A DNA stretch of 64,000 nt from Scatophagus argus (lineage: Eukaryota > Chordata > Actinopteri > Scatophagidae): the NCBI RefSeq assembly GCF_020382885.2, contig NC_058501.1, positions 17,108,001 to 17,172,000 of the forward strand. The letters run 5' to 3'. How positions within the stretch are numbered: position 1 is the stretch's first letter; each line of letters opens with the position of its first letter. The notes beneath the pieces were generated by a model. It was given only the letters and a program-made list of their open reading frames with translations, did no database searches and was not told where the DNA came from. Positions 1 through 64,000 of the stretch are shown in pieces. The translations under genes and the position numbers were made by a program.

Positions 1-2072
1 CCTTCCCAAAGTTCAAATTCACACCGGGTGCTAAAGCTGGGCTCCCTGAAGCCTAACCAAGGGATGTTTTGGACCATGAATGACAGAGTTTCTCCAGACC
101 CCCAAACGTTTTCTGAACCTGAGCTGCCTGATCTCAACTTCCGAGACAAAAGGCGCCAAGTGAAAGCCCAAAGGAGTGCTTCCATTCCTAACATGACTGT
201 CGAAGGAGGCCATGAGCATCGGCTGCACTCCAGGAGTCTGTACACATCACCTGAAGACAAGGATGTCAGGTCACAACATGATCCTAATGGACACCCATCA
301 CCTCTGGAGGGTCTTTTAGAAAGAGCCAAGGAGAGATCAAAAGACAAAGAGGGATTAAAAAGAGACAGAAATATGAAACCAGCTCATATGAGGGCAAGGT
401 ATCCTCCTAATTCCTCCTCGTTTTCCACCACACCATCACAGTCACCCAGTGATGGAGATAGAGAAACAGAGTGGGAGGAGGAGGTGGAGCTGATGAGACA
501 CAGAGCTCTCACAGTAAGTAAAGGATGGAAGGAGCAGCTGGTAGATGGAGATGAAGATGAGAAGAGGGACAGGTTAGCATGACCATTTTGTACTTACTTT
601 CATGTCATTCATTGTCTAACTAATTATCATTGTTTGGCAAATTAACATGCTGTGTAGGTCATGTCCAGATTTTACTTTACAGTTTTACTTTACATTACAG
701 TACTAAAACAGAAACACAAACTGTTACTTCTCCAAGACAACATTGATCAGTTAGTCATTTGTCAAACAAGTGATGCACACACACTGTTGAAACAATGAAA
801 AAAGAAATAATCATTATTCTGTTCTCCCAATTATAGTCTCAGTCTTTGCAGCTGAAAAGCACAGTTTTGCACACAGAACTTCACATTTTCTTCTTCTTCT
901 TGCTTAAAGACACTTCAGCAGGGTAGTGGCATTCTGAAAGGATCTCAGCTCCACCCCTCTGCTATATGTATTATTATCACACAATCTAGATATGTTTGCA
1001 TTTCGAGCTTTAAACAATGGCCACATTTAGAATGAATATTGTCTTAATACTTTGCTCTGTGCCAGTCACATTTATTTGTGTACCCCATAATTGGAAAATG
1101 TCAGATCTTTACTACTGAGATTAGTTTTCAGTGTTGAGTAGGCTCATAATGGACAGGCTGTTCTGTGAGAATGGAAACTTAAAATTACCCTGTGTTTTTC
1201 ATGTCTCTAACCACAGAACAGTGTGTGAATCCTAATTAGCATGCTGAATACACGTTGGATCTCAGAAAACATTAGCTAAAATATTTTTTAAATATTTAAA
1301 AAATACTTTCACCACTTTTCAACTGTGGATTGTTTCCATCAGAAACTCAATAAGACAATTTAAATTTTTATTGATTTTCTTACACTATATACAGAGTCAG
1401 CCAAAATAATGTATACACACATCAGGAAAAGAAAAACATGAATAAATATTTAATTTGTATAAGTACTTCTATACATATAGATACCTCTTTCAAAGTTTGA
1501 TCAAATTATGATAACACAACAACACATAACAACAATACACAGTGTTGTACAATGTTTTCCCAACAGATGGCATCACCCTTTTTTCCTGATGTGTGTATAC
1601 ATTATTTTGGCTGACTCTGTATTTATCACAGAAAGACCAGAGTATTCACTATTTAAGTTAAATTCATTTTTCTATTTCTCAAAATTTTGCAATTTTGATT
1701 ACTCTGTATAATTTACTAAACACAATAATATACAGTTGAGTACTCCTTGTAGGTATTTAGTAATTTTTGAACTTTAACAGGATTTAATCCATGTAACTGT
1801 AACAATAATCTTACAGTACAGTGTACCTGAACTGTACTCAGTAGTGGGAACCATTAATTCAACCACTGATCTTTTTCCCTTTCTTCTTCAGTGTTGTCTT
1901 TACAGACGGTGTAAATGTGGACTGGTCAGGCTGGTGCTTTGACGACGATGAAGTCATGGATCACTTATATCCTGAAGCTGAGGGGCTTCTGGAGGACATC
2001 AGCCGATCTTTGACTTTCTGGGATCTCCAAGGACTTTCAGAGCAAGAAGACGGGGAGTGCAGTCAGGTGTAG
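1..2072 (+). CDS. plekhg6: Probable PLEKHG6 (RhoGEF/PH protein), C-terminal two coding exons, 5' partial
   Basis: Two coding exons are visible: 1-572 (open at the left edge, frame 1) and 1892-2072, joined across a 1.3-kb GT-AG intron through a split Ser codon. The protein end is low-complexity and charged. It has a Ser/Thr-rich stretch, a segment beginning SPLEGLLERAKER, and an acidic tail VNVDWSGWCFDDDEVMDHLY ending in ECSQV. No DH or PH domain lies in this part; those would be upstream of the window. The name rests mainly on synteny (human PLEKHG6 neighbours TNFRSF1A, LTBR, TAPBPL, VAMP1 and MRPL51) plus the general look of the tail, so the identity is tentative. PLEKHG6 (MyoGEF) is a Rho guanine-nucleotide exchange factor acting with non-muscle myosin in cytokinesis and motility. 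AATAAA signals follow at 2262 and 2523. Another PLEKHG-family member cannot be excluded. Confidence 0.5.
1392..1619. mobile_element. Tc1/mariner-type MITE in the last plekhg6 intron
   Basis: A 228-bp element bounded by near-perfect inverted repeats of about 40 bp. The left end begins CAGAGTCAGCCAAAATAATG and the right end is its reverse complement, closing at 1619. A TA dinucleotide flanks each side (1390-1391 and 1620-1621), the usual Tc1/mariner target duplication. The interior is AT-rich with no coding capacity, so this is a non-autonomous hairpin element. The well-matched ends suggest fairly recent insertion. Confidence 0.85.
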
Positions 2073-2522
2073 CTCTGAAGATGTGCTACAGAGTCCTATA
2101 GTTGCTGAGTGGATCCAAAACCAGACGACCAAACACCAACCTATAACGCAAACTCAAAATTCAGTTCATGAATGTGAACTACAAAGTGACAATGACAGGC
2201 CACTTTTTTTAAATGAAAAGCTTATGCCCAAAAAGGAAGAAAAGGACTTTTGCAAACATTAAATAAATGTCTTTCGAGCGCTTTAGCAGACTTTTAGTTT
2301 GTCATTGACACAAACATCTTCAGTCTGAATTTATGGGGTATAATTATTCTGTAAACCTAAAATAATGTCTCATTTTTTTATGTGATACATTGTGTGGTCA
2401 GTGTTTTGTGTAAATATTATAAAAGTTTATTTTTTTACCATTACTGTATATGTTATTTATATCGGTAACAATTTCTCTCTCTCTCATTGACCTGAGAGTT
2501 TCAGCTTGTACATAATGTAATA

Positions 2523-2576
2523 AATAAAACCAGATTTATTTCTGATAAATGTACTTTATTTGTAAAACATTTTATT
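2523..2576. terminator. Converging polyadenylation signals of plekhg6 and lag3
   Basis: A plus-strand AATAAA lies at 2523-2528 (an earlier one at 2262-2267). Minus-strand AATAAA hexamers (TTTATT on the plus strand) lie at 2555-2560 and 2571-2576. The plekhg6 3' UTR and the lag3 3' UTR therefore end within tens of bases of each other, or overlap. Confidence 0.6.
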
Positions 2577-2819
2577 CTCGACGTATATATATCGAAAGAA
2601 ATACTTACATACAGTTGAAAAATTGAAAACAGTTACAAAAATAATATACAACATTTCAAATTCAACAACAATGCTGCTACAACGTCTGCTCTGAAAATAC
2701 CATATTTACAAAACTTGTGCAAACAAAAGTCTCCCAACGTGCTGCGGCCACAAAGAAGGTGGACCTCACTTCAGTTTAGCGCTGTGAGGTCTTTCCTGCG
2801 ATGCTGTTTTAATGTGCCT

Positions 2820-5427
2820 TTATTTTTTCCCTCTGGTCCTTTCTCGCTCCTCCCGCTCATTGGAGGTGGTGTGAACAATCGCCTCCAGCGCAGGGTACTG
2901 CAAGATCCTCTTCCTCTGTGGAAAAAAATGCAAATTTGTTTAAATGAGGGAAACAATTCTACTTCAAGGTGTGATGTATGAATGCCCAAGCACATGTTTC
3001 ATTAATTTACATTTTGTATTCATCTTACATTCTTAATGTCAATATGTAATTAGAAATCCATTCATGAGATAAGGTTAATTCTTTCATCATTTCAATCATT
3101 TTCTAGAATCAAGTGACTAATCTTGAAACAATAATTTGGCTAATTTCTACATTTTTTAAAATTTAGTATAGTGTTCAATGAGTTCTTGAACAACAGTGCA
3201 GTGTACTACAGGTCTTTACCCTTTGGTGGTTCTTGTACATCTTCACCAAAACCAGCAGCAGAACAAAGAGGAGAAAGCTGAGAGCGACCACAGCACCGGT
3301 GTTCTGTGAGACACCTGATGATTTTTGTCCACTCAGGCCACCTGTGAAGAACAACAAAGAGACATCATAACATTTATTTGTAGTTTATTATATTATCATA
3401 AATATTTAAAAAAAAAAAATCAAGAGGAGAGAACTTACTCATCGCTTGAATGTAGTATGTAACATTTCCCAAAATGCCCTCCTTCCCGTAGAAGCGACAT
3501 GTCCACTCGCCCTGGTTCTCTGACACAATGCTTATTTTTACAGTCTTCCCCTTCTGGACAGATCCAATTGACTCGGTGCCGTTGAGGTTGCCAGACACAT
3601 GAACCCACTCGTAGTCGGTGACTTCGCTCGTGTCGGACAGTTCACAGGTCAGTGTCAGCGAGCCTTTTTTCTTTGTTGGGACGCTTTTGTTAACTGGCGG
3701 GAAAACATAACAATAAAATTAATTGTTTTATATGAAAAAGGATTTAGTGGAGGTTACTCAAGCTGAAACTTAATCCAAGGAAACTCACTTTTAGCAACAA
3801 CAAGCTGCATATTTCGAGTCAACAGTTGTCCTTCTGCAGTCCCAGAGCATCTGTACATGCCCTCATCCTCAAACCCAACCTCCTTCAAAGTGACAGACCA
3901 GTTACTTTGTGTTAAGTTGGGTTTGAGATTGTTTTCAGAGACAAAAGGGACAACAAGATGACCAGGACCAGATTTAACATGAGATTCAGGCTTCAGTTTC
4001 TCCCAAATAGTGCCAGAGGGGATTAAACCCGGGGAGAACACACAGGGGAGCGTGACTGCAGATCCCACAGCAGCGTACACTTTAGTATTGTCTTTGGGTG
4101 GTTGCATGATTCCTGAAAATAAAGGGGGGAGTGAAAGAGGAGAGTTTTAGTGCATCTGCCACAAAAAATATTAACCAAACATCTTAATAACTTAAAAAAG
4201 TTAATCTTACTACATCTTTTTACCGCAGAGTCTTACCTTTCACTGTCAGAGTTGCCAAAGCTTGCCCCACTTTGCCCTTGTAGCCTACAACACAGGTCCA
4301 TTTTCCTGTCAGTCTCTCTGTTGCCTTTTCCCTCACAGCACTTTCAGCAGAATTGCGGTTTGAGGTGATTCGACTCCTGGACTCAAATGGACTATTATTC
4401 AGTTTCCACTGCACAGTGGCTCCATAAGGCCAAGGAGTCACGTCACAGCTGATTGAAACGTCGTTGTTCAATAAAGGAACCGATGGAGAGAAGGACACTG
4501 TAAGGGATACATATGAGGATAAGGTTATTGACATGTATTACAGGTAATCTCTGGTGTACACAAACAGATGTGACGAAGTGAGACCCCTTAGTCTGTGGCT
4601 GTTAACATCACTAACTGGTGGAATCATTCTGAGGTCTTGGCATTCGCAGTCGCTACTCTCTTAGTGTCTTATTAAGCTGAATTTAAGAATTTTAAGAAAT
4701 TCATTGTGTGGTTGCAGAAGTATAAACAGTCAATATTTGTGCAAAATTTTCTTACCTTTAATGATTCTGAGCATGACCACATTTTCAGTAACATATTTTC
4801 GATTTTCCACTCTGCAAGAGAAAATTCCTGCATCTTCCTCCCTGACATTGTTGATTTGCAGGCTGTAATCGCCTCTTTCAAACTGGGAGTGGAGACATCG
4901 GACACGCTGGGTCTCTTTGGTTGACCAGCCAGCACCCCAGTACTGCAGACCGCTCTTTTGCTTCCTCCAAACAGTGCTGTGGACAGAGATGTCACAGACA
5001 AGCTAATGTCATCAGCATGTAGATACAAGTCTAAAGTTTGAAATTGAAGGAGCATGAGATTATATAAAGTCTAACAGGGAAAAAAACACAGGCACATAGA
5101 GGCAGCACATTAAATTTTGTCTTACCCTTTGTTTGCTTGAGTCCAGACGACAGCAGAGGAGTCTGCAAGTGAAGTACTACATTTGCAGGGTAGTATGGCC
5201 TGAGAGCCGACTTCAACAAGCACCTCAGCCACCTCACACTGAACCCCTGGGGAGGAAGCATGAAATAATTCACTTTGGAAAGAAAATTTGCGTAACAGCG
5301 TGACAAAAAAAAAATCCGCATCTGATGAATTGTTCATTGATAAAAGTTTAAAATGGGCTAGAAAAATCTAAAATTTACCTGTCATAAGAAAGGTAACCAC
5401 CCCAAAGATGAAAAACTCCAACAGCAT
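2820..5427 (-). CDS. lag3: LAG3-like four-Ig inhibitory receptor, complete
   Basis: Eight coding exons on the minus strand: 5379-5427 (signal, MLLEFFIFGVVTF), 5126-5246 and 4756-4976 (V-like D1), 4237-4497 (D2), 3789-4112 (D3), 3439-3693 (D4), 3220-3341 (transmembrane) and 2820-2915 (tail). They sum to 1446 nt, or 481 aa; human LAG3 is 525 aa. All junctions keep phase. D1 has ILPCKC, VVWTQ and DAGIFSC; D2 has SISCDV and GKWTC; D3 has VTLPCV and EGMYRC; D4 has LTLTCEL and GEWTC. The membrane helix is VVALSFLLFVLLLVLV. The tail holds QYPALEAIV, resembling the FSALEQGI segment of mammalian LAG3, and lacks the Lck-binding CxC of CD4. The KIEELE motif of mammals is not apparent. LAG3 is an MHC-II/FGL1-binding checkpoint receptor on activated T cells; CD4 is its close relative and the main alternative. 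Confidence 0.8.
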
Positions 5428-6636
5428 GTTTTTGTCCTCTTCAGTGCTGACGTACAAACAAATTTCACTTTAATCTTTTTAACGTATATCCACTCTGCTT
5501 TCTTTCTACCTCCTAAAGATTGTTTCTCACTTCTCTGATGTGTCCCCACGAGCTGGGTTGATAAGATATATATCAAATGGGGCAGAGGGTGGAGTGTTTT
5601 GTAGCTCATCTGCCTATCATGTGACTTCAGATACAAGCCGGGCTTTGATGTGGTCTGTCTGTGTCAGCTTGGAAACTGTAACACAGAGACGTAAACAGGG
5701 AGACCCACTTCCTCCCACGGATTCTCTCTACCTCATTCTGTTCTCTTCTTCACATCAAATACATCATGTAAAAATCTGTAAAAATTTTCAATCTTAAATT
5801 TGCATACTAGAGCAGCATACACAAGGCAAACACAGCATGGGACCGAAGACAGTAGTGTTAACAGTTAGACATATTGTGCTTTTACATCAAAATATAGTTG
5901 ATTTTTAGAAATATCAAATAAGCTGTCGGCGACATAACAGTTATTCTCCACACACTGTGATGAATGGTACTTGTTTACAAATCACTTTGGGGTTCACGGA
6001 AGCTCTAGACGTTGCTTTGAAACTGATATGGCAAAAGTTGCAACCCCTAACTCCTTCGTCACTGCCAGTCACTTTTCAACCACTGGTGAGCTCACAGCTC
6101 TCATCAGAAACATCATCATTACCAGTATGGTGAGAATGAGGCCATTTAGTAGTACGCTAGCTTGATGTTATGGATATTCACGAAAGTGAATCATCTGCTT
6201 GTTTCTCGCTTCTCTGTTTTCCTTTTCGTCAATTCGCTGCAGTAGAAACAGGCCTACACTGCAAGTCAAATGTTTGTTTGACTGCCTTTAGTTCAGCATC
6301 TTATCCAAAGTGATTGTATCTAATCATAAAGATTGGAAAATATTCATGAAAGGTTGTTGAAAAATGTCTTTCATTTCTCTGAACCTTTGGTGTCAGCTCT
6401 GTAAGTGTTTTCAGTAATTGATGTCATCTGTTTATTTATTTTTTTTTACCTTGACTGGTAACACTTGACTTTAAACCCATCAATGTTGCACTCATAGGCA
6501 GAATACAAACATTTAATAAAACATATACAACGACGGTTTTACAAAGTGTTCCAGAGCCTGTGTTGTAATATACAGTATAATATCCTTTATACAGTCATGC
6601 ATTTCACAAAGTGCTGAACCTCATATATCTATCTGT
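5428..6636. other. Upstream flank of lag3, no gene seen
   Basis: This is the 5' flank of lag3. I see no coding exon, RNA gene or clear repeat. The short open frames have no recognisable motifs. A lag3 promoter must lie near 5430-5700, but no confident element was identified. Confidence 0.4.
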
Positions 6637-7125
6637 CTGTCAACACTATGTAGACAAAAATACTGGGACACCTGAGCCTTACACCAAGGGACTTTAGTGG
6701 CATTGCATCTTAAATACACAGTCAGCTTTGCAGCGCTAACAGCTTCCACTCTTCTGGGAAGGTTTTGGAGTGTTTCTGTGGGAATTTTTGCCCATTCATA
6801 CAGTAGAGCATTTGTGAGGTCGATGTTGGACCAAAAGGCCTGGCTCGCAATCACCATTCCAGTTCATCCCAAAAGTGTTGAATGGAGTTGAGATCAGTAC
6901 AGGACGTACATCACACCAAACTCACCCAGCCATGTCTTTGTGGAGCTTTGCTTTGTGCACTGGGGCTCAGTCATGCTGGAATAGAAAAGGACCTTCCCCA
7001 CAAAGTTGGCAGCATAGCATTGTCCAAAATGTCTTGCTGAATGGTATGCTGAAGCATTAAGATTTCCCTTCACTGGAAGTCGAGACCAACCCCTGAAAAA
7101 CAGCCCCATACCACACCTGATTTCA
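6637..7125 (-). mobile_element. Tc1/mariner transposase relic (3' part)
   Basis: Reverse-strand reading shows pieces of a fish Tc1-like DDE transposase: LPVKGNLNASAYHS, HFGQCYAANFVGKV, QCTKQSSTKTWLGEFGV, then EWAKIPTETLQNLPRRVEAV. They lie in two frames, with the segment that would carry the DLNPIEHLWDEL motif deleted. The outer end at about 6643 reads ACACTATGTAGACAAAAATACTGGGACAC-like, a recognisable terminal repeat of this family. The other terminus is missing. This is a dead, truncated DNA transposon. Confidence 0.85.
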
Positions 7126-8836
7126 ATAATAAAGAGATGTGTGTAAATAATTCTATATATTGTTTCTATCTTCATCCAGCACACCCGTCAAAATAAAACA
7201 TTATCGTGGGTCTTGTTAGAGGCAATTAACCTTTAACACAAAGATTTAAGTTCTTCATTTAACAATATACTACACTCGTGACAGAAACATATTGGAGAAG
7301 CGCTAAGTTGAAAACACAGCCAGATATACGTATGATGCACAATGTATAGATATATACAGATAGATCATAGATAAAGAAGTACACAGATAGATAAACTGTC
7401 ACACAGATGGATAGATACAACTGAGAATGTGTGGGTGAAACCACAGGGCTGTTTTCTTCATCTTGTAGAGACATTTTCCTTGGTAAAAACCTTGTGACTG
7501 CTGGGTGAGTGATTATGTAAGTCTTAAGTCTTTTCATCTCATCCACTTAAAACTTCTTCCTCACACCAACAACTGTCAGCATTCAAAACTAAATCAGTGT
7601 CACATTTGGTTCAGCGTGTGGCTTAAAAAAAAACAACAACAACAAAAAACAATGTCTAATCTGTGTATGTGAAGCTCAGTGCTCGGGGCATGTGTGGGGT
7701 GGTCTTTCCTAAAGCTGATGTTTAGTCACCTCCACTATATCTGAATATGAGCTGCACATGCTGTGAAGGAAAATGCCCCTCATACGGAAACAATTGATCT
7801 TTGAGCTTGAGGGAATGCAGATGATTATGTTAATAAGAGACAAGCTTGGAAAATAGGCAAATCAGACTGCTTCTGCAGAACTTCAGTCAGTGAGTAGTTT
7901 GTTCCTGTGAAGCTCTCAAATTCTGGCTGTAGCCTTAACCCTTAACAAACAGCAGAACACATGGAGTACTCAGATGTAAGGCTTTCTGATTGAGTGTAGA
8001 TGCTGCAGTGTTTCATTTCAGTAGCCAATGTGATTATATCGTGGTATTCTAGTCCACATGTGTAGGTGATGAAATATAATGTTCCACTGGGTTTTACTGG
8101 CACAGGAAGCAGAGCACAGTTAAAAAAATGCTGCTCTGCTGAGAAATTCTTTAATTTTGTTAAGTCAGCATTTTGTTCTGTGCTGTGTTGAGCGCTGCTT
8201 GGAAACACTATTGTGTATCTGATGCACAAATTGCAGCATGAACGAGAAATGTTTCTTTTGGAAATTATGGTGAAAAATTCTGCATGTTTTGCATGCTAAT
8301 CCTTTTCGCCCTTCATCGTCTGCACATAAACTGATTTATACTTTTCATTTCATTTCACGCCATTTGTATTTATTCTACTGTGGATCCACAGTAACTTAGC
8401 AAAGGGTTTTTGCAGATTAAAGTAAACACACTGCATGCACTTACAGTAAGACAGTAACTCTTTTTTTCTTTTTCTTTTCTTTGTTCTTTGCACAGGCCAT
8501 TGCAGTGTAGTTTAAGCTAATGCTGAATGGAATCTAATGTTTAAAAATGATTCGTCTGGTTTAAATTTCCATACGCTCGCTGACGTCTTAGCAATAATTA
8601 AGTAAAGACAGAGTTCAGTTTTGCTGCACCTGTTTCTTTGAAAATGACAAAATATTCCATCCATCTCTTAACTACAGTAAGACTGAAAGTATCAGTCTGT
8701 GTCTGTCTGTGAATCTCTGTGTTTGTATGAAGAGAGAGAGCGAGAAAGAGGAAGGGAGGGCGAAAAACATAGATAGAGAGAGAGAGACAACAGCCAGCTA
8801 AAGCTTGAACAGCTGAACTCAGCAATTAAAGATCAG
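7126..8836. other. Intergenic stretch without recognised features
   Basis: AT-rich DNA between the Tc1 relic and a TG repeat. It holds an A-rich patch (7627-7650) and homopolymer tracts. No coding potential, RNA gene or repeat family was recognised. Confidence 0.4.
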
Positions 8837-8838
8837 AG

Positions 8839-8871
8839 ATGTGTGTGTGTGTGTGTGTTTGTGTGTGTGTG
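8839..8871. repeat. (TG)n microsatellite
   Basis: An imperfect run of TG dinucleotides of about 33 bp with one TTT interruption. Confidence 0.9.
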
Positions 8872-9399
8872 AAGCACTGACATTTAAGAATTTATAGCTT
8901 TTCTGCAGCAACACCCATATTTGAAGGATTGTAGTCCAACACAAGCTCATTGGGTTTTGATGATAGTGAGCTTCAGTTGATCATTGTTGCACCATGTAGA
9001 GCTCTCTGTCAGTCACTACCAGTCATTATATGAGACTGGACACACATGAATGGAAACTGCAACCTGACTGGTGCGCGGAGGCATTCAGACTTGTGGTGAA
9101 GAGTCTGGTTTTTGTTGGAATGAAACCCTGTGAACTTTCAGTTCTCCAATAGTAAAAATCCCACATAAATGCAAAAACAGTGTATTCACTTTTCTCATGA
9201 TAATTTATAATTTAAAAACCTGATCTAAAAGTTACTAACCCAAAAGGGATTATATCATCCATTAAGTACGTTTTAGACATGCTGTATACACGGGTATAAA
9301 ATGTGTCCAACAGCCTTCAGCGGTAGCATGTAACTAAGTGCATTTACTCAAGTATTGTACTTACTGTAAATACTAATTGTATTCATTTGTTTTATAATT

Positions 9400-9785
9400 A
9401 AGGCAGTACGGTGGTGCAGTGGTTAGTAACAAATAGGTACTTGTACTTGACTCTGTCGCCTTATAGCAAGAGGGTTCCAGGTTCGAATCCCGGTCTGAGC
9501 CATTTTGTGTGGAGTTTGCATGTTCTCCCTGTGCCTGCGTGGGTTTTCTCCGGGTACTCCGGCTTCCTCCCACAATACCGAAAACACACACATTAGGTTA
9601 ATTGGCTACTCTACATTGCCCCTAGGTGAGTGTGGTTGCCTGTCTTTGTGTGTAAGCCCTGCGATTGACTGAGGACCAGTAAAGGGTGTACCCCGCCTCT
9701 TGCCCTTAGTCAGCTGGGATAGGCTCCAATCCCCCTGCGACCCTGACAGATAAGCAGTATAGAAAATGGATGGATAGATGGATTT
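9400..9785 (+). repeat. DANA/Mermaid-like tRNA-derived SINE
   Basis: The head has pol III box-like parts: an A-box-like TGGTGCAGTGG and a B box GGTTCGAATCCC near 9480. It continues with the familiar fish SINE body (GTGGAGTTTGCATGTTCTCC, GGGTACTCCGGCTTCCTCCC, GTCAGCTGGGATAGGCTCCA) and ends in an ATGG-type tail at about 9770. The head contains an unusual insertion of about 26 bp between the A-box region and CTGTCGCC; see findings. Confidence 0.85.
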
Positions 9786-9940
9786 TATAGTTAGTAATAA
9801 ACAGGTACTTGACTCTTTTTATGCAACTTTATAATAATATACTTTTTGTACTTTCGGTGCCACCAGATTTGTCTGACAGCATCAACAAATTTTTGCAATT
9901 TTCTAATGAAGAGGAAAATTAAGTGTTCCTATGTGGGCCA

Positions 9941-9969
9941 CACACACTCACACACACACACACACACAA
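9941..9969. repeat. (CA)n microsatellite
   Basis: A CACACA run with one interruption, about 28 bp. Confidence 0.85.
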
Positions 9970-10112
9970 AACCCACCATCCCTTTGATTACTGGAAACTA
10001 TATTGTCATAAATCTCAGACAGGGCTGAGCTCATTCAGGGTGACTTAGAGATGCGTGAGTCTGGTTTCAAACATAGACTGCCACTATCCATAGAATAGAA
10101 ATTAAACTACCC

Positions 10113-10365
10113 AACAGTCGTGGATCAGCGGTTAGGGTATCGGACCCGTAACCGGTGGGTCGCTGGTTCGATTCCCCGTCCTCGTGTCCATGGCTGAGGC
10201 ACCCTTGAGCAAGGTACCTAACCCCCACTGCTCCCCGGGCGCTGCATGCGGTCGCCCACTGCCCCGGGTTTGTTGTGTGTGCACGTCACTTGGGTGGGTT
10301 AAATGCAGAGCACGAATTTTGTTGGAGTGAGTTCCCTCCAATGACAAAATATGTCACTTTCTTTC
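10113..10365 (+). repeat. tRNA-derived SINE, second family
   Basis: A tRNA-like head (GGATCAGCGGTTAGGGTATC, then GGTTCGATTCCCC) is followed by a body with CACCCTTGAGCAAGGTACC and TGCTCCCCGGGCGCTGCATG, and TGGGTGGGTTAAATGCAGAG near the end. A related 5'-truncated copy lies at 11465-11733. Confidence 0.8.
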
Positions 10366-10829
10366 TTTTCTTAACAATACTTAAAAGTAGCACAAATTTA
10401 AACTACTACAGCAGTAAAATGCACCATATGTTAATACACTAGTAATACTAACCCAAAAATGAATTTATAATGAGTGCCTACTTTAAACACTTGATATGAT
10501 AACACTTTTAAAAATACTTTTCTCTGGAATAAAGCACTTGTAAGTGGAGTATCTTCACAGTATAGACTCTTAGTTAAATAAATTATGTAAATAATGTTAC
10601 TTCTTCCATCACTGCTAGTTTGAGGTTCACCTTGTGCTTGCTGAAACCTGCATTTCTGTTGTTTAAATATAGACTACAAGTACTAGCCAGTGTCAGTCAA
10701 TTTATTATTTTTCTGAATTTAGATGTTTGTCTTTTTTACATCCAAATGCCCGCAACGTTTACCCCCCTCTACTGGAATGAAAGTGTAGTGAAAAGGTGCC
10801 AAACTATTGTGTTTGCGCTGGTCTAACGA

Positions 10830-10930
10830 CATTAAGGCAATACCACCGGCGCAGTGCATTGTGGGACACAGAGTAAGATGGAAGCGGCCACCAGGACCAT
10901 GTTGAAGCTTCAATAACATATTGTTTTAAT
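10830..10930 (+). promoter_or_regulatory. Possible promoter region upstream of mrpl51
   Basis: A small CpG-containing patch holds GCATTGTGGGA (10856-10866), close to a ZNF143-type core, and AAGATGGAAGC (about 10876), a YY1-like AAGATGG. Both are common in promoters of nuclear-encoded mitochondrial and housekeeping genes. It sits about 390 bp before the mrpl51 ATG, which would require a 5' UTR or a non-coding first exon. Tentative. Confidence 0.3.
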
Positions 10931-11255
10931 CGTCATATCTCCGCATGTGGCTGTAATTTGCGCTTTTGTTGTGATAGTAACAAAAGATTCAATTGGCGTA
11001 AGATCGCGGCTGGACGTGGAAACTGGTAATGTTCGAAATACTGCAACTGTAGCTTATGTGCTAGCCGAGTCTAAAGCTAAGGGTCAGTATAACATTGAAG
11101 ATGTTTGTAAAGCTAATCAAGCTGTTCGGTAGAAAGAAAACCCAGCCGGCCAAAATGTTTAAAAAATATATATTTAATGCGCGTCGAATAACCACTTGAC
11201 CTCTGTGAACTGATACCTTTCAGGTGTTAGTGTGTCGCTGTAGAAAACTTCAGCC

Positions 11256-12925
11256 ATGTCTGTACTGGGAGGTTTACTGAAAGCTGGCGCGTCCTTCTGC
11301 CAGTCAGCTGGGACTCTGGTCCACACAGCCAGGACTTTATCTACTGGTGAGTTATGCGACTGATGTCGGTGTGTGGCCTAAACCAGTGTGTTCTTTTGTG
11401 TCTGTACTGCAGTATTACTTCTAATTTACATACTGCGTGCTCTTGCTACATATTTTGATGTAGAGGTTGGAGAAGCGGCTTGTGATGGGAGGGTCACCCC
11501 CCCCCCCCTCCATTAGCCGGCTGATGTGCCCTTGAGCAAGGCACTTAACCCCCCAATATGCTCCCCGGGCGCTTGATGCTGCCCACTGCTCCTGTGTGTG
11601 TTTCACTGCATGTAATTTGACGGGTGTTGCATGTGTGTGTTCAACTAAGGATGGGTCAAATGCAGAAGACGATTTCAGTGTGTGTATGTAAAAATATATA
11701 TACTGTCAATAAAGCTGATTCTTCTTCTTCTTAAAAAGAAAATAGATGAGACTATCTTAGTAATTAGGTCTTACAAGAAAGCACCAGAATCAAACCACAT
11801 AAGGATCAAAACATATATCAAAACTAGTGTTTGCAAGTATAAACAAGCAGAGAAGAGTAAACGTTAAGAGGGACAAACTAATACAATAAGTACAAAATAT
11901 AATGCTAGAAACATCACATCATACTTTAATGTATTTTGTTCTGAATGCGTGTTAATAAGTTTAATCTGCTCATTTTTTTGAGTAATCAATACCTATCAGT
12001 ATACCCAGCGTTATGTTTTCAGACCATTTGTTTCAACTGGGAACAGGAAGCAGTCGACAATTATGTTTAATAAATCACTTAAATGATTTATCTTAAAAAA
12101 TAAAAAAAAGATCAATTTTATGTCGATCAAGTAAACAATTAATCTACCAACTGTAGCAAATTGAGTATACGTGCAAAAGATATTAAGGTACTGAATACTG
12201 ACATGAAACAATCTGCTCTCTTCAGGTACGCGCTGCCACATCAGGATGCATGCCATCCCTGAGCCGAAGATAGTTGACCGGTGGACTGAGAAGAGGAGCA
12301 TGTATGGAGTTTATGATAACATTGGCATCTTAGGTAAGCGTCAAGTTAATGCATCTTTGAGACTGTGGAATTTCCCCTTCCGTTTGTTTGTTCATTTATC
12401 TTGGTTTTGTTACTCGAGGTTTTTTGCTGATTGTCTCAGCATGTGATAAAGCCCTTTTAGGTCATTATTTGAATTACTAGACTCAGAAAAAGCATTTAGT
12501 TGCCCATACAGGACTATGGGCAACTAAATGTAAGACCAGTTGAACACCCTGGCTCTGATGCTGCCTTGCTGGGTTTTTGTTTGAGTTTACACACCTTCTC
12601 TCTCCTCTTTATCACACATTCGTGAATTCCCACTTGCATTTCCCTCTGGATCAATAAAGTATCTATCCATCTATCTGTATATCTACATATCTACAATGTG
12701 CACCAACCTCCTCACTTTGTGTGTTCAGGGGACTTTAAAGCTCATCCCAAAGACCTCATTGTGGCTCCCTGCTGGCTGAAGGCTTTCAAAGGCAATGAAT
12801 TCCAGCGTCTGATTAGAAAGAAGAGGATGGTGGGGGACAGAATGATGACTCTGGAAAGACACAACTTGGAGAAGAGAATTCGCTTCCTCTATAGACGCTT
12901 CAACCGCACTGGCAAACACCGCTAA
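11256..12925 (+). CDS. mrpl51: Mitochondrial large-subunit ribosomal protein mL51
   Basis: Three coding exons, 11256-11346, 12226-12333 and 12729-12925, give 131 aa with in-phase GT-AG junctions. The first exon ([20 protein letters not shown]) looks like a mitochondrial targeting peptide. The body matches vertebrate MRPL51: [52 protein letters not shown], and the basic end [16 protein letters not shown]. The human protein is 128 aa. The product is a structural component of the mitoribosome 39S subunit in the matrix. AATAAA signals occur shortly after the stop (about 12946 and 13018). The start is the only ATG that opens the targeting peptide. The first intron contains a SINE. Confidence 0.97.
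11465..11733 (+). repeat. tRNA-derived SINE body (5'-truncated) in mrpl51 intron 1
   Basis: Shares CCCTTGAGCAAGGCACTTAA, TGCTCCCCGGGCGC and GGGTCAAATGCAGAAGACG with the copy at 10113-10365. It ends in CAATAAAGCTGATTCTTCTT. The tRNA-like head is replaced by a C-tract of about 12 at 11499. Confidence 0.75.
12640..12692 (+). repeat. LINE-type 3' tail with (ATCT)n
   Basis: CCCTCTGGATCAATAAAGTATCTATCCATCTATCTG is the common 3' end of a fish non-LTR element, here without its body. A reverse-oriented relative lies at 53472-53520. The exact LINE clade is not certain. Confidence 0.6.
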
Positions 12926-14788
12926 GACTGCACAGACCACACTGCAAATAAATCTGACCAGCCAATAATGTTGTCAAAGTGCTGTTTTTTTGCCATTTTG
13001 TCTAAGTTATTGTGTTCAAATAAAGAGAAGATGTTTATGTTTCAAAATAATATACTCCCAGTGCTTCTATTTATTGATTGTTTTTGGTAAAAGTGGAGAG
13101 CTTTGTTTTATTCCTTCTAAACAACATAAACCCCTTTGGATCCCAGGAAGTGACAAGCTGGTCACGTTTGATGTCGATGATGGTCTTATATGAGTATCTA
13201 AGCAAATAAACTTCAACCCACTGAGTCAGCACTGGGGATCAGGGTGAGCGGACCATTAAATAAATTAAATAAATTAAAATTATGGTAACAATAATGATTA
13301 AGCGATGAGTTTATTTGCACTGCAAATTTTAATAGCCGTGTTAATGATTAAGTTCTTCAGTCAGTGAGAGCATTATCAAAGCTTACACTATATATATGTA
13401 TTAATATGTTTTTGTGAGCTCATCGACACATGCAACCTGTGGTAAGGGGTTGTGAGTTTGGAAACACTGGTCTAAAATGTCACTGTGTGCCTAAGTGGAA
13501 ATAAGGGTCCAAGCCCAAAACCTGGAAAAGAAAACAGACCCAAAGTGCATAAAATAAGGCAAAAAACAGTATCCATATACTTATGGCCATGCAGTATATC
13601 TGATATTTTTCTTTAGATAAAACGGATCGTATTTTTTCTGATTCACTGTCATTTCTCCATTGATTCCAGTTCTGAGGCTTTTCCCTGTTCTGACTGCCTT
13701 CACACTTACAGTCGAAAATCAAGCTGGAAATGGACACTCAAGTGGGAATTAAATCAGAGCAAATGCAAAAAGGAAATGTGATACAGGTGCAGGTGGAAGA
13801 GGACGATGGGGAAATGGGAGAATCCCAGGCCAGAGAGGAAACAGTCGAGTCAACAATCTGTAGGCATCCACTGTACCGCAGTGTCGTCCTGCCGCCCTAT
13901 CCGGCACAGAGAACTGCAGTACTGCAAAGTGTGAGCGGGGAGAGAGGAGGGGAGGGGGACGAGAGAGGTGGGGGAGGGAGGGGGTGCCGCACTGTCGTTA
14001 CGAGTCCAAGTGGAGAAGGCAGGAGGAGAGACGCATTATTGCAGTAGGCTACGGTGCCACAGCACTTTTCACCGGAGAAACTAGCGCACTTCCCCCAAGA
14101 CGCACAACGCAGAGAGAGAAAACGAGAGAGAGAGACAGAGAGGGAGAGAGTTGTGGGGGGGTGACAGAAATCAAATAGAGACAACCGATTTCTCATGACC
14201 AGACTTCTTAAAAAAAAAAACCTTCATTTTGAAATTGCACACATTTGCCAGTAGCTTTCAGAAAAGGCAGCTCTTCGAGCAGCCAATCACCGCTGCGTCT
14301 CAGCATCCAGGAGCAGCTCTAAAAGGACTCAGCACCACTTGGTGGAGCAAGAAGGAGCCCTGCAGGAATCTAAGCATCCGCGGCTTTCAACTTGAATGGA
14401 TTACAATTCAGAAGTACTTTTCTCTTGAGCTCGCGTTGTTCTTCTTCACTCCCTGCTCTCCAGTCCAGTCATCATACAGTGAATTATTATCCTTTTACGT
14501 GTCTCGGTATTGCGGCACTTTGCTGACGACTTGCAGTATAAATGGTCCGCTAGAAGATCTGCTCCACTGCGCAAAGAACCAACCGCGTCTGTTTACTGTT
14601 TAACACGGCACTTTACTCACTTTGATAAGTGAAAGATAAGGACTTTCGTTTGGACCAATTCTTCTATCTTCTGATTTTACTGTTTTTTTGTTTTTTCCTG
14701 GTACTTCAGACCCGCCCTCTCCTGCCTCGCAGCCCGTCACCCCTCCTCCTTTGCTGTCCGTGAGTCAGTTCAAACAGCTGCATAGAAG
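12926..14788. other. mrpl51-vamp1 spacer and vamp1 5' region
   Basis: 12926-13700 is AT-rich with no recognised feature. From about 13700 it becomes GC- and purine-rich (GA-rich tracts near 13930-13985 and 14105-14160). A TATAAAT at 14537-14543 lies about 250 bp before the vamp1 ATG and could be its TATA box. Open frames through the GA-rich tract look like composition artefacts. Confidence 0.4.
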
Positions 14789-17455
14789 ATGTGAGTATCA
14801 ATGCGGCTTTTCTGCTGCGCTCTTTTCACTGTAACAAAATGAAAAACCTCTCTTGGGCTGCTCTGGATGATTATATATTCAAACCAGTTTATTTACTCCC
14901 TCGTTTTTTACCGAAACTGAACTGATTTCTTTGGGTTTGGTGGGTTTTGCTGACGCAAGTAAAAAAAAAAAGAAAAACATTCGTCACAGCATCACTAAAT
15001 TATGTATGCAGGGGTTGACTGCTGCCACTCTGAGGCAGAGTTATTTTGAGCTTTTTAGATAATTTCCCACCACAGATTTAAAAAAAAAATAGTTTCTCAT
15101 GTCTCATTGCCATGTAGTGTGTTTGAGAGCACCTTCATCACCTGCTGGATTCACGCCAAATGACTGATCATGAGGTTAAAACATTTCCTGTCCTGCTGCA
15201 GTGACTGCGGTTTGTTTCAAACTGTCCATCAGGCCGAGTCAGCGGCTGCTCCCCTGAGCTTGTTTGCTCAGGTTTAAACCCTCTTCTGTACCCATTCCTC
15301 TCCCCTCTGCTGGATTAACCCTTTCCCCCTTTCTGCACATCACTTTCCACACTTGTCTTTTCCTCTCAGTGCCACCTAGCTCTCTGTAATTCTTCAAAAG
15401 AACCTCTCAACTTTTTCTCTCCATCTTCCTGGAGAGGACTTTCTCTTTCTAGCTTACCATCTGTGGCCTGTATTTTCTTCCTTTTCATCTTTCCCATCCC
15501 ACCCTCATTCTGTCCTCTTTTTCCCCCCTTTACATCATATGTTCTGCATTTTTTTCTCTCTCCCCTGCATAACATGCACTTTTCTACTTTTGCAATGTGG
15601 TATCCCTCCCCAACTCTCTCCATATAAAGTTAAGCACTCTCTACATGCCATAAACATGAATCAGTCAAAATAGACAAGCTGACTCCTTTACGTCTGCCTC
15701 AGTGCCTTGTCCTCCTCCTTCTGCTTCTTCTTAGGTCTGCCCCAGATGCTGCCCCAGCTGGAGCCCCTGGAGCTCCAGGTGCCCCAGGTGCTGATGGAGC
15801 CCCAGCAGGCGCACCTGCACCCCCACCCAATACCACCAGCAATCGCAGGCTACAGCAGACACAGGCCCAAGTCGAGGAGGTGAGCTGGACCCAGAAGCTG
15901 GAAGAGTCTGACGTTACAAAAGCGTAGCGTCAATATTAAAGCAGTTAGGGAACTATCAATCATGAAATATCTGGACTCTCTCTATATGCTTGTTGCTTAT
16001 ACTGAACCAAAGACAAACAAGCATGTAAAACACTTTGTTGGTGCTCTTCTGTTGTCTGGAAAGATCTGGTCTTCTTGGCTCTGCAGCAATTTGCAAATGC
16101 ACTGCAAGTACTCTATGATATATAGCTTCAGAAAACCCTTTGTCCCCTGCATTGCTCTCTTGTAACTATGCTTGTCATCCTCTTTGTCTCTGCACCCCAC
16201 AACTGCCAACTGCTTTCTCATCCTCACTGGTGTTGGCTAGGTGGTGGATATCATGCGGGTGAACGTGGACAAGGTTTTGGAAAGAGACCAGAAGCTTTCA
16301 GAGCTGGATGACAGAGCAGATGCTCTCCAGGCTGGAGCCTCCCAGTTCGAAAGCTGCGCAGCCAAGCTAAAGAACAAATACTGGTGGAAGAACTGCAAGG
16401 TGGGCACATTAGCATTTAAACAGACTGTTGTTATGGGGAGAAACTCAGAATATAGTCTGAGCTGATTAGTGAGTATGTGGTGCGGCGTAGAGAGATGTAG
16501 TATATATAGAGAGATTGTAAAGAATTAAAAATTAATTGTGCATCAGACCCTCAGCTCTTTTACTTGAATGCATTAAACAACTGTTCATGCTGGGGTGCAA
16601 ACACTAAAGTGTTTGTTCTGGGGATGCCATTACCATCAGGTGCTCCACACACTAATCTGTTAATGAGCTGCTGTGGAAGACTGAGCAGATGTTTTGGGGA
16701 AAATGGGAGAAAGAGGTCTGTTATTGTAAAGATTTCAGTGGACTCAGTGATTACACAAAGAAAGCAGAACAAATGTAAAGAATATAACATATCTTAAACG
16801 TTTTGTTTTACAGATGTGTTCCTTTTAGAGCTCCACACATAGTTATAGCGTGCTTAAATTCCTTTATCAAACTGTTTTCTCCTTCCAGATGATGATCATG
16901 ATGGGTATCATTGGAGTCATTGTGGTTGGAATAATATTCTGTGAGTAAGAGAAGAACTTTCATGTTTTTACTCAGAGAATGACTGATATGTAGGTTTTTG
17001 TAAACGTAAGGTCATTTAAAAGCAGATGACATTTAGACATTCACTGTATTGTTTTCTCGGCAGCAGAGGAACAGATAAATGAATAATGCGATTCTCTGGA
17101 AAAAGCAATTGCTCATATGGTGTTAGTCTGTCAGCAATAATGTAAAAATGCTGATGTATTAGTGCTGTAATTTGACAGGAAATTAAGATACAGAGATGCT
17201 TCTTATCATTTTGAAAACAGACTCAGCACATTATTTGTATTTCTACTTTAACAAGCCCACATCAGCCAGTCTACTTGTGCTCTGATTGAGAGTAAATCAT
17301 TGATATAATACCAATTTGATCAGAAAACAAACCTGTAAACACAAAAAGCTCGGCTGACTGTTCTTTATTTTGCTGAAGTGATGCATTGCCAGCTCCATCA
17401 GACTAATGACGTCCTCTCCCTCTGTCCCTCATTCGCAGTGTACTTCTTCTACTGA
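14789..17455 (+). CDS. vamp1: Synaptobrevin/VAMP1, vesicle R-SNARE
   Basis: Five coding exons: 14789-14790, 15735-15879, 16241-16399, 16889-16940 and 17439-17455, totalling 375 nt or 124 aa. The start codon itself is split: AT ends exon 1 before GTGAGT, and G opens exon 2. The N-terminus is Ala/Pro/Gly-rich ([10 protein letters not shown]). The R-SNARE motif begins [20 protein letters not shown] and includes [20 protein letters not shown] with the zero-layer Arg. A juxtamembrane KYWWKNCK follows, then an anchor [17 protein letters not shown] ending LYFFY. Human VAMP1 is 118 aa. It pairs with syntaxin and SNAP25 to drive synaptic-vesicle exocytosis. The sequence alone could be VAMP1 or VAMP2; synteny with mrpl51 and tapbpl points to vamp1. 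Confidence 0.93.
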
Positions 17456-20255
17456 GCCCATCAGTACAAATGGATATGAACTTGAGAATGAAATGAGAGG
17501 GAAGAGAAAACAAAAAAAGAAACCCAAGCATCCCCCTTATACCCGTCCTCTCCTTCCTCTCTTCACACAGTCTTCCATCAAACCAGCTTGCACTTCTACA
17601 TGACAGTAGTGTTTCTAGGTGTCTCTGCTCTCTTTGTCCCCCCCCCCTTTCCCTCCCTTCTTGTTGCTTTCTTCCACCGTTTTGAGTCTCACTCACTCTC
17701 TCCTGTCTCTGCACCTCATGTATTATTGAAGGACGCAGCAGGCAGAGTGAAAGAGGAAGAACGAAAAGGAAGGAGGGAGAAAGAAACATCTTGACATGGG
17801 GAACACACGGGGCTGAACCCCATGAACAGATCTAATGGGAGGGAGGGGATGTACAATGTGCAGATGGTGATTGCGTGCAGGCAAGAGTTTGCAGTTCTTT
17901 CTACCCCAGATACACCAAAGCTTGTTCATATTACCTTTTTTGGGAGTCCTACATTTGTATATTGATAGTAATGTGTCCAACTAACACACCCCTTCTGTCA
18001 CAACTGCTACCACCATTGCTACTTACTAACACAAGGTCATGTTAGATTAAGATTACGAACATTTCTGTTGTATGCGCGTATATGTATTTGTGATCAAGAG
18101 CTCTGTAGGTAATAGCTTTTTCCAAGATTAGCTGATAAGCTTTTATAAGTAACCTTTTCCTTTTCTTTTCCTGCCCGACTTTCCCTTGAGCAGTCTTTTA
18201 CTTTTTGCAATGCTAAAGACAGAGATAAAGAGAGATAAGAGATAAAAAATGTCAAATGAAAGAGACTGTGTGAGGATATAAGGAAAGGAAGAATTAATTG
18301 ATTCAGGGAAAGGTTGCAAGAATACTGCAGCATTTCTTTACTGTATAAATAAAACAAACTTAATTCTGGACTGGTACACAATTATTGGTCAAGTTGCATA
18401 ACTATACTTCATTTTAACTTGGTTTTTGTTCCATAGGTGGTGGCATAGTATTATGCAAAGAAAGACAGACAAGCAACCACTAACAGACAATCTATTGTAT
18501 GCATGAATCGACTGCTCTGACCCAGAGGAAGGTCTCTTAACTCTGACTCGGACAGAGTCACAGCCATAGACAGATGAATGTGTAGCGTCACATTTCAGGT
18601 ACAAATGCCAACTTGTTTGGAAAGTTAAGTGTTGTTTGGTTGTTTTTTTTAATTGACCTGATCTTCAGAAACAGGAAAATGGGAGAAATTACATAATAAA
18701 ATCCGCCAGATGGCTCACCTGTCATCGACAGTCTGGTAAGGGCCAAAATGAGGTGTCTGACTGTGAGTTGCATGGCAAACAGTGTCCATAGTTTTGCCTA
18801 TTTGTGTGACTTGTATATCTGCCAGTTCTGAATCCAACTGCCGATTGTACACTTTCTTTTGTTAGCGATTTAAAAGACTTGTGTATAATGTCGTTCTGAT
18901 CTGAGAATTACTGCTTATGCAATGCAACGATGCTCAAGAGTCTGCCAAATTTTGTTAATGTCACTTGGCTTTTGAGAGAAAATATTCTCTCAATATTCAG
19001 AGACTGCAAACAACTGCTAATGTAGTGAACTGTTTAAAAAAACGTAGTATTGTATGAATAGAACATTAGTGCACATCAGTCAGATGAAAATGTGTTTATA
19101 AATTCTTTCATGTTTTCTGGGGTTTGTTGGATATGAAAAAAAAAAGCTTTCCTTTCTTTGGACTGACTTTGAGAGTTGATAAAATTCAGAAAATGTTAAC
19201 TACTTTATGTGTAAAGTGCATTCATGCATAATTGTAGCAGTTAGCCATAATTATCTGATGATATTGCACAACAATATTATTAGGTAATTACCACAAGATA
19301 TGAGAACATGTTTTGAACCTGAAAATGCAGTAAGAGATGCAACTGGATTTGCAAAACAAGTGCATGCTTACCACTTTTGCTGATGCCAATAAATAAATCG
19401 TCAACAGAACTGAGCGCTGACCTGTATTATATTCTCTTGACATATTTAGCCAATTTAGAACTTGTTAAAATGTTTGGCAACAATATACTTTATTCAAGTG
19501 ATGCCAGCTTTCTTATTACAATATGCAGATGTGGACTCATATCATTTTGTGAAAGAGAGACCCTGATTTATTTACAACAGAGCTTCAGACAGTGTCAAGA
19601 TATAATTAAAGAAATGTGCTAATGCTGATAATGTCAAATACCTTAAATAATGTTGCTGGGTGGCAAAATCTATTTGTGAAGAAGAAAAGGATAATAACAA
19701 CATCAAAAACATCACACACAAAAACAAGCAAGAACAAGCCATGAAAATATAGTCTACATTTAAAATAGTGCCAGTGATATCAACACAACAACAACAAAAG
19801 CCTTTCCAAAAGAATAAACAATAAACTTCCTTAACGTTCAGATTTTTCACTGAAGCTGCATGATATACACTGAGTCAAACATTAAACCCCAAACTGTTTT
19901 ATAGCTGCAGAAATATTAGTTGTGCTTAATTGTATATACATTCACATTACGTTACAGAAATGCATAAACCAAACCTGCTTTCTGCAACTTTTCATAAGTA
20001 AACCACTACCAACCATACTTAACAACAAATTTACAAAGCAAATAAATTATACGGCCACATATTTAAAAACAGTTGATTTCTCCTCAGATTTGTATTTTTA
20101 GTTCAGCAGAAGACAAGAAAAGTTAAAAGAAAAACTGATGAGAGCTTCAAACGAAATCATTATTAATTTTCAGACTCACAAATGACACAAAGACAGAAAG
20201 TTTTTCTGGGTTCAGTTTCAAGTCAGGATGATCTACAAGAATCTCTCCTACTGAC
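17456..20255. other. vamp1 3' UTR and spacer to tapbpl
   Basis: No coding exon is recognised. Candidate vamp1 polyadenylation signals are at about 18350 (TATAAATAAAAC) and 19388 (CCAATAAATAAATC), so a long 3' UTR is plausible. Open frames here lack motifs. Confidence 0.4.
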
Positions 20256-23200
20256 TTATCGCATGACCTGGTAGAAGAAAAGCACAGTGATGATCAGGAA
20301 GCCCAGAACCCACCAATAGGAATCTGTAGGATGAAAGACACAGAGAACAGTTAACCTCTTTTATACAGGATTGGCCTTAAGTACAGGACACACAACGCAA
20401 AATGTACTGAAAATCACAAATCTCAAGACACAAAAAGTTTCTGTTCAACACACAAAATGAGCATGATTTCTTTCTTGCGCTCTGTCAAAACAAAAATGTG
20501 GTTGTCGTGCCTTGGACAAGAGTTGCCACATATATTTAATACCTGGCTGTGGACTTTCGACCACCAGACTGACAGAGACAGGATTGTCCAGGGCCAGGTG
20601 GGACACCCTGCAGGTGATTTTAGTTCCAGGGGAGACCGTGGAGGGCAAAGTGAGGTGAGATGACAGGGAATAAGTTCCATCACCATGCTGTCGATGGCTG
20701 GACAGAGAGCCCTGATCTGGAAATACTGTAGGCTCCGTGTCTGTAGGAGAGAGGAAAGACCACTCCATCTGAACAGGAAGAAGAAAGAGAACCATGATCA
20801 ATCAAGGCATTTGTAATGCACCTTTCATACAGGTTAGTACAATTCAAACGCTTCAGAGCTCATGACAAGCAGATATTAAGGCGGTGCTAATGGAAACAGG
20901 TTAAACATATGATATTTTGAACTTCAATATAGCAGCAAGCGACTATTTGCTTTGTAAAGGAAGTTATGGCATCCCGAGCAGAGAATGACATCGTGCTCAC
21001 TCTTTGTAATGTAATTTGAGCATTTCTGTTATTTGTTTTAGCTGGGTGCATGTTACTGCATGTGAGTCCTTCTCTGTCCTCATGCCCTTTGTCATCCTGG
21101 AGGTCTGGTTTCTCCTATTGTAGCTACACAGCACACTAAGATATGTTTATGAAAACAGAAACAGGCTACGCAGAAATAAAATATTATTTATTACAGTGTG
21201 GGCTGAGTTGTCTCTGCGTCAAAGCAGGACACAAAACGGCAGCCGAATCATCACAGTACACTACAATATGGTTCTGAAAAGCAAGTTTTAAGCAAGAAAC
21301 AGGTGATGATAACTAACTGAGATTTTATTATTGTGAAGTTGCTCAGTTGCAGGTAAGGGATAACAGAAAACTGTACTGGTTAACATTAAGAACCTACTAG
21401 TCACAGACCTGAACATCCAGTGGATAGTATTTTGTGGCGTGGCAGCTCAGTGTCTGAGATGACTGGGTATTCAAAACCAACTTCTCCTCTGAGAGGGCAA
21501 CATGTGGTGGTTCTGGCACAAGCAAACGCAGAGGAAGAATTAACAGACATTCTGTGGATATTTTGTGAATTGAGAGACTGAAACTTAAACTTACGAGAAA
21601 TGTGGAGTTGGATGACCTGCTGGGTGTGGAAAGGGCCTATATTGACTGTACAGATATAAGTTCCCTCATCAGCAACCTTCAGCTTTGTCAGAGTCACAGA
21701 GGCATCACCGTTACTGACCACCTGTACAGCATCCACGCTTGAGCCCCTCCGTTCTTCATGCACTGAGGACAAATAATTTTATATATTTATATAATAACAG
21801 CATCAACTGAAAAAAAGAACACAATCTCAACTCATAATCCTCTTACTTGCTTATTCTAGGGAATTTTAATCATATCAACTGGTCCTCATGAGCAGACTGA
21901 ATTTGCTCAGTTGTCATTAAACTGTAGGCATTCAGTGATTGCGAGCAGTTCACTGCTGACATTGCAAAAAGCACTTGAGAAACCAATCTGGATACTTGTT
22001 CTGGAGCTTTCGACCATATTAAGACTAGAATTTGTTTTGACATATTTAGCTGGGTACTCCTTCTCCATTTCTATGTTTTAAAAGTAGTCTGGATGGCCTC
22101 AGAGCTTGTGGTCTAAAATAACATGCACTGCTCATTTTTCATGTGATTAACAGGAATTAAATCATATAAACCACACAGAATGATGTCTTGAAGATGTCAG
22201 AAATTAGAAAATTATATACAATATAAAAGCACAAACATTATCCATAATAATTCAGTAATTCCATGATGCAATATTGAGCTAATTTATGCAGAATCTGAAA
22301 TGGCATCTTTTGAAATCTTTTTACTTATTATGATTTTTTAATCTAATGTTACACCTATGTGTTCGCAGAGTTGAAATTCATTTTTGCCATAGGTCAAAAC
22401 TTCTGCTTGTCAAGGCTCCTTTTGTAATTGTGAAATTTGCCAACATCATGCCCAAAACCTCACTACAAATGGGCTTCTTTTTTGTTTAATTCATAAACCA
22501 CACAAGTGAAGCCAAATAGTACTAATGTACCATCATTAGCACTCTAGGAGCCACAAGAAGCCGTACTCAAGAGTTTAAATCCTCCTTAAAACCCAGAATG
22601 AATCAGAAGAGGCCAGACACTCCTGTCTGTCACAGCACTTACCCTTTGTGCTCCCTTCTACATCATCCAGTCTTGTCTTCATGTCAAGCACTTTCTGTCC
22701 TTTTCCCCTGTGCTGCAGTCGCCATTCAATGCCCACCTCCTGTGCTAGGGGTATCTCCTGTTGCTTGAAGCCACAGTGGAGGACAACATCACCTCTCAGA
22801 GGGGCAGAAACGGACTTCACGTTGGAAAACACCAGAAATATTACTGAAGAACAGAAAACAAAGACGACAGCAAGTATGTTAATGACTGTCTAACAAAACA
22901 AACAGTGGAAAGAATCCATTGAGAAGTAGAATATTAAACTCTGCATCTCACCCTCAGTCAAAATGGTTCCAGACTGGCTAAGAGGCAGACCCAGTTTATT
23001 TTGTATGAGGGTCGACTGGTCCTTCTTCACCAACAAAGTCTGCAGAATCAGCATAGAGCTGAACTCAGCTCCTTCCACAGTAAGGGACACCATGAAGTAA
23101 GCTGGATCTGAACCTTCCTGATATCCACGAGGGGAGTAACGGCTTATTTCGCAGGTCACCTCCTGCTCATTGCAGTCCGCATGGAGCAACTCAGCTCCAT

Positions 23201-24014
23201 TGGGGATCTCTGGTGATGAGACTGTCACAGGGGTATGAGAGGAGAAGTTCAACATGGGTTATCCTCATATTGCACCAAACTTTTATACTTTAAGAAGGCA
23301 GGGAAAACCTTTTGTTTCTATGAGGATGGCATCTGGATCAGGGATTGAAGGCGGGGCAAACGGAGTGAGTGTCTCAAGCGATTCGTCAGGAGACACTGCA
23401 ATGTCTCTTAAGACAAGAGTGGCTGGAGTCCGAGTAAAAGGAGAGCCACCCCCCAATCCACTCAGTCCAACTCCCTCCTCCACCAGGGCACAGGAAAGTA
23501 CGACGTCTGCAACACCATTGCCTAGGGAACAAGGGATAATTCTTTAAGATTTTTGTTTGAAATGAATGAATGACACCTCTTAACTATAAAGAGTAAAACA
23601 GAGGTGGTTTTAATGTTTAAAAGAGTGAAGATTTTACAGATGTGTAAGGCTTAGTTTGAAATTATATTTAAATCTTCCTGGAAATATGGAGATTAACAGT
23701 TTTTGATTCAATTAACAAAATGAACACAGTCCCTACTTGTCTATAATTAGTAACTAGTGCTAGTTACATGAGATTCAGAGAGGTATATAGTAATGAGTTA
23801 ACCAAATTAGGTTTATCAGGTATTGTGCAGTGAATACTTTTCAGAAAAAGCTTATTATTGTGCTTGGCAATAAACCGAAGGCCAATTTAATGACACGACT
23901 ATACTACTTGGTTTATCTCCACCGTTCAGTGCTGCATCAAAATACAAGATTAATGCTCTTACCACGAACGCACGTCAGGAAGCATCCAAACAAAATCACT
24001 TCAGTAATCATCAT
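20256..24014 (-). CDS. tapbpl: TAPBPR (tapasin-related MHC-I peptide editor), complete
   Basis: Eight coding exons: 23963-24014 (signal), 23309-23521, 22952-23221, 22643-22843, 21595-21762, 21409-21512, 20543-20768 and 20256-20323, giving 433 aa (human 468). After the signal MMITEVILFGCFLTC comes the tapasin-type N-terminal domain, with DVVLSCALVEEGVGLSG and the diagnostic ELLHADCNEQEVTCEISRY of TAPBPL. Next is an IgV domain (VVLHCGF, GIEWRLQHRGKGQ, DEGTYIC), then an IgC1 domain (TLSCHATKYYPLDVQ, ITCRVSHLALDNPVS), then a helix YWWVLGFLIITVLFFY with a four-residue tail QVMR. TAPBPR binds MHC class I outside the peptide-loading complex and edits peptides in the ER/Golgi. The tail is far shorter than in human. 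The exon 2 donor is AAAG|GTTTTC, non-ideal but required by phase and by the short 87-bp intron. Confidence 0.95.
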
Positions 24015-24320
24015 GAAGTCTGGTTTCTGTGTTTTTGGTGTCACAGCCACAGTTTAAGGATAGTACGAGGTAAAATAAATGCAAAAGCAGAGAACACAAT
24101 AACAACAAATCACTTTCACTTTTGATTTCAACACCGAACGGCAACTCATTGTGTCAATACACGCTATTTTACAGGCTTTTCTTCATTCCATTAATAACGT
24201 ACAAGAGCTGTGCAGCGATAAATAGTCCATTAAGATAACCTATTGGTAAACTCTTGGGGTAGAACAGGACACGTAAAGCCCCTCTCGCGATCGGTAGCAA
24301 GCGCGTTGCAGGGGAGGAGC

Positions 24321-24334
24321 GAAAGTGAAAGTGA
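24321..24334 (-). promoter_or_regulatory. ISRE/IRF-like motif upstream of tapbpl
   Basis: GAAAGTGAAAGTGA on the plus strand matches the IRF pattern GAAANNGAAANN. It lies about 310 bp before the tapbpl ATG in a GC-rich patch (24280-24375) that also has CpGs. Antigen-presentation genes are commonly interferon-inducible through such sites. Confidence 0.6.
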
Positions 24335-24752
24335 AGAGAGAGGACCGTCCAATGACAGAGCAGCAGAGAGCGGGTCACGTGTTATACCGTCACAACGTCC
24401 GTCTTTGAGTGAAATAACTCTCAATAACTTTTTTTTCTTTTAATTGTAATATAGTTGTAAAAAGTGGATTAATTTATTCAAAATTGATATACATAATGAC
24501 TCAGAGATATTCAGCACAAAGAACATTTTTTCTGAACATTTTACAGTTATTTCCCATTTTGTCCTTGGTTAGACCAGGTGAGAAGATGGATACCACTTTC
24601 ATGCCTGTAGAGCAAATATGAAGGTATCACTACAGCCTGTCCAAAGGTAACAACATCACCCGAACAGCACCTCCATTCACAAATTAACAAAGTAATTTGT
24701 ATGATCTGAAGTCCACGCTTTGGTTTTTATAAACAAATGAGATGTGATATCT

Positions 24753-25455
24753 CAGTGGCGGGCCAGCAAGGCCTCCCCTGCTGGCCTAAACACTGTCAGA
24801 AGCACTGGCCTACATTTACAACCTAAATTCTAATATTTGTTCCATGAAATTGTAATAATTTATCCCCAACAGTTTATTCTGTTCATTTCGCAGCATTTCT
24901 CTCGCCTGCATCGCTTCCAGTGCGTGTATATGCATGTTCGATTTTTGTCCAATCAGATTTCGGCCTCTATGTGTTGCCATGTCAGTCTAATCTGCCCAGG
25001 GCCTTCAGAATCAGTAGTGCTGGCCCACGCAATTTAGACTATGTTGACCAATGACTGTTTCTTTAACCAATCAGATTTCAGAATCCTCGCTGTGACGCGT
25101 CAGCATTCTTCGGTTCTCTGATTGGTCGGTCAGAGCAAAAGTCGCCGCCAAGTGCGACTAGCCGTTCTGAAGTGCTCCGGATGATGTACGCTGCACAGTT
25201 GCGGTTGTAGTGCAGAGGTATGAAGTTGTCTGAAATGTGTTTCTTGTTGTATTAATAGTGGTAATTATCCTCAACACGCAAAATTTCTCTCTCTCTAATG
25301 CCACGCCTTGTCATATTGTGTTTTTGGATAGTATCGATGTTTTGTTTTGTTTGTTTTTTTATAATTGCGACGTGATAGTGGTTGTATTAAGAGGTGGACT
25401 AAGTCAGGTATGTCCCCACTGAAGGCCCAGGTACCAAATGCACGGCACGCCACTG
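24753..25455. mobile_element. Non-autonomous hAT element with intact 8-bp TSD
   Basis: The left end begins CAGTGGCGGGCCAGC. The right end is GCACGGCACGCCACTG, whose reverse complement is CAGTGGCGTGCCGTGC. Perfect 8-bp direct repeats TGATATCT flank it (24745-24752 and 25456-25463), the hAT signature. The 703-bp interior has no transposase frame, so it is a deletion derivative. Confidence 0.88.
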
Positions 25456-25463
25456 TGATATCT

Positions 25464-26096
25464 TAACTAGTGACCTCCAGAAGTGCTGATAGGATCATTT
25501 TGTTACCTTTGAATGAAGAAAGCTAGCTGTTCGCCCCTGTTTACAGAACCTTTTATGCTAATTTGAGCTAGCTAGAGGCGAACTGCAGCTTAAAGGGTGC
25601 ATTTCAGAATCAAAAATAGGCAAAATGTTGAGGATTCTGGGACGGTGCAGCCGTTTTTTGGAGGAAAATGTACTAACTCTTATTGTTGTCTCAGCTCATT
25701 TGTCACCTGTCAGTTGTTCATCATCAGAAATGTGTAACATGCATGTGAACACAAATGGCCATATAAAGATAACAGAGGACAAAGGAAATGAGCGACATGT
25801 TGCAAAATATTAGATAGTAAATGATAGGATTAAGGTAGCCATGCTAACGCAACGCTAGCTACTGGGCACCAAACAAAAGACGAACCAAGTTCAGCAACTT
25901 ATGGAAATTAAACAAAAACCGCTTCACCAGAATTTGTAAATCTCTCCACATGTTCATCATTTTATTGAAAGAAAATTAAGGAGAGACTGTATGAGCCAAA
26001 CTGTTCATCCTCTTTTGTTTTTATTTGACTCTGTTTGTGTCTGGTTTTGTTCAGCACACAAAGGTTTTTTGAACCTAGTGATGAAATATTGTAAAT
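25464..26096. other. Spacer between hAT element and C1r copy A
   Basis: No coding sequence, repeat or RNA gene recognised. It includes the 3' flank of C1r copy A. Confidence 0.4.
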
Positions 26097-29000
26097 TCAC
26101 TTCTCCTGCATAGTCTTGTTGATCCAGTCCATGTAGTTAGCAACCCTGGTATAGACTCTATATGTTCCCTGCTGTCCGCAGCTAACCCCCCAGCTGACAA
26201 TCCCAGCAGCCCAGAACCGTCTGCCATCCTTGAGGGCGAGGGCACTTCCACTGTCACCATGACAGGAGTCTTTCCCACCTTCAGGCACTCCAGCGCAAAA
26301 CATGTTATTTGTCAGACTTGGTAAGTTGTTGTTTGTCTTCTTCAGCTTATTGACTGAATTACTGCATGTCTCCTGCTCCACCACAAGAAGGTGCACATAC
26401 TTCAGCTTATTTGTTAAAATCCATTGGTTGTCAGTTTCTCTAATTGTAAAGCCTGACACCAGTCTAAAGAAAAATGTAGAAAGAGACAATTAGATTGAAC
26501 TGGGCAGGAAGATTTAGTTCAGAAAAATAGCTTAGAATTATTTGTTTTTATGAATAGAAAACTTGGAAAGTTGTTTCTTTACCCTATCATGTCGGTGACA
26601 TACGTGGCATCCCCTGTTGGCAAACATATTGGCATAATGGATGCGTTGAATGTGACTGGGTCTTGCAGTTTGATCAAGGCAATGTCATTGTTGTAGTCTG
26701 AGCCAAGGTGGTTGTTGTATTCAGGGTGAATATGGACTGAGGCAGCATACACAGGAGAGCTCAGTAAGTTTTCAATAACAGTACCTCCTATGTAAATCTG
26801 CCAGTAAACAGTATGGGGAGAAGTAAATGTCAGTTCAAAAACACAGAGGCAACAGACTTGGATAAGTGTAGTTGTAGTCCACTTACCTGTATAGAGCTGT
26901 TTGATGTTGTATCTTCATTTACTAAGACATGAGCTGCAGTCATAATCCAGCGGTCTGCAATCACCATGCCTCCTGCTCCCTTCCCATCTATACTCAGGAA
27001 AACATGCCAGGGTATGGGATGATATGGTGGGATGGTATTTTCTGGACCATCGCTGTCTACAACGGTCCCCTGATAGGCAGATATGAGTTTTATGGGTTTG
27101 CCACAGACTGGATGAGACAAACAAAAAATTAGGTTCACACAAACACACACAGACAGAGACTTCATGTTTCAACTAAAGTGTCCTAGACTAGGCGTCACAG
27201 GTTTTACTTTGGTGAAAGGTATATACCAGGTATACAGGTTGGAGTGACATTGTGTTTAGACCGCCATTTTCCATCTGCTTCACAGGTGAAACTAACTAAA
27301 GACCAGAGAGAACAAAGTAATAAGATTTAGTTAATCTTTATGGAAAAATACATATTTTTATTCATTTTATGAATAATATAAATGAATGTCTCACCTGTTA
27401 CACCCTGAGGGAGAGAGTAAAATGGTTCGTTACAGTGATACTGAACAACAGAACGGTACTGATTCCTAGAGCCAGAAAGGAAAGTCAACCTTCCATTGAG
27501 CAGAGGTTCAGGTTCTCCACAATCAATTACTGGAGAAAAACAGAACAAGGACATATGAATATTTACTAGTGACTCAGAAGATATATTTGATTGTTGTTAT
27601 TTAAAATAATTTAGGCTCAAAATGAACATACTCTGGCATTTTAGCAGAGGGAGGTTCCACTGTCCGTCGCTTTGACACATGGCCGAGAACGTCTTGACCT
27701 CTTGACCATCCTGAAAACCCGAATAGTTTTATCAAGTTAAATGACTATTTGTCTGCTTGACACACTGAAACAAATAATGACAAGAGAAAGAAAACATCTA
27801 ACCTTCATCAGCTTGTATCCTTGCTTACAGGTCACATGTATGTAATCTCTGAAGAAATATTCATTTAAGACAGGAGTCACCCTGCCCTTAGTGACATTAC
27901 CTGGAAATGGACATTTAATCCCTGGAAAGGACAAATATTTGTCAAATTTACAATTAATCATATATCTACAGTTGAACAAGTGTTAGTGGTGACCAAATAA
28001 AATGCCACGTCTGTCTCTCTTCGTCACTTACTGTTTGTGCTGTAGTCCAGGCTCCAGCCGTGACTCAGGCCTTCATTATCAGTGTGGTAGTCCAGTCTGA
28101 CAGTATTGGAATTTGTAACTATTAGACCCGGACTCTTTTTGCCACACAGCTTCATGGGCTCTCTGCCTGGAATGGTCACCTATGTGGAGAGAAGACATAG
28201 AAAGGAATTTTTTATGCACTGAGGAATATCAGAGTCATTTTTATTTGGCATTTGTTGTAATGAAACCCTTTGTCATTACCTGCAGCCAGTGATTTAGACA
28301 CCTGGAACCTTGCTGAGTGTCCACACTCTCAATGTGGAAGTTGTCACTAAAGTTTAGAGTGACAGTGTGTCTGGGCTCCACGGAGATGATGTACTTGCAG
28401 GACAGAATCGGAGGTGAGGGGCCAGGGTACCCTGGACTGGACAGATGTCCTTCATGCTTGTCAAATATACAACCATCACAGGATACTGGACATGGGGCAA
28501 AAGCAAGTATTACTGTGACAAGAACAAGCTTCATAGATTAAATAACTCACCTCAGAATGAAGAGTCTTATTTACACTGATTTAGCAGCATTAATGTCGTG
28601 ATGTTACTACTGGCCTTCACAACATAATACACATCAAAGGTCCAGTGTGTAGGATTTAGTAATTTTTAGCAGTGCGGGTGCAACCATCATTATTGTCTCC
28701 CCCTGCTTTACGGTGGTGACTAGAAACTCGAAAGACCCTCACTCGATTTGCTCATTCTGGGCTATTGTAAATATAAATAAATAAATATGATTGTGCAACA
28801 TGTAAGACATGACTCCATGGAAGTGGACCTGCTCCCCATGTAGATCTAAAAGACTCACTTCACTAATGAAAACATAATTAATATATATAATAATCCATTT
28901 CTCCCCATAAATCCAACACTCTAGATGTTTAAAGTACATACAAAGAAGCATGCATTTAATGTTTATGGTACTCACACAAACACGTGTGCTGGTCTAAATG

Positions 29001-31182
29001 AAGATTGTAACCATAGTGGCAGGAGCAGTGGTAAGAACCAGGAGTGTTGACGCAGATCTGAGAGCAGAGTGGACCTGAGCCATCTCCAGGGTCTGGTTTT
29101 GAACACTCATCTATATCTAATAATGAGAGGGTCAAACTCGGAATTTCTCTTGAAGGCTGGGAGAAACATTACATGGGAGAGGCAACTGACTAAAGCTCTA
29201 CCTATTGCCTTGTAGGTAGCAGAGAAGCCAGTGTGCTGTTGAAGCTCTGCAGTGGAGTCACTTGTTTGGAATATGAGAGTCAGCTTGTTGCCTTGAGAAA
29301 GGATTGGCTGAGCAGTTGAATTTTCCTGACCACAAAACTTCCCCAAGACCTTTTGATCATAGAGAACCTGAAACAAGCGAAGAGCAGAAGAAGAAACTGT
29401 AAGAGCATAGATCATGATGATGGACTCCCTGACAACCATAGTTCTCTTTAACGTCAACATAAGTGAAACTGTATGAGTCAAAATTCTTAACTGCTATCAC
29501 AACAGCACAAGTGGAGAACAACCACAAAGTCAGCAAAGTGAACTCAGTAATGTGTATTACACAGCAATACATACTTGACAAGCATTACCTAACACTAGTC
29601 ACCATAATCTACTGGTATGATCAGACCAAGTGAAGGCGTTTACAGATAAGCTGTTGCGCTTAATTTGCACACCAGCCTTTTTTTTCACCTGTTTTTGTCA
29701 GAAATACTTTTGAAGAGAATGCAAATATTACACAATTAAAAAAGTCAATGTAATTTTTTTCAGAACAAGATCAAGACTTGGCAATGAAAGACATCACAAC
29801 TCCGGCCTGTTCACTGTTTGTGTCTCTCAGTAGCCCACTTATGTTGTTTACTTTGTGATGTAGAAAGGCCTCAGTGTCATAGCAGGGTTGATTAACATTA
29901 ATCTGTCTATACTGAGCAGCTTTGATAAATCAGAAACCTCACTAGGAGATCACTGAACCAGGAAAAAGTTGGTCCTGCCATCTGGAGGAATTACTGTTCA
30001 ACTGCATGATGTGGCTAAGCAGCCAAGTGAATTGAGATAGAGTAGATTGTTGGCTAATCAGAAGGTCATGGTTTGATTCCCCAGCTCGGCTGCATGGCAA
30101 AGTGTCAAGATGCTGAATACCCAATTGCCACTGATAGCTGTTCCCTAGTGTCTGTCTCTGAGTATAGAACTATCATGGGGTGCTTACGACAGGAAGTGCT
30201 GTATCATCTGTTGAAAAACGGGTTGGCACTTCACACATTCAGTATATGAATGTGTGCACGAATGGGGTGAGTATGACAAATGTTGTAAAGTCCTTTGAGG
30301 AGTCAGTAGGCTATAAAAGCGCTAGATAAATGCAAATCTATTAACCATTTATCATGTCGCATCCGACCTGGAAACTCTTGGTATCATCCAAGAGGAGCTG
30401 GCAAACATTGTGGGTGAGAGGGACTTTTGATTACCTTGCTTTCCATTATGTCACCACAACCCTTCACCAGATAAGTGGCAGAAAATAGATGAATGGATGG
30501 CTGAAAAAAGTGATGCCCATAGTACCATTTCATCTATATTCAAGTAAAAATTCTATAAATATTAAAGTTTGGGCTCAGAACCTGTGTGCACAAACACTGA
30601 AAGGTTGTTTGAAATATAGTACAATATGTTTCAGTGTGGTTCTAACCGTCAGAGAGTCCTCAATGCAGCCTGAAGAAGCTTTAATATCCAGGTGTGTTAG
30701 TGAAAGCTGAATCTGGTAGCCCTCAGGAACCCACAGGTCCCACTCCTTTTTCTGGTTGGGAGGGTAAGGTTGGGGATACTGAGGGGAATGAACCTCCCCA
30801 TCTGTTAAGGGTTGAGAGTGGGCCAGTTTCCAGCGCTCACTCGCTTGCAAACACAGAAACCTGGAAATATTGTGTATAGTTTTAACTAAGGTGATAGTCC
30901 ACAGTTGGAGTAAACAGAAACAGAAAAAAACGCACAATAATTTGTAACTTTTTAAACAACATAGTATTGCTTTACTCTTTCCTGCTTTACTCAAGAAATT
31001 TATCACTTGAAGTCAACCTTAAAAAACAGCATTCAGTCTTGTAGTTGCAGAATGTGTGTATAATGCAAGGTGGAAAGACAGAAGTTCAAGACGCAAGAAC
31101 ACTTCATGAAAATATGTAGCATGAAGGTAAAAATGAAATTTTTTTACTAAGCTTACCATATAATGGAATAGGTCCATCCCAT
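26097..31182 (-). CDS. C1r-like gene A: full domain set, activation bond lost
   Basis: Thirteen exons: 31157-31182 (signal MGWTYSII), 30647-30860 and 29202-29367 (CUB1), 28976-29116 (EGF), 28280-28485 and 28032-28179 (CUB2), 27803-27921 and 27632-27710 (CCP1), 27395-27529 and 27227-27295 (CCP2), 26887-27107, 26583-26797 and 26097-26463 (SP). They sum to 2106 nt, 701 aa (human C1r 705). The EGF keeps DIDEC and the Asn of [10 protein letters not shown] for calcium binding. In the SP domain His57 (TAAHVL), Asp102 (NNDIALIKL) and Ser195 (GDSGSA) are present. The activation region is [17 protein letters not shown] where copy D has [17 protein letters not shown], so Arg15 and Ile16 are both gone, and PYHP is inserted before PW. 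Gly226 is Arg (TYRVYT) and Gly197 is Ser. By these residues it cannot be activated normally, but it could still assemble through CUB1-EGF-CUB2. It is C1r-type by SP similarity (VSGF, NMFCAG). Confidence 0.9.
28635..28932. mobile_element. MITE in the EGF-CUB2 intron of C1r-A
   Basis: The left end CAAAGGTCCAGTGTGTAGGATTTAG and right end TAAATCCAACACTCTAGATGTTTAA are degenerate inverted copies of the TTAAAGGTCCAGTGTGTAGGATTTAG-type terminus of a common teleost MITE. A related fragment and a fuller copy lie at the equivalent intron of C1r-C. Confidence 0.7.
30027..30350 (+). repeat. tRNA-derived SINE in C1r-A intron 2
   Basis: A tRNA-like head with B box GGTTTGATTCCCC at about 30070 and a tail with GTAAAGTCCTTTGAGGAGTC and AAAAGCGCTAGATAAATGCAAATCTATTAACCATTTA, the standard 3' end of a fish SINE. 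It is diverged. Confidence 0.7.
30355..30498 (+). repeat. LINE 3' end (Rex3/RTE-like) in C1r-A intron 2
   Basis: ATCCAAGAGGAGCTGGCAAAC, GAGAGGGACTTTTGATTACC and AGATAAGTGGCAGAAAATAGATGAATGGATGG match the usual 3' end of a fish non-LTR element with a (GATG)n tail. No coding part remains. Confidence 0.65.
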
Positions 31183-32170
31183 GTCTACAATAATTTACCT
31201 CTGTGTGGCTTCAGTTTTTGGTGAAATGTCTCATGCACAAGTGGACCACTAGCGTCACACAGACTGATGTTTTTAGCACTTTGTAATGGAATTTAACCCC
31301 TGATGTTTGTTTATCTTGGCAAAAATAAGCGAAGGTATGAAACGTCAAAGAACAGGGTGAGTAACAGCTCAGTAAGTTTGAATAACCAAACTAGAGGAAT
31401 GAGGAGGAAAACATTGTACAGTAAAACGTTCCAGAGTACGAGGGCAGAGGGTCGGCGGAAACAAAGTTTACTATCTTTGTAAATTCACAAAGACAGATGA
31501 AGTAACTGAATTCAGAGTGTGTAGTAGACATATTGCAAGGTATTACAGTGATTAGTTAATATCAAGTTATCAGATTTACCAGATAATCTGTGACTTACCT
31601 AAATGCATGAAAGGGCACATGTTAGTCTGTATAATGTCCCTTTATTCAAATAATGCTTTTTGTGTTCCTTAAGGGACAGTTCACACGTGAATCAAAAATA
31701 TATCATTTTCCTCCTGTGGTTTTATTTATCCATCCAGATTGTTTTGGTGTGAGTTAATGACTATGTCACAACTGACAGGGAGACACTTGTGTTTACAGCT
31801 TGAAAATTAATGCTGCTTTCATTTATTTATAAACCATGAACTGTGTGACCATATGACCTCTGATGCAAGTTGTAGCCTATGAGTTGACTGTTGGGTTATT
31901 GAGGCCCACAGTGTAATGCTTTATTGGTCTCAGATTTACTTATGGTGGATTTTTTAAATGATTTATTTCTAATTGATATACAAAAATTGCTTCACAACAG
32001 AATTTTCGTCTGGCTGCTTAAGTGTATGATGAAGGTGTACCTCACCTCCATCATCGTAAGATGGACAAGGAAGGACTACATGAGGCATGTTGTTCTTTTG
32101 CATTAGGTTTTATTTGGCTTTGTTTATCTGTGGTTTTTGATCAGCTACTTAGCAGTGAAACACAGTAAAT
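31183..32170. other. Spacer between C1r-A and the orphan exon
   Basis: Contains the C1r-A promoter with the conserved box at 31305-31325 (see findings). Around 31668-31765 is a fragment like the common fish repeat TAAGGGACAGTTCAC...CCATCCAGATTGTTTTGGTGTGAG. No coding exon seen. Confidence 0.5.
31305..31325 (-). promoter_or_regulatory. Conserved C1r upstream box (copy A)
   Basis: On the minus strand it reads TTTTTGCCAAGATAAACAAA, with a forkhead core ATAAACA and an NF1-like half site TTGCCAAG. It is 123 bp before the ATG. Equivalent boxes occur before copies B (37005-37025), C (42819-42839) and D (49771-49786). FOXA plus NF1 sites suit a liver-expressed complement gene. Confidence 0.5.
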
Positions 32171-32367
32171 TCAATTATCTCGAATGATTTTCTTGATCCA
32201 GTCCAGGTAGTTGCCAACTCTGGTATAGACTTCATGTTCCCTGCTGCCCACAATCAACCCCCCAGCTGACAATCCCAGCAGCCCAGAACTGTCCATCATT
32301 GTTCAGGGCAAAGGGACTTCCAGTATCCCCTTGGCAGGAGTCTTTGCCACCATCAGGGAATCCAGCA
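32171..32367 (-). pseudogene. Orphan 3' fragment of a C1r last exon
   Basis: Reverse-strand reading gives [20 protein letters not shown], then [17 protein letters not shown], a frame break of 2 bp in the GTYxVYT region, and finally VGNYLDWIKKIIRDN with TGA at 32171-32173. It is the second half of the SP last exon, most like copies A and C. The catalytic Ser reads Thr (GAT ACT GGA) and Gly197 reads Ser. The fragment stops abruptly at about 32367, where sequence identical to the 3' flank of copy D begins. It looks like the old last exon of copy B, cut off by recombination. Confidence 0.85.
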
Positions 32368-32396
32368 CATCATGTTGTGATCAATTACAGTAAATT

Positions 32397-35300
32397 TCAG
32401 TTCTCCTGCATAGTCTTGTTGATCCAGTCCAGGTAGTTGCTGACTCTGGTATAGACTCCATATGTTCCCTGCTGTCCGCATTCAACTCCCCAGCTGACTA
32501 TCCCACCAGCAAAAAAGCGGCTGCCATCATTCAGGGCAAAGGGACCTCCGCTGTCACCTTGGCAGGAGTCTCTCCCTCCTTCAGGGAATCCAGCACAAAA
32601 CATGTTGTTTGACAGACCTGGTACTTGGTCCCTTGTTCTCCTTGCCAAAGCGATTGAATCAATGCATGTCTCCTGCTCCACCACAGGTAGCTGCACGTAC
32701 TTCAGCTTATTTGTTAAAATCCTTCAGTTGTCAGTTTCTGTGAGGCCAAAGCCTGACACCATTCTGAAAACAAATGCAGAAGAGACAGTTATGGTGAACT
32801 GATGAGAATGTCAAAGAACTGAGTTAATGAAACTAAAAACAAAGAATATAAATAAAATAATATCAAATAGATTATATATCCTTATAGAATGAAACCCATC
32901 AGTTGTTTCTTTACCCCATTATGCCAGTGGTGTATGTGGCATCCTCTGCTGGCAAGCATATTGGCATGATGGATGAGTTAAATGTGAGTGGGTCTTGCAG
33001 TTTGATCAAGGCAATGTCGTTGTTGAAATCCATGAAATTGGGATTGTTGTATTCAGGGTGAACATGAATTGAGGAAACATACACAGGAGTCCTCAACAGG
33101 GCATCAACCTTAGTGAGTCCCATGTAAACCTGTGAATCAACAACACAGGATGAAATAAATGTAAGTTCAAAAACGTGGAGGCAACGGGCACACTGGTAAC
33201 ACCTACAGTAGCCCACTTACCCGTATAGCTTCGTTTGGTACTTTATCATTTTCATTTACTAGGATCTGAGCTGCAGTCATAATCCAGCGGTCTGCAATCA
33301 CCATGCCTCCTGCTCTTTGTCCATGTATACTAAGGAGCACTTGCCAGGGGATGGTATTTTCTGGAGCTCCACTGCCTCCAATGATCCTTTGATAGGCAGG
33401 GATGAGTTTTGTGGGCTGTCCACAGACTGGATGAGACAGACAAAAATTAGGTCCAAACGGACACAGGTTACATGTTTAAACTAAAGTGTGCTAGATTAGG
33501 TATCATAGGGTTTAATACAACAGGTCAATACCAGGTATGCATGTTGGAGTGACATTGTGTTTGGACCTCCACATTCCATCTGCTTCACAGGTGAAACTAA
33601 CTAAAGACCAGAGAGAACAAGGAAATGAGATTTAATTAAACTTTATTAAAAAAAATGCACATTTTTATTAATTTTATGTTTAAGAATACTATGTGTAAAT
33701 ATCTCACCATTTGCACCTCCAGGAAGAGAGTAAAATGGTTCATTACAGTGATACTGAACAACAGAACGGTACTGATTCTTAGAGCCAGACAGGAAAGTCA
33801 ACCCTCCATTGAGCAGAGGTTCAGGTTCTCCACAATCAGTTACTTGAGAAAAACAAAATAAGGACATATTAATATTTTACTAGTGATTCTGAAGATTTGA
33901 TCGTAGCTATTTTTCTGTTTGAAATAATTTGGGCTCACAACAAACACACTCTGACATTCAGGCAGAGGGAGGTTCCACTGTCCATTGAAAAATCTGTTAT
34001 CAAACACCAAACCAAACACCACGTCTCTCTCTTTGTCCCTCACCATGTGTGCTGTAGTCCAGGCTCCAGCCGCGACTCACACCTTCATTATCTGTGTGGT
34101 AGTCCAGTCTGACAGTGTTGGAATTTGTAGCTATCAGACCTGGACTCTTTTTGCCACACAGCTTCATAGGCTCTCTGTCTGGGATGGTCACCTAGGTGGA
34201 AAGAGTAGTAGAAAGTATATTTTACACTTATGTGTACATATGAAACATATGAATGTGTACATATGAAAGTGTTTTATATGTTTTCAGGTTATCTGTCTGT
34301 CTGTACGTCTGTCCCATCCCATTGTGAATGCAGTATCTCAGAAATGCCTGACTGATGAGCTAATTAAAATTTTGTAGTCAAAGGTCACTATGACCCGACA
34401 AAACCTGTTTTTGTTGATAACCCAAGAATTCATGCGCTAAATATGAGTTCTTTGTTACATCATAATTTTCTGCAACAAAAGATCTTTTGTGCTGCGGAGA
34501 TGCGTGTGAAGCATCCATGTTTTAGAATTTGTAGCTTCCTCATGGCTAAGCATGTGAACACATAGTTTTGTTTTTTTTTCTCAATGAACTTGAGAATATA
34601 GTCCATCACAAGTCACTGATTTTGCTGATATTGAGCTTCAGATGATTGTTGTTGGACCATGTGATTAAGCTTAAGCAGTTCTCTGTAGTCCTCTGTGATT
34701 ATTCACTGAATCATACATGTTAAGTACCATAAAATACATTTAATATATTTTCTTAAATTCCTTCCATTTCTTCAATGCATATGGTTTACGACTCATTTTT
34801 TAAAATTTGTTACTGCTTTGTCATAATGAAACCCTTTGCCATTACCTGCAGCCAGTGATTTAGACACCTGGAACCTTGCTGAGTGTCCACACTCTCTATG
34901 TGGAAGTCTTCACTAAAGTTCAGAGTAATAGCGAATCTGTTCTCCACAGAGATGATGTGCTTGCAGGACAGAAAAGGAGGTGAGGGGCCAGGGTACCCTG
35001 GACTGGACAGATGTCCTTCAAGCTTGTCAAATATACAACCATCACAGGATACTGGATGTGGGGCAAAAGCAAGTATTTCACTTGTGACAGGAAGAGATTC
35101 AGTAATTCACCTCAAAATACAACTGACTTTTATAGCAGGATACGTATAAAAGTACATACAATGAAGAATGCTTTTACTGTTTGGTACTCACATAAACATG
35201 TGCGCTTGTCTAAATGAAGTTTGTAACCGCTGTGGCAGGAGCAGTGGTAAGAACCAGGAGTGTTGACGCATATCTGAGAGCAGAGTGGACCTGAGCCATC

Positions 35301-36881
35301 TCCAGGGTTTTCTTTTAAACACTCATCTCTGTCTGAAGAGGGAGTGTCATGAAAGAGAAACTCTAAGCTTAAATTTAATTTAGGTTTTAGAGATTGATAG
35401 AAAGTCATGTATAGAACTGCTCCATAGACATTTAATAATTAAATAAATCCTAGGACACAATGAACAGTCATAGTGAATCATTGCAGTATAAGTACATTCT
35501 GATTTGATTCTTTGAATGTTTTGACTTAAATCACTGGAAAGGCACCATGTGGTTTATGTTAGGCAGAATTTCTCTTGAAGGGTTTGGAGAATTGTGGTAA
35601 CACATTGTAATGAAAAGCAAAGTGACTTGAAAAGCTCTACCTATTGCCTTGTAGGTAGCAGAGAAGCCAGTGTGCTGTTGGAGCTCTGCAGTGGAGTCAC
35701 TTGTTTGGAATATGAGAGTCAGCCTGTTGCCTTGAGAAAGGATTGACTCTTTGCCTGGGTGAGCAGTTGAATTTTCCTGACCACAAAACTTCCCCAAGAC
35801 CTTTTGATCATAGAGAACCTGAAACGTGCAAAGACCAAAGAAGATGCAGAAGACCATAGATCATGACAAGGGGCTTGAAGTTCAACTAATGTGTTTTCAA
35901 ATAAGTTTTCATGATCTTTATCAATGACAGGTTTACACTATATCAACTCTGACCAGAGGTGCTCACAAATAATTTTTTCAAGTCCAAATCGAGTCTCTAG
36001 ACTAGACCCAGAACATGCTAGAGATGATATATGTCATCTGTCTTAGGAATACCCCACAATCCCCCGAGAGGAGCCTGAATTGTTTGCAGGGGTGAGAGAC
36101 ATTTGGATTGCCTTGCTTAGCCTGCAACCATCATAACCTGTCCCTTGATAAGAAGCAGGAAATAGACAGATACATGGATGGATGGAAAAAACTGTAGAGT
36201 CCCTGGTCCCAATTCAAGACCCCAATCCGTGCAAGTCATCAATACGCAAGTCAAAATTAAGTAGTAAATATCAAACTAAAAACTAAAACTGATTGAAATA
36301 CAAAAATACTGAACCAGTGGAATATTGTATAACATCAGGTTTCAATATGGCTCTGACCATCAGAGAGTCTTGATAACAGTCTGTGGAAGCTTTAATATCC
36401 AGATGTGTTATAGACAGCTGAATCTGGTAGCCCTCAGGAACCCAGAGGTCCCATTGCTTGAGCAAGTTAGGAAGATAAGGATGAGGATACTGAGGGGAAT
36501 GGACCTCCGCATGAATTACTGGTTGAGAGATGGCCAGCTTCCAGCACTCGCTCGCTTGTAAACACAGAAACCTGCAATTATTGTACATAAACACAGAGTT
36601 TTAACTAAGGGTATAGTCCAAAGTTAAAGCAAACAGAGACAGAATAAACACATAATTTTTAACTTTTGTAGCCACATAGTACTGCTTTTCTATTTGGTAC
36701 TACATGGGAGAAATTTATTACTTGAAGTCAACCATAAAAACAGGATTCAGTCCTGCCATGTGGTTGCACACTTAGAATGATAGTTCAAGAAACAAGAACA
36801 TTTCATGAGAATGTGCATCATGAAGGTGAAAATGAAAATTCTTGACTAAGCTTACCATATAATGGAGTAGGTAAATCCCAT
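32397..36881 (-). pseudogene. C1r-like gene B: lacks CCP1, His57Gln, early stop
   Basis: Exons: 36856-36881 (signal MGFTYSII), 36358-36571 and 35641-35818 (CUB1), 35192-35332 (EGF, DRDEC), 34846-35051 and 34044-34191 (CUB2), 33708-33842 and 33532-33600 (CCP2), 33221-33426, 32915-33129 and 32397-32763 (SP). CCP1 is deleted apart from a short stub, NGQWNLPLPECQ, near 33955-33990. Skipping the stub joins CUB2 to CCP2 in phase. The SP starts properly ([13 protein letters not shown]), but TAAHVL has become TAAQIL, so His57 is Gln. In the last exon CGA is TGA at 32724-32726, ending the protein after TETDN before Ser195. The predicted product is about 525 aa. As the stop is in the final exon, the mRNA may escape nonsense-mediated decay, so a secreted truncated protein is possible. 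Upstream exons are closest to copy A; the SP exons and their introns are almost identical to copy D. Confidence 0.85.
36000..36190 (+). repeat. LINE 3' end (Rex3/RTE-like) in C1r-B intron 2
   Basis: AATCCCCCGAGAGGAGCCTG, GAGAGACATTTGGATTGCC and TTGATAAGAAGCAGGAAATAGACAG, then ATGGATGGATGG. Same family and orientation as 30355-30498 in copy A. Confidence 0.65.
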
Positions 36882-37698
36882 GTCTGTAGTAAGTTTACCT
36901 CTGTGTGACTGCAGCTTGAGGAGGAATGTCTAATGCACAAGTGGAACATTAATGTCACACAGACTGATGTTTGTAGCATTTTGCAATGGAATTTAACCCC
37001 TGGGGTTTGTTTATCTTGGCAAAAATAAATGCAGGTATGAATTGTAGAAGAACAGGGTCAATCCTGGTCCATTAAGTTTGACTAAACAGACAAGAAGAAT
37101 GAGGATCAAAACATTATGCCTACAGTCCAAAGATGTATTGCACAGTGCACAGTACAGTGAAGATCCAAAAAATTTGTCAGAAGGAGAGCCTACTGTCTTT
37201 GTGAGTTCATGCACGAAAAGAAATGACATAACTACTACTCAGGACACAAAAGGAACTTAATTTATAACAATGTACAACAATGGTATCTACCATAGTGCAA
37301 GGCATTGCTGTGACTGACAATACCATACTAATCCAGTTATCATCTTTACCAGAGAGAAGATGTGTGACTAATCTGAGATAAATGCACCAAAGGGCACATG
37401 TCACTTTATTTAAATATCACTTTTCAGAGATGTGAATACAACACAATGATCAGTATGACATTCATTTTAGGAAGTCTGGAGGTGGTGCTAATCAAAAAAA
37501 CAAAAAATCATAATAAAGTTGAAATTTTCCTTTGATCATTTAATCATAATTGGATGATTACCTTAATTCAAAGCTGTTGTGACACAACATGCATTAACAC
37601 TGAGTATATTTAGAGCAAAATAAGCTATTTTTTCTTATTTTATCTGTAGATGTTTTTGTTTTTGTTGCATCAACACCTTCACATTACGTTGTAGTAAA
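36882..37698. other. Spacer between C1r-B and C1r-C
   Basis: Upstream region of copy B, including the conserved promoter box at 37005-37025 (124 bp before the ATG), followed by the 3' flank of copy C. No coding exon or clear repeat recognised. Confidence 0.45.
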
Positions 37699-40600
37699 TT
37701 ACTGTAAATTTCCATCATTCTCCTGCATAGTCTTGTTGATCCAGTCCAGGTAGTTAGCAACTTTGGTATAGACTCTGTATGTTCCCTGCTGTCCGCAATC
37801 AACCCCCCAGCTGACAATCCCAGCAGCCCAGAACTGTCCATCATCACTCAGGGCGAAGGGTCCTCCACTGTCACCGAGACAGGAGTCCTTCCCGCCTTCA
37901 GGGAGGCCAGCACAAAACATGTTATTTGTCAGACTTGGTATATGGTTCCTTGTCTTCTTCAGCTCATTGAGGGAATTGCGGCATGTCTCCTGCTCCACCA
38001 CAGGGAGGTGCACATACTGCAGCTTCTTTGTTACCCGTGGGGGATAAATTTCCATAATACCAAAGCCGGACATCAATCTGAAAATAATAATAATAATTTA
38101 AAAAAAGTAAAAACAATACAGAAGTGGCAGGCAACTGTAATCTTAGCAAATCAGAGCATCCTGTCAAGAAGCTAGACAAGATTTGGAAGCAAGAGGGAAA
38201 AAAACAAAGAGAGGCATAAAATACAACATAAAACAATTAGAAAAATAAATTAAACATTATAACATAGATTATATAGCATTACGAAATAACAGCTGTCAGG
38301 GGCAAGTTCACAAAAACATATTGCATTGATGATGTTACAGGTTAAATATGCACTTGTTTTGCATCTGACAAAGTGTAACACATGCTGAAATGACACCTGA
38401 CAACAATGGAGAGGAGAATGCTAATGATAAATTGGCAGATGGAGATTGTGAGGAGAAAGTCCCTAATCATTTGATATGAGGAAGCGCAAGGGAGGACTGA
38501 GAGTGAATGAATAACAAGTCTCCCTGATGGAACTTATGCTAAGCTTCCTAGACTTCATAACACTTTGGCATTAGGACTGTGTAGCATTTAACACTGGTGT
38601 TTGTGAAATGGACTTGTTTTTGTTTTGTATAGCACTGGAACACACGTGTTGTTGCTGGGCAGCGCAGTTAAGGGTACATTTCACGCTTTGCAGGTGCTTT
38701 GAGAATTTACATGGTTTCTTTTTCTCTTATCTGTGCAAAAAAGGTGCCGCCATTTTGTGAATTCACCTCTGATTTGTTTGCTTACCCCATCACGCCAGTG
38801 ACATATGTGGCATCCTCTGCTGGCAAACATATTGGTATAATTGGTGAGCTGAATGTGATTGGGTCTTGCAGTTTGATCAAGGCAATGTCATTGTTGAAAT
38901 CTAAACCATGAGGGTTGTTGTATTCAGGATGAATATGGATTGAGGCAGCATACACAGGAGACCTCAACAGGCTTTTCAGTTCAGTACGTCCCATGTAAAT
39001 CTGCAGATTAATAACATAGGAGGAAATAATGTCAAGTCAAAATCATGGCAGCAATGGGCACACAGATAACATCTACAGCAGCCCACTTACCTTAACAGTT
39101 TTATCTAATACTGGTTTTCCGTTATGTGTTAGGACATGAGCTGCAGTCATAATCCAGTGATCTGCAATCACCATGCCTCCCACACGTATTCCACCTATAT
39201 TCACGAGCACTTGCCAGGGGATGGTATTGTCTGGAGCTTCACTGCCTCCAATGATCCTCTGATAGGTAGAGATGAGTTTGGTGGGCTGGCCACAGACTGG
39301 ACGAGACAGACATAAATTAAGTTCGCACAGAGACAGGCTTTGTGTTTTAATTAAATCTGGGTAAAGTATCATCGGGTCTTTCAATACCTGGTACACATGT
39401 TGGAGTGACATTGTGGTTGGATCTCCATTTTCGGTCTGCTTCACACGTGAAACTAACTGAAAACCAGAGGGAATTAATGGTATTTCGTTTTTGGTTCAGA
39501 TATATCAAAAATGTTTTGCATGAACGCATTTTGCGTTAATGATGTATTTTGACTAATATGTAAATATGTTACCATTTGCGCCACTAGGGAAAGCGTAAAA
39601 TGGTTCATTACAGTGATACTGAACAACCGACCGATACTGATTCTGAGAGCCAGAGAGGAAGGTGAACCCTCCATTCAGCAGAGGTTCAGGTTCTCCACAA
39701 TCAGTTGCTACAGAAGAACAACACAAGGACAAAAAAAGAAAGAAAGAAAGAGACCAATAAATCATCAGCTTCGATCAGGTCAGGAGATGTAGTCTCTATA
39801 GATATTTGAATTAAGAGAAGAGTCTTTATCCACATTCCCTGGAAATGGACATTTAATCTCTGGAACCAAAACATCATGTCTCTCTTTCTTCATCTCTCAC
39901 CATATGTGCTGTAGTCCAGGCTCCAGCCGTGACTCAGGCCTACATCATCAGTGTGGTAGTCCAATGTGACAGTACTGGAATGTGTAGCTATCAGACCTGG
40001 GCTCTGTCTGCCACACAGCCTCATGGGCTCTCTGTCTGGAATGGTCACCTACGTGGGGAGAAGACATAGAAAGTAATTTTTTACGCAGTGAGGAATTCCA
40101 GAGCCACTGTCTTTTTAATGGGAATTTGCTGTGATGAAACTCTTTGTTATTACCTGCAGCCAGTGATGTAGACACCTGGGACCTTGCGGAGTGTCCACAC
40201 TTTGTATGTGGAAGTTGTCACTAAAGTTCAGAGTGACAGCAAATCTGGGCTCCACAGAGATGATGTACTTGCAGGACAGGAAAGGGGGTGAGGGCCGAGG
40301 GTACCTTGAACTGGACAGATGTCCCTCATGCTTGTCAAGTATACCACCACAGGATACTGGACGTGGGGCAAAAGCGAGTTTTATTGTAAAATGGAGAGAT
40401 TCAGTAAAGTAATTTTATTACATTACACTGACTGTGCAGTGTTAAAGCCATTAATTCTGTAACTACTGAGCTTCACATCAAGACTAACATCAGAGGTCCA
40501 GTGTGTCGTATTTAAAGGGATCGGTTGGTGGAAATGGAATGTATTATTCTTGCATCAGACTTGGCCTTGTGAGCAAAGGCTTTAGACTTGACTTGGAGGT

Positions 40601-42705
40601 GCCAGACCTGGACTTGCAAGAAACGACTGTAAGCCTGTGTGCAGACATGGCTGTAAGCTCTACCTGTTGCAAAATTGTGCTACAGGTGCACAAGATGAGA
40701 GAATTTTGAGTGTAAAAACAAGTAATGGAATGAAGTAACTTAAAGGTATGGTGTGTAGAATTTAGGCAGATTTAGAAAGGGAGTATAATTTTCATTAAAA
40801 ACTAAGAATCCGTATGGTCTTTGTCACCTTAGAATGATCCTTACAGAAGGAACGTGTCCTCCTCCATTCTGCATTGTTGAATCGCTGGGTTTCTACAGTA
40901 GCCCAGAATGAACAAACCATACACTGGCTTTAATGAGGATGTTCGTGTTGTTTGTTTTTGTTTTTGGTTTTTTGTTTCTTTTTTTTAAAATTGCATTTTT
41001 AATGGACACCATAGCTTCTCGTGCTTGCCAGGGGAGACTGAGGCGAGGGGTGTTGGATGCAATTTCACCAGTAGATGTCACTAAATCCTATGCACTGGAC
41101 CTGTAGGTTACATATAAAGACAAATTCATTTATTGTTTATGGTACTCACATAAACATGTGCGCTTGTCTAAATGAAGTTTGTAACCACTGTAGCAGGAGC
41201 AGTGGTAAGAACCAGGAGTGTTGACGCAGATCTGAGTGCAGAGTGGACCTGAGCCATCTCCAGGGTCCCGTTTTGAACACTCGTCTATGTCTGATAATGA
41301 GAGGGTCATTAAAGGGAAGATAAATTTTGGTCCATGGATCCAATCCTAGGACATAATGACAACATTAATGGCTAATTCACTGCGATGCATATACAGTTTG
41401 ATATGATTCTTTGAAAGTTTTGATGCTCTTATTTCCAACTCAACACGATACAGTTGATATTGATAATACTGACCAAAGCACCATGTTAATTATGTTTTAA
41501 GGTAGAATTTCTCTTGAAGATGGGTAGAATATATAATATAATATAATATAATTCTACCTATTGCCTTGTAGGTAGCAGAGAATCCAGTGTGCTGCTGGAG
41601 CTCTGTAGTGGAGTCACTTGTTTGGAATATGAGAGTCAGCATGTTGTCTTGAGAAAGGATTGGCTCTTTGGCTGGATGACCAGTTGAATTTGAATCCTGG
41701 CCACAAAACTTCCCCAAGACCTTTTGATCATAGAGAACCTGAAATGTGTAAAGAGCAAGAAAATACACTTTCAGATTAGGTCATGACAAGGTGCCGTTTG
41801 ACAAAGCTACTCATCATATCATCATATCACATGAATAAAGCCAATGTGCTCATTTCCCTGCAACACCCACATGTCATGCGTGTACAATTAAGCCAACTTT
41901 TAATAAGGAGTTCAAGTGTGACCTGATGCTCAACACATCAACCCATAAGCCTGAATGGTCATTTATATAATTAAATATGTATTATCCTGTTACATGCCCT
42001 GTTGTCATTGTTTTGTCAACCCCAGCCTTTAGATTAAGTTGTTTGTGCTGGTCATCAATACTCATGTAGTAAATATTAGACTAAAATTTGTGTTCTGGTC
42101 TTAAAAACTGATATATTGTTTGTAATATTGTGTAATATTAGTTTTCAATGTGGCTCTGACCGTCAGAGAGTCTTGATAACAGTCTGCAGAATCTTTAACA
42201 TCCAGGTGGGTTATAGACAGCTGAATCTGGTAGCCTTCAGGAACCCACAGGTCCCACTCATTTTTCTGGTTGGGAGGGTAAGGCCGGGGATACTGAGGGG
42301 AATGGACCTCCCCCTGAATTACCGGTTGAGAGTTGGCCAGCTTCCAGCACTCGCTCGTTGAGAAATAGAGAAACCTGGAATTATTGTGCATAAACACAGA
42401 GTTTTAACTAAAGTGATAGTCTGAAGGTGCAAACAGAAACAGAACAAACACAGTGACACAATAATTTTTAAAACTTTTTAAACAACACAGTACTGCTTTA
42501 GTTTTGTGTACGGTACTTTTATATACTGATCACTTAAAATCAACCATAAAACACTCCTCATACACAGTGTGTTGTGATGTTTACTCGTTATATATTATTT
42601 TATGTATATATCATTACATTAGAAAAGGAATTTCACCAAAAGTTGGGACATGAAGGTGGAAAAAAAAATCAAAGCTCACCATGTAACACAGTATGTCCAT
42701 GCCAT
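37699..42705 (-). CDS. C1r-like gene C: CCP1 missing, Gly226Arg
   Basis: Eleven usable exons: 42680-42705 (MAWTYCVT), 42161-42374 and 41558-41738 (CUB1), 41150-41290 ([18 protein letters not shown]), 40154-40356 and 39901-40048 (CUB2), 39573-39707 and 39388-39456 (CCP2), 39091-39296, 38786-39000 and 37699-38077 (SP). They sum to 1917 nt, 638 aa, with an open frame throughout. Between CUB2 and CCP2 only the first part of the CCP1 exon survives (about 39799-39864, [10 protein letters not shown]); it runs into a stop, and the second CCP1 exon is absent. Skipping it keeps phase. The SP retains [20 protein letters not shown] and DSCLGDSGGPF, so triad and activation bond look fine. TYRVYTKV places Arg at 226, on the S1 pocket wall, where it could pair with Asp189. 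The C-terminus extends past QEN to DGNLQ. It may be a secreted C1r-like protein with reduced or altered protease function. Confidence 0.88.
40491..40515. mobile_element. MITE end fragment in C1r-C, shared with C1r-A
   Basis: CAGAGGTCCAGTGTGTCGTATTTA is the same terminus as at 28635 in copy A. The preceding flank is homologous in both (TGTAACTACTGAGCTTCACA here; a similar run before 28635). The rest of the element is gone. Confidence 0.6.
40740..41103. mobile_element. MITE in the EGF-CUB2 intron of C1r-C
   Basis: It starts TTAAAGGTATGGTGTGTAGAATTTAG and ends ACTAAATCCTATGCACTGGACCT, degenerate inverted ends of the same family as 28635-28932. The length is about 364 bp and it is non-coding. 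Confidence 0.75.
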
Positions 42706-43698
42706 GTCTGCTAGTTTATCTTAGTGTGGCTGCAGTTTAGGTGGAATGTTTCATGCACAAATGGACACAGGTGGTTGTTTGTAGTATTTTGCAATCTATT
42801 TGATCAGTAACCTCCAGGATTTGTTTACCTTGGCAAAAATAGGAGCAGGTTTGAATTGTAGAAGAACGGCGTTAGTAAAGGCTCATTTGACTAATGGAAG
42901 TCGAAGAAAGCAGTGTAAAACAGTTTTTCCCACAGTATGAGTGCAGTGACAGCAGAAAAATTTCTGTGGAGGGAGATCCTGCTGTCTTTGTGAGATCATG
43001 ATATAGCTAGTACTCAGAGTACATAGAAGACAAACACAGTAATTAAAAATCAATATTTATTAGTGGCATCTGCCATAGTGCAAAGTATTAGAGTGACTGA
43101 CAAATGCCAAGCTGGTGAGAGGCAATTGAAGTGGATACTAAACCAGTCATCAGCTTTACTAGAGAGAAGATCTGCGACTAACCCAACTGGTCAAAGCAGA
43201 TGGCCGACCATCTAGAGCTGGGGTCTGCTCTGAGGTTTCTGGCTTCTAAAAGGCACTGTCCCCAAGTGCTTGCTGGAATGTTGGGTTCTCTGTATCACAA
43301 AATTTAATTAAAGAGTTTGGTCTTGACCTGCTCTAATTGGAAAGTGTCATGAGATAAATTTTGTTGTGAATTGACGCTATATAAATAAACCGAATTGAAT
43401 TAATCTGACAGACACGTATGAAAAGACACATGGAAATCTGTGTATGTCCATTTGTTCAATTTTATTGATTTACATAAAATACACGGTATACATTTGCACA
43501 TGATCATTTTACCATCATCTGGAGGATGATCTTACTTCCTACTTTTTGTGACACTGTATGCATTGCCTTAACACTACAGAGAGAGTATATTTAGAGCTAA
43601 ATTTGTTCTCTTTGTTCTTATTTTACTCTAGACATTTTTGTTTTTACTTTTGTCTCATCAACATTTTCACATCATGTTGTGATCAATTACAGTAAATT
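42706..43698. other. Spacer between C1r-C and C1r-D
   Basis: Upstream region of copy C with the conserved box at 42819-42839, followed by a non-LTR 3' fragment (43180-43402). No coding exon seen. Confidence 0.5.
43180..43402 (+). repeat. Fish non-LTR/SINE 3' fragment ending in TTGAATTGAAT-like tail
   Basis: CTAACCCAACTGGTCAAAGCAGATGGCCGACCATC, GAGGTTTCTGGCTTCTAAAAGGCACTGTCC and GACGCTATATAAATAAACCGAATTGAATTAAT are hallmarks of a very common teleost repeat 3' end. The family assignment is uncertain. Confidence 0.7.
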
Positions 43699-46600
43699 TC
43701 AGTTCTCCTGCATAGTCTTGTTGATCCAGTCCAGGTAGTTGCTGACTCTGGTATAGACTCCATATGTTCCCTGCTGTCCGCAGTCAACTCCCCAGCTGAC
43801 TATCCCACCAGCAAAAAAGCGGCTGCCATCATTCAGGGCAAAGGGACCTCCGCTGTCACCTTGGCAGGAGTCTCTCCCTCCTTCAGGGAATCCAGCACAA
43901 AACATGTTGTTTGACAGACCTGGTACTTTGTCCCTTGTTCTCCTTGCCAAAGTGATTGAATCACTGCATGTCTCCTGCTCCACCACAGGCAGCTGCACGT
44001 ACTTCAGCTTATTTGTTAAAATCCTTCGGTTGTCAGTTTCTGTGAGGCCAAAGCCTGACACCATTCTGAAAACAAATGCAGAAGAGACAGTTATGGTGAA
44101 CTGATGAGAATGTCAAAGAACTGAGTTAATGAAACTAAAAACAAAGAATATAAATAAAATAATATCAAATAGATTATATATCCTTATAGAATGAAACCCA
44201 TCAGTTGTTTCTTTACCCCATTATGCCAGTGGTGTATGTGGCATCCTCTGCTGGCAAGCATATTGGCATGATGGATCCCTTAAAGGTGATTGCGTCTTGC
44301 AATTTGATCAAGGCAATGTCATTGTTGAAATCCATGAGGTTGGGATTGTTGTATTCAGGGTGAACATGAATTGAGGAAACATACACAGGAGACCTCAACA
44401 GGGTATCTACCTTAGTGAGTCCCGTGTAAACCTGTGAATCAACAACACAGGATGAAATAAATGTAAGTTCAAAAACGTGGAGGTAACGGGCACACTGGTA
44501 ACACCTACAATAGCCCACTTACCCGTACAGCTTCGTTTGGTACTTTATCATTTTCATTTACTAGGACATGAGCTGCAGTCATAATCCAGCGGTCTGCAAT
44601 CACCATGCCTCCTGCTCTTTGTCCATGTATACTAAGGAGCACTTGCCAGGGGATGGTATTCTCTGGAGCTTCACTGCCTCCAATGATCCTTTGATAGGCA
44701 GGGATGAGTTTTGTGGGCTGTCCACAGACTGGATGAGACATTCATGTACTAATGAAGTTTTTCACAGATTTCATTTCAAACTAAACAAAAGATACCAGAC
44801 GAAGACCTGGTGTAGATCAGCAAAAGCAATACCTGGTAAACATGTTGGATGGACAACAATATCATGGTTGGATCTCCACTTTCTGTCTGCCTCACAGGCG
44901 AAGGTAACTGAAGAGCAGAGACCAGAAAAATAGTTTTATGATTATGTTAAGTGATGTTGATGTGTACTCCAGTGTGTGTCTGCACACTGTCACAATCAAT
45001 GTTCAATATCAATGGGGTTACAGGTGCAACAGAGCACATGTCTGAGCCCACATGCTTCAAAGGCAGTTGTGTTTTTCAGCTTGGAGTTAAGGTAGGGGGC
45101 AACTTTCCATATTCTAGCCTATTTCCTCTAAAATATGTATACATTACTGTGCTGTGAAAATGTATATCTGTAAATGCTTTCTTAAAAATACATTTCGGAT
45201 TAAATAATAGTATTTCTAGACTTCAATTAAAGTAAGTGTATAAGACTTATTGTGAACTGCACAGTGTTGGTAAAAGGCAATGGACAGACCAACATTCACT
45301 CAGTGATGATGTGACACTGATGAAAATGAATGCGGTTCACCATGATGGATTTTACAACTCAACACAAAATTGTCCATGAATGAGTCCAATGGCTGGTAGG
45401 AAAAATCTAAAATAAAGTACATCCTTGAACACAGTAAATAACTCACCATTTTCGCCACCAAAGAGAGAGTAAAATGGTTCGTTGCAGTGATACTGAACAA
45501 GAGAACGGTACTGATTCTGAGAGCCAGAAAGGAAGGTCACGCCTCCATTCAGCAGAGGTTTAGGTTCTCCACAATCAATTACTGCAGGTGAACAAAACAA
45601 GCACATATTAATATTTTGTCTGTGATATAGGTAATGATCAAGAAGACTTCAAATCAACAAAGTTTCCATTAGTTTTGCAAGTTTCTGAGCTTAAGGGTAA
45701 CATACTGTGGCATTCTGGCAGAGGGAGGTGCCACTGTCCATTGCTTTGGCACATGGTAGAGAAGCTCTTTATCTCTTGTCCATCCTGAAGGAGAGCAGAT
45801 GGGAACTAATAAGTTATCAGCCCACTTTATTATATCATACATAATGACAAACAAGTGCCCTCTGTTGATGTTAAGTATTTGACAGGGCAAGTTTCATCTA
45901 ACCATCATTAGCTTGTATCCTGGGTCACAGCGCACGTAGATGTAGTCTCTGTAGAGATATTTGGTCAAAGTAGGAGTGACCCTGCCGTTCGCTACACTAC
46001 CGGAAAATGGACACATCACTCCTGAAAATAGCATAGTCAAGAAAGCATGTACCATTAGCCACATACCTATAGATATCCAACTGTATGTTGCAATCAGTAT
46101 TATGGGAACAGTATTTTATTGAGAGCTAGTATGTTGTGACAATGACACTCACACATTTCTAGTCTCATTCCTCTCTCTCTCTCTCTCTCACTCACTGTGT
46201 GTGGTGTAGTCCAGGCTCCAGCCATTGCTCAGGCCAATATGATCAGTGTGGTAGTCCAGTGTGATAGTGTTGGAGTTTGTGACTATCAGTCCTGGACTCT
46301 TTCGACCACACAGCTTCGTGGGCTCTTTGCCTGGAATGGTTACCTTTTAAGAGAGGAGTACACAGCTCGTTGTTTATCGATCCATTTATTTCCATGTATG
46401 CATTTAAATATGTACAGAGAGCATATGGAAGCTGCTTGTCATCACCTGCAACCAGTGATAGACACAGTCTGGGCCTTCCTCAGTGTCCACGCTCTCAATG
46501 TGGAAGTTGTCAGTGAAGTTAAGATTGACCACAAAGCCAGGATCAACAGAAATGACATACTGACAGGACACAGCGCGAGGTGGGGTGTCAGGGTATCCTG

Positions 46601-49600
46601 GACTGAACAGATGTCCCTCTGGTTCATCAAATATGCCACCAGGGCAGGACACTGTGCAGTTGGAAAAAGAAATCTTTCAGGTTCAAACCTAAATATGTTA
46701 ATATATTTGTTTATATTCATATAGTATTCAGTATTCATCATGTCAACTTCCTCAGCACAAAATTCTGGTTAGAGCTTAGTACTAGTATAATACTAGTAAC
46801 TTGTATTGCATCTTTCTTTCTTTCTTTCTTCTGTTGATCAATGTATTTCTGAACGAGTTAGGATGACACCTTTCCTAGTGTTAGGATTTTGGTATTGTTG
46901 ACTTTGCTAAATCTAACACTCGTGAAGATGTTAAGTGTTGATTATTTCGAGCAGACTCGGATGCATTGCTCAGTTTTGTTGAGATCTCCCCCAAAAAGCA
47001 AAATCTTTTCTACTTGTACAATATTTATCATAAAATGACAGATACTTGTAAGTGTCTCTGACTGAAATTGATGACGGGATGAGTGAAAGTTTTCACAGTT
47101 TGACTGACCGTCGTTCTCCCCTTCAACACATTTTGGTTCTGATAGGTGCATACATGGGAAGCATGCATGCGCACAATACTCACACACGCAGGTGCGCTGG
47201 TCTGAGCGAAGCTGGTAGCCATGGTGACAGGCACAGAGGTATGAGCCAAGGATGTTGAGGCAGATATGACTGCAGAGTGGACCTGAGCCATCTGCAGGTT
47301 CCGGTGCAGAACACTCATCTATGTCTGATAATGAGAGAGACGTTTAATTAGTGGGAGGTTTGTTCAGAAGTGGAGGACTGAAGAGCCAGAAAAGTTCACC
47401 GATGGTGGATAAGTGGTACCTATTGCTTGGTACTGAGCAGAGAAGCCCACATTCTGGTGCCGCTCTGGGTTGTTTTCATCTGTCTGGAAAATCAGGGAGA
47501 GTCTGCTGCCTGGAGACAATATGGGCTGAGTCCCGGGGTGATGCCCAACCTCAGAATTCTCATAGCCACAAAACTTTCCTAGCACTTTGTCATCGTAGAG
47601 AACCTGAGGGATCATATAAAGGATAAAATCCAAATTATGATTAGGAAAATTTGCAAACTTGTATCCATTCTGTTATACAGATGTATTTGGAAAGTTATTT
47701 ATTGTACAAATGCTGATGTAAGGATTTAATACACCATGTGATGCTAATCAGCAACAGAATCTGTGGTAGTATTTTAATTGAGTCACCAAAATTACCCTAC
47801 AAATCTTTACTTCCCCTCAGCAACATTGAGGTTTAAAATATCTTTAAGTTGTTGTTTTGGCTTAATGGTCCACAACTTCAATGTTTTTGTTTTCTCATCA
47901 ACATTGTTAGAGCAGCCGGCCATTGTTGTTTAAAGAAATAGATATTTCCATCAGGAGTTGGTGGAGACCAAAACAGAGTAAAAAGTAAAGAGAATATTAT
48001 GCTAACTTTTATCTAGTTGTTATATGCACAATTTTAATTGAATATCATTTCTATGTGTAAATAAGCAACTGTTTGCTAACACATCTCTATAACTTGATAA
48101 AAGGTTGTGTTTACGACTTGCTGCAGGTTTAAATCCTTCTCTGAAGAGGTATTTGAAATTGACCAATCTAGTGCAGTTTATTTCTGAGGTGTTTTCAAAA
48201 CATTGTAAGTAGCTGATTTGTTCATCTCTGACCTGGATACCCGTAATCCTAACCCTGTTGTGAAAACTAAAACTGTTGTAATGTAAAATGTTTTGTTACA
48301 TTCCTACTTAAAGGAATATTACAGGTAGCAAAGCTGACTTGTTGTTACTTTGATCATGAAAGTGAGACTGCTAGAATAGAGTGTAGGCTGCAATATAGTA
48401 TAGAACTGAGTATTTATAGTATTTCTAGTACATATACCTTAGAGAATACTACAGATCCAAGACAAACTGACAGAAAGGCAGGACTGTGAGAAAAAGGCAC
48501 AGTTACAAACCCATCTGCTACATCAGTACCATTAAGAGCACCATGGATTTATCAATACACAACACAGTTATGTTACTGATATTAGAGCCATGGATCGAGG
48601 CCATAGATCCAAATTTGCAAAAACTTCAGTCAAACAACCCCTGTGCCCCGGCACTCTCTCTGCACCTGAGGCATAGAGTGGGAGCGAGACCAGGTTAAAA
48701 AGGGACATGGATTTTTTGCATTTCAGGGATAGCATCTCCCCTCATCCCCCCACAAATCACCTATTGGCAATATCAGATCATATCGTATGTATCAGACTGA
48801 AAACGCCAAACACCAAAGTACATATTGATTATAACAGAGAAGCATGGAAAGGTACGTAGGTAATTAGTAGAAAAAGTGTTTTAGGTGAAGTTCAAGTCAT
48901 TAGTGTTCAAGCCTGAGTCAGGTTTTCTACACTGGCACTCAATTCACACTTTAGTTTAGAACTCAAACCCTACAACACTGGTCTGTTTTTTTGTGATATC
49001 ATATGTGTTGAAATGTGGCTCTGACTGTAAGGGCGTCGTAATGGCAGCCTTCAGAAGCTTCAATGTCCAGGTGCGTGAAGGTGAGTTGAATCTGGTAGCC
49101 CTCGGGAACACTGATGTCCCACTGCCTCTGCAGGTTGGGAGGGTAAGGCTGAGGGTACTGGGGGGACTGGATCTCCCCGAGCATTACAGGCTCTGAGTCA
49201 GGCAGCTGGATGCACTCCCTCACTGACACATACAGAAACCTGGAAAGATGCATGAGCAGAGAGAGTTCGATCTGTTTGTCAGTTTGTGGTCATGTGAGCT
49301 ACTGGTCCAAAGTTGACGCAAACATAGAAAGAGCAAACATAGTGACACAATCAAGCACAACCGTTGCAACCATATAAAACTGTCATGGCTTTATATATAC
49401 GGCATACTGAGATGGATCAACGGGTCACCCTATAAAATCCCGCAATATGTCATACTGAATGTAGAGAAACAACCAAATGGTGTAACAATCAGCTCCACAG
49501 TTATAGCAGGTTTGTGCAGTGAATATTGTAACAAACCTAGAAACTCGCTTTAAAAAATATTTGCATACAACTTGTAGTAAATGTAGTTTGATCTTACCAG

Positions 49601-49623
49601 ATGATACATGAGAGCCTCCCCAT
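43699..49623 (-). CDS. c1r: Complement C1r, canonical copy (D)
   Basis: Thirteen exons: 49598-49623 (signal MGRLSCII), 49026-49239 and 47420-47603 (CUB1), 47184-47324 (EGF), 46446-46651 and 46196-46343 (CUB2), 45903-46021 and 45706-45784 (CCP1), 45447-45581 and 44833-44907 (CCP2), 44523-44728, 44217-44431 and 43699-44065 (SP). They sum to 2115 nt, 704 aa; human C1r is 705. Calcium-type EGF: DIDEC and [12 protein letters not shown]: activation [13 protein letters not shown], His57 TAAHVL, Asp102 [17 protein letters not shown] and MFCAGF typical of C1r, Asp189 and Ser195 in [12 protein letters not shown], Gly226 in TYGVYTRV. This is the only one of the four copies with all parts and all key residues. 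It should autoactivate in C1q-C1r2-C1s2 and cleave C1s, whose gene is next upstream. The SP domain is split by two introns, unlike the neighbouring c1s. Confidence 0.93.
46169..46194. repeat. (CT)n microsatellite next to a C1r-D splice donor
   Basis: CTCTCTCTCT run of about 26 bp, a few bases from the 3' splice donor of the second CUB2 exon. Confidence 0.85.
47604..49025. other. C1r-D intron 2, no recognised element
   Basis: A 1.4-kb intron between the CUB1 half exons. An open stretch around 48486-48720 has no motif I can assign. Nothing else recognised. Confidence 0.35.
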
Positions 49624-51164
49624 CTCTGCATTAAATACTACAAATCTGCAAGTGAACTCTTCTGCTGTCGCAGGAGCAAATGTCTCACAATCAAGTGAAA
49701 CATTAATGCCACAAAGTCTCCTGTTTTCAGTGTTTAGCAACTCACTGCGTTAATGCCAGGAATAAGCCTTGTTTGTTTTGGCAAAACCAAATGATTGCTT
49801 GACTTTGAATTGTAGAGAAACAGGGTCGGTGATGGAAATAAATTCTCTTAAATAGAGACTTGAGAACTTGTGATATAGACATCTTAGTATCTATAGAGAA
49901 TAACTTAAAATACAAAGAACTAGCGTGGTTGTTGTTTTTAAACAGCTCTCAAGATTTATTCCCTTATTTCAAACTTTTTGTCTAAATCATGAACCTCATT
50001 TTACCACTAGAGGAGGCTATGAGACGCCTTTCAACATCCTCTAACACAGAAGCAATTGCCTTTCTCTCAGATCAGGAAGACATGTTGGTGAAACATTTTG
50101 CTATCATAACATCTGATGAAGTTGACTGAGGCAGTTGATTTTCGCTTGCCAGGCCATGATGTGTAGGAGTGATAAGAGCACACTGGACTCGTTGCCTACT
50201 CAGCAACATCAAATTGAGATGTTGCTGTGGTTGATTAGATCGAGGCCTAAAAAACAGCAGCTTTCTTCTTCATCATCATTATCATATGCTAAAAGAAAAA
50301 CATCCAGAAATACAAACAGAAAATAAATTCTGAAATAAATAAATGCAGAAAGGTCAGAATAAATAAAAATGAAAATACTGAAACATACAGGTAAAAACAA
50401 AAGGACAAAGGACAAGCTTTAACTGCTGCTAATGTTTTAATCCATCACTGACATCACCAAGTGGTAGCAGAGCGATGCTTGTTCTCCAGATGCTGCAGCC
50501 TCACATCAGGAAGTGACGTCAGAACCACTTTTACTCCTACTTAGTGGGCATAGGAAGTGGTTTAAAGGATTGCATGAGAAAAAGTCACGAGTGGCCTGGA
50601 AAATCTACGTAATACGCTGCCATACCATTAACAATGAATGTATGCATTTCTCATGAGTATCTCTTCCAGGCTGTTAAGAGGGCCGCTTTGAGCCACATAT
50701 TATATAAATTGAATTAACTGTATAATTTGCTCATGATGTGAATAACAGAATACATTTAAAATTGGGAAAAAGTATGATGATTTATTGAAATTTTTTAAAG
50801 GATAAGAACACTTTAGTCTGGTGTAATTCATTATTAGAGAACCACACTGCACTGAAAATTATTTGAATTATTTTATTTGTTTTTTTCATACATTTGCTTT
50901 ATCCAGTTATATATCAGTGTTGAAAGACAGTTCCTTATCAATATTTATCTCAGGCTTTACTTGATTGGACAAAATACAGTTTATTATTGAGTTAGTCTTG
51001 GCAGTTAATTTGCAAGTTCTGAACAAAGGTCATAATGTGATTGGAACTTTAAGTTAATAATGAAGGCACATTTGATTATTAGATCTTTATTTTCATATAC
51101 ATCTTATCTGAATCAGTCTTGAAATGGATCAGTTTAAGTATTTTCTCCCTCACCTTTCCTGTGA
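49624..51164. other. Spacer between C1r-D and c1s
   Basis: Upstream region of copy D, with the weaker form of the conserved box at 49771-49786 (148 bp before the ATG), then the 3' flank of c1s. The open frames here look non-coding. AT-rich from 50700. Confidence 0.45.
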
Positions 51165-54100
51165 CTAAGAGTTTTCATTTGCTTCTATTGTCTCCTTAAT
51201 CCAGTCTACATAATTCTCCACCTTGGTATAATAACCCTTGTACTGCCTCTGAACACAGGGGGGTCCCCAGGACACAATGCCGGTCAGATAATAAGGCTCT
51301 CTGCCTGCAGCCAACATTGGAGAAACAAACGGACCTCCACTGTCTTGCCGACAGCTGTCCATCCCTTCTGCTCCAGCACAAAACATGTTCTGGGTGAAAA
51401 TCATATTTTTCTTTCTTGGAGTGGAAGGTGTCTTCTGACACGTTGCAAGGGGGTAGACACCAATATGAGCATATTTTAACGTTTGAGATGTGACAAAAGG
51501 CCTATTTCCTGTACCTGTCCCTGTATCTGTCCTCCCAAAGCCTGCCACTGTGCCTTGCTCACCTTCCATCAAGCCTCTGTTTGGCGCTGGCAGACAAATG
51601 GGAAAGAGATTTGGTCCTAAATTCACCCTGGAAGCTAATTTGATGAGAGCAATATCATTGTCAAAATTGTCGCGGTCTGCAGTGCCCTGGATGTAGCCAG
51701 GATGAATTATAATCTTCTCACTGTTCATGACAACCTCACTAGAAAACCTATCTGTTGGTTTTTCATCTACCAATCCACCATACAGCTGCATAGAGGTTTC
51801 ATCTACATTTTCCACAACATGAGCTGCTGTGACAGCCCATCGATCATTGATCAGTGATGCTCCTCCTCTTTTTGGGGATTTGATCAAAAGTTGCCAAGGT
51901 ATTTCTCCCAGGTTTGCGTCCTTACCACCCAAAATTCTGCCTGCACTTGAAGGGTGTTTTTTAGGCCTCCCACACACTGAAATACAGAAAGTCGTTAATG
52001 GAGTCACGTGAAAAAGGAAACATAAAATTTAAAAGGAACCAATAAATTTACCTTCAGTGCATTTCGGCATTTCCATCTTGCCTCTACTTGATTCCCATTT
52101 ACCATTGGAATTACAAATGTATGTGTCTGAAAGATTGAAAAAAAGTATATAAATAAAAGTACAAAACTTTGCATTGTCAGTTAGTTTAGAAAAGGCACAT
52201 AGACATTGACAATCACCATCTCCTTCCAGTGTGTAGTACTCTGAACTGCAGTTAAACTGGATCATGTCCTTATACTTAGTGTGGTGTGCATCTGAGCTCA
52301 AAACCTTAAGGATGCCGTCTTCTGGGATATCAGGATCACCGCAATCCACCGCTATGCACGTGAGGGAAAAAGGAAAGAAATTAAAGAAGCACGTTTTTTT
52401 TTTTTTTTTTTTCAAAATTTCCAAATTGGTCACATTCAGACTCACGTTCACAGGCGTAAGAGGGACTCCATGTTCCTGTACTCTGGCATGTCGTTACATA
52501 TTGTGTTGACAGGATCTGATTGGCTTCCTACTTTGCAAAAGTAAAATCTTATGAGCTTAATAGTGGCTTAAATATGTCAAAGGTATGAAAGTTCCTCTGT
52601 ATACTCACAGCATTTGCAACATAGCCAACATGACAAGTGACTGTGACTGTTTGACCCCGAAAATATTCTGAGGTTTGCTGAGGAGTCACTGTGGAGTGTG
52701 GGGTTACAGCTGCTGGACACACCTTGTCTGCAGTTCACATACAAGAAGAACAGTTCTGATCATTTGTGATTGCTTTGCAGCAAATATTGTTTTCCCATTG
52801 TGTCACAGGTGAGGAGGATTCATTACCTCTGGTTTTGAAGTGCAAAGTGAAGCCTTTATTAGTGCCAAAGCTGTCAGAGGTGAAGCGGACGAGGACATGA
52901 TGTGAGTGGGTGAGGAGAGGAGATGGGGGAGGCGTGTTGCCACAGAAGGGCCCCAGAATCCCATAGGAAGTCTCAATCTGCAAACAACACAAAACAGTCA
53001 TGTTACCAAATGTATGTGTCCTCCATCATTTACAATGACTATAAAGATTAATCACCCCAAATATAAAACACATATTTGCATGAGTATTCAAAACAATTTC
53101 AAAGGACACTAAATCAACATAATTCATAATTAATTCATAATTAGTCAAATGGTGGTGACTTTTAGACTGGATTTTAAAGACAAACAACTTCTGGTGAGTC
53201 AGTGTTGTGGCTAACATCTCTTGGAGTACAATCAGTCTTTGAAGCGCAGGCTTTTGGGACTGAGGGAGGAAGCTGGAGTACCCAGAGAAAACCCACACCA
53301 CAAAGAGAACATGCAAACTCCACACAGAAGGACCAGAACCAAATCCATAACCCTCTTGCTTTGAGGCTAACCACACAACACTGTGCTGTCCAAAGCACAG
53401 GTCTAAATCTGAAATTAAAAGCAACTGACTGTCCAAGAGGGAGATTAGTAAGGGAAGCTTCCAAGAATGTTTAGATAGATACATAGATACTTTATTGATC
53501 AAGAGGGAACATCAGTAAGTTGAAGCTAAATGTGCACAGGAGTTGCTTAAAAGACCAGAAGAGGGAAAAACTGCAATGTCCGGTTGTGCCTATAGAGCCT
53601 GTAAATGTTACCAAAGGAGCATCTTCTGAACACTGGCCTGGAGGAGCTCTGTAATACATTTGAATGTAAATTTATATCACTTTGTAAAGATCTCTATCCT
53701 TAGCTCAGCATTAACAACAGAACATTAAATATAATTTGATTTATGGTTTTAGGGCAATGAAACATGAAATCTTTCATGAGGTGAAAGATTTTTTTCTAAG
53801 CATTGTAGACAAGGAAATAAAAAATCCAAAATGAGTAATAAAGGGGGACTGTAAAATGGACATAACAGGATGCGTAATACTTGTCAAATCCAGCGTTTCG
53901 ACATTTTCATCTGAACTTCCTCTGCAACATTTTCTATGTTTTAAAAAGCCACACCTCTATGGCGTATTTGCACAGACACTTACTCTCAGTGCATCTATGC
54001 ATTGACCGTCAGGGCTTTGCTCCACATCAAAATCTTCAGAGAAGTGCAGCTCCAGCTGCAGGTGGGCCTCCACAGACAAGGTGTGCTGACAGTTGGCATT

Positions 54101-56310
54101 GTCTGCATATGGAGCAGGCCAGGAGGGACTGGATATGTCACCTCTTTTCTGGCCTGACAGATTCTCAGAACAGCTCACTGTGTTGAAGATAAGAGTTCAT
54201 TCATTCACCAATCTTTTAACCAGCATAATCATAAGAACTATACAATCATCTAACTCCCCCCGTTCCCTTCATTTTCCCTCCCACTCTTTTACTTGCTTCT
54301 GCTTCCTCTATCTTCCCCAGTCTCACTTCATTTTTCAGTTTTGTTTCTTCTTCCTTGATTTGTCTCACTCTGTGCATTGTTGATGATAAAGAGATTATTT
54401 GTACCGGTGCAAGTGTGGTTGTCTGTGTCCAGGTGGTAACTGTGGCGACAGGAGCAGTAGTAACCTCCAATGAAGTTGTGACAAAACTGCGTGCATTTGT
54501 TGTCAGGGTCGTCCTTACATTCGTCAAAGTCTGAGGGAGGAAATTAAAATGTCAGTAGAAAAGCATGCTGCACAATAAGCTATAAAGAAACTGTTGGGAA
54601 ATATGCTGTTTGCTCCAATGACCGCTTCTGGTTATCAGGAAATATTCAGTTAGAACATCCTGACCTGAAAGTGAACCCAGACAGGCTTCTTTTTGTGTCA
54701 CTCTCAGGTCTTAAAGTTAGTGTTTTCATTAGAAGGTCCAGTGTTGAGGTGAACATAAAATGGACTGTATTTACAAAGCGCTTTTCTAGTCATACTGACC
54801 ACTTAAAGCACTTTTACACAACTGTCGTACTCATCCATTCACACGCTAATGGAACTGATGTTATCCATCAGAAAGCATTGACCAACCACTCGCACGCATG
54901 ATAGCACTGATAGCACAGCATTGGGAGCAATTTGGGTTTCAGTGTCCAGTTCAGGGACATTTCAACATGCAGACTGGAGGAACTTAACTCTAGACGTCTT
55001 GCAGATTTTGCCTGCCAGCATCTCTAAAGCTCACTAATTAACTTGTTATATTTCTGTCTCATTAGAGTCAGGCTAGCTGTTTACTTCTTTTGGCTAACCA
55101 TCCCGACTGCAGCTTCATGTTTACCTGACAGATTTCTGGATTTCTTCTTCCTCTGAATTTAAACATGTCAACTTATTATCCAAAACAGAAATTTTGGTTT
55201 TCTTTGTGTTTTGTCACTTTATTTTCAAATAATGCATCTGAGAGATACCCACAGTGTTGCATTCACTGTGTCTGAGCACTAGCTAGAATATGGGCCAGAA
55301 GGTAATCGGTGAGAAGTGACATATTTGGATTTGTTTTTTCATTTACCTTGAGCTTATCTTTTCATGCTTCTCAGTGTAGAGACAAGGATTAAAGTCAAGG
55401 CAGCTTGCTGCATCAGTTCTTCCTTCTCTAGACTTTATAAATAGTTGTGTTTTAAGTGATTGTTTTTGTGAATTTCATTTTCTACAGCCGAGATTGTGAG
55501 ATTGTTTGACAGGATGTAGAGAGATATTAGTCACTACAGACCTGTCAGCACTATTGAAATGAAACTTAAACTCTCAGCCTTAAACACCCTTTAGAAGCAC
55601 ATAATTAAGTTATGGACACTAGTTATTTCTGCTTTTGTTCATTTATGACATGATAAACCAGCTTTAAAAACCATTGTGAATTGATGTTTAAAAATATCAC
55701 CTTCCTAACAATATGATAACAAAAGCATTCACAATGGGTTCTCTTGGGGAATCTGAAAGAATGAAACAATTGGTTGGACTCGTGCAACTCGATAACTTAT
55801 TTGCTTTTCCCCGTCGATGTCTCACCTTGATCGGTGTAAAAGCCTCTGAAGCCGGTGTGCCTCCTGGTGTTTGAGTAGTCCGAGTGGAACGATAGAGAGA
55901 GGCATCCACCCGGCGAGGAGAGGAGCAAGGGATTTACAGTGGACTGAAGCTCCTCAAATTCCCTCTTGCCACACAGAATGGAAATTAGGTTTCCATTCGA
56001 AAAGATCTGGAAAGCATCAGGAAATTATGTTGTAGAGGATGCAATAACCGTACCAACTCGAGTTAGTAACTTTGACTTCTTAAGCATTTAAAGTTTATCT
56101 TGACCTCTGACCTTCACGGCGTCGTTCTCACAGTCTTGGCTGTCCTCAAGGTCCAGGTGGATGAGCCTGATGGAGATGGTGTGACCTTTGGGGGCACACC
56201 TGCTCCAGTTTAGGCTGGCATGGGGCGAGTATCCACGGGGATACCCTGGAGACTCCACCCATCCCAGCAGTGTGGAGGAGGCCGAGTGGGAGAGCAAGAG
56301 AAGCAGGAGA
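51165..56310 (-). CDS. c1s: Complement C1s, first (signal) exon not found
   Basis: Ten exons found: 56112-56310 (end of signal LLLLLSHSASS, then CUB1), 55826-56006 (CUB1), 54405-54530 (EGF: DFDEC, CHNFIGGYYC), 53984-54177 and 52827-52977 (CUB2), 52609-52727 and 52446-52527 (CCP1), 52217-52351 and 52052-52126 (CCP2), 51165-51976 (whole SP in one exon). They encode about 690 aa; human C1s is 688. The first exon should be a few codons with ATG upstream of 56310. The SP has GRILGG (activation), GGASLINDRWAVTAAHVV (His57), DNDIALIKL (Asp102), IFTQNMFCAGAEGMDSC (Asp189), DSGGPF (Ser195) and GIVSWGPPC, close to human C1s. Position 193 is Gln (CRQDSGG) instead of the near-universal Gly. C1s, once cleaved by C1r, cuts C4 and C2. 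It is the last minus-strand gene of the cluster and lies divergent from the TNFRSF gene. Confidence 0.9.
53235..53410 (-). repeat. DANA/Mermaid-like SINE, reverse, in c1s CUB2 intron
   Basis: GGGAGGAAGCTGGAGTACCCAGAGAAAACCCACAC and AACATGCAAACTCCACACAGAAGGACC are the reverse complement of the SINE body seen at 9400-9785. Confidence 0.8.
53472..53520 (-). repeat. LINE-type 3' tail, reverse
   Basis: TAGATAGATACATAGATACTTTATTGATCAAGAGGGAACATC, the reverse complement counterpart of the tail at 12640-12692. Confidence 0.6.
54755..55020 (-). repeat. SINE-like repeat, reverse, in the c1s CUB1-EGF intron
   Basis: AAAATGGACTGTATTTACAAAGCGCTTTTC, ACCACTTAAAGCACTTTTACACAACTGTC, CATTCACACGCTAATGG and GACATTTCAACATGCAGACTGGAGG fit a common teleost SINE in reverse. 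It shares its 3' end type with 30027-30350. The tRNA-like head is eroded. Confidence 0.65.
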
Positions 56311-57409
56311 CTGCGTGTGGAAAATTGGAAAATTCAAGAAAGGGGTTAGCAGGAGGAAGTGAATTAGAAGTAGCAACTATTACAGAGTCAAGACAGAAAA
56401 GATATTACTTAATATGAGATCCAGAGAAAGTCCAGTCACACTAAAAAAATCCACAAAGATGATGATGCGCAAGTATTCTGCTCGTCTACTGAAAATCATT
56501 GAGAATAATCTGTGTCATAGTACTGAAATTGTAAAATTCAAACCCACCTTAATCCTAACATCACGATCCGATCAAATCTCATCACAAATAAAAATCTGCA
56601 CATCTGTTCTTCCCCTTTTCACCATAATTTACTTTCTTATCCCTCACCCTTCCGTGCTGCCCCCCTTTCTCTCTCGCTCATTTTGCAAACGTAGGCATTT
56701 TATAAATCTATTTGTAGATTGTTTTTGCATGTGTGCAGTAACGATGGAGTGGCTGTGTGTAAGTGGAATGGCAGGAAGACGGACTGGGCCAGAAACTCGA
56801 CTGTTGCTCCATGACTTCTTTGCAGTTTCAGCTCATCAACATCCCTTGCACCACTGGGACAAAAGTTCAGTGGAAACAATGGAGGTAGAGGGAAAGGAAA
56901 GGGTGTAGAGGAGAGAGGAAATGTCTCATTGTGCTGCTCTGCTCTGTGTAGTTAATGAGTGCCAAACTCAGCCTTTGGTCCTGTAGCTACACGGAAACAC
57001 ACACACAGCTTACCTCACATTGAGAGGGCTTGCACAGGAAGGAAGTGAGGAGAGACAGAGACAGAGAGAGAGAGAGAGAGAGAGACACGGTGGGGAAAAC
57101 GGCAGATAAGGGTCACTGGGGTTTTCCACTGTGTAGGATTAGAAAAGATGAGAAGTAGGTAAAGCAGAGTGAGGAGGGAAAACATATGAAGTCACAGACA
57201 GATCAGAGAGCAGAAAGAGAGTAGAGACAGAAGAACGAAAGCGGCGAATGAGAGCACATCAGAAAAAAAGAGGAAGAAGAAAGATATGGCACTCTGAGTG
57301 GTGCTCAAGGAACCAAGGGTAATTAAACAGCTGTCATTTGAAGTTAGGAGCAGGTTTTGGGGAAGGGTATACAGGAAGAGGGTCGTTGTAGTTAAGATAT
57401 TTTACACAG
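56311..57409. other. Divergent intergenic region between c1s and the TNFRSF gene
   Basis: It should hold the first c1s exon and both promoters, and possibly the signal exon of the TNFRSF gene, none of which could be fixed. A (GA)n tract lies at 57059-57087. The open frame at 56414-56908 has no recognisable domain. Confidence 0.4.
57059..57087. repeat. (GA)n microsatellite
   Basis: AGAGACAGAGAGAGAGAGAG run between c1s and the TNFRSF gene. Confidence 0.85.
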
Positions 57410-60400
57410 AGGCAGAGGAGTGTAATCAAATGGCTATGGGGAATTGCACAGCTGAGGATAAGTACCACAGTAAAGATGGGAGATGCTGTGATCGCTGCCA
57501 TGCAGGTCAGTCAACATCTTAAATTTTCAGTTTCTAACATTTCTTTTCTCTCTGGATTATATGTTTCTTTATGAGATTGAACAAACCACGACAGAGCCGC
57601 CTGTGTTCTGTGTAAATGCTCAGCTTTGCAGCATTACACACAAAGTGCACTTGCATTTCAGCTTAACATCCGATTCGTATCTCTGTTTCTTCAATTAGGG
57701 TCGTACATGAAAGCTGAGTGTGATAGCACGAAGGAAACTGAATGTGCAGAATGTGGACGTGGGCTCTACACAGCCACAAAAAATCATTTGAACAAATGTC
57801 ACATCTGCAGGGACTGCAGTTCCAGTAAGTCACAGTACTGTATATGCACAAACGCACACACTTCTTCTGTACTGCAAACACAGTTTCTTCCTTCTCTTCC
57901 CCTGCAACCATTTTATACAGTTTAGATACTTAAATGATTTGCATTGGTTTCTTCATGTGAACACCAACACAAATCCACTTTTTGTAAGGTCTTCCTCCTC
58001 TTTTTTTCCTGTTTTTTTAACCAATTAAACCTCACTTACCTGACATCTGTGACAAATGACAAACTTATCACCGTGTATCTGGAGAGCAAATTTGATTTAA
58101 AGTATACTTAACATCTTAAATCTGCTCAGGTTGTACTCATGTGCAGTGAATCCGTCTCGGCTAGTTTTATATTTTCACATCTCATGAGAACAATTTGAAC
58201 TGATTATTCAAGTTAACTTATGTTAGGTCGCATTTCTAAAGCAGCGCAGGAACTTAGAAAATGTTTTATGGTGTGAAAATAAAAGGTGAAAATCCGAATC
58301 CGAACGAATCCATCTTCCATGACAGACTGTATTTTTTTTTTTTTTTGACTCTTTCAGATAACAACCAGAGGAAGTTACGGGACTGCACAGCTCAGGAGGA
58401 CACTGTGTGTGAGTGTGTGGCTGGTTATTACTGTAATAATGATCAGTGTGACCACTGCAACCCAGTGACCCGCTGCCCACCGGGCGAAGGAGTCAAGGTT
58501 CAAGGTAGGCTTCCACCACAGAATGTAAAACTAAATGATGGTGCACTCGACTCACATCTAGCCAAACGCACAAACCGGCAACTGAAAATCTCTTTGTCTC
58601 ATCCCACAGCCGCTCGTGCGACTGACACAATCTGTGTCCCATGTGGAGACGGGACCTACAGCAACGTAACAGATTTCCACTCACCCTGTCGAGCACATAC
58701 CAGGTAAGACTGCATCTCCACTGTAACTTTTATTACTGTAATTAAAGCTGAAGGAGGAGGTCAAACTATGTAATGTTATCAAATGTGACTGAATCACTCA
58801 TTAGTCATCCATCAACACTAACTTTAGAAATGACTGTTTTAGTTTCGGTTGACAACCTCTAGTCTACAAACCTGAAACATCCCACATTGCACTTATTATA
58901 TCATCCACAGTGTTGGAATAACTCTGAAACTCTTTTCTGTCTGAAAAGTTGTTTACATCCTTCCGCAGATTTACTGAGACAAACATCCCCAAATAAATGT
59001 CAGTTTGTAGAAATACTTTACAGTATTATTCATTTGTTTGTTTGTTTTTTAGATGTGAGGACATCGGAAGATTGTTGAAAACTCCGGGAACCCAGACAAG
59101 TGATGCCAACTGTGGTGACTTCAAATACAGTAGGTTTTCCCTTTTAGATTCTGGCTGTTGTCTCAGATATGTGTCATCTCATCAGTTCTGAAAATCTTTT
59201 AGCTTAAAAAGAAATTTACTTGTGCAATGTAGCAGATGCTATTTGTGACTCAGTGAGTTCCTGTTGACCTTCATGCTCTATCTGTCATATGACCAAGACA
59301 TTCAGAAAGGAACTAGAAGCGCTACAGATTGTTTTAAAGAAAGAGATAAATGTAAGGCCCTTAGTAAGTAAGGTGATTAGTATTTGTTCGGAGATGGGAG
59401 TGAATCTGTCATTGTTACAGGCGGTAAAGAGTAATTTCACCTTCAGAGAAAACATATTAAAACCTTGAAGCCCACAGAAGACTATCTGAATCTGCAGTTC
59501 CCCTCTGCTTCACAATCCTTTATAGTTAGTTTAAACTGTCTGATTGCAGATTCATTATTTTTATTCACTCTCACTACTCTCATGGTGGCATTTTCAGCCT
59601 GATATTTTAACCGAAAAACCTTTAAAGCCCCAGTAACAGTTAGTGACTAGATGCTGATTAGTGGAGCATCTAACAGCTAAAAACCTTACTCTAAATGAGG
59701 ATAAAGTTTCTGCCACAACTGCTGGATGAGAATTATATAAAAAACTATTTGCTAACAAGTTTACCATATCAACTAAAATGGTGATAATACCAATACGATA
59801 ATTTATAATAGTGAAAAGTGTGTGGGATGGTATCATGGCTTTATCTTCATAACCAGAAGCCACACAGGAAGGCAGAGGGTTGAAAGCAGAAGTGGAAGAA
59901 TATGAGAGAATTTGTGGAGATTGAAGCCAAGACTGGAGTATTATGGAGCAGTATTGTGGAGAAAGAGGACAGGTTCAGAGGACTTCTGCAAGATGTCGGC
60001 ATTAAGGAGGGAGTTTGGGTGCTCAAATAGTGCAGTCTACCAGGATGAAAAGTCAGCAGATCCCAAAAAAACATTCCAGTCAATCCTGAGGGGGGCATGA
60101 ACATCCGTACCAAATGCCTTGACATTCAAGACTCAGTGAGGTTTACGCAGCCAAACGAGGACAAAACGGAGAAAGAGACTACAGGTCCTGTAAGATTAAA
60201 TATGCATCTAGAGATTTTCACTTGTGATTTGCACACAAGCACAATAGTCTGCCTAAGCAAATACCAAAACAAAATCCTGACAGCAAAATCAGGCCAATAA
60301 AAGTCACAAAGGTCAAAGTATCCAATCAGGTGAGTTTAGTTTTGCTTACCAGAAGTGAAGTGGGGTGAGAGTGGGAGGGGGATTTGCTCGAGGTCCCCAG

Positions 60401-62231
60401 TGCTTTTCGCCACATTTTAAATCAAAACATGATAGCATTGAGGCTCATAGAATAACAAGCTTGAACCCCAAACTATTTTTTGACTCAAAGACAGGCAGGT
60501 ATGATAAATGTTCACAGGCACTGCAGGCAGTTAAAAACAGGCTTATCTAAGAAATGGGTAGGACAGAATGACAGGTGCCATGACAAGTCCAATGGTCAGG
60601 CAGGGAATGAGTGGGCTGGTATATATAGTGCTGATGAGGGAAATGGGAAGCACGTAAGCAGATGGGTGGGGAATGTCAGATGATGGGAATTGTAGGAAAG
60701 CACTTGGAGGAGTGGAGGAGGGAGTAGCTGGATCTAAAATGACAGGAGAGTTAGCATGTGGCAGGGAGAAAACAGAGCAGACAACAGAATGAATGTTATA
60801 TGATACCTATGTAATATAATATGTCTTGTATATAGTATTAATATCTGACTGGAGCTGTGACAGATCTCCAGCACTGTACTCACAAACATAGAAAGTTAAT
60901 TTAGTCTGATTAGGTCATCATGGGAGACAGACATAAACACGCGTTTAGAAAAACGTTTTTTCTGCGTTTCAGTGTTTTTCCCTGCTTGTGTGGTTTTCAG
61001 CGTTACAAGTTAACTGAGTTTTCTTTCTTTCTTGTTTTTTTTTTTTGATCATTGTCTCAAATGGTTTAGTCATTTTAATCCAGTCAAACAAGTAGTGAAA
61101 AACATGAAGTAAGCACGATAAAGCAGGTGGGAAATTTACCTGTGACATTTTCATTCAAATCTGGAAACAAACTTTTTAATAACAGAAGATGGAAAAAAAA
61201 AGTATTACAACTACGGGTGCTGAGGAGACAGCAGCAACACTTTATTTTATTTATTATTATTTTATTATTTTAGTTTATCATTAAGTGGTATTAAGTAGTT
61301 CCAAGTGTCTACTAATAGTTTATGGCTAACTGGCTTACAAACAGTTACTAAACACTTGCAAACATAGTTACACCGAAATATTATCTGCACGTGTGTACAT
61401 AATCATATGTAGATCATATTTATACAGTTAATTTATACTGTTTTAAACCCACCTGTGAGCAACTCATATATCGTTTTTATATCATTTCAATGGATGTTTC
61501 ATGGAGGAGGAGTTGCAGTTGTTGGCAAATACATTAAAATGTATGGACTAAAATAATCTTACCTTGTTACTGTGTAACACACTGTAACGAGTAAACCACT
61601 GTTTTTCAAAGTGGGGTTCAGGGACCCTCAGGGCAAGACGTTCCAGAAGGTCCCCAGCAAAAAGGGGAATCGTTTATTTTCACTATAATCCCATCTATAA
61701 GTGACAGAATATGTGACAACTTGGGTTTTATACACTTTCTGCAATAAAACATTTAAAGGCAAAATTGTTATCAGATGGGGGAGAAAAAGTTTGGGAAGCC
61801 CTGTTGTAAAACACTTACCAAATGTTTATATAATGTTTCTAAAGTTAAATAATGTGTTACAACTCTAGTGTATGAAATACAACATTAATTTTCACTAATA
61901 ATAGTTGTCTTTGTTGAAGAAATTGCACAAATCTCATTTAGTCATTGTTAGACATTTTATTCATTAACTTATAAATGAGGAATAACCTCTCACTCTTTGT
62001 GAGCGATTACCAGAAGTTAGTTGTGTAATTAGGAGGACATGTTAATTTAAATGTATTTGGGTGCCTGTAAAGACCCCCCTCCTCAAACCACCCTCTCTTT
62101 CTGTCTCTGTCTTTGTCTGTCAGACTGTCAGTGGATGTTACCTGCAGCCCTGTGGTCAGGACTCGTGTTGACTGCATTTGTCCTGTTCGCTTTCATCTGC
62201 TGGAGGAAAAAGCGCACGTCATATAGAGCAG
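57410..62231 (+). CDS. TNF receptor superfamily member (LTBR/CD40-like), partial
   Basis: Six consecutive exons in phase: about 57410-57505, 57699-57824, 58358-58504, 58610-58703, 59053-59129 and 62124-62231 (transmembrane). They encode four cysteine-rich domains: CTAEDKYHSKDGRCCDRC; CAECGRGLYTATKNHLNKC; CECVAGYYCNNDQCDHC with RCPPGEGVKVQ; and CVPCGDGTYSNVTDFHSPC with HTRCED and PGTQTSDANC. A 3-kb intron then leads to the helix LWSGLVLTAFVLFAFICW and a basic stop-transfer WRKKRTSYR. The third and fourth repeats resemble both CD40 and LTBR; synteny with tapbpl, vamp1 and mrpl51 favours LTBR (or the nearby CD27/TNFRSF1A). The signal exon and the cytoplasmic exons are not settled. A possible next exon at about 63865-63958 (GLKDCCKTASQRKADVVNLM) fits phase and ends before GTACGT, but I cannot confirm it. 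The gene likely runs past the right edge. Confidence 0.8.
59130..62123. other. Large intron of the TNFRSF gene
   Basis: 3.0 kb between the last cysteine-rich exon and the membrane exon. I see no recognised element. 59930-60750 is a purine-rich stretch with open frames but no motif. 61000-62000 is AT-rich. Confidence 0.4.
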
Positions 62232-64000
62232 GTATGTAAAGCATGTAACCCATGTAGGTGTGTTTCATCATTGTTTTTTTTTTTCTGTTTATGTTTTTTT
62301 TTTTTTTTTTTCTCGTACTTTTAACCAAGTCTTCCTTAAACGGGTGACAAAGAGGCGCACTGGTTTGCCTACGCACTGACAGTCTACGTATGCTGCTAGC
62401 CACAACTGTGAGACATTATTTGCTTTGAAGTTTTACAGTTGAAGGTCGCTGCTTATCTCTTTCAATCGTACCCTCCCACTGTTTCCCATGCAGTGGAAGA
62501 CTCTTTATACACACCTGAATTTATTATATTAAGTAGAATTTGAGATAGTCTGGAGATCATTTGTGTAAAAGAAGTGTAATTTGTGTTGGGTTTGAGAGGG
62601 TTTTCTTTGCATGGAAGCAGAATATTCAAGAGAAAGTATAACTTAGGTTAAATATGGAGTTGTGTAATGTGATTGTAAAGAAGCTCGTTGAACATGACAA
62701 ACTGAATGGGGAAACCACATCCTGTACATATTCAGGCTGACACAGTTATTTGGTATAATGTGACGCACACTTCTCAGGCTGCTCACTCATACTGAGAATG
62801 AACGCCTACATCCGTGGCACAGTCCCATTATTTATTGTTTTGCCTGAAGTTCTGTCGTAGTTCATTGACAGTTACTGTATTTCCAGTGAAGCAGTGTGCC
62901 ATTACTGGAATCTACAGATAAAATAGATGAACAAAGCCGAGCATTAAGAATAAACGTGTCGTTCTTCCAATCCGACAACCGGATACTTAATTCAAGTCAG
63001 AAGTGATTTTTATAAAATACAAAAAAATTACGTCATTGTTAGAGAAGATTTGTGGTTGCATTGGTTATGTTTGCAGCAACTGTTTATTTTCAGACTTTCA
63101 TTGTGATAGATACTGCAAAGCACTAAGGTCTGATTTCTACTCAAAAGTTTCTGTTCTTACCACAGTTTATCTTTATTTTATTCTAATCTAAACGTATCAA
63201 TGTGTAGATATCTTCCAAAAGCTAATCGCACTCATATCACTAAAGGGAATATTTTCTTGGTAGTATTGTGTCTGCTGTAGTTGTGAGATATCTGTATCTG
63301 TAAAGTATTATTTTACTCACAAAAGAGGTGAACAGAGCAGTTCTAAACAACAAAATAGTTGGACTGAAAACTGCCTGAAATGTTGGGAATATGTAAAGAA
63401 ACTGGGACTTTTAATCTGGAAAAGTGAGTTACTGTTCAGTTTTTCCAAATATAATATAAAGTCAAAAATGCTTTGGTGTGCGACACACATGCAGAGTTTC
63501 TCTGTGCTCACCTCAAATTTGAGGTCGAGACGTGCACACACGTGTGATGTGGAAACATACAGTACACGTATGCTGAGAATGGGATTTTCTGTGGGAGTAT
63601 GGGAAATACTTGTCTAGAAACTAAACTGCAAAACTTGATGGACAGATTAACCCAAATTAAATTACCTGTGGGTCCCTGTTTGCTGTTTGGTTAGACCCAG
63701 CAAGTCTGCGAGACAAGACAGAAGATATTGTGCTTTACCAAACACATTCTCTATTCATCCAGTTGCCACAAACAAGCTGGCACACACTGGACAAGGGCTC
63801 TTTGGGGCCCAGAGAGTCGTTTGCTAGCTTCACCTGTTACTGATCCATCATCACTCCCTGTAGGTTTGAAAGACTGCTGTAAAACAGCATCACAGAGAAA
63901 AGCCGATGTGGTCAACCTCATGATGGCTTCGATGGAATTCAATATTGACGCAAAAAGTACGTAAAAAAAAAAAAAAAAAAAAAAGCAGCGCAATTTGCCA
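62232..64000. other. Downstream part of the TNFRSF gene, unresolved
   Basis: T-rich tracts at 62270-62310, then AT-rich DNA. Candidate cytoplasmic exon at about 63865-63958. A polyA run of about 22 at 63962-63983. No other gene seen. Confidence 0.35.

Follow-up and report, generated by a model that had tools for sequence, protein, structure and literature searches.

C1r-type genes of the fish Scatophagus argus: one complete C1r beside three copies that appear to lack the C1q-docking surface

C1r of the classical complement pathway is usually read as an enzyme with a single job, bound to C1q, and four of its residues (Glu49, Tyr56, Asp102 and Tyr235) are reported as essential for C1q binding in the excerpts of PMC4222235 used here. 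The lectin pathway has related proteins without enzymatic action: MAp44, MAp19 and teleost MAp34, products of MASP1/MASP2, are described in excerpts of PMC7435015 as splice products that lack the protease part (SP) and bind MBL or ficolins. Fish C1r-type genes with odd domain content have been surveyed, and the excerpted part of that survey (PMC11312191) gives as its teleost C1rL example O. mykiss, reported with partial domains, and cites C1r papers on Sebastes and tilapia. No protease-altered C1r paralogs in fish were among the matches listed for literature on fish or altered C1r.

The window analyzed here, 64,000 nucleotides of the S. argus genome, carries on its minus strand a tandem array of four C1r-type genes (A to D) and one adjoining C1s. 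Likeness to C1r of the classical pathway lies in the signal-CUB1-EGF-CUB2-CCP1-CCP2-SP architecture of D and A, in the best match of SP and in the neighboring C1s, whereas A, B and C have lost most C1q-docking residues and have altered catalytic or specificity residues, B and C are without CCP1, and SP is split by two introns. Our preferred reading, to which we give a probability of roughly 0.6, takes D as this fish's working C1r, next to its C1s, and A, B and C as an old clade derived from C1r that has departed from the C1 complex.

Gene inventory and the complete copy

Copy A occupies positions 26097..31182 (minus strand, as do all features below; 13 exons, 701 amino acids), copy B 32397..36881 (11 exons, CCP1 largely deleted), copy C 37699..42705 (11 exons, 638 amino acids, no CCP1) and copy D 43699..49623 (a complete C1r gene of 13 exons and 704 amino acids). 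The four models have AG/GT borders and consistent phases and share two CUB1 exons, one EGF exon, two CUB2, two CCP2 and three SP exons; each also has a 26-nt signal exon with an ATG and a GT donor. This block was taken as the signal exon because another block with an ATG, about 100 nt upstream of the D CUB1a exon, yields no ATG-to-GT-donor exon in A–C. A preliminary description of the locus had placed signal, CUB1, EGF and CUB2 in all four copies, and the splice-consistent models bear this out. The C1s gene (51165..56310) consists of CUB1a (56310–56112), CUB1b (56006–55826), EGF (54530–54405), CUB2a (54177–53984), CUB2b (from 52977), CCP1 and CCP2, which were read by eye, and a single-exon SP within 52028–51165; its model has no located start-codon exon. 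Searched against its own 571 Mb genome, the SP1 exon of D gave 37 matches and the CUB1a exon of C gave 15, the best five in each case being copies A–D and C1s, and these two exon searches found no further C1r-type gene. Scans of the window returned no Rfam match and no tandem repeats relevant to the genes.

The exons of D are signal (49623–49598), CUB1a (49239–49026), CUB1b (47603–47420), EGF (47324–47184), CUB2a (46651–46446), CUB2b (46343–46196), CCP1a (46021–45903), CCP1b (45784–45706), CCP2a (45581–45447), CCP2b (44907–44833), SP1 (44728–44523), SP2 (44431–44217) and SP3 (44065–43699). The Arg-Ile activation bond, His57/Asp102/Ser195 and Asp189/Gly216/Gly226 are all present in D. In domain content, the predicted D carries the classical full set, unlike O. 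mykiss C1rL as described in the excerpts of PMC11312191. The statement that only D holds CCP1, activation bond, full triad and Gly226 is right when read as a set. CCP1 taken singly is not private to D: A retains both of its exons (27921–27803 and 27710–27632), B retains only part of CCP1b (33943..33987, with no CCP1a match), and in C a degraded CCP1a trace (39787..39865, with no CCP1b match) is all that remains. The Pfam domain check covered A, C and D. In the PDB, the SP of D, C and A, each searched, best matches human C1r; the three SP exons of B share 97.6, 93.5 and 98.4% identity with those of D. A MASP-1-type origin, considered on account of the intron-split SP, was rejected, as the SP matches C1r best and the Ser195 codon is AGC or AGT.

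Protease parts of copies A, B and C

Judged from their sequences, A, B and C appear to have lost the normal protease in different ways. In A, the activation bond is gone (R15G, I16T), a six-residue insert is present, and further changes are G197S, P198A and G226R. In C, His57, Asp102, Ser195, Asp189 and the Arg-Ile bond are all intact and, of the protease residues checked, only position 226 is altered (G226R); the earlier proposal of a dead protease is not supported for this copy. Both A and C have full open reading frames. The three copies had been described as impaired by different changes, but their lesions are not all independent, as Arg226 is common to A and C and Ser197 to A and a remnant of an older exon of B.

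In copy B, His57 is replaced (H57Q) and a premature TGA within SP3 stops the frame before Ser195. The SP block of B derives from D: the tract (32366..33426, left edge approximate) spans SP1–SP3 with the two introns between them and runs on for 31 nt beyond the stop. At the tract, B–D identity jumps from 0.62 to 0.98 between neighboring 60-column windows, and the lowest such value within it is 0.87 (from 33023); the SP introns of B and D differ by 0.8%, and in SP, placing B with D improves the tree by about 99 lnL units. A remnant of the older SP3 exon of B lies downstream at 32156..32378, with S195T, G197S and a 2-nt deletion beside codon 226. Both the stop codon and the recent D origin of this block had been overlooked in the preliminary description. 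Copy B is likely to be either a pseudogene of recent origin or the source of a truncated product and, because of the stop in its last exon, is not likely to act as a full-length regulator.

Selection, docking residues and competing explanations

Maximum-likelihood codon models were fitted after exclusion of codon columns with a stop in any copy, including the premature stop of B. For CUB1-EGF-CUB2, the pooled A, B and C tips gave an omega of 0.51 (p = 0.002, one topology) and the D branch, which includes the A/B/C stem, 0.27; omega of A/B/C is relaxed relative to this D-plus-stem branch (p = 0.018). The expectation of non-neutral dN/dS in this part is thus upheld by the pooled tips and less so by single copies (p = 0.17 or 0.014 for A, 0.035 or 0.037 for B and 0.11 or 0.37 for C, by topology), and, taken domain by domain, the A, B and C tips never show an omega below 1 at p < 0.05. 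Pooled omega of SP is near neutral (0.75, p = 0.15). None of the seven exon gaps between A and C breaks the frame, whereas frame-breaking lengths make up 12 of the 14 intron gaps (Fisher 3e-4). This count took in introns of 40 to 900 nt that differ by at most 400 nt in length and at most 40% in sequence; the CUB2b–CCP2a interval, the CCP1 exons and end gaps lie outside it. A stop simulation covering CUB1-EGF-CUB2, CCP2 and SP (signal and CCP1 lie outside) gave 4.3 stops expected under neutrality in A and 5.5 in C, where none is observed (P 0.012 and 0.004), and 2.3 in B, where one is present.

Such data bear on the reading in which A, B and C are all duplicates in ordinary decay that no longer serve any function, which we consider unlikely. 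The H57Q and stop of B, its broken older exon, the separate loss of CCP1 in B and in C, an SP omega indistinguishable from 1 and the relaxed N-terminal omega fit this reading. Pseudogenes would show frame-breaking lesions and an omega of about 1; B has its stop, A and C show no frame-breaking lesion, and SP has such an omega. Neutral decay of A and C is disfavored because none of the seven exon gaps breaks the frame, stops are absent and the pooled omega is 0.51. Even so, A or C may have lost its function recently, given the relaxed omega and the mostly non-significant single-copy and single-domain tests.

Equivalents of Glu49, Tyr56, Asp102 and Tyr235 are all kept in D, whereas A, B and C have Lys in each copy at position 49, Glu, Gln and Gln at 56, Ser in each at 102, and Asn, Asn and His at 235. 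With Asp273 added to the docking set and His228 left out of the scoring, D has five of five residues and A, B and C keep only Asp273. The equivalent of human Asp226 is Glu in A, B and D and Gln in C. Because D has Glu and His at the positions matching human Asp226 and Asp236, and the fish C1s has Asn at the Tyr52 position, human residue rules may not carry over fully to this fish. Although CUB1, EGF and CUB2, earlier named as the parts that bind C1s and C1q, are present, A, B and C have lost most C1q-binding residues and appear to have lost the docking surface; if the human residue roles apply, binding would be lost as well. The EGF residues Asp, Glu, Asn and Gly are kept in A–D, and B has Arg at the Ile position; we take these positions to be the EGF calcium site in these copies.

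An earlier proposal, citing MAp44 and MAp19 as precedent, would make A and C protease-dead decoys that compete with D inside C1, for C1q as well as for C1s; in the lectin pathway, MAp44 and MAp34 act in this way. Open signal, CUB1, EGF and CUB2 in all copies, the constraint seen in the pooled test, the retained calcium residues and the precedent of OnMAp34, which competes with OnMASP-1 for OnMBL (excerpts of PMC7435015), speak for this proposal, and A and C are indeed not plainly decaying. Competition for C1q, however, is disfavored by the replacement in A, B and C of the four docking residues kept in D. Moreover, CCP1, the dimer-forming module of C1r (excerpts of PMC4222235), is missing in B and C, the catalytic triad is kept in C, and the whole SP frame of A and C would be needless for a pure decoy. 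The copies resemble MAp44, MAp19 and MAp34 in belonging to the CUB-EGF-CUB superfamily and in their predicted want of normal protease action, but A and C are genes in their own right, whose SP frame is full and whose collagen-docking residues are degraded, and they would not match a type marked by absence of SP and a shared collagen-stem partner. We find the decoy proposal very improbable as a whole, though A and C may bind or compete for C1s, because their EGF calcium residues are kept.

It is likewise highly doubtful that C is a respecified protease without C1q docking. Its intact triad, Arg-Ile bond and Asp189-Gly216-Arg226 pocket are consistent with such a role, as is its SP omega of 0.59 (p = 0.08 against 1), and in granzyme B Arg226 serves to accept Asp at P1 (excerpts of PMC6096847). 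Copy C shares Arg226, Gly216 and an intact triad with granzyme B but has Asp189, belongs to another family and is only putatively active; Asp189 could pair with Arg226 and close the pocket, CCP1 is absent, no substrate is known, and the SP omega is not significantly below 1. A wider version strikes us as a long shot: the clade would have abolished C1q docking and rebuilt its S1 pocket with Arg226, C becoming a protease of new, possibly acidic-P1 specificity whose activator would be a trypsin-like enzyme (C1r itself, perhaps), and A a locked zymogen-like partner.

Proposed history of the C1r-type copies

In the preferred reading, that of a clade departed from C1 beside a working D, copies A, B and C would be older paralogs relative to D, with CUB1 dS of about 1.1–1.3 between them and D and about 0.24–0.26 among themselves. 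The clade would first have lost the acidic and Tyr residues that dock C1r on C1q, a change visible in the sequences with a presumed effect on binding. As the shared codons suggest, G226R would have removed trypsin-type S1 specificity no later than the A/C split, followed by loss of the activation bond in A and of CCP1 in C. Copy B would have lost CCP1 and then its protease, been overwritten by the D-derived block and been broken again. The age and the order of these losses rest on four sequences of one species, with gene conversion among them.

Most likely, A and C still yield modular proteins that are secreted and lie outside C1. As both keep the EGF calcium residues, their likeliest residual activity would be to pair with C1s, C1r or one another in a calcium-dependent way. 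The apparent loss of the C1q-docking surface and of the normal protease makes A, B and C probably not simple blockers of C1. At the residue level, this reading predicts no C1q binding, possible C1s pairing and altered P1. If it is true, C1r-type frames have stayed open in a fish lineage without the C1q-docking residues or normal protease specificity, which would show that C1r can leave C1 and be reused.

The C1r array and its neighbours

In the window, the minus-strand gene order is C1s (51165–56310) followed by four tandem C1r-type genes, D (43699–49623), C (37699–42705), B (32397–36881) and A (26097–31182). Exon borders were set by alignment of the four copies and then checked as spliced frames. 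D (704 aa) and A (701 aa) each carry a signal, CUB1, EGF, CUB2, CCP1, CCP2 and a serine protease domain (SP). CCP1 is missing from C (638 aa) and from B (634 codons ahead of the final stop, including a TGA inside SP3); as CCP1 starts and ends in phase 1, the CUB2–CCP2 junction is in frame in both. A Pfam scan of A, C and D returned CUB, EGF, Sushi and Trypsin domains as expected. The SP of A, B, C and D (44728–43699 in D) contains two introns at identical places, and the SP of the adjoining C1s is a single exon, closest to human C1s. The human C1r SP is likewise one exon. The C1s frame is open across CUB1-EGF-CUB2a, and its CCP1 and CCP2 were identified by eye; the start-codon exon was not located in the C1s model. 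The C1s SP (52028–51165, minus strand) has Gln at the Gly193 position (DSCRQDSGGP versus DSCKGDSGGA in human C1s), adjoining the catalytic Ser, which is an unusual oxyanion-hole change.

Searches of the fish's own genome (570.7 Mb, 48 contigs) gave at least 37 matches for the SP1 exon of D and at least 15 for the CUB1a exon of C, the best five in each case being A–D and C1s. Among the matches listed, the remaining 32 and 10 have E-values of 7e-8 or weaker and 5.6e-7 or weaker, respectively. Plus-strand neighbours are an MRPL51 exon (12626–12925), a segment with no Pfam match that we take to be a VAMP-like N-terminus (15634–15927) and a TNF-receptor-type exon (58258–58707; a weak Pfam match and 13 TNF-receptor-type chains), an arrangement presumably consistent with conserved synteny to the human 12p13 region of C1R and C1S. 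Two groups of Ig-domain gene exons lie on the minus strand (3374–4537 and 20445–23258). The second, which includes 21.4–21.8 kb, presumably resembles a tapasin-related gene; of three frames run against Pfam, one gave Ig-type matches.

Protease domains and the history of B

With chymotrypsin numbering assigned by alignment to human C1r, D retains the R15–I16 bond, H57, D102, S195, D189, G216 and G226. A retains the triad and displays G15–T16 in place of R–I, a six-residue insert, S197, A198 and R226, while B has Q57 and a stop ahead of S195. In C, the activation bond and triad are retained, and among these residues only G226 is altered, to Arg. In trypsin-like enzymes, Gly216 and Gly226 open access to Asp189, and in granzyme B Arg226 serves to accept Asp at P1, as described in PMC6096847. 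Given these roles, cleavage after Arg is probably lost in C, a claim that stops short of a dead protease.

The SP of B has a history of its own. In codon-model quartets, the grouping of B with D in SP beats the alternatives by about 99 log-likelihood units; A+B is favoured in CCP2 (about 10 units) and CUB2 (about 4), B+C in EGF (about 5), and no topology is preferred in CUB1. B–D identity climbs to 0.98 near the start of SP1, the match stops 31 nt beyond the stop codon, and divergence between the copies in their two SP introns is 0.8% (242 aligned sites). Within this D-derived tract (33426–32366, minus strand), a patch of SP2 (33023–32963) matches A and C, not D, which suggests patchy conversion or changes in D. 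Part of an older last exon (SP3) of B persists downstream (32378–32156, minus strand) and carries S195T, G197S and a 2-nt deletion. B and D differ in 24 SP codons. With A and C used to polarise them, seven are assigned to B (six amino-acid changes, including H57Q, and one silent) and eight to D (five amino-acid, three silent); the other nine, including B's stop (an Arg codon in D), have no polarity. The dN/dS ratio (omega) of the B tip in SP is 4.5, not significant (p=0.20). With H57Q and a stop in the D-derived block and a broken older last exon beside it, the protease of B appears to have been lost twice.

Reading frames and selection

Frame-breaking gaps are absent from exons in A–C (0 of 7), A–B (0 of 3) and B–C (0 of 4), and in the pairs with D (B–D 0 of 2, A–D 0 of 4, C–D 0 of 5). 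In introns, the share of gaps with a length that is not a multiple of three is 12/14 for A–C, 11/15 for A–B, 10/21 for B–C, 4/4 for A–D, 1/1 for C–D and 0/0 for B–D. Fisher tests of exon versus intron gaps give p=3e-4 for A–C, 0.04 for A–B and 0.12 for B–C, these pairs having sequences in common and thus not being independent. Neutral simulation with fitted branch lengths over three regions (CUB1-EGF-CUB2, CCP2 and SP) predicts 4.3 stops for A and 5.5 for C, and neither copy has any (P=0.012 and 0.004); B carries one stop against a prediction of 2.3 (probability of none, 0.10). The absence of frame-breaking gaps and of stops argues that the frames of A and C were held open for most of their history, which concerns past rather than present use.

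CUB1 dS (NG86) is 0.24, 0.24 and 0.26 for the three pairs within the A/B/C group, compared with 1.14–1.32 against D. As the quartets are unrooted, the D branch includes the A/B/C stem. Over the 286 codons of CUB1-EGF-CUB2, the overall omega is 0.35 and that of the D branch 0.27; pooling the tips of A, B and C gives 0.51 (p=0.0019 versus 1, best topology only), and pooling just A with C gives 0.56 (p=0.039). Single tips give 0.45 for A (p=0.17), 0.46 for B (p=0.035) and 0.60 for C (p=0.11) on the best topology, and p=0.014, 0.037 and 0.37 on the second (2.3 lnL worse); in per-domain tests no A, B or C tip reached p<0.05. Since the D branch differs from the remaining branches (p=0.018), A, B and C look relaxed relative to it in this region. 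Omega is 0.29 overall in CCP2 and 0.68 in SP, where A, B and C pooled give 0.75 (p=0.15) and A and C 0.68 (p=0.063).

C1q docking and the role of the clade

Human C1r residues described as essential for C1q binding are E49, Y56 and D102 in CUB1 and D226, H228, Y235 and D273 in CUB2 (PMC4222235). D has E49, Y56, D102, E226, Y235 and D273; H228, which adjoins an insert, was left out of the scoring. A, B and C, in this order, have K/K/K at position 49, E/Q/Q at 56, S/S/S at 102, E/E/Q at 226 and N/N/H at 235, and all keep D273. The HMMER alignment of A with human C1r again gives the E-to-K change and aligns no Asp at position 102. All four copies retain D, E, N and G in the EGF domain. By eye, the fish C1s sequence retains the Glu45, Asp53 and Asp98 positions and has Asn for Tyr52.

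The K49 and S102 codons are common to A, B and C, and R226 of the protease to A and C. This suggests that the ancestor of the clade was already without normal C1q docking, and that trypsin specificity had already gone in that ancestor, or at least in that of A and C. Alternatively, gene conversion among the copies could have spread these changes. The loss of CCP1 in B and C came later and took different forms. Because CCP1 forms the C1r–C1r contact with the partner SP (PMC4222235), C1r-type dimers would not be expected for B or C.

The preliminary description had proposed A, B and C as protease-dead competitors that tune C1. Its precedent is real in the teleost lectin pathway, where the non-enzymatic OnMAp34 (CUB1-EGF-CUB2) competes with OnMASP-1 for OnMBL (PMC7435015), but the array lacks the defining features of that class, and competition for C1q is disfavoured by the replaced docking residues and, in B and C, the missing CCP1. 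Among the papers listed, none describes C1r paralogs of this kind from fish, a weak negative as fish C1r is only partly covered. The predicted D, with its classical full set, is a counter-example to the partial domains that a survey describes for teleost C1r-like genes (PMC11312191). Judging from the shared docking and R226 changes and the loss of CCP1, we favour over a C1q competitor a retained clade that would act outside C1, with B probably dying.
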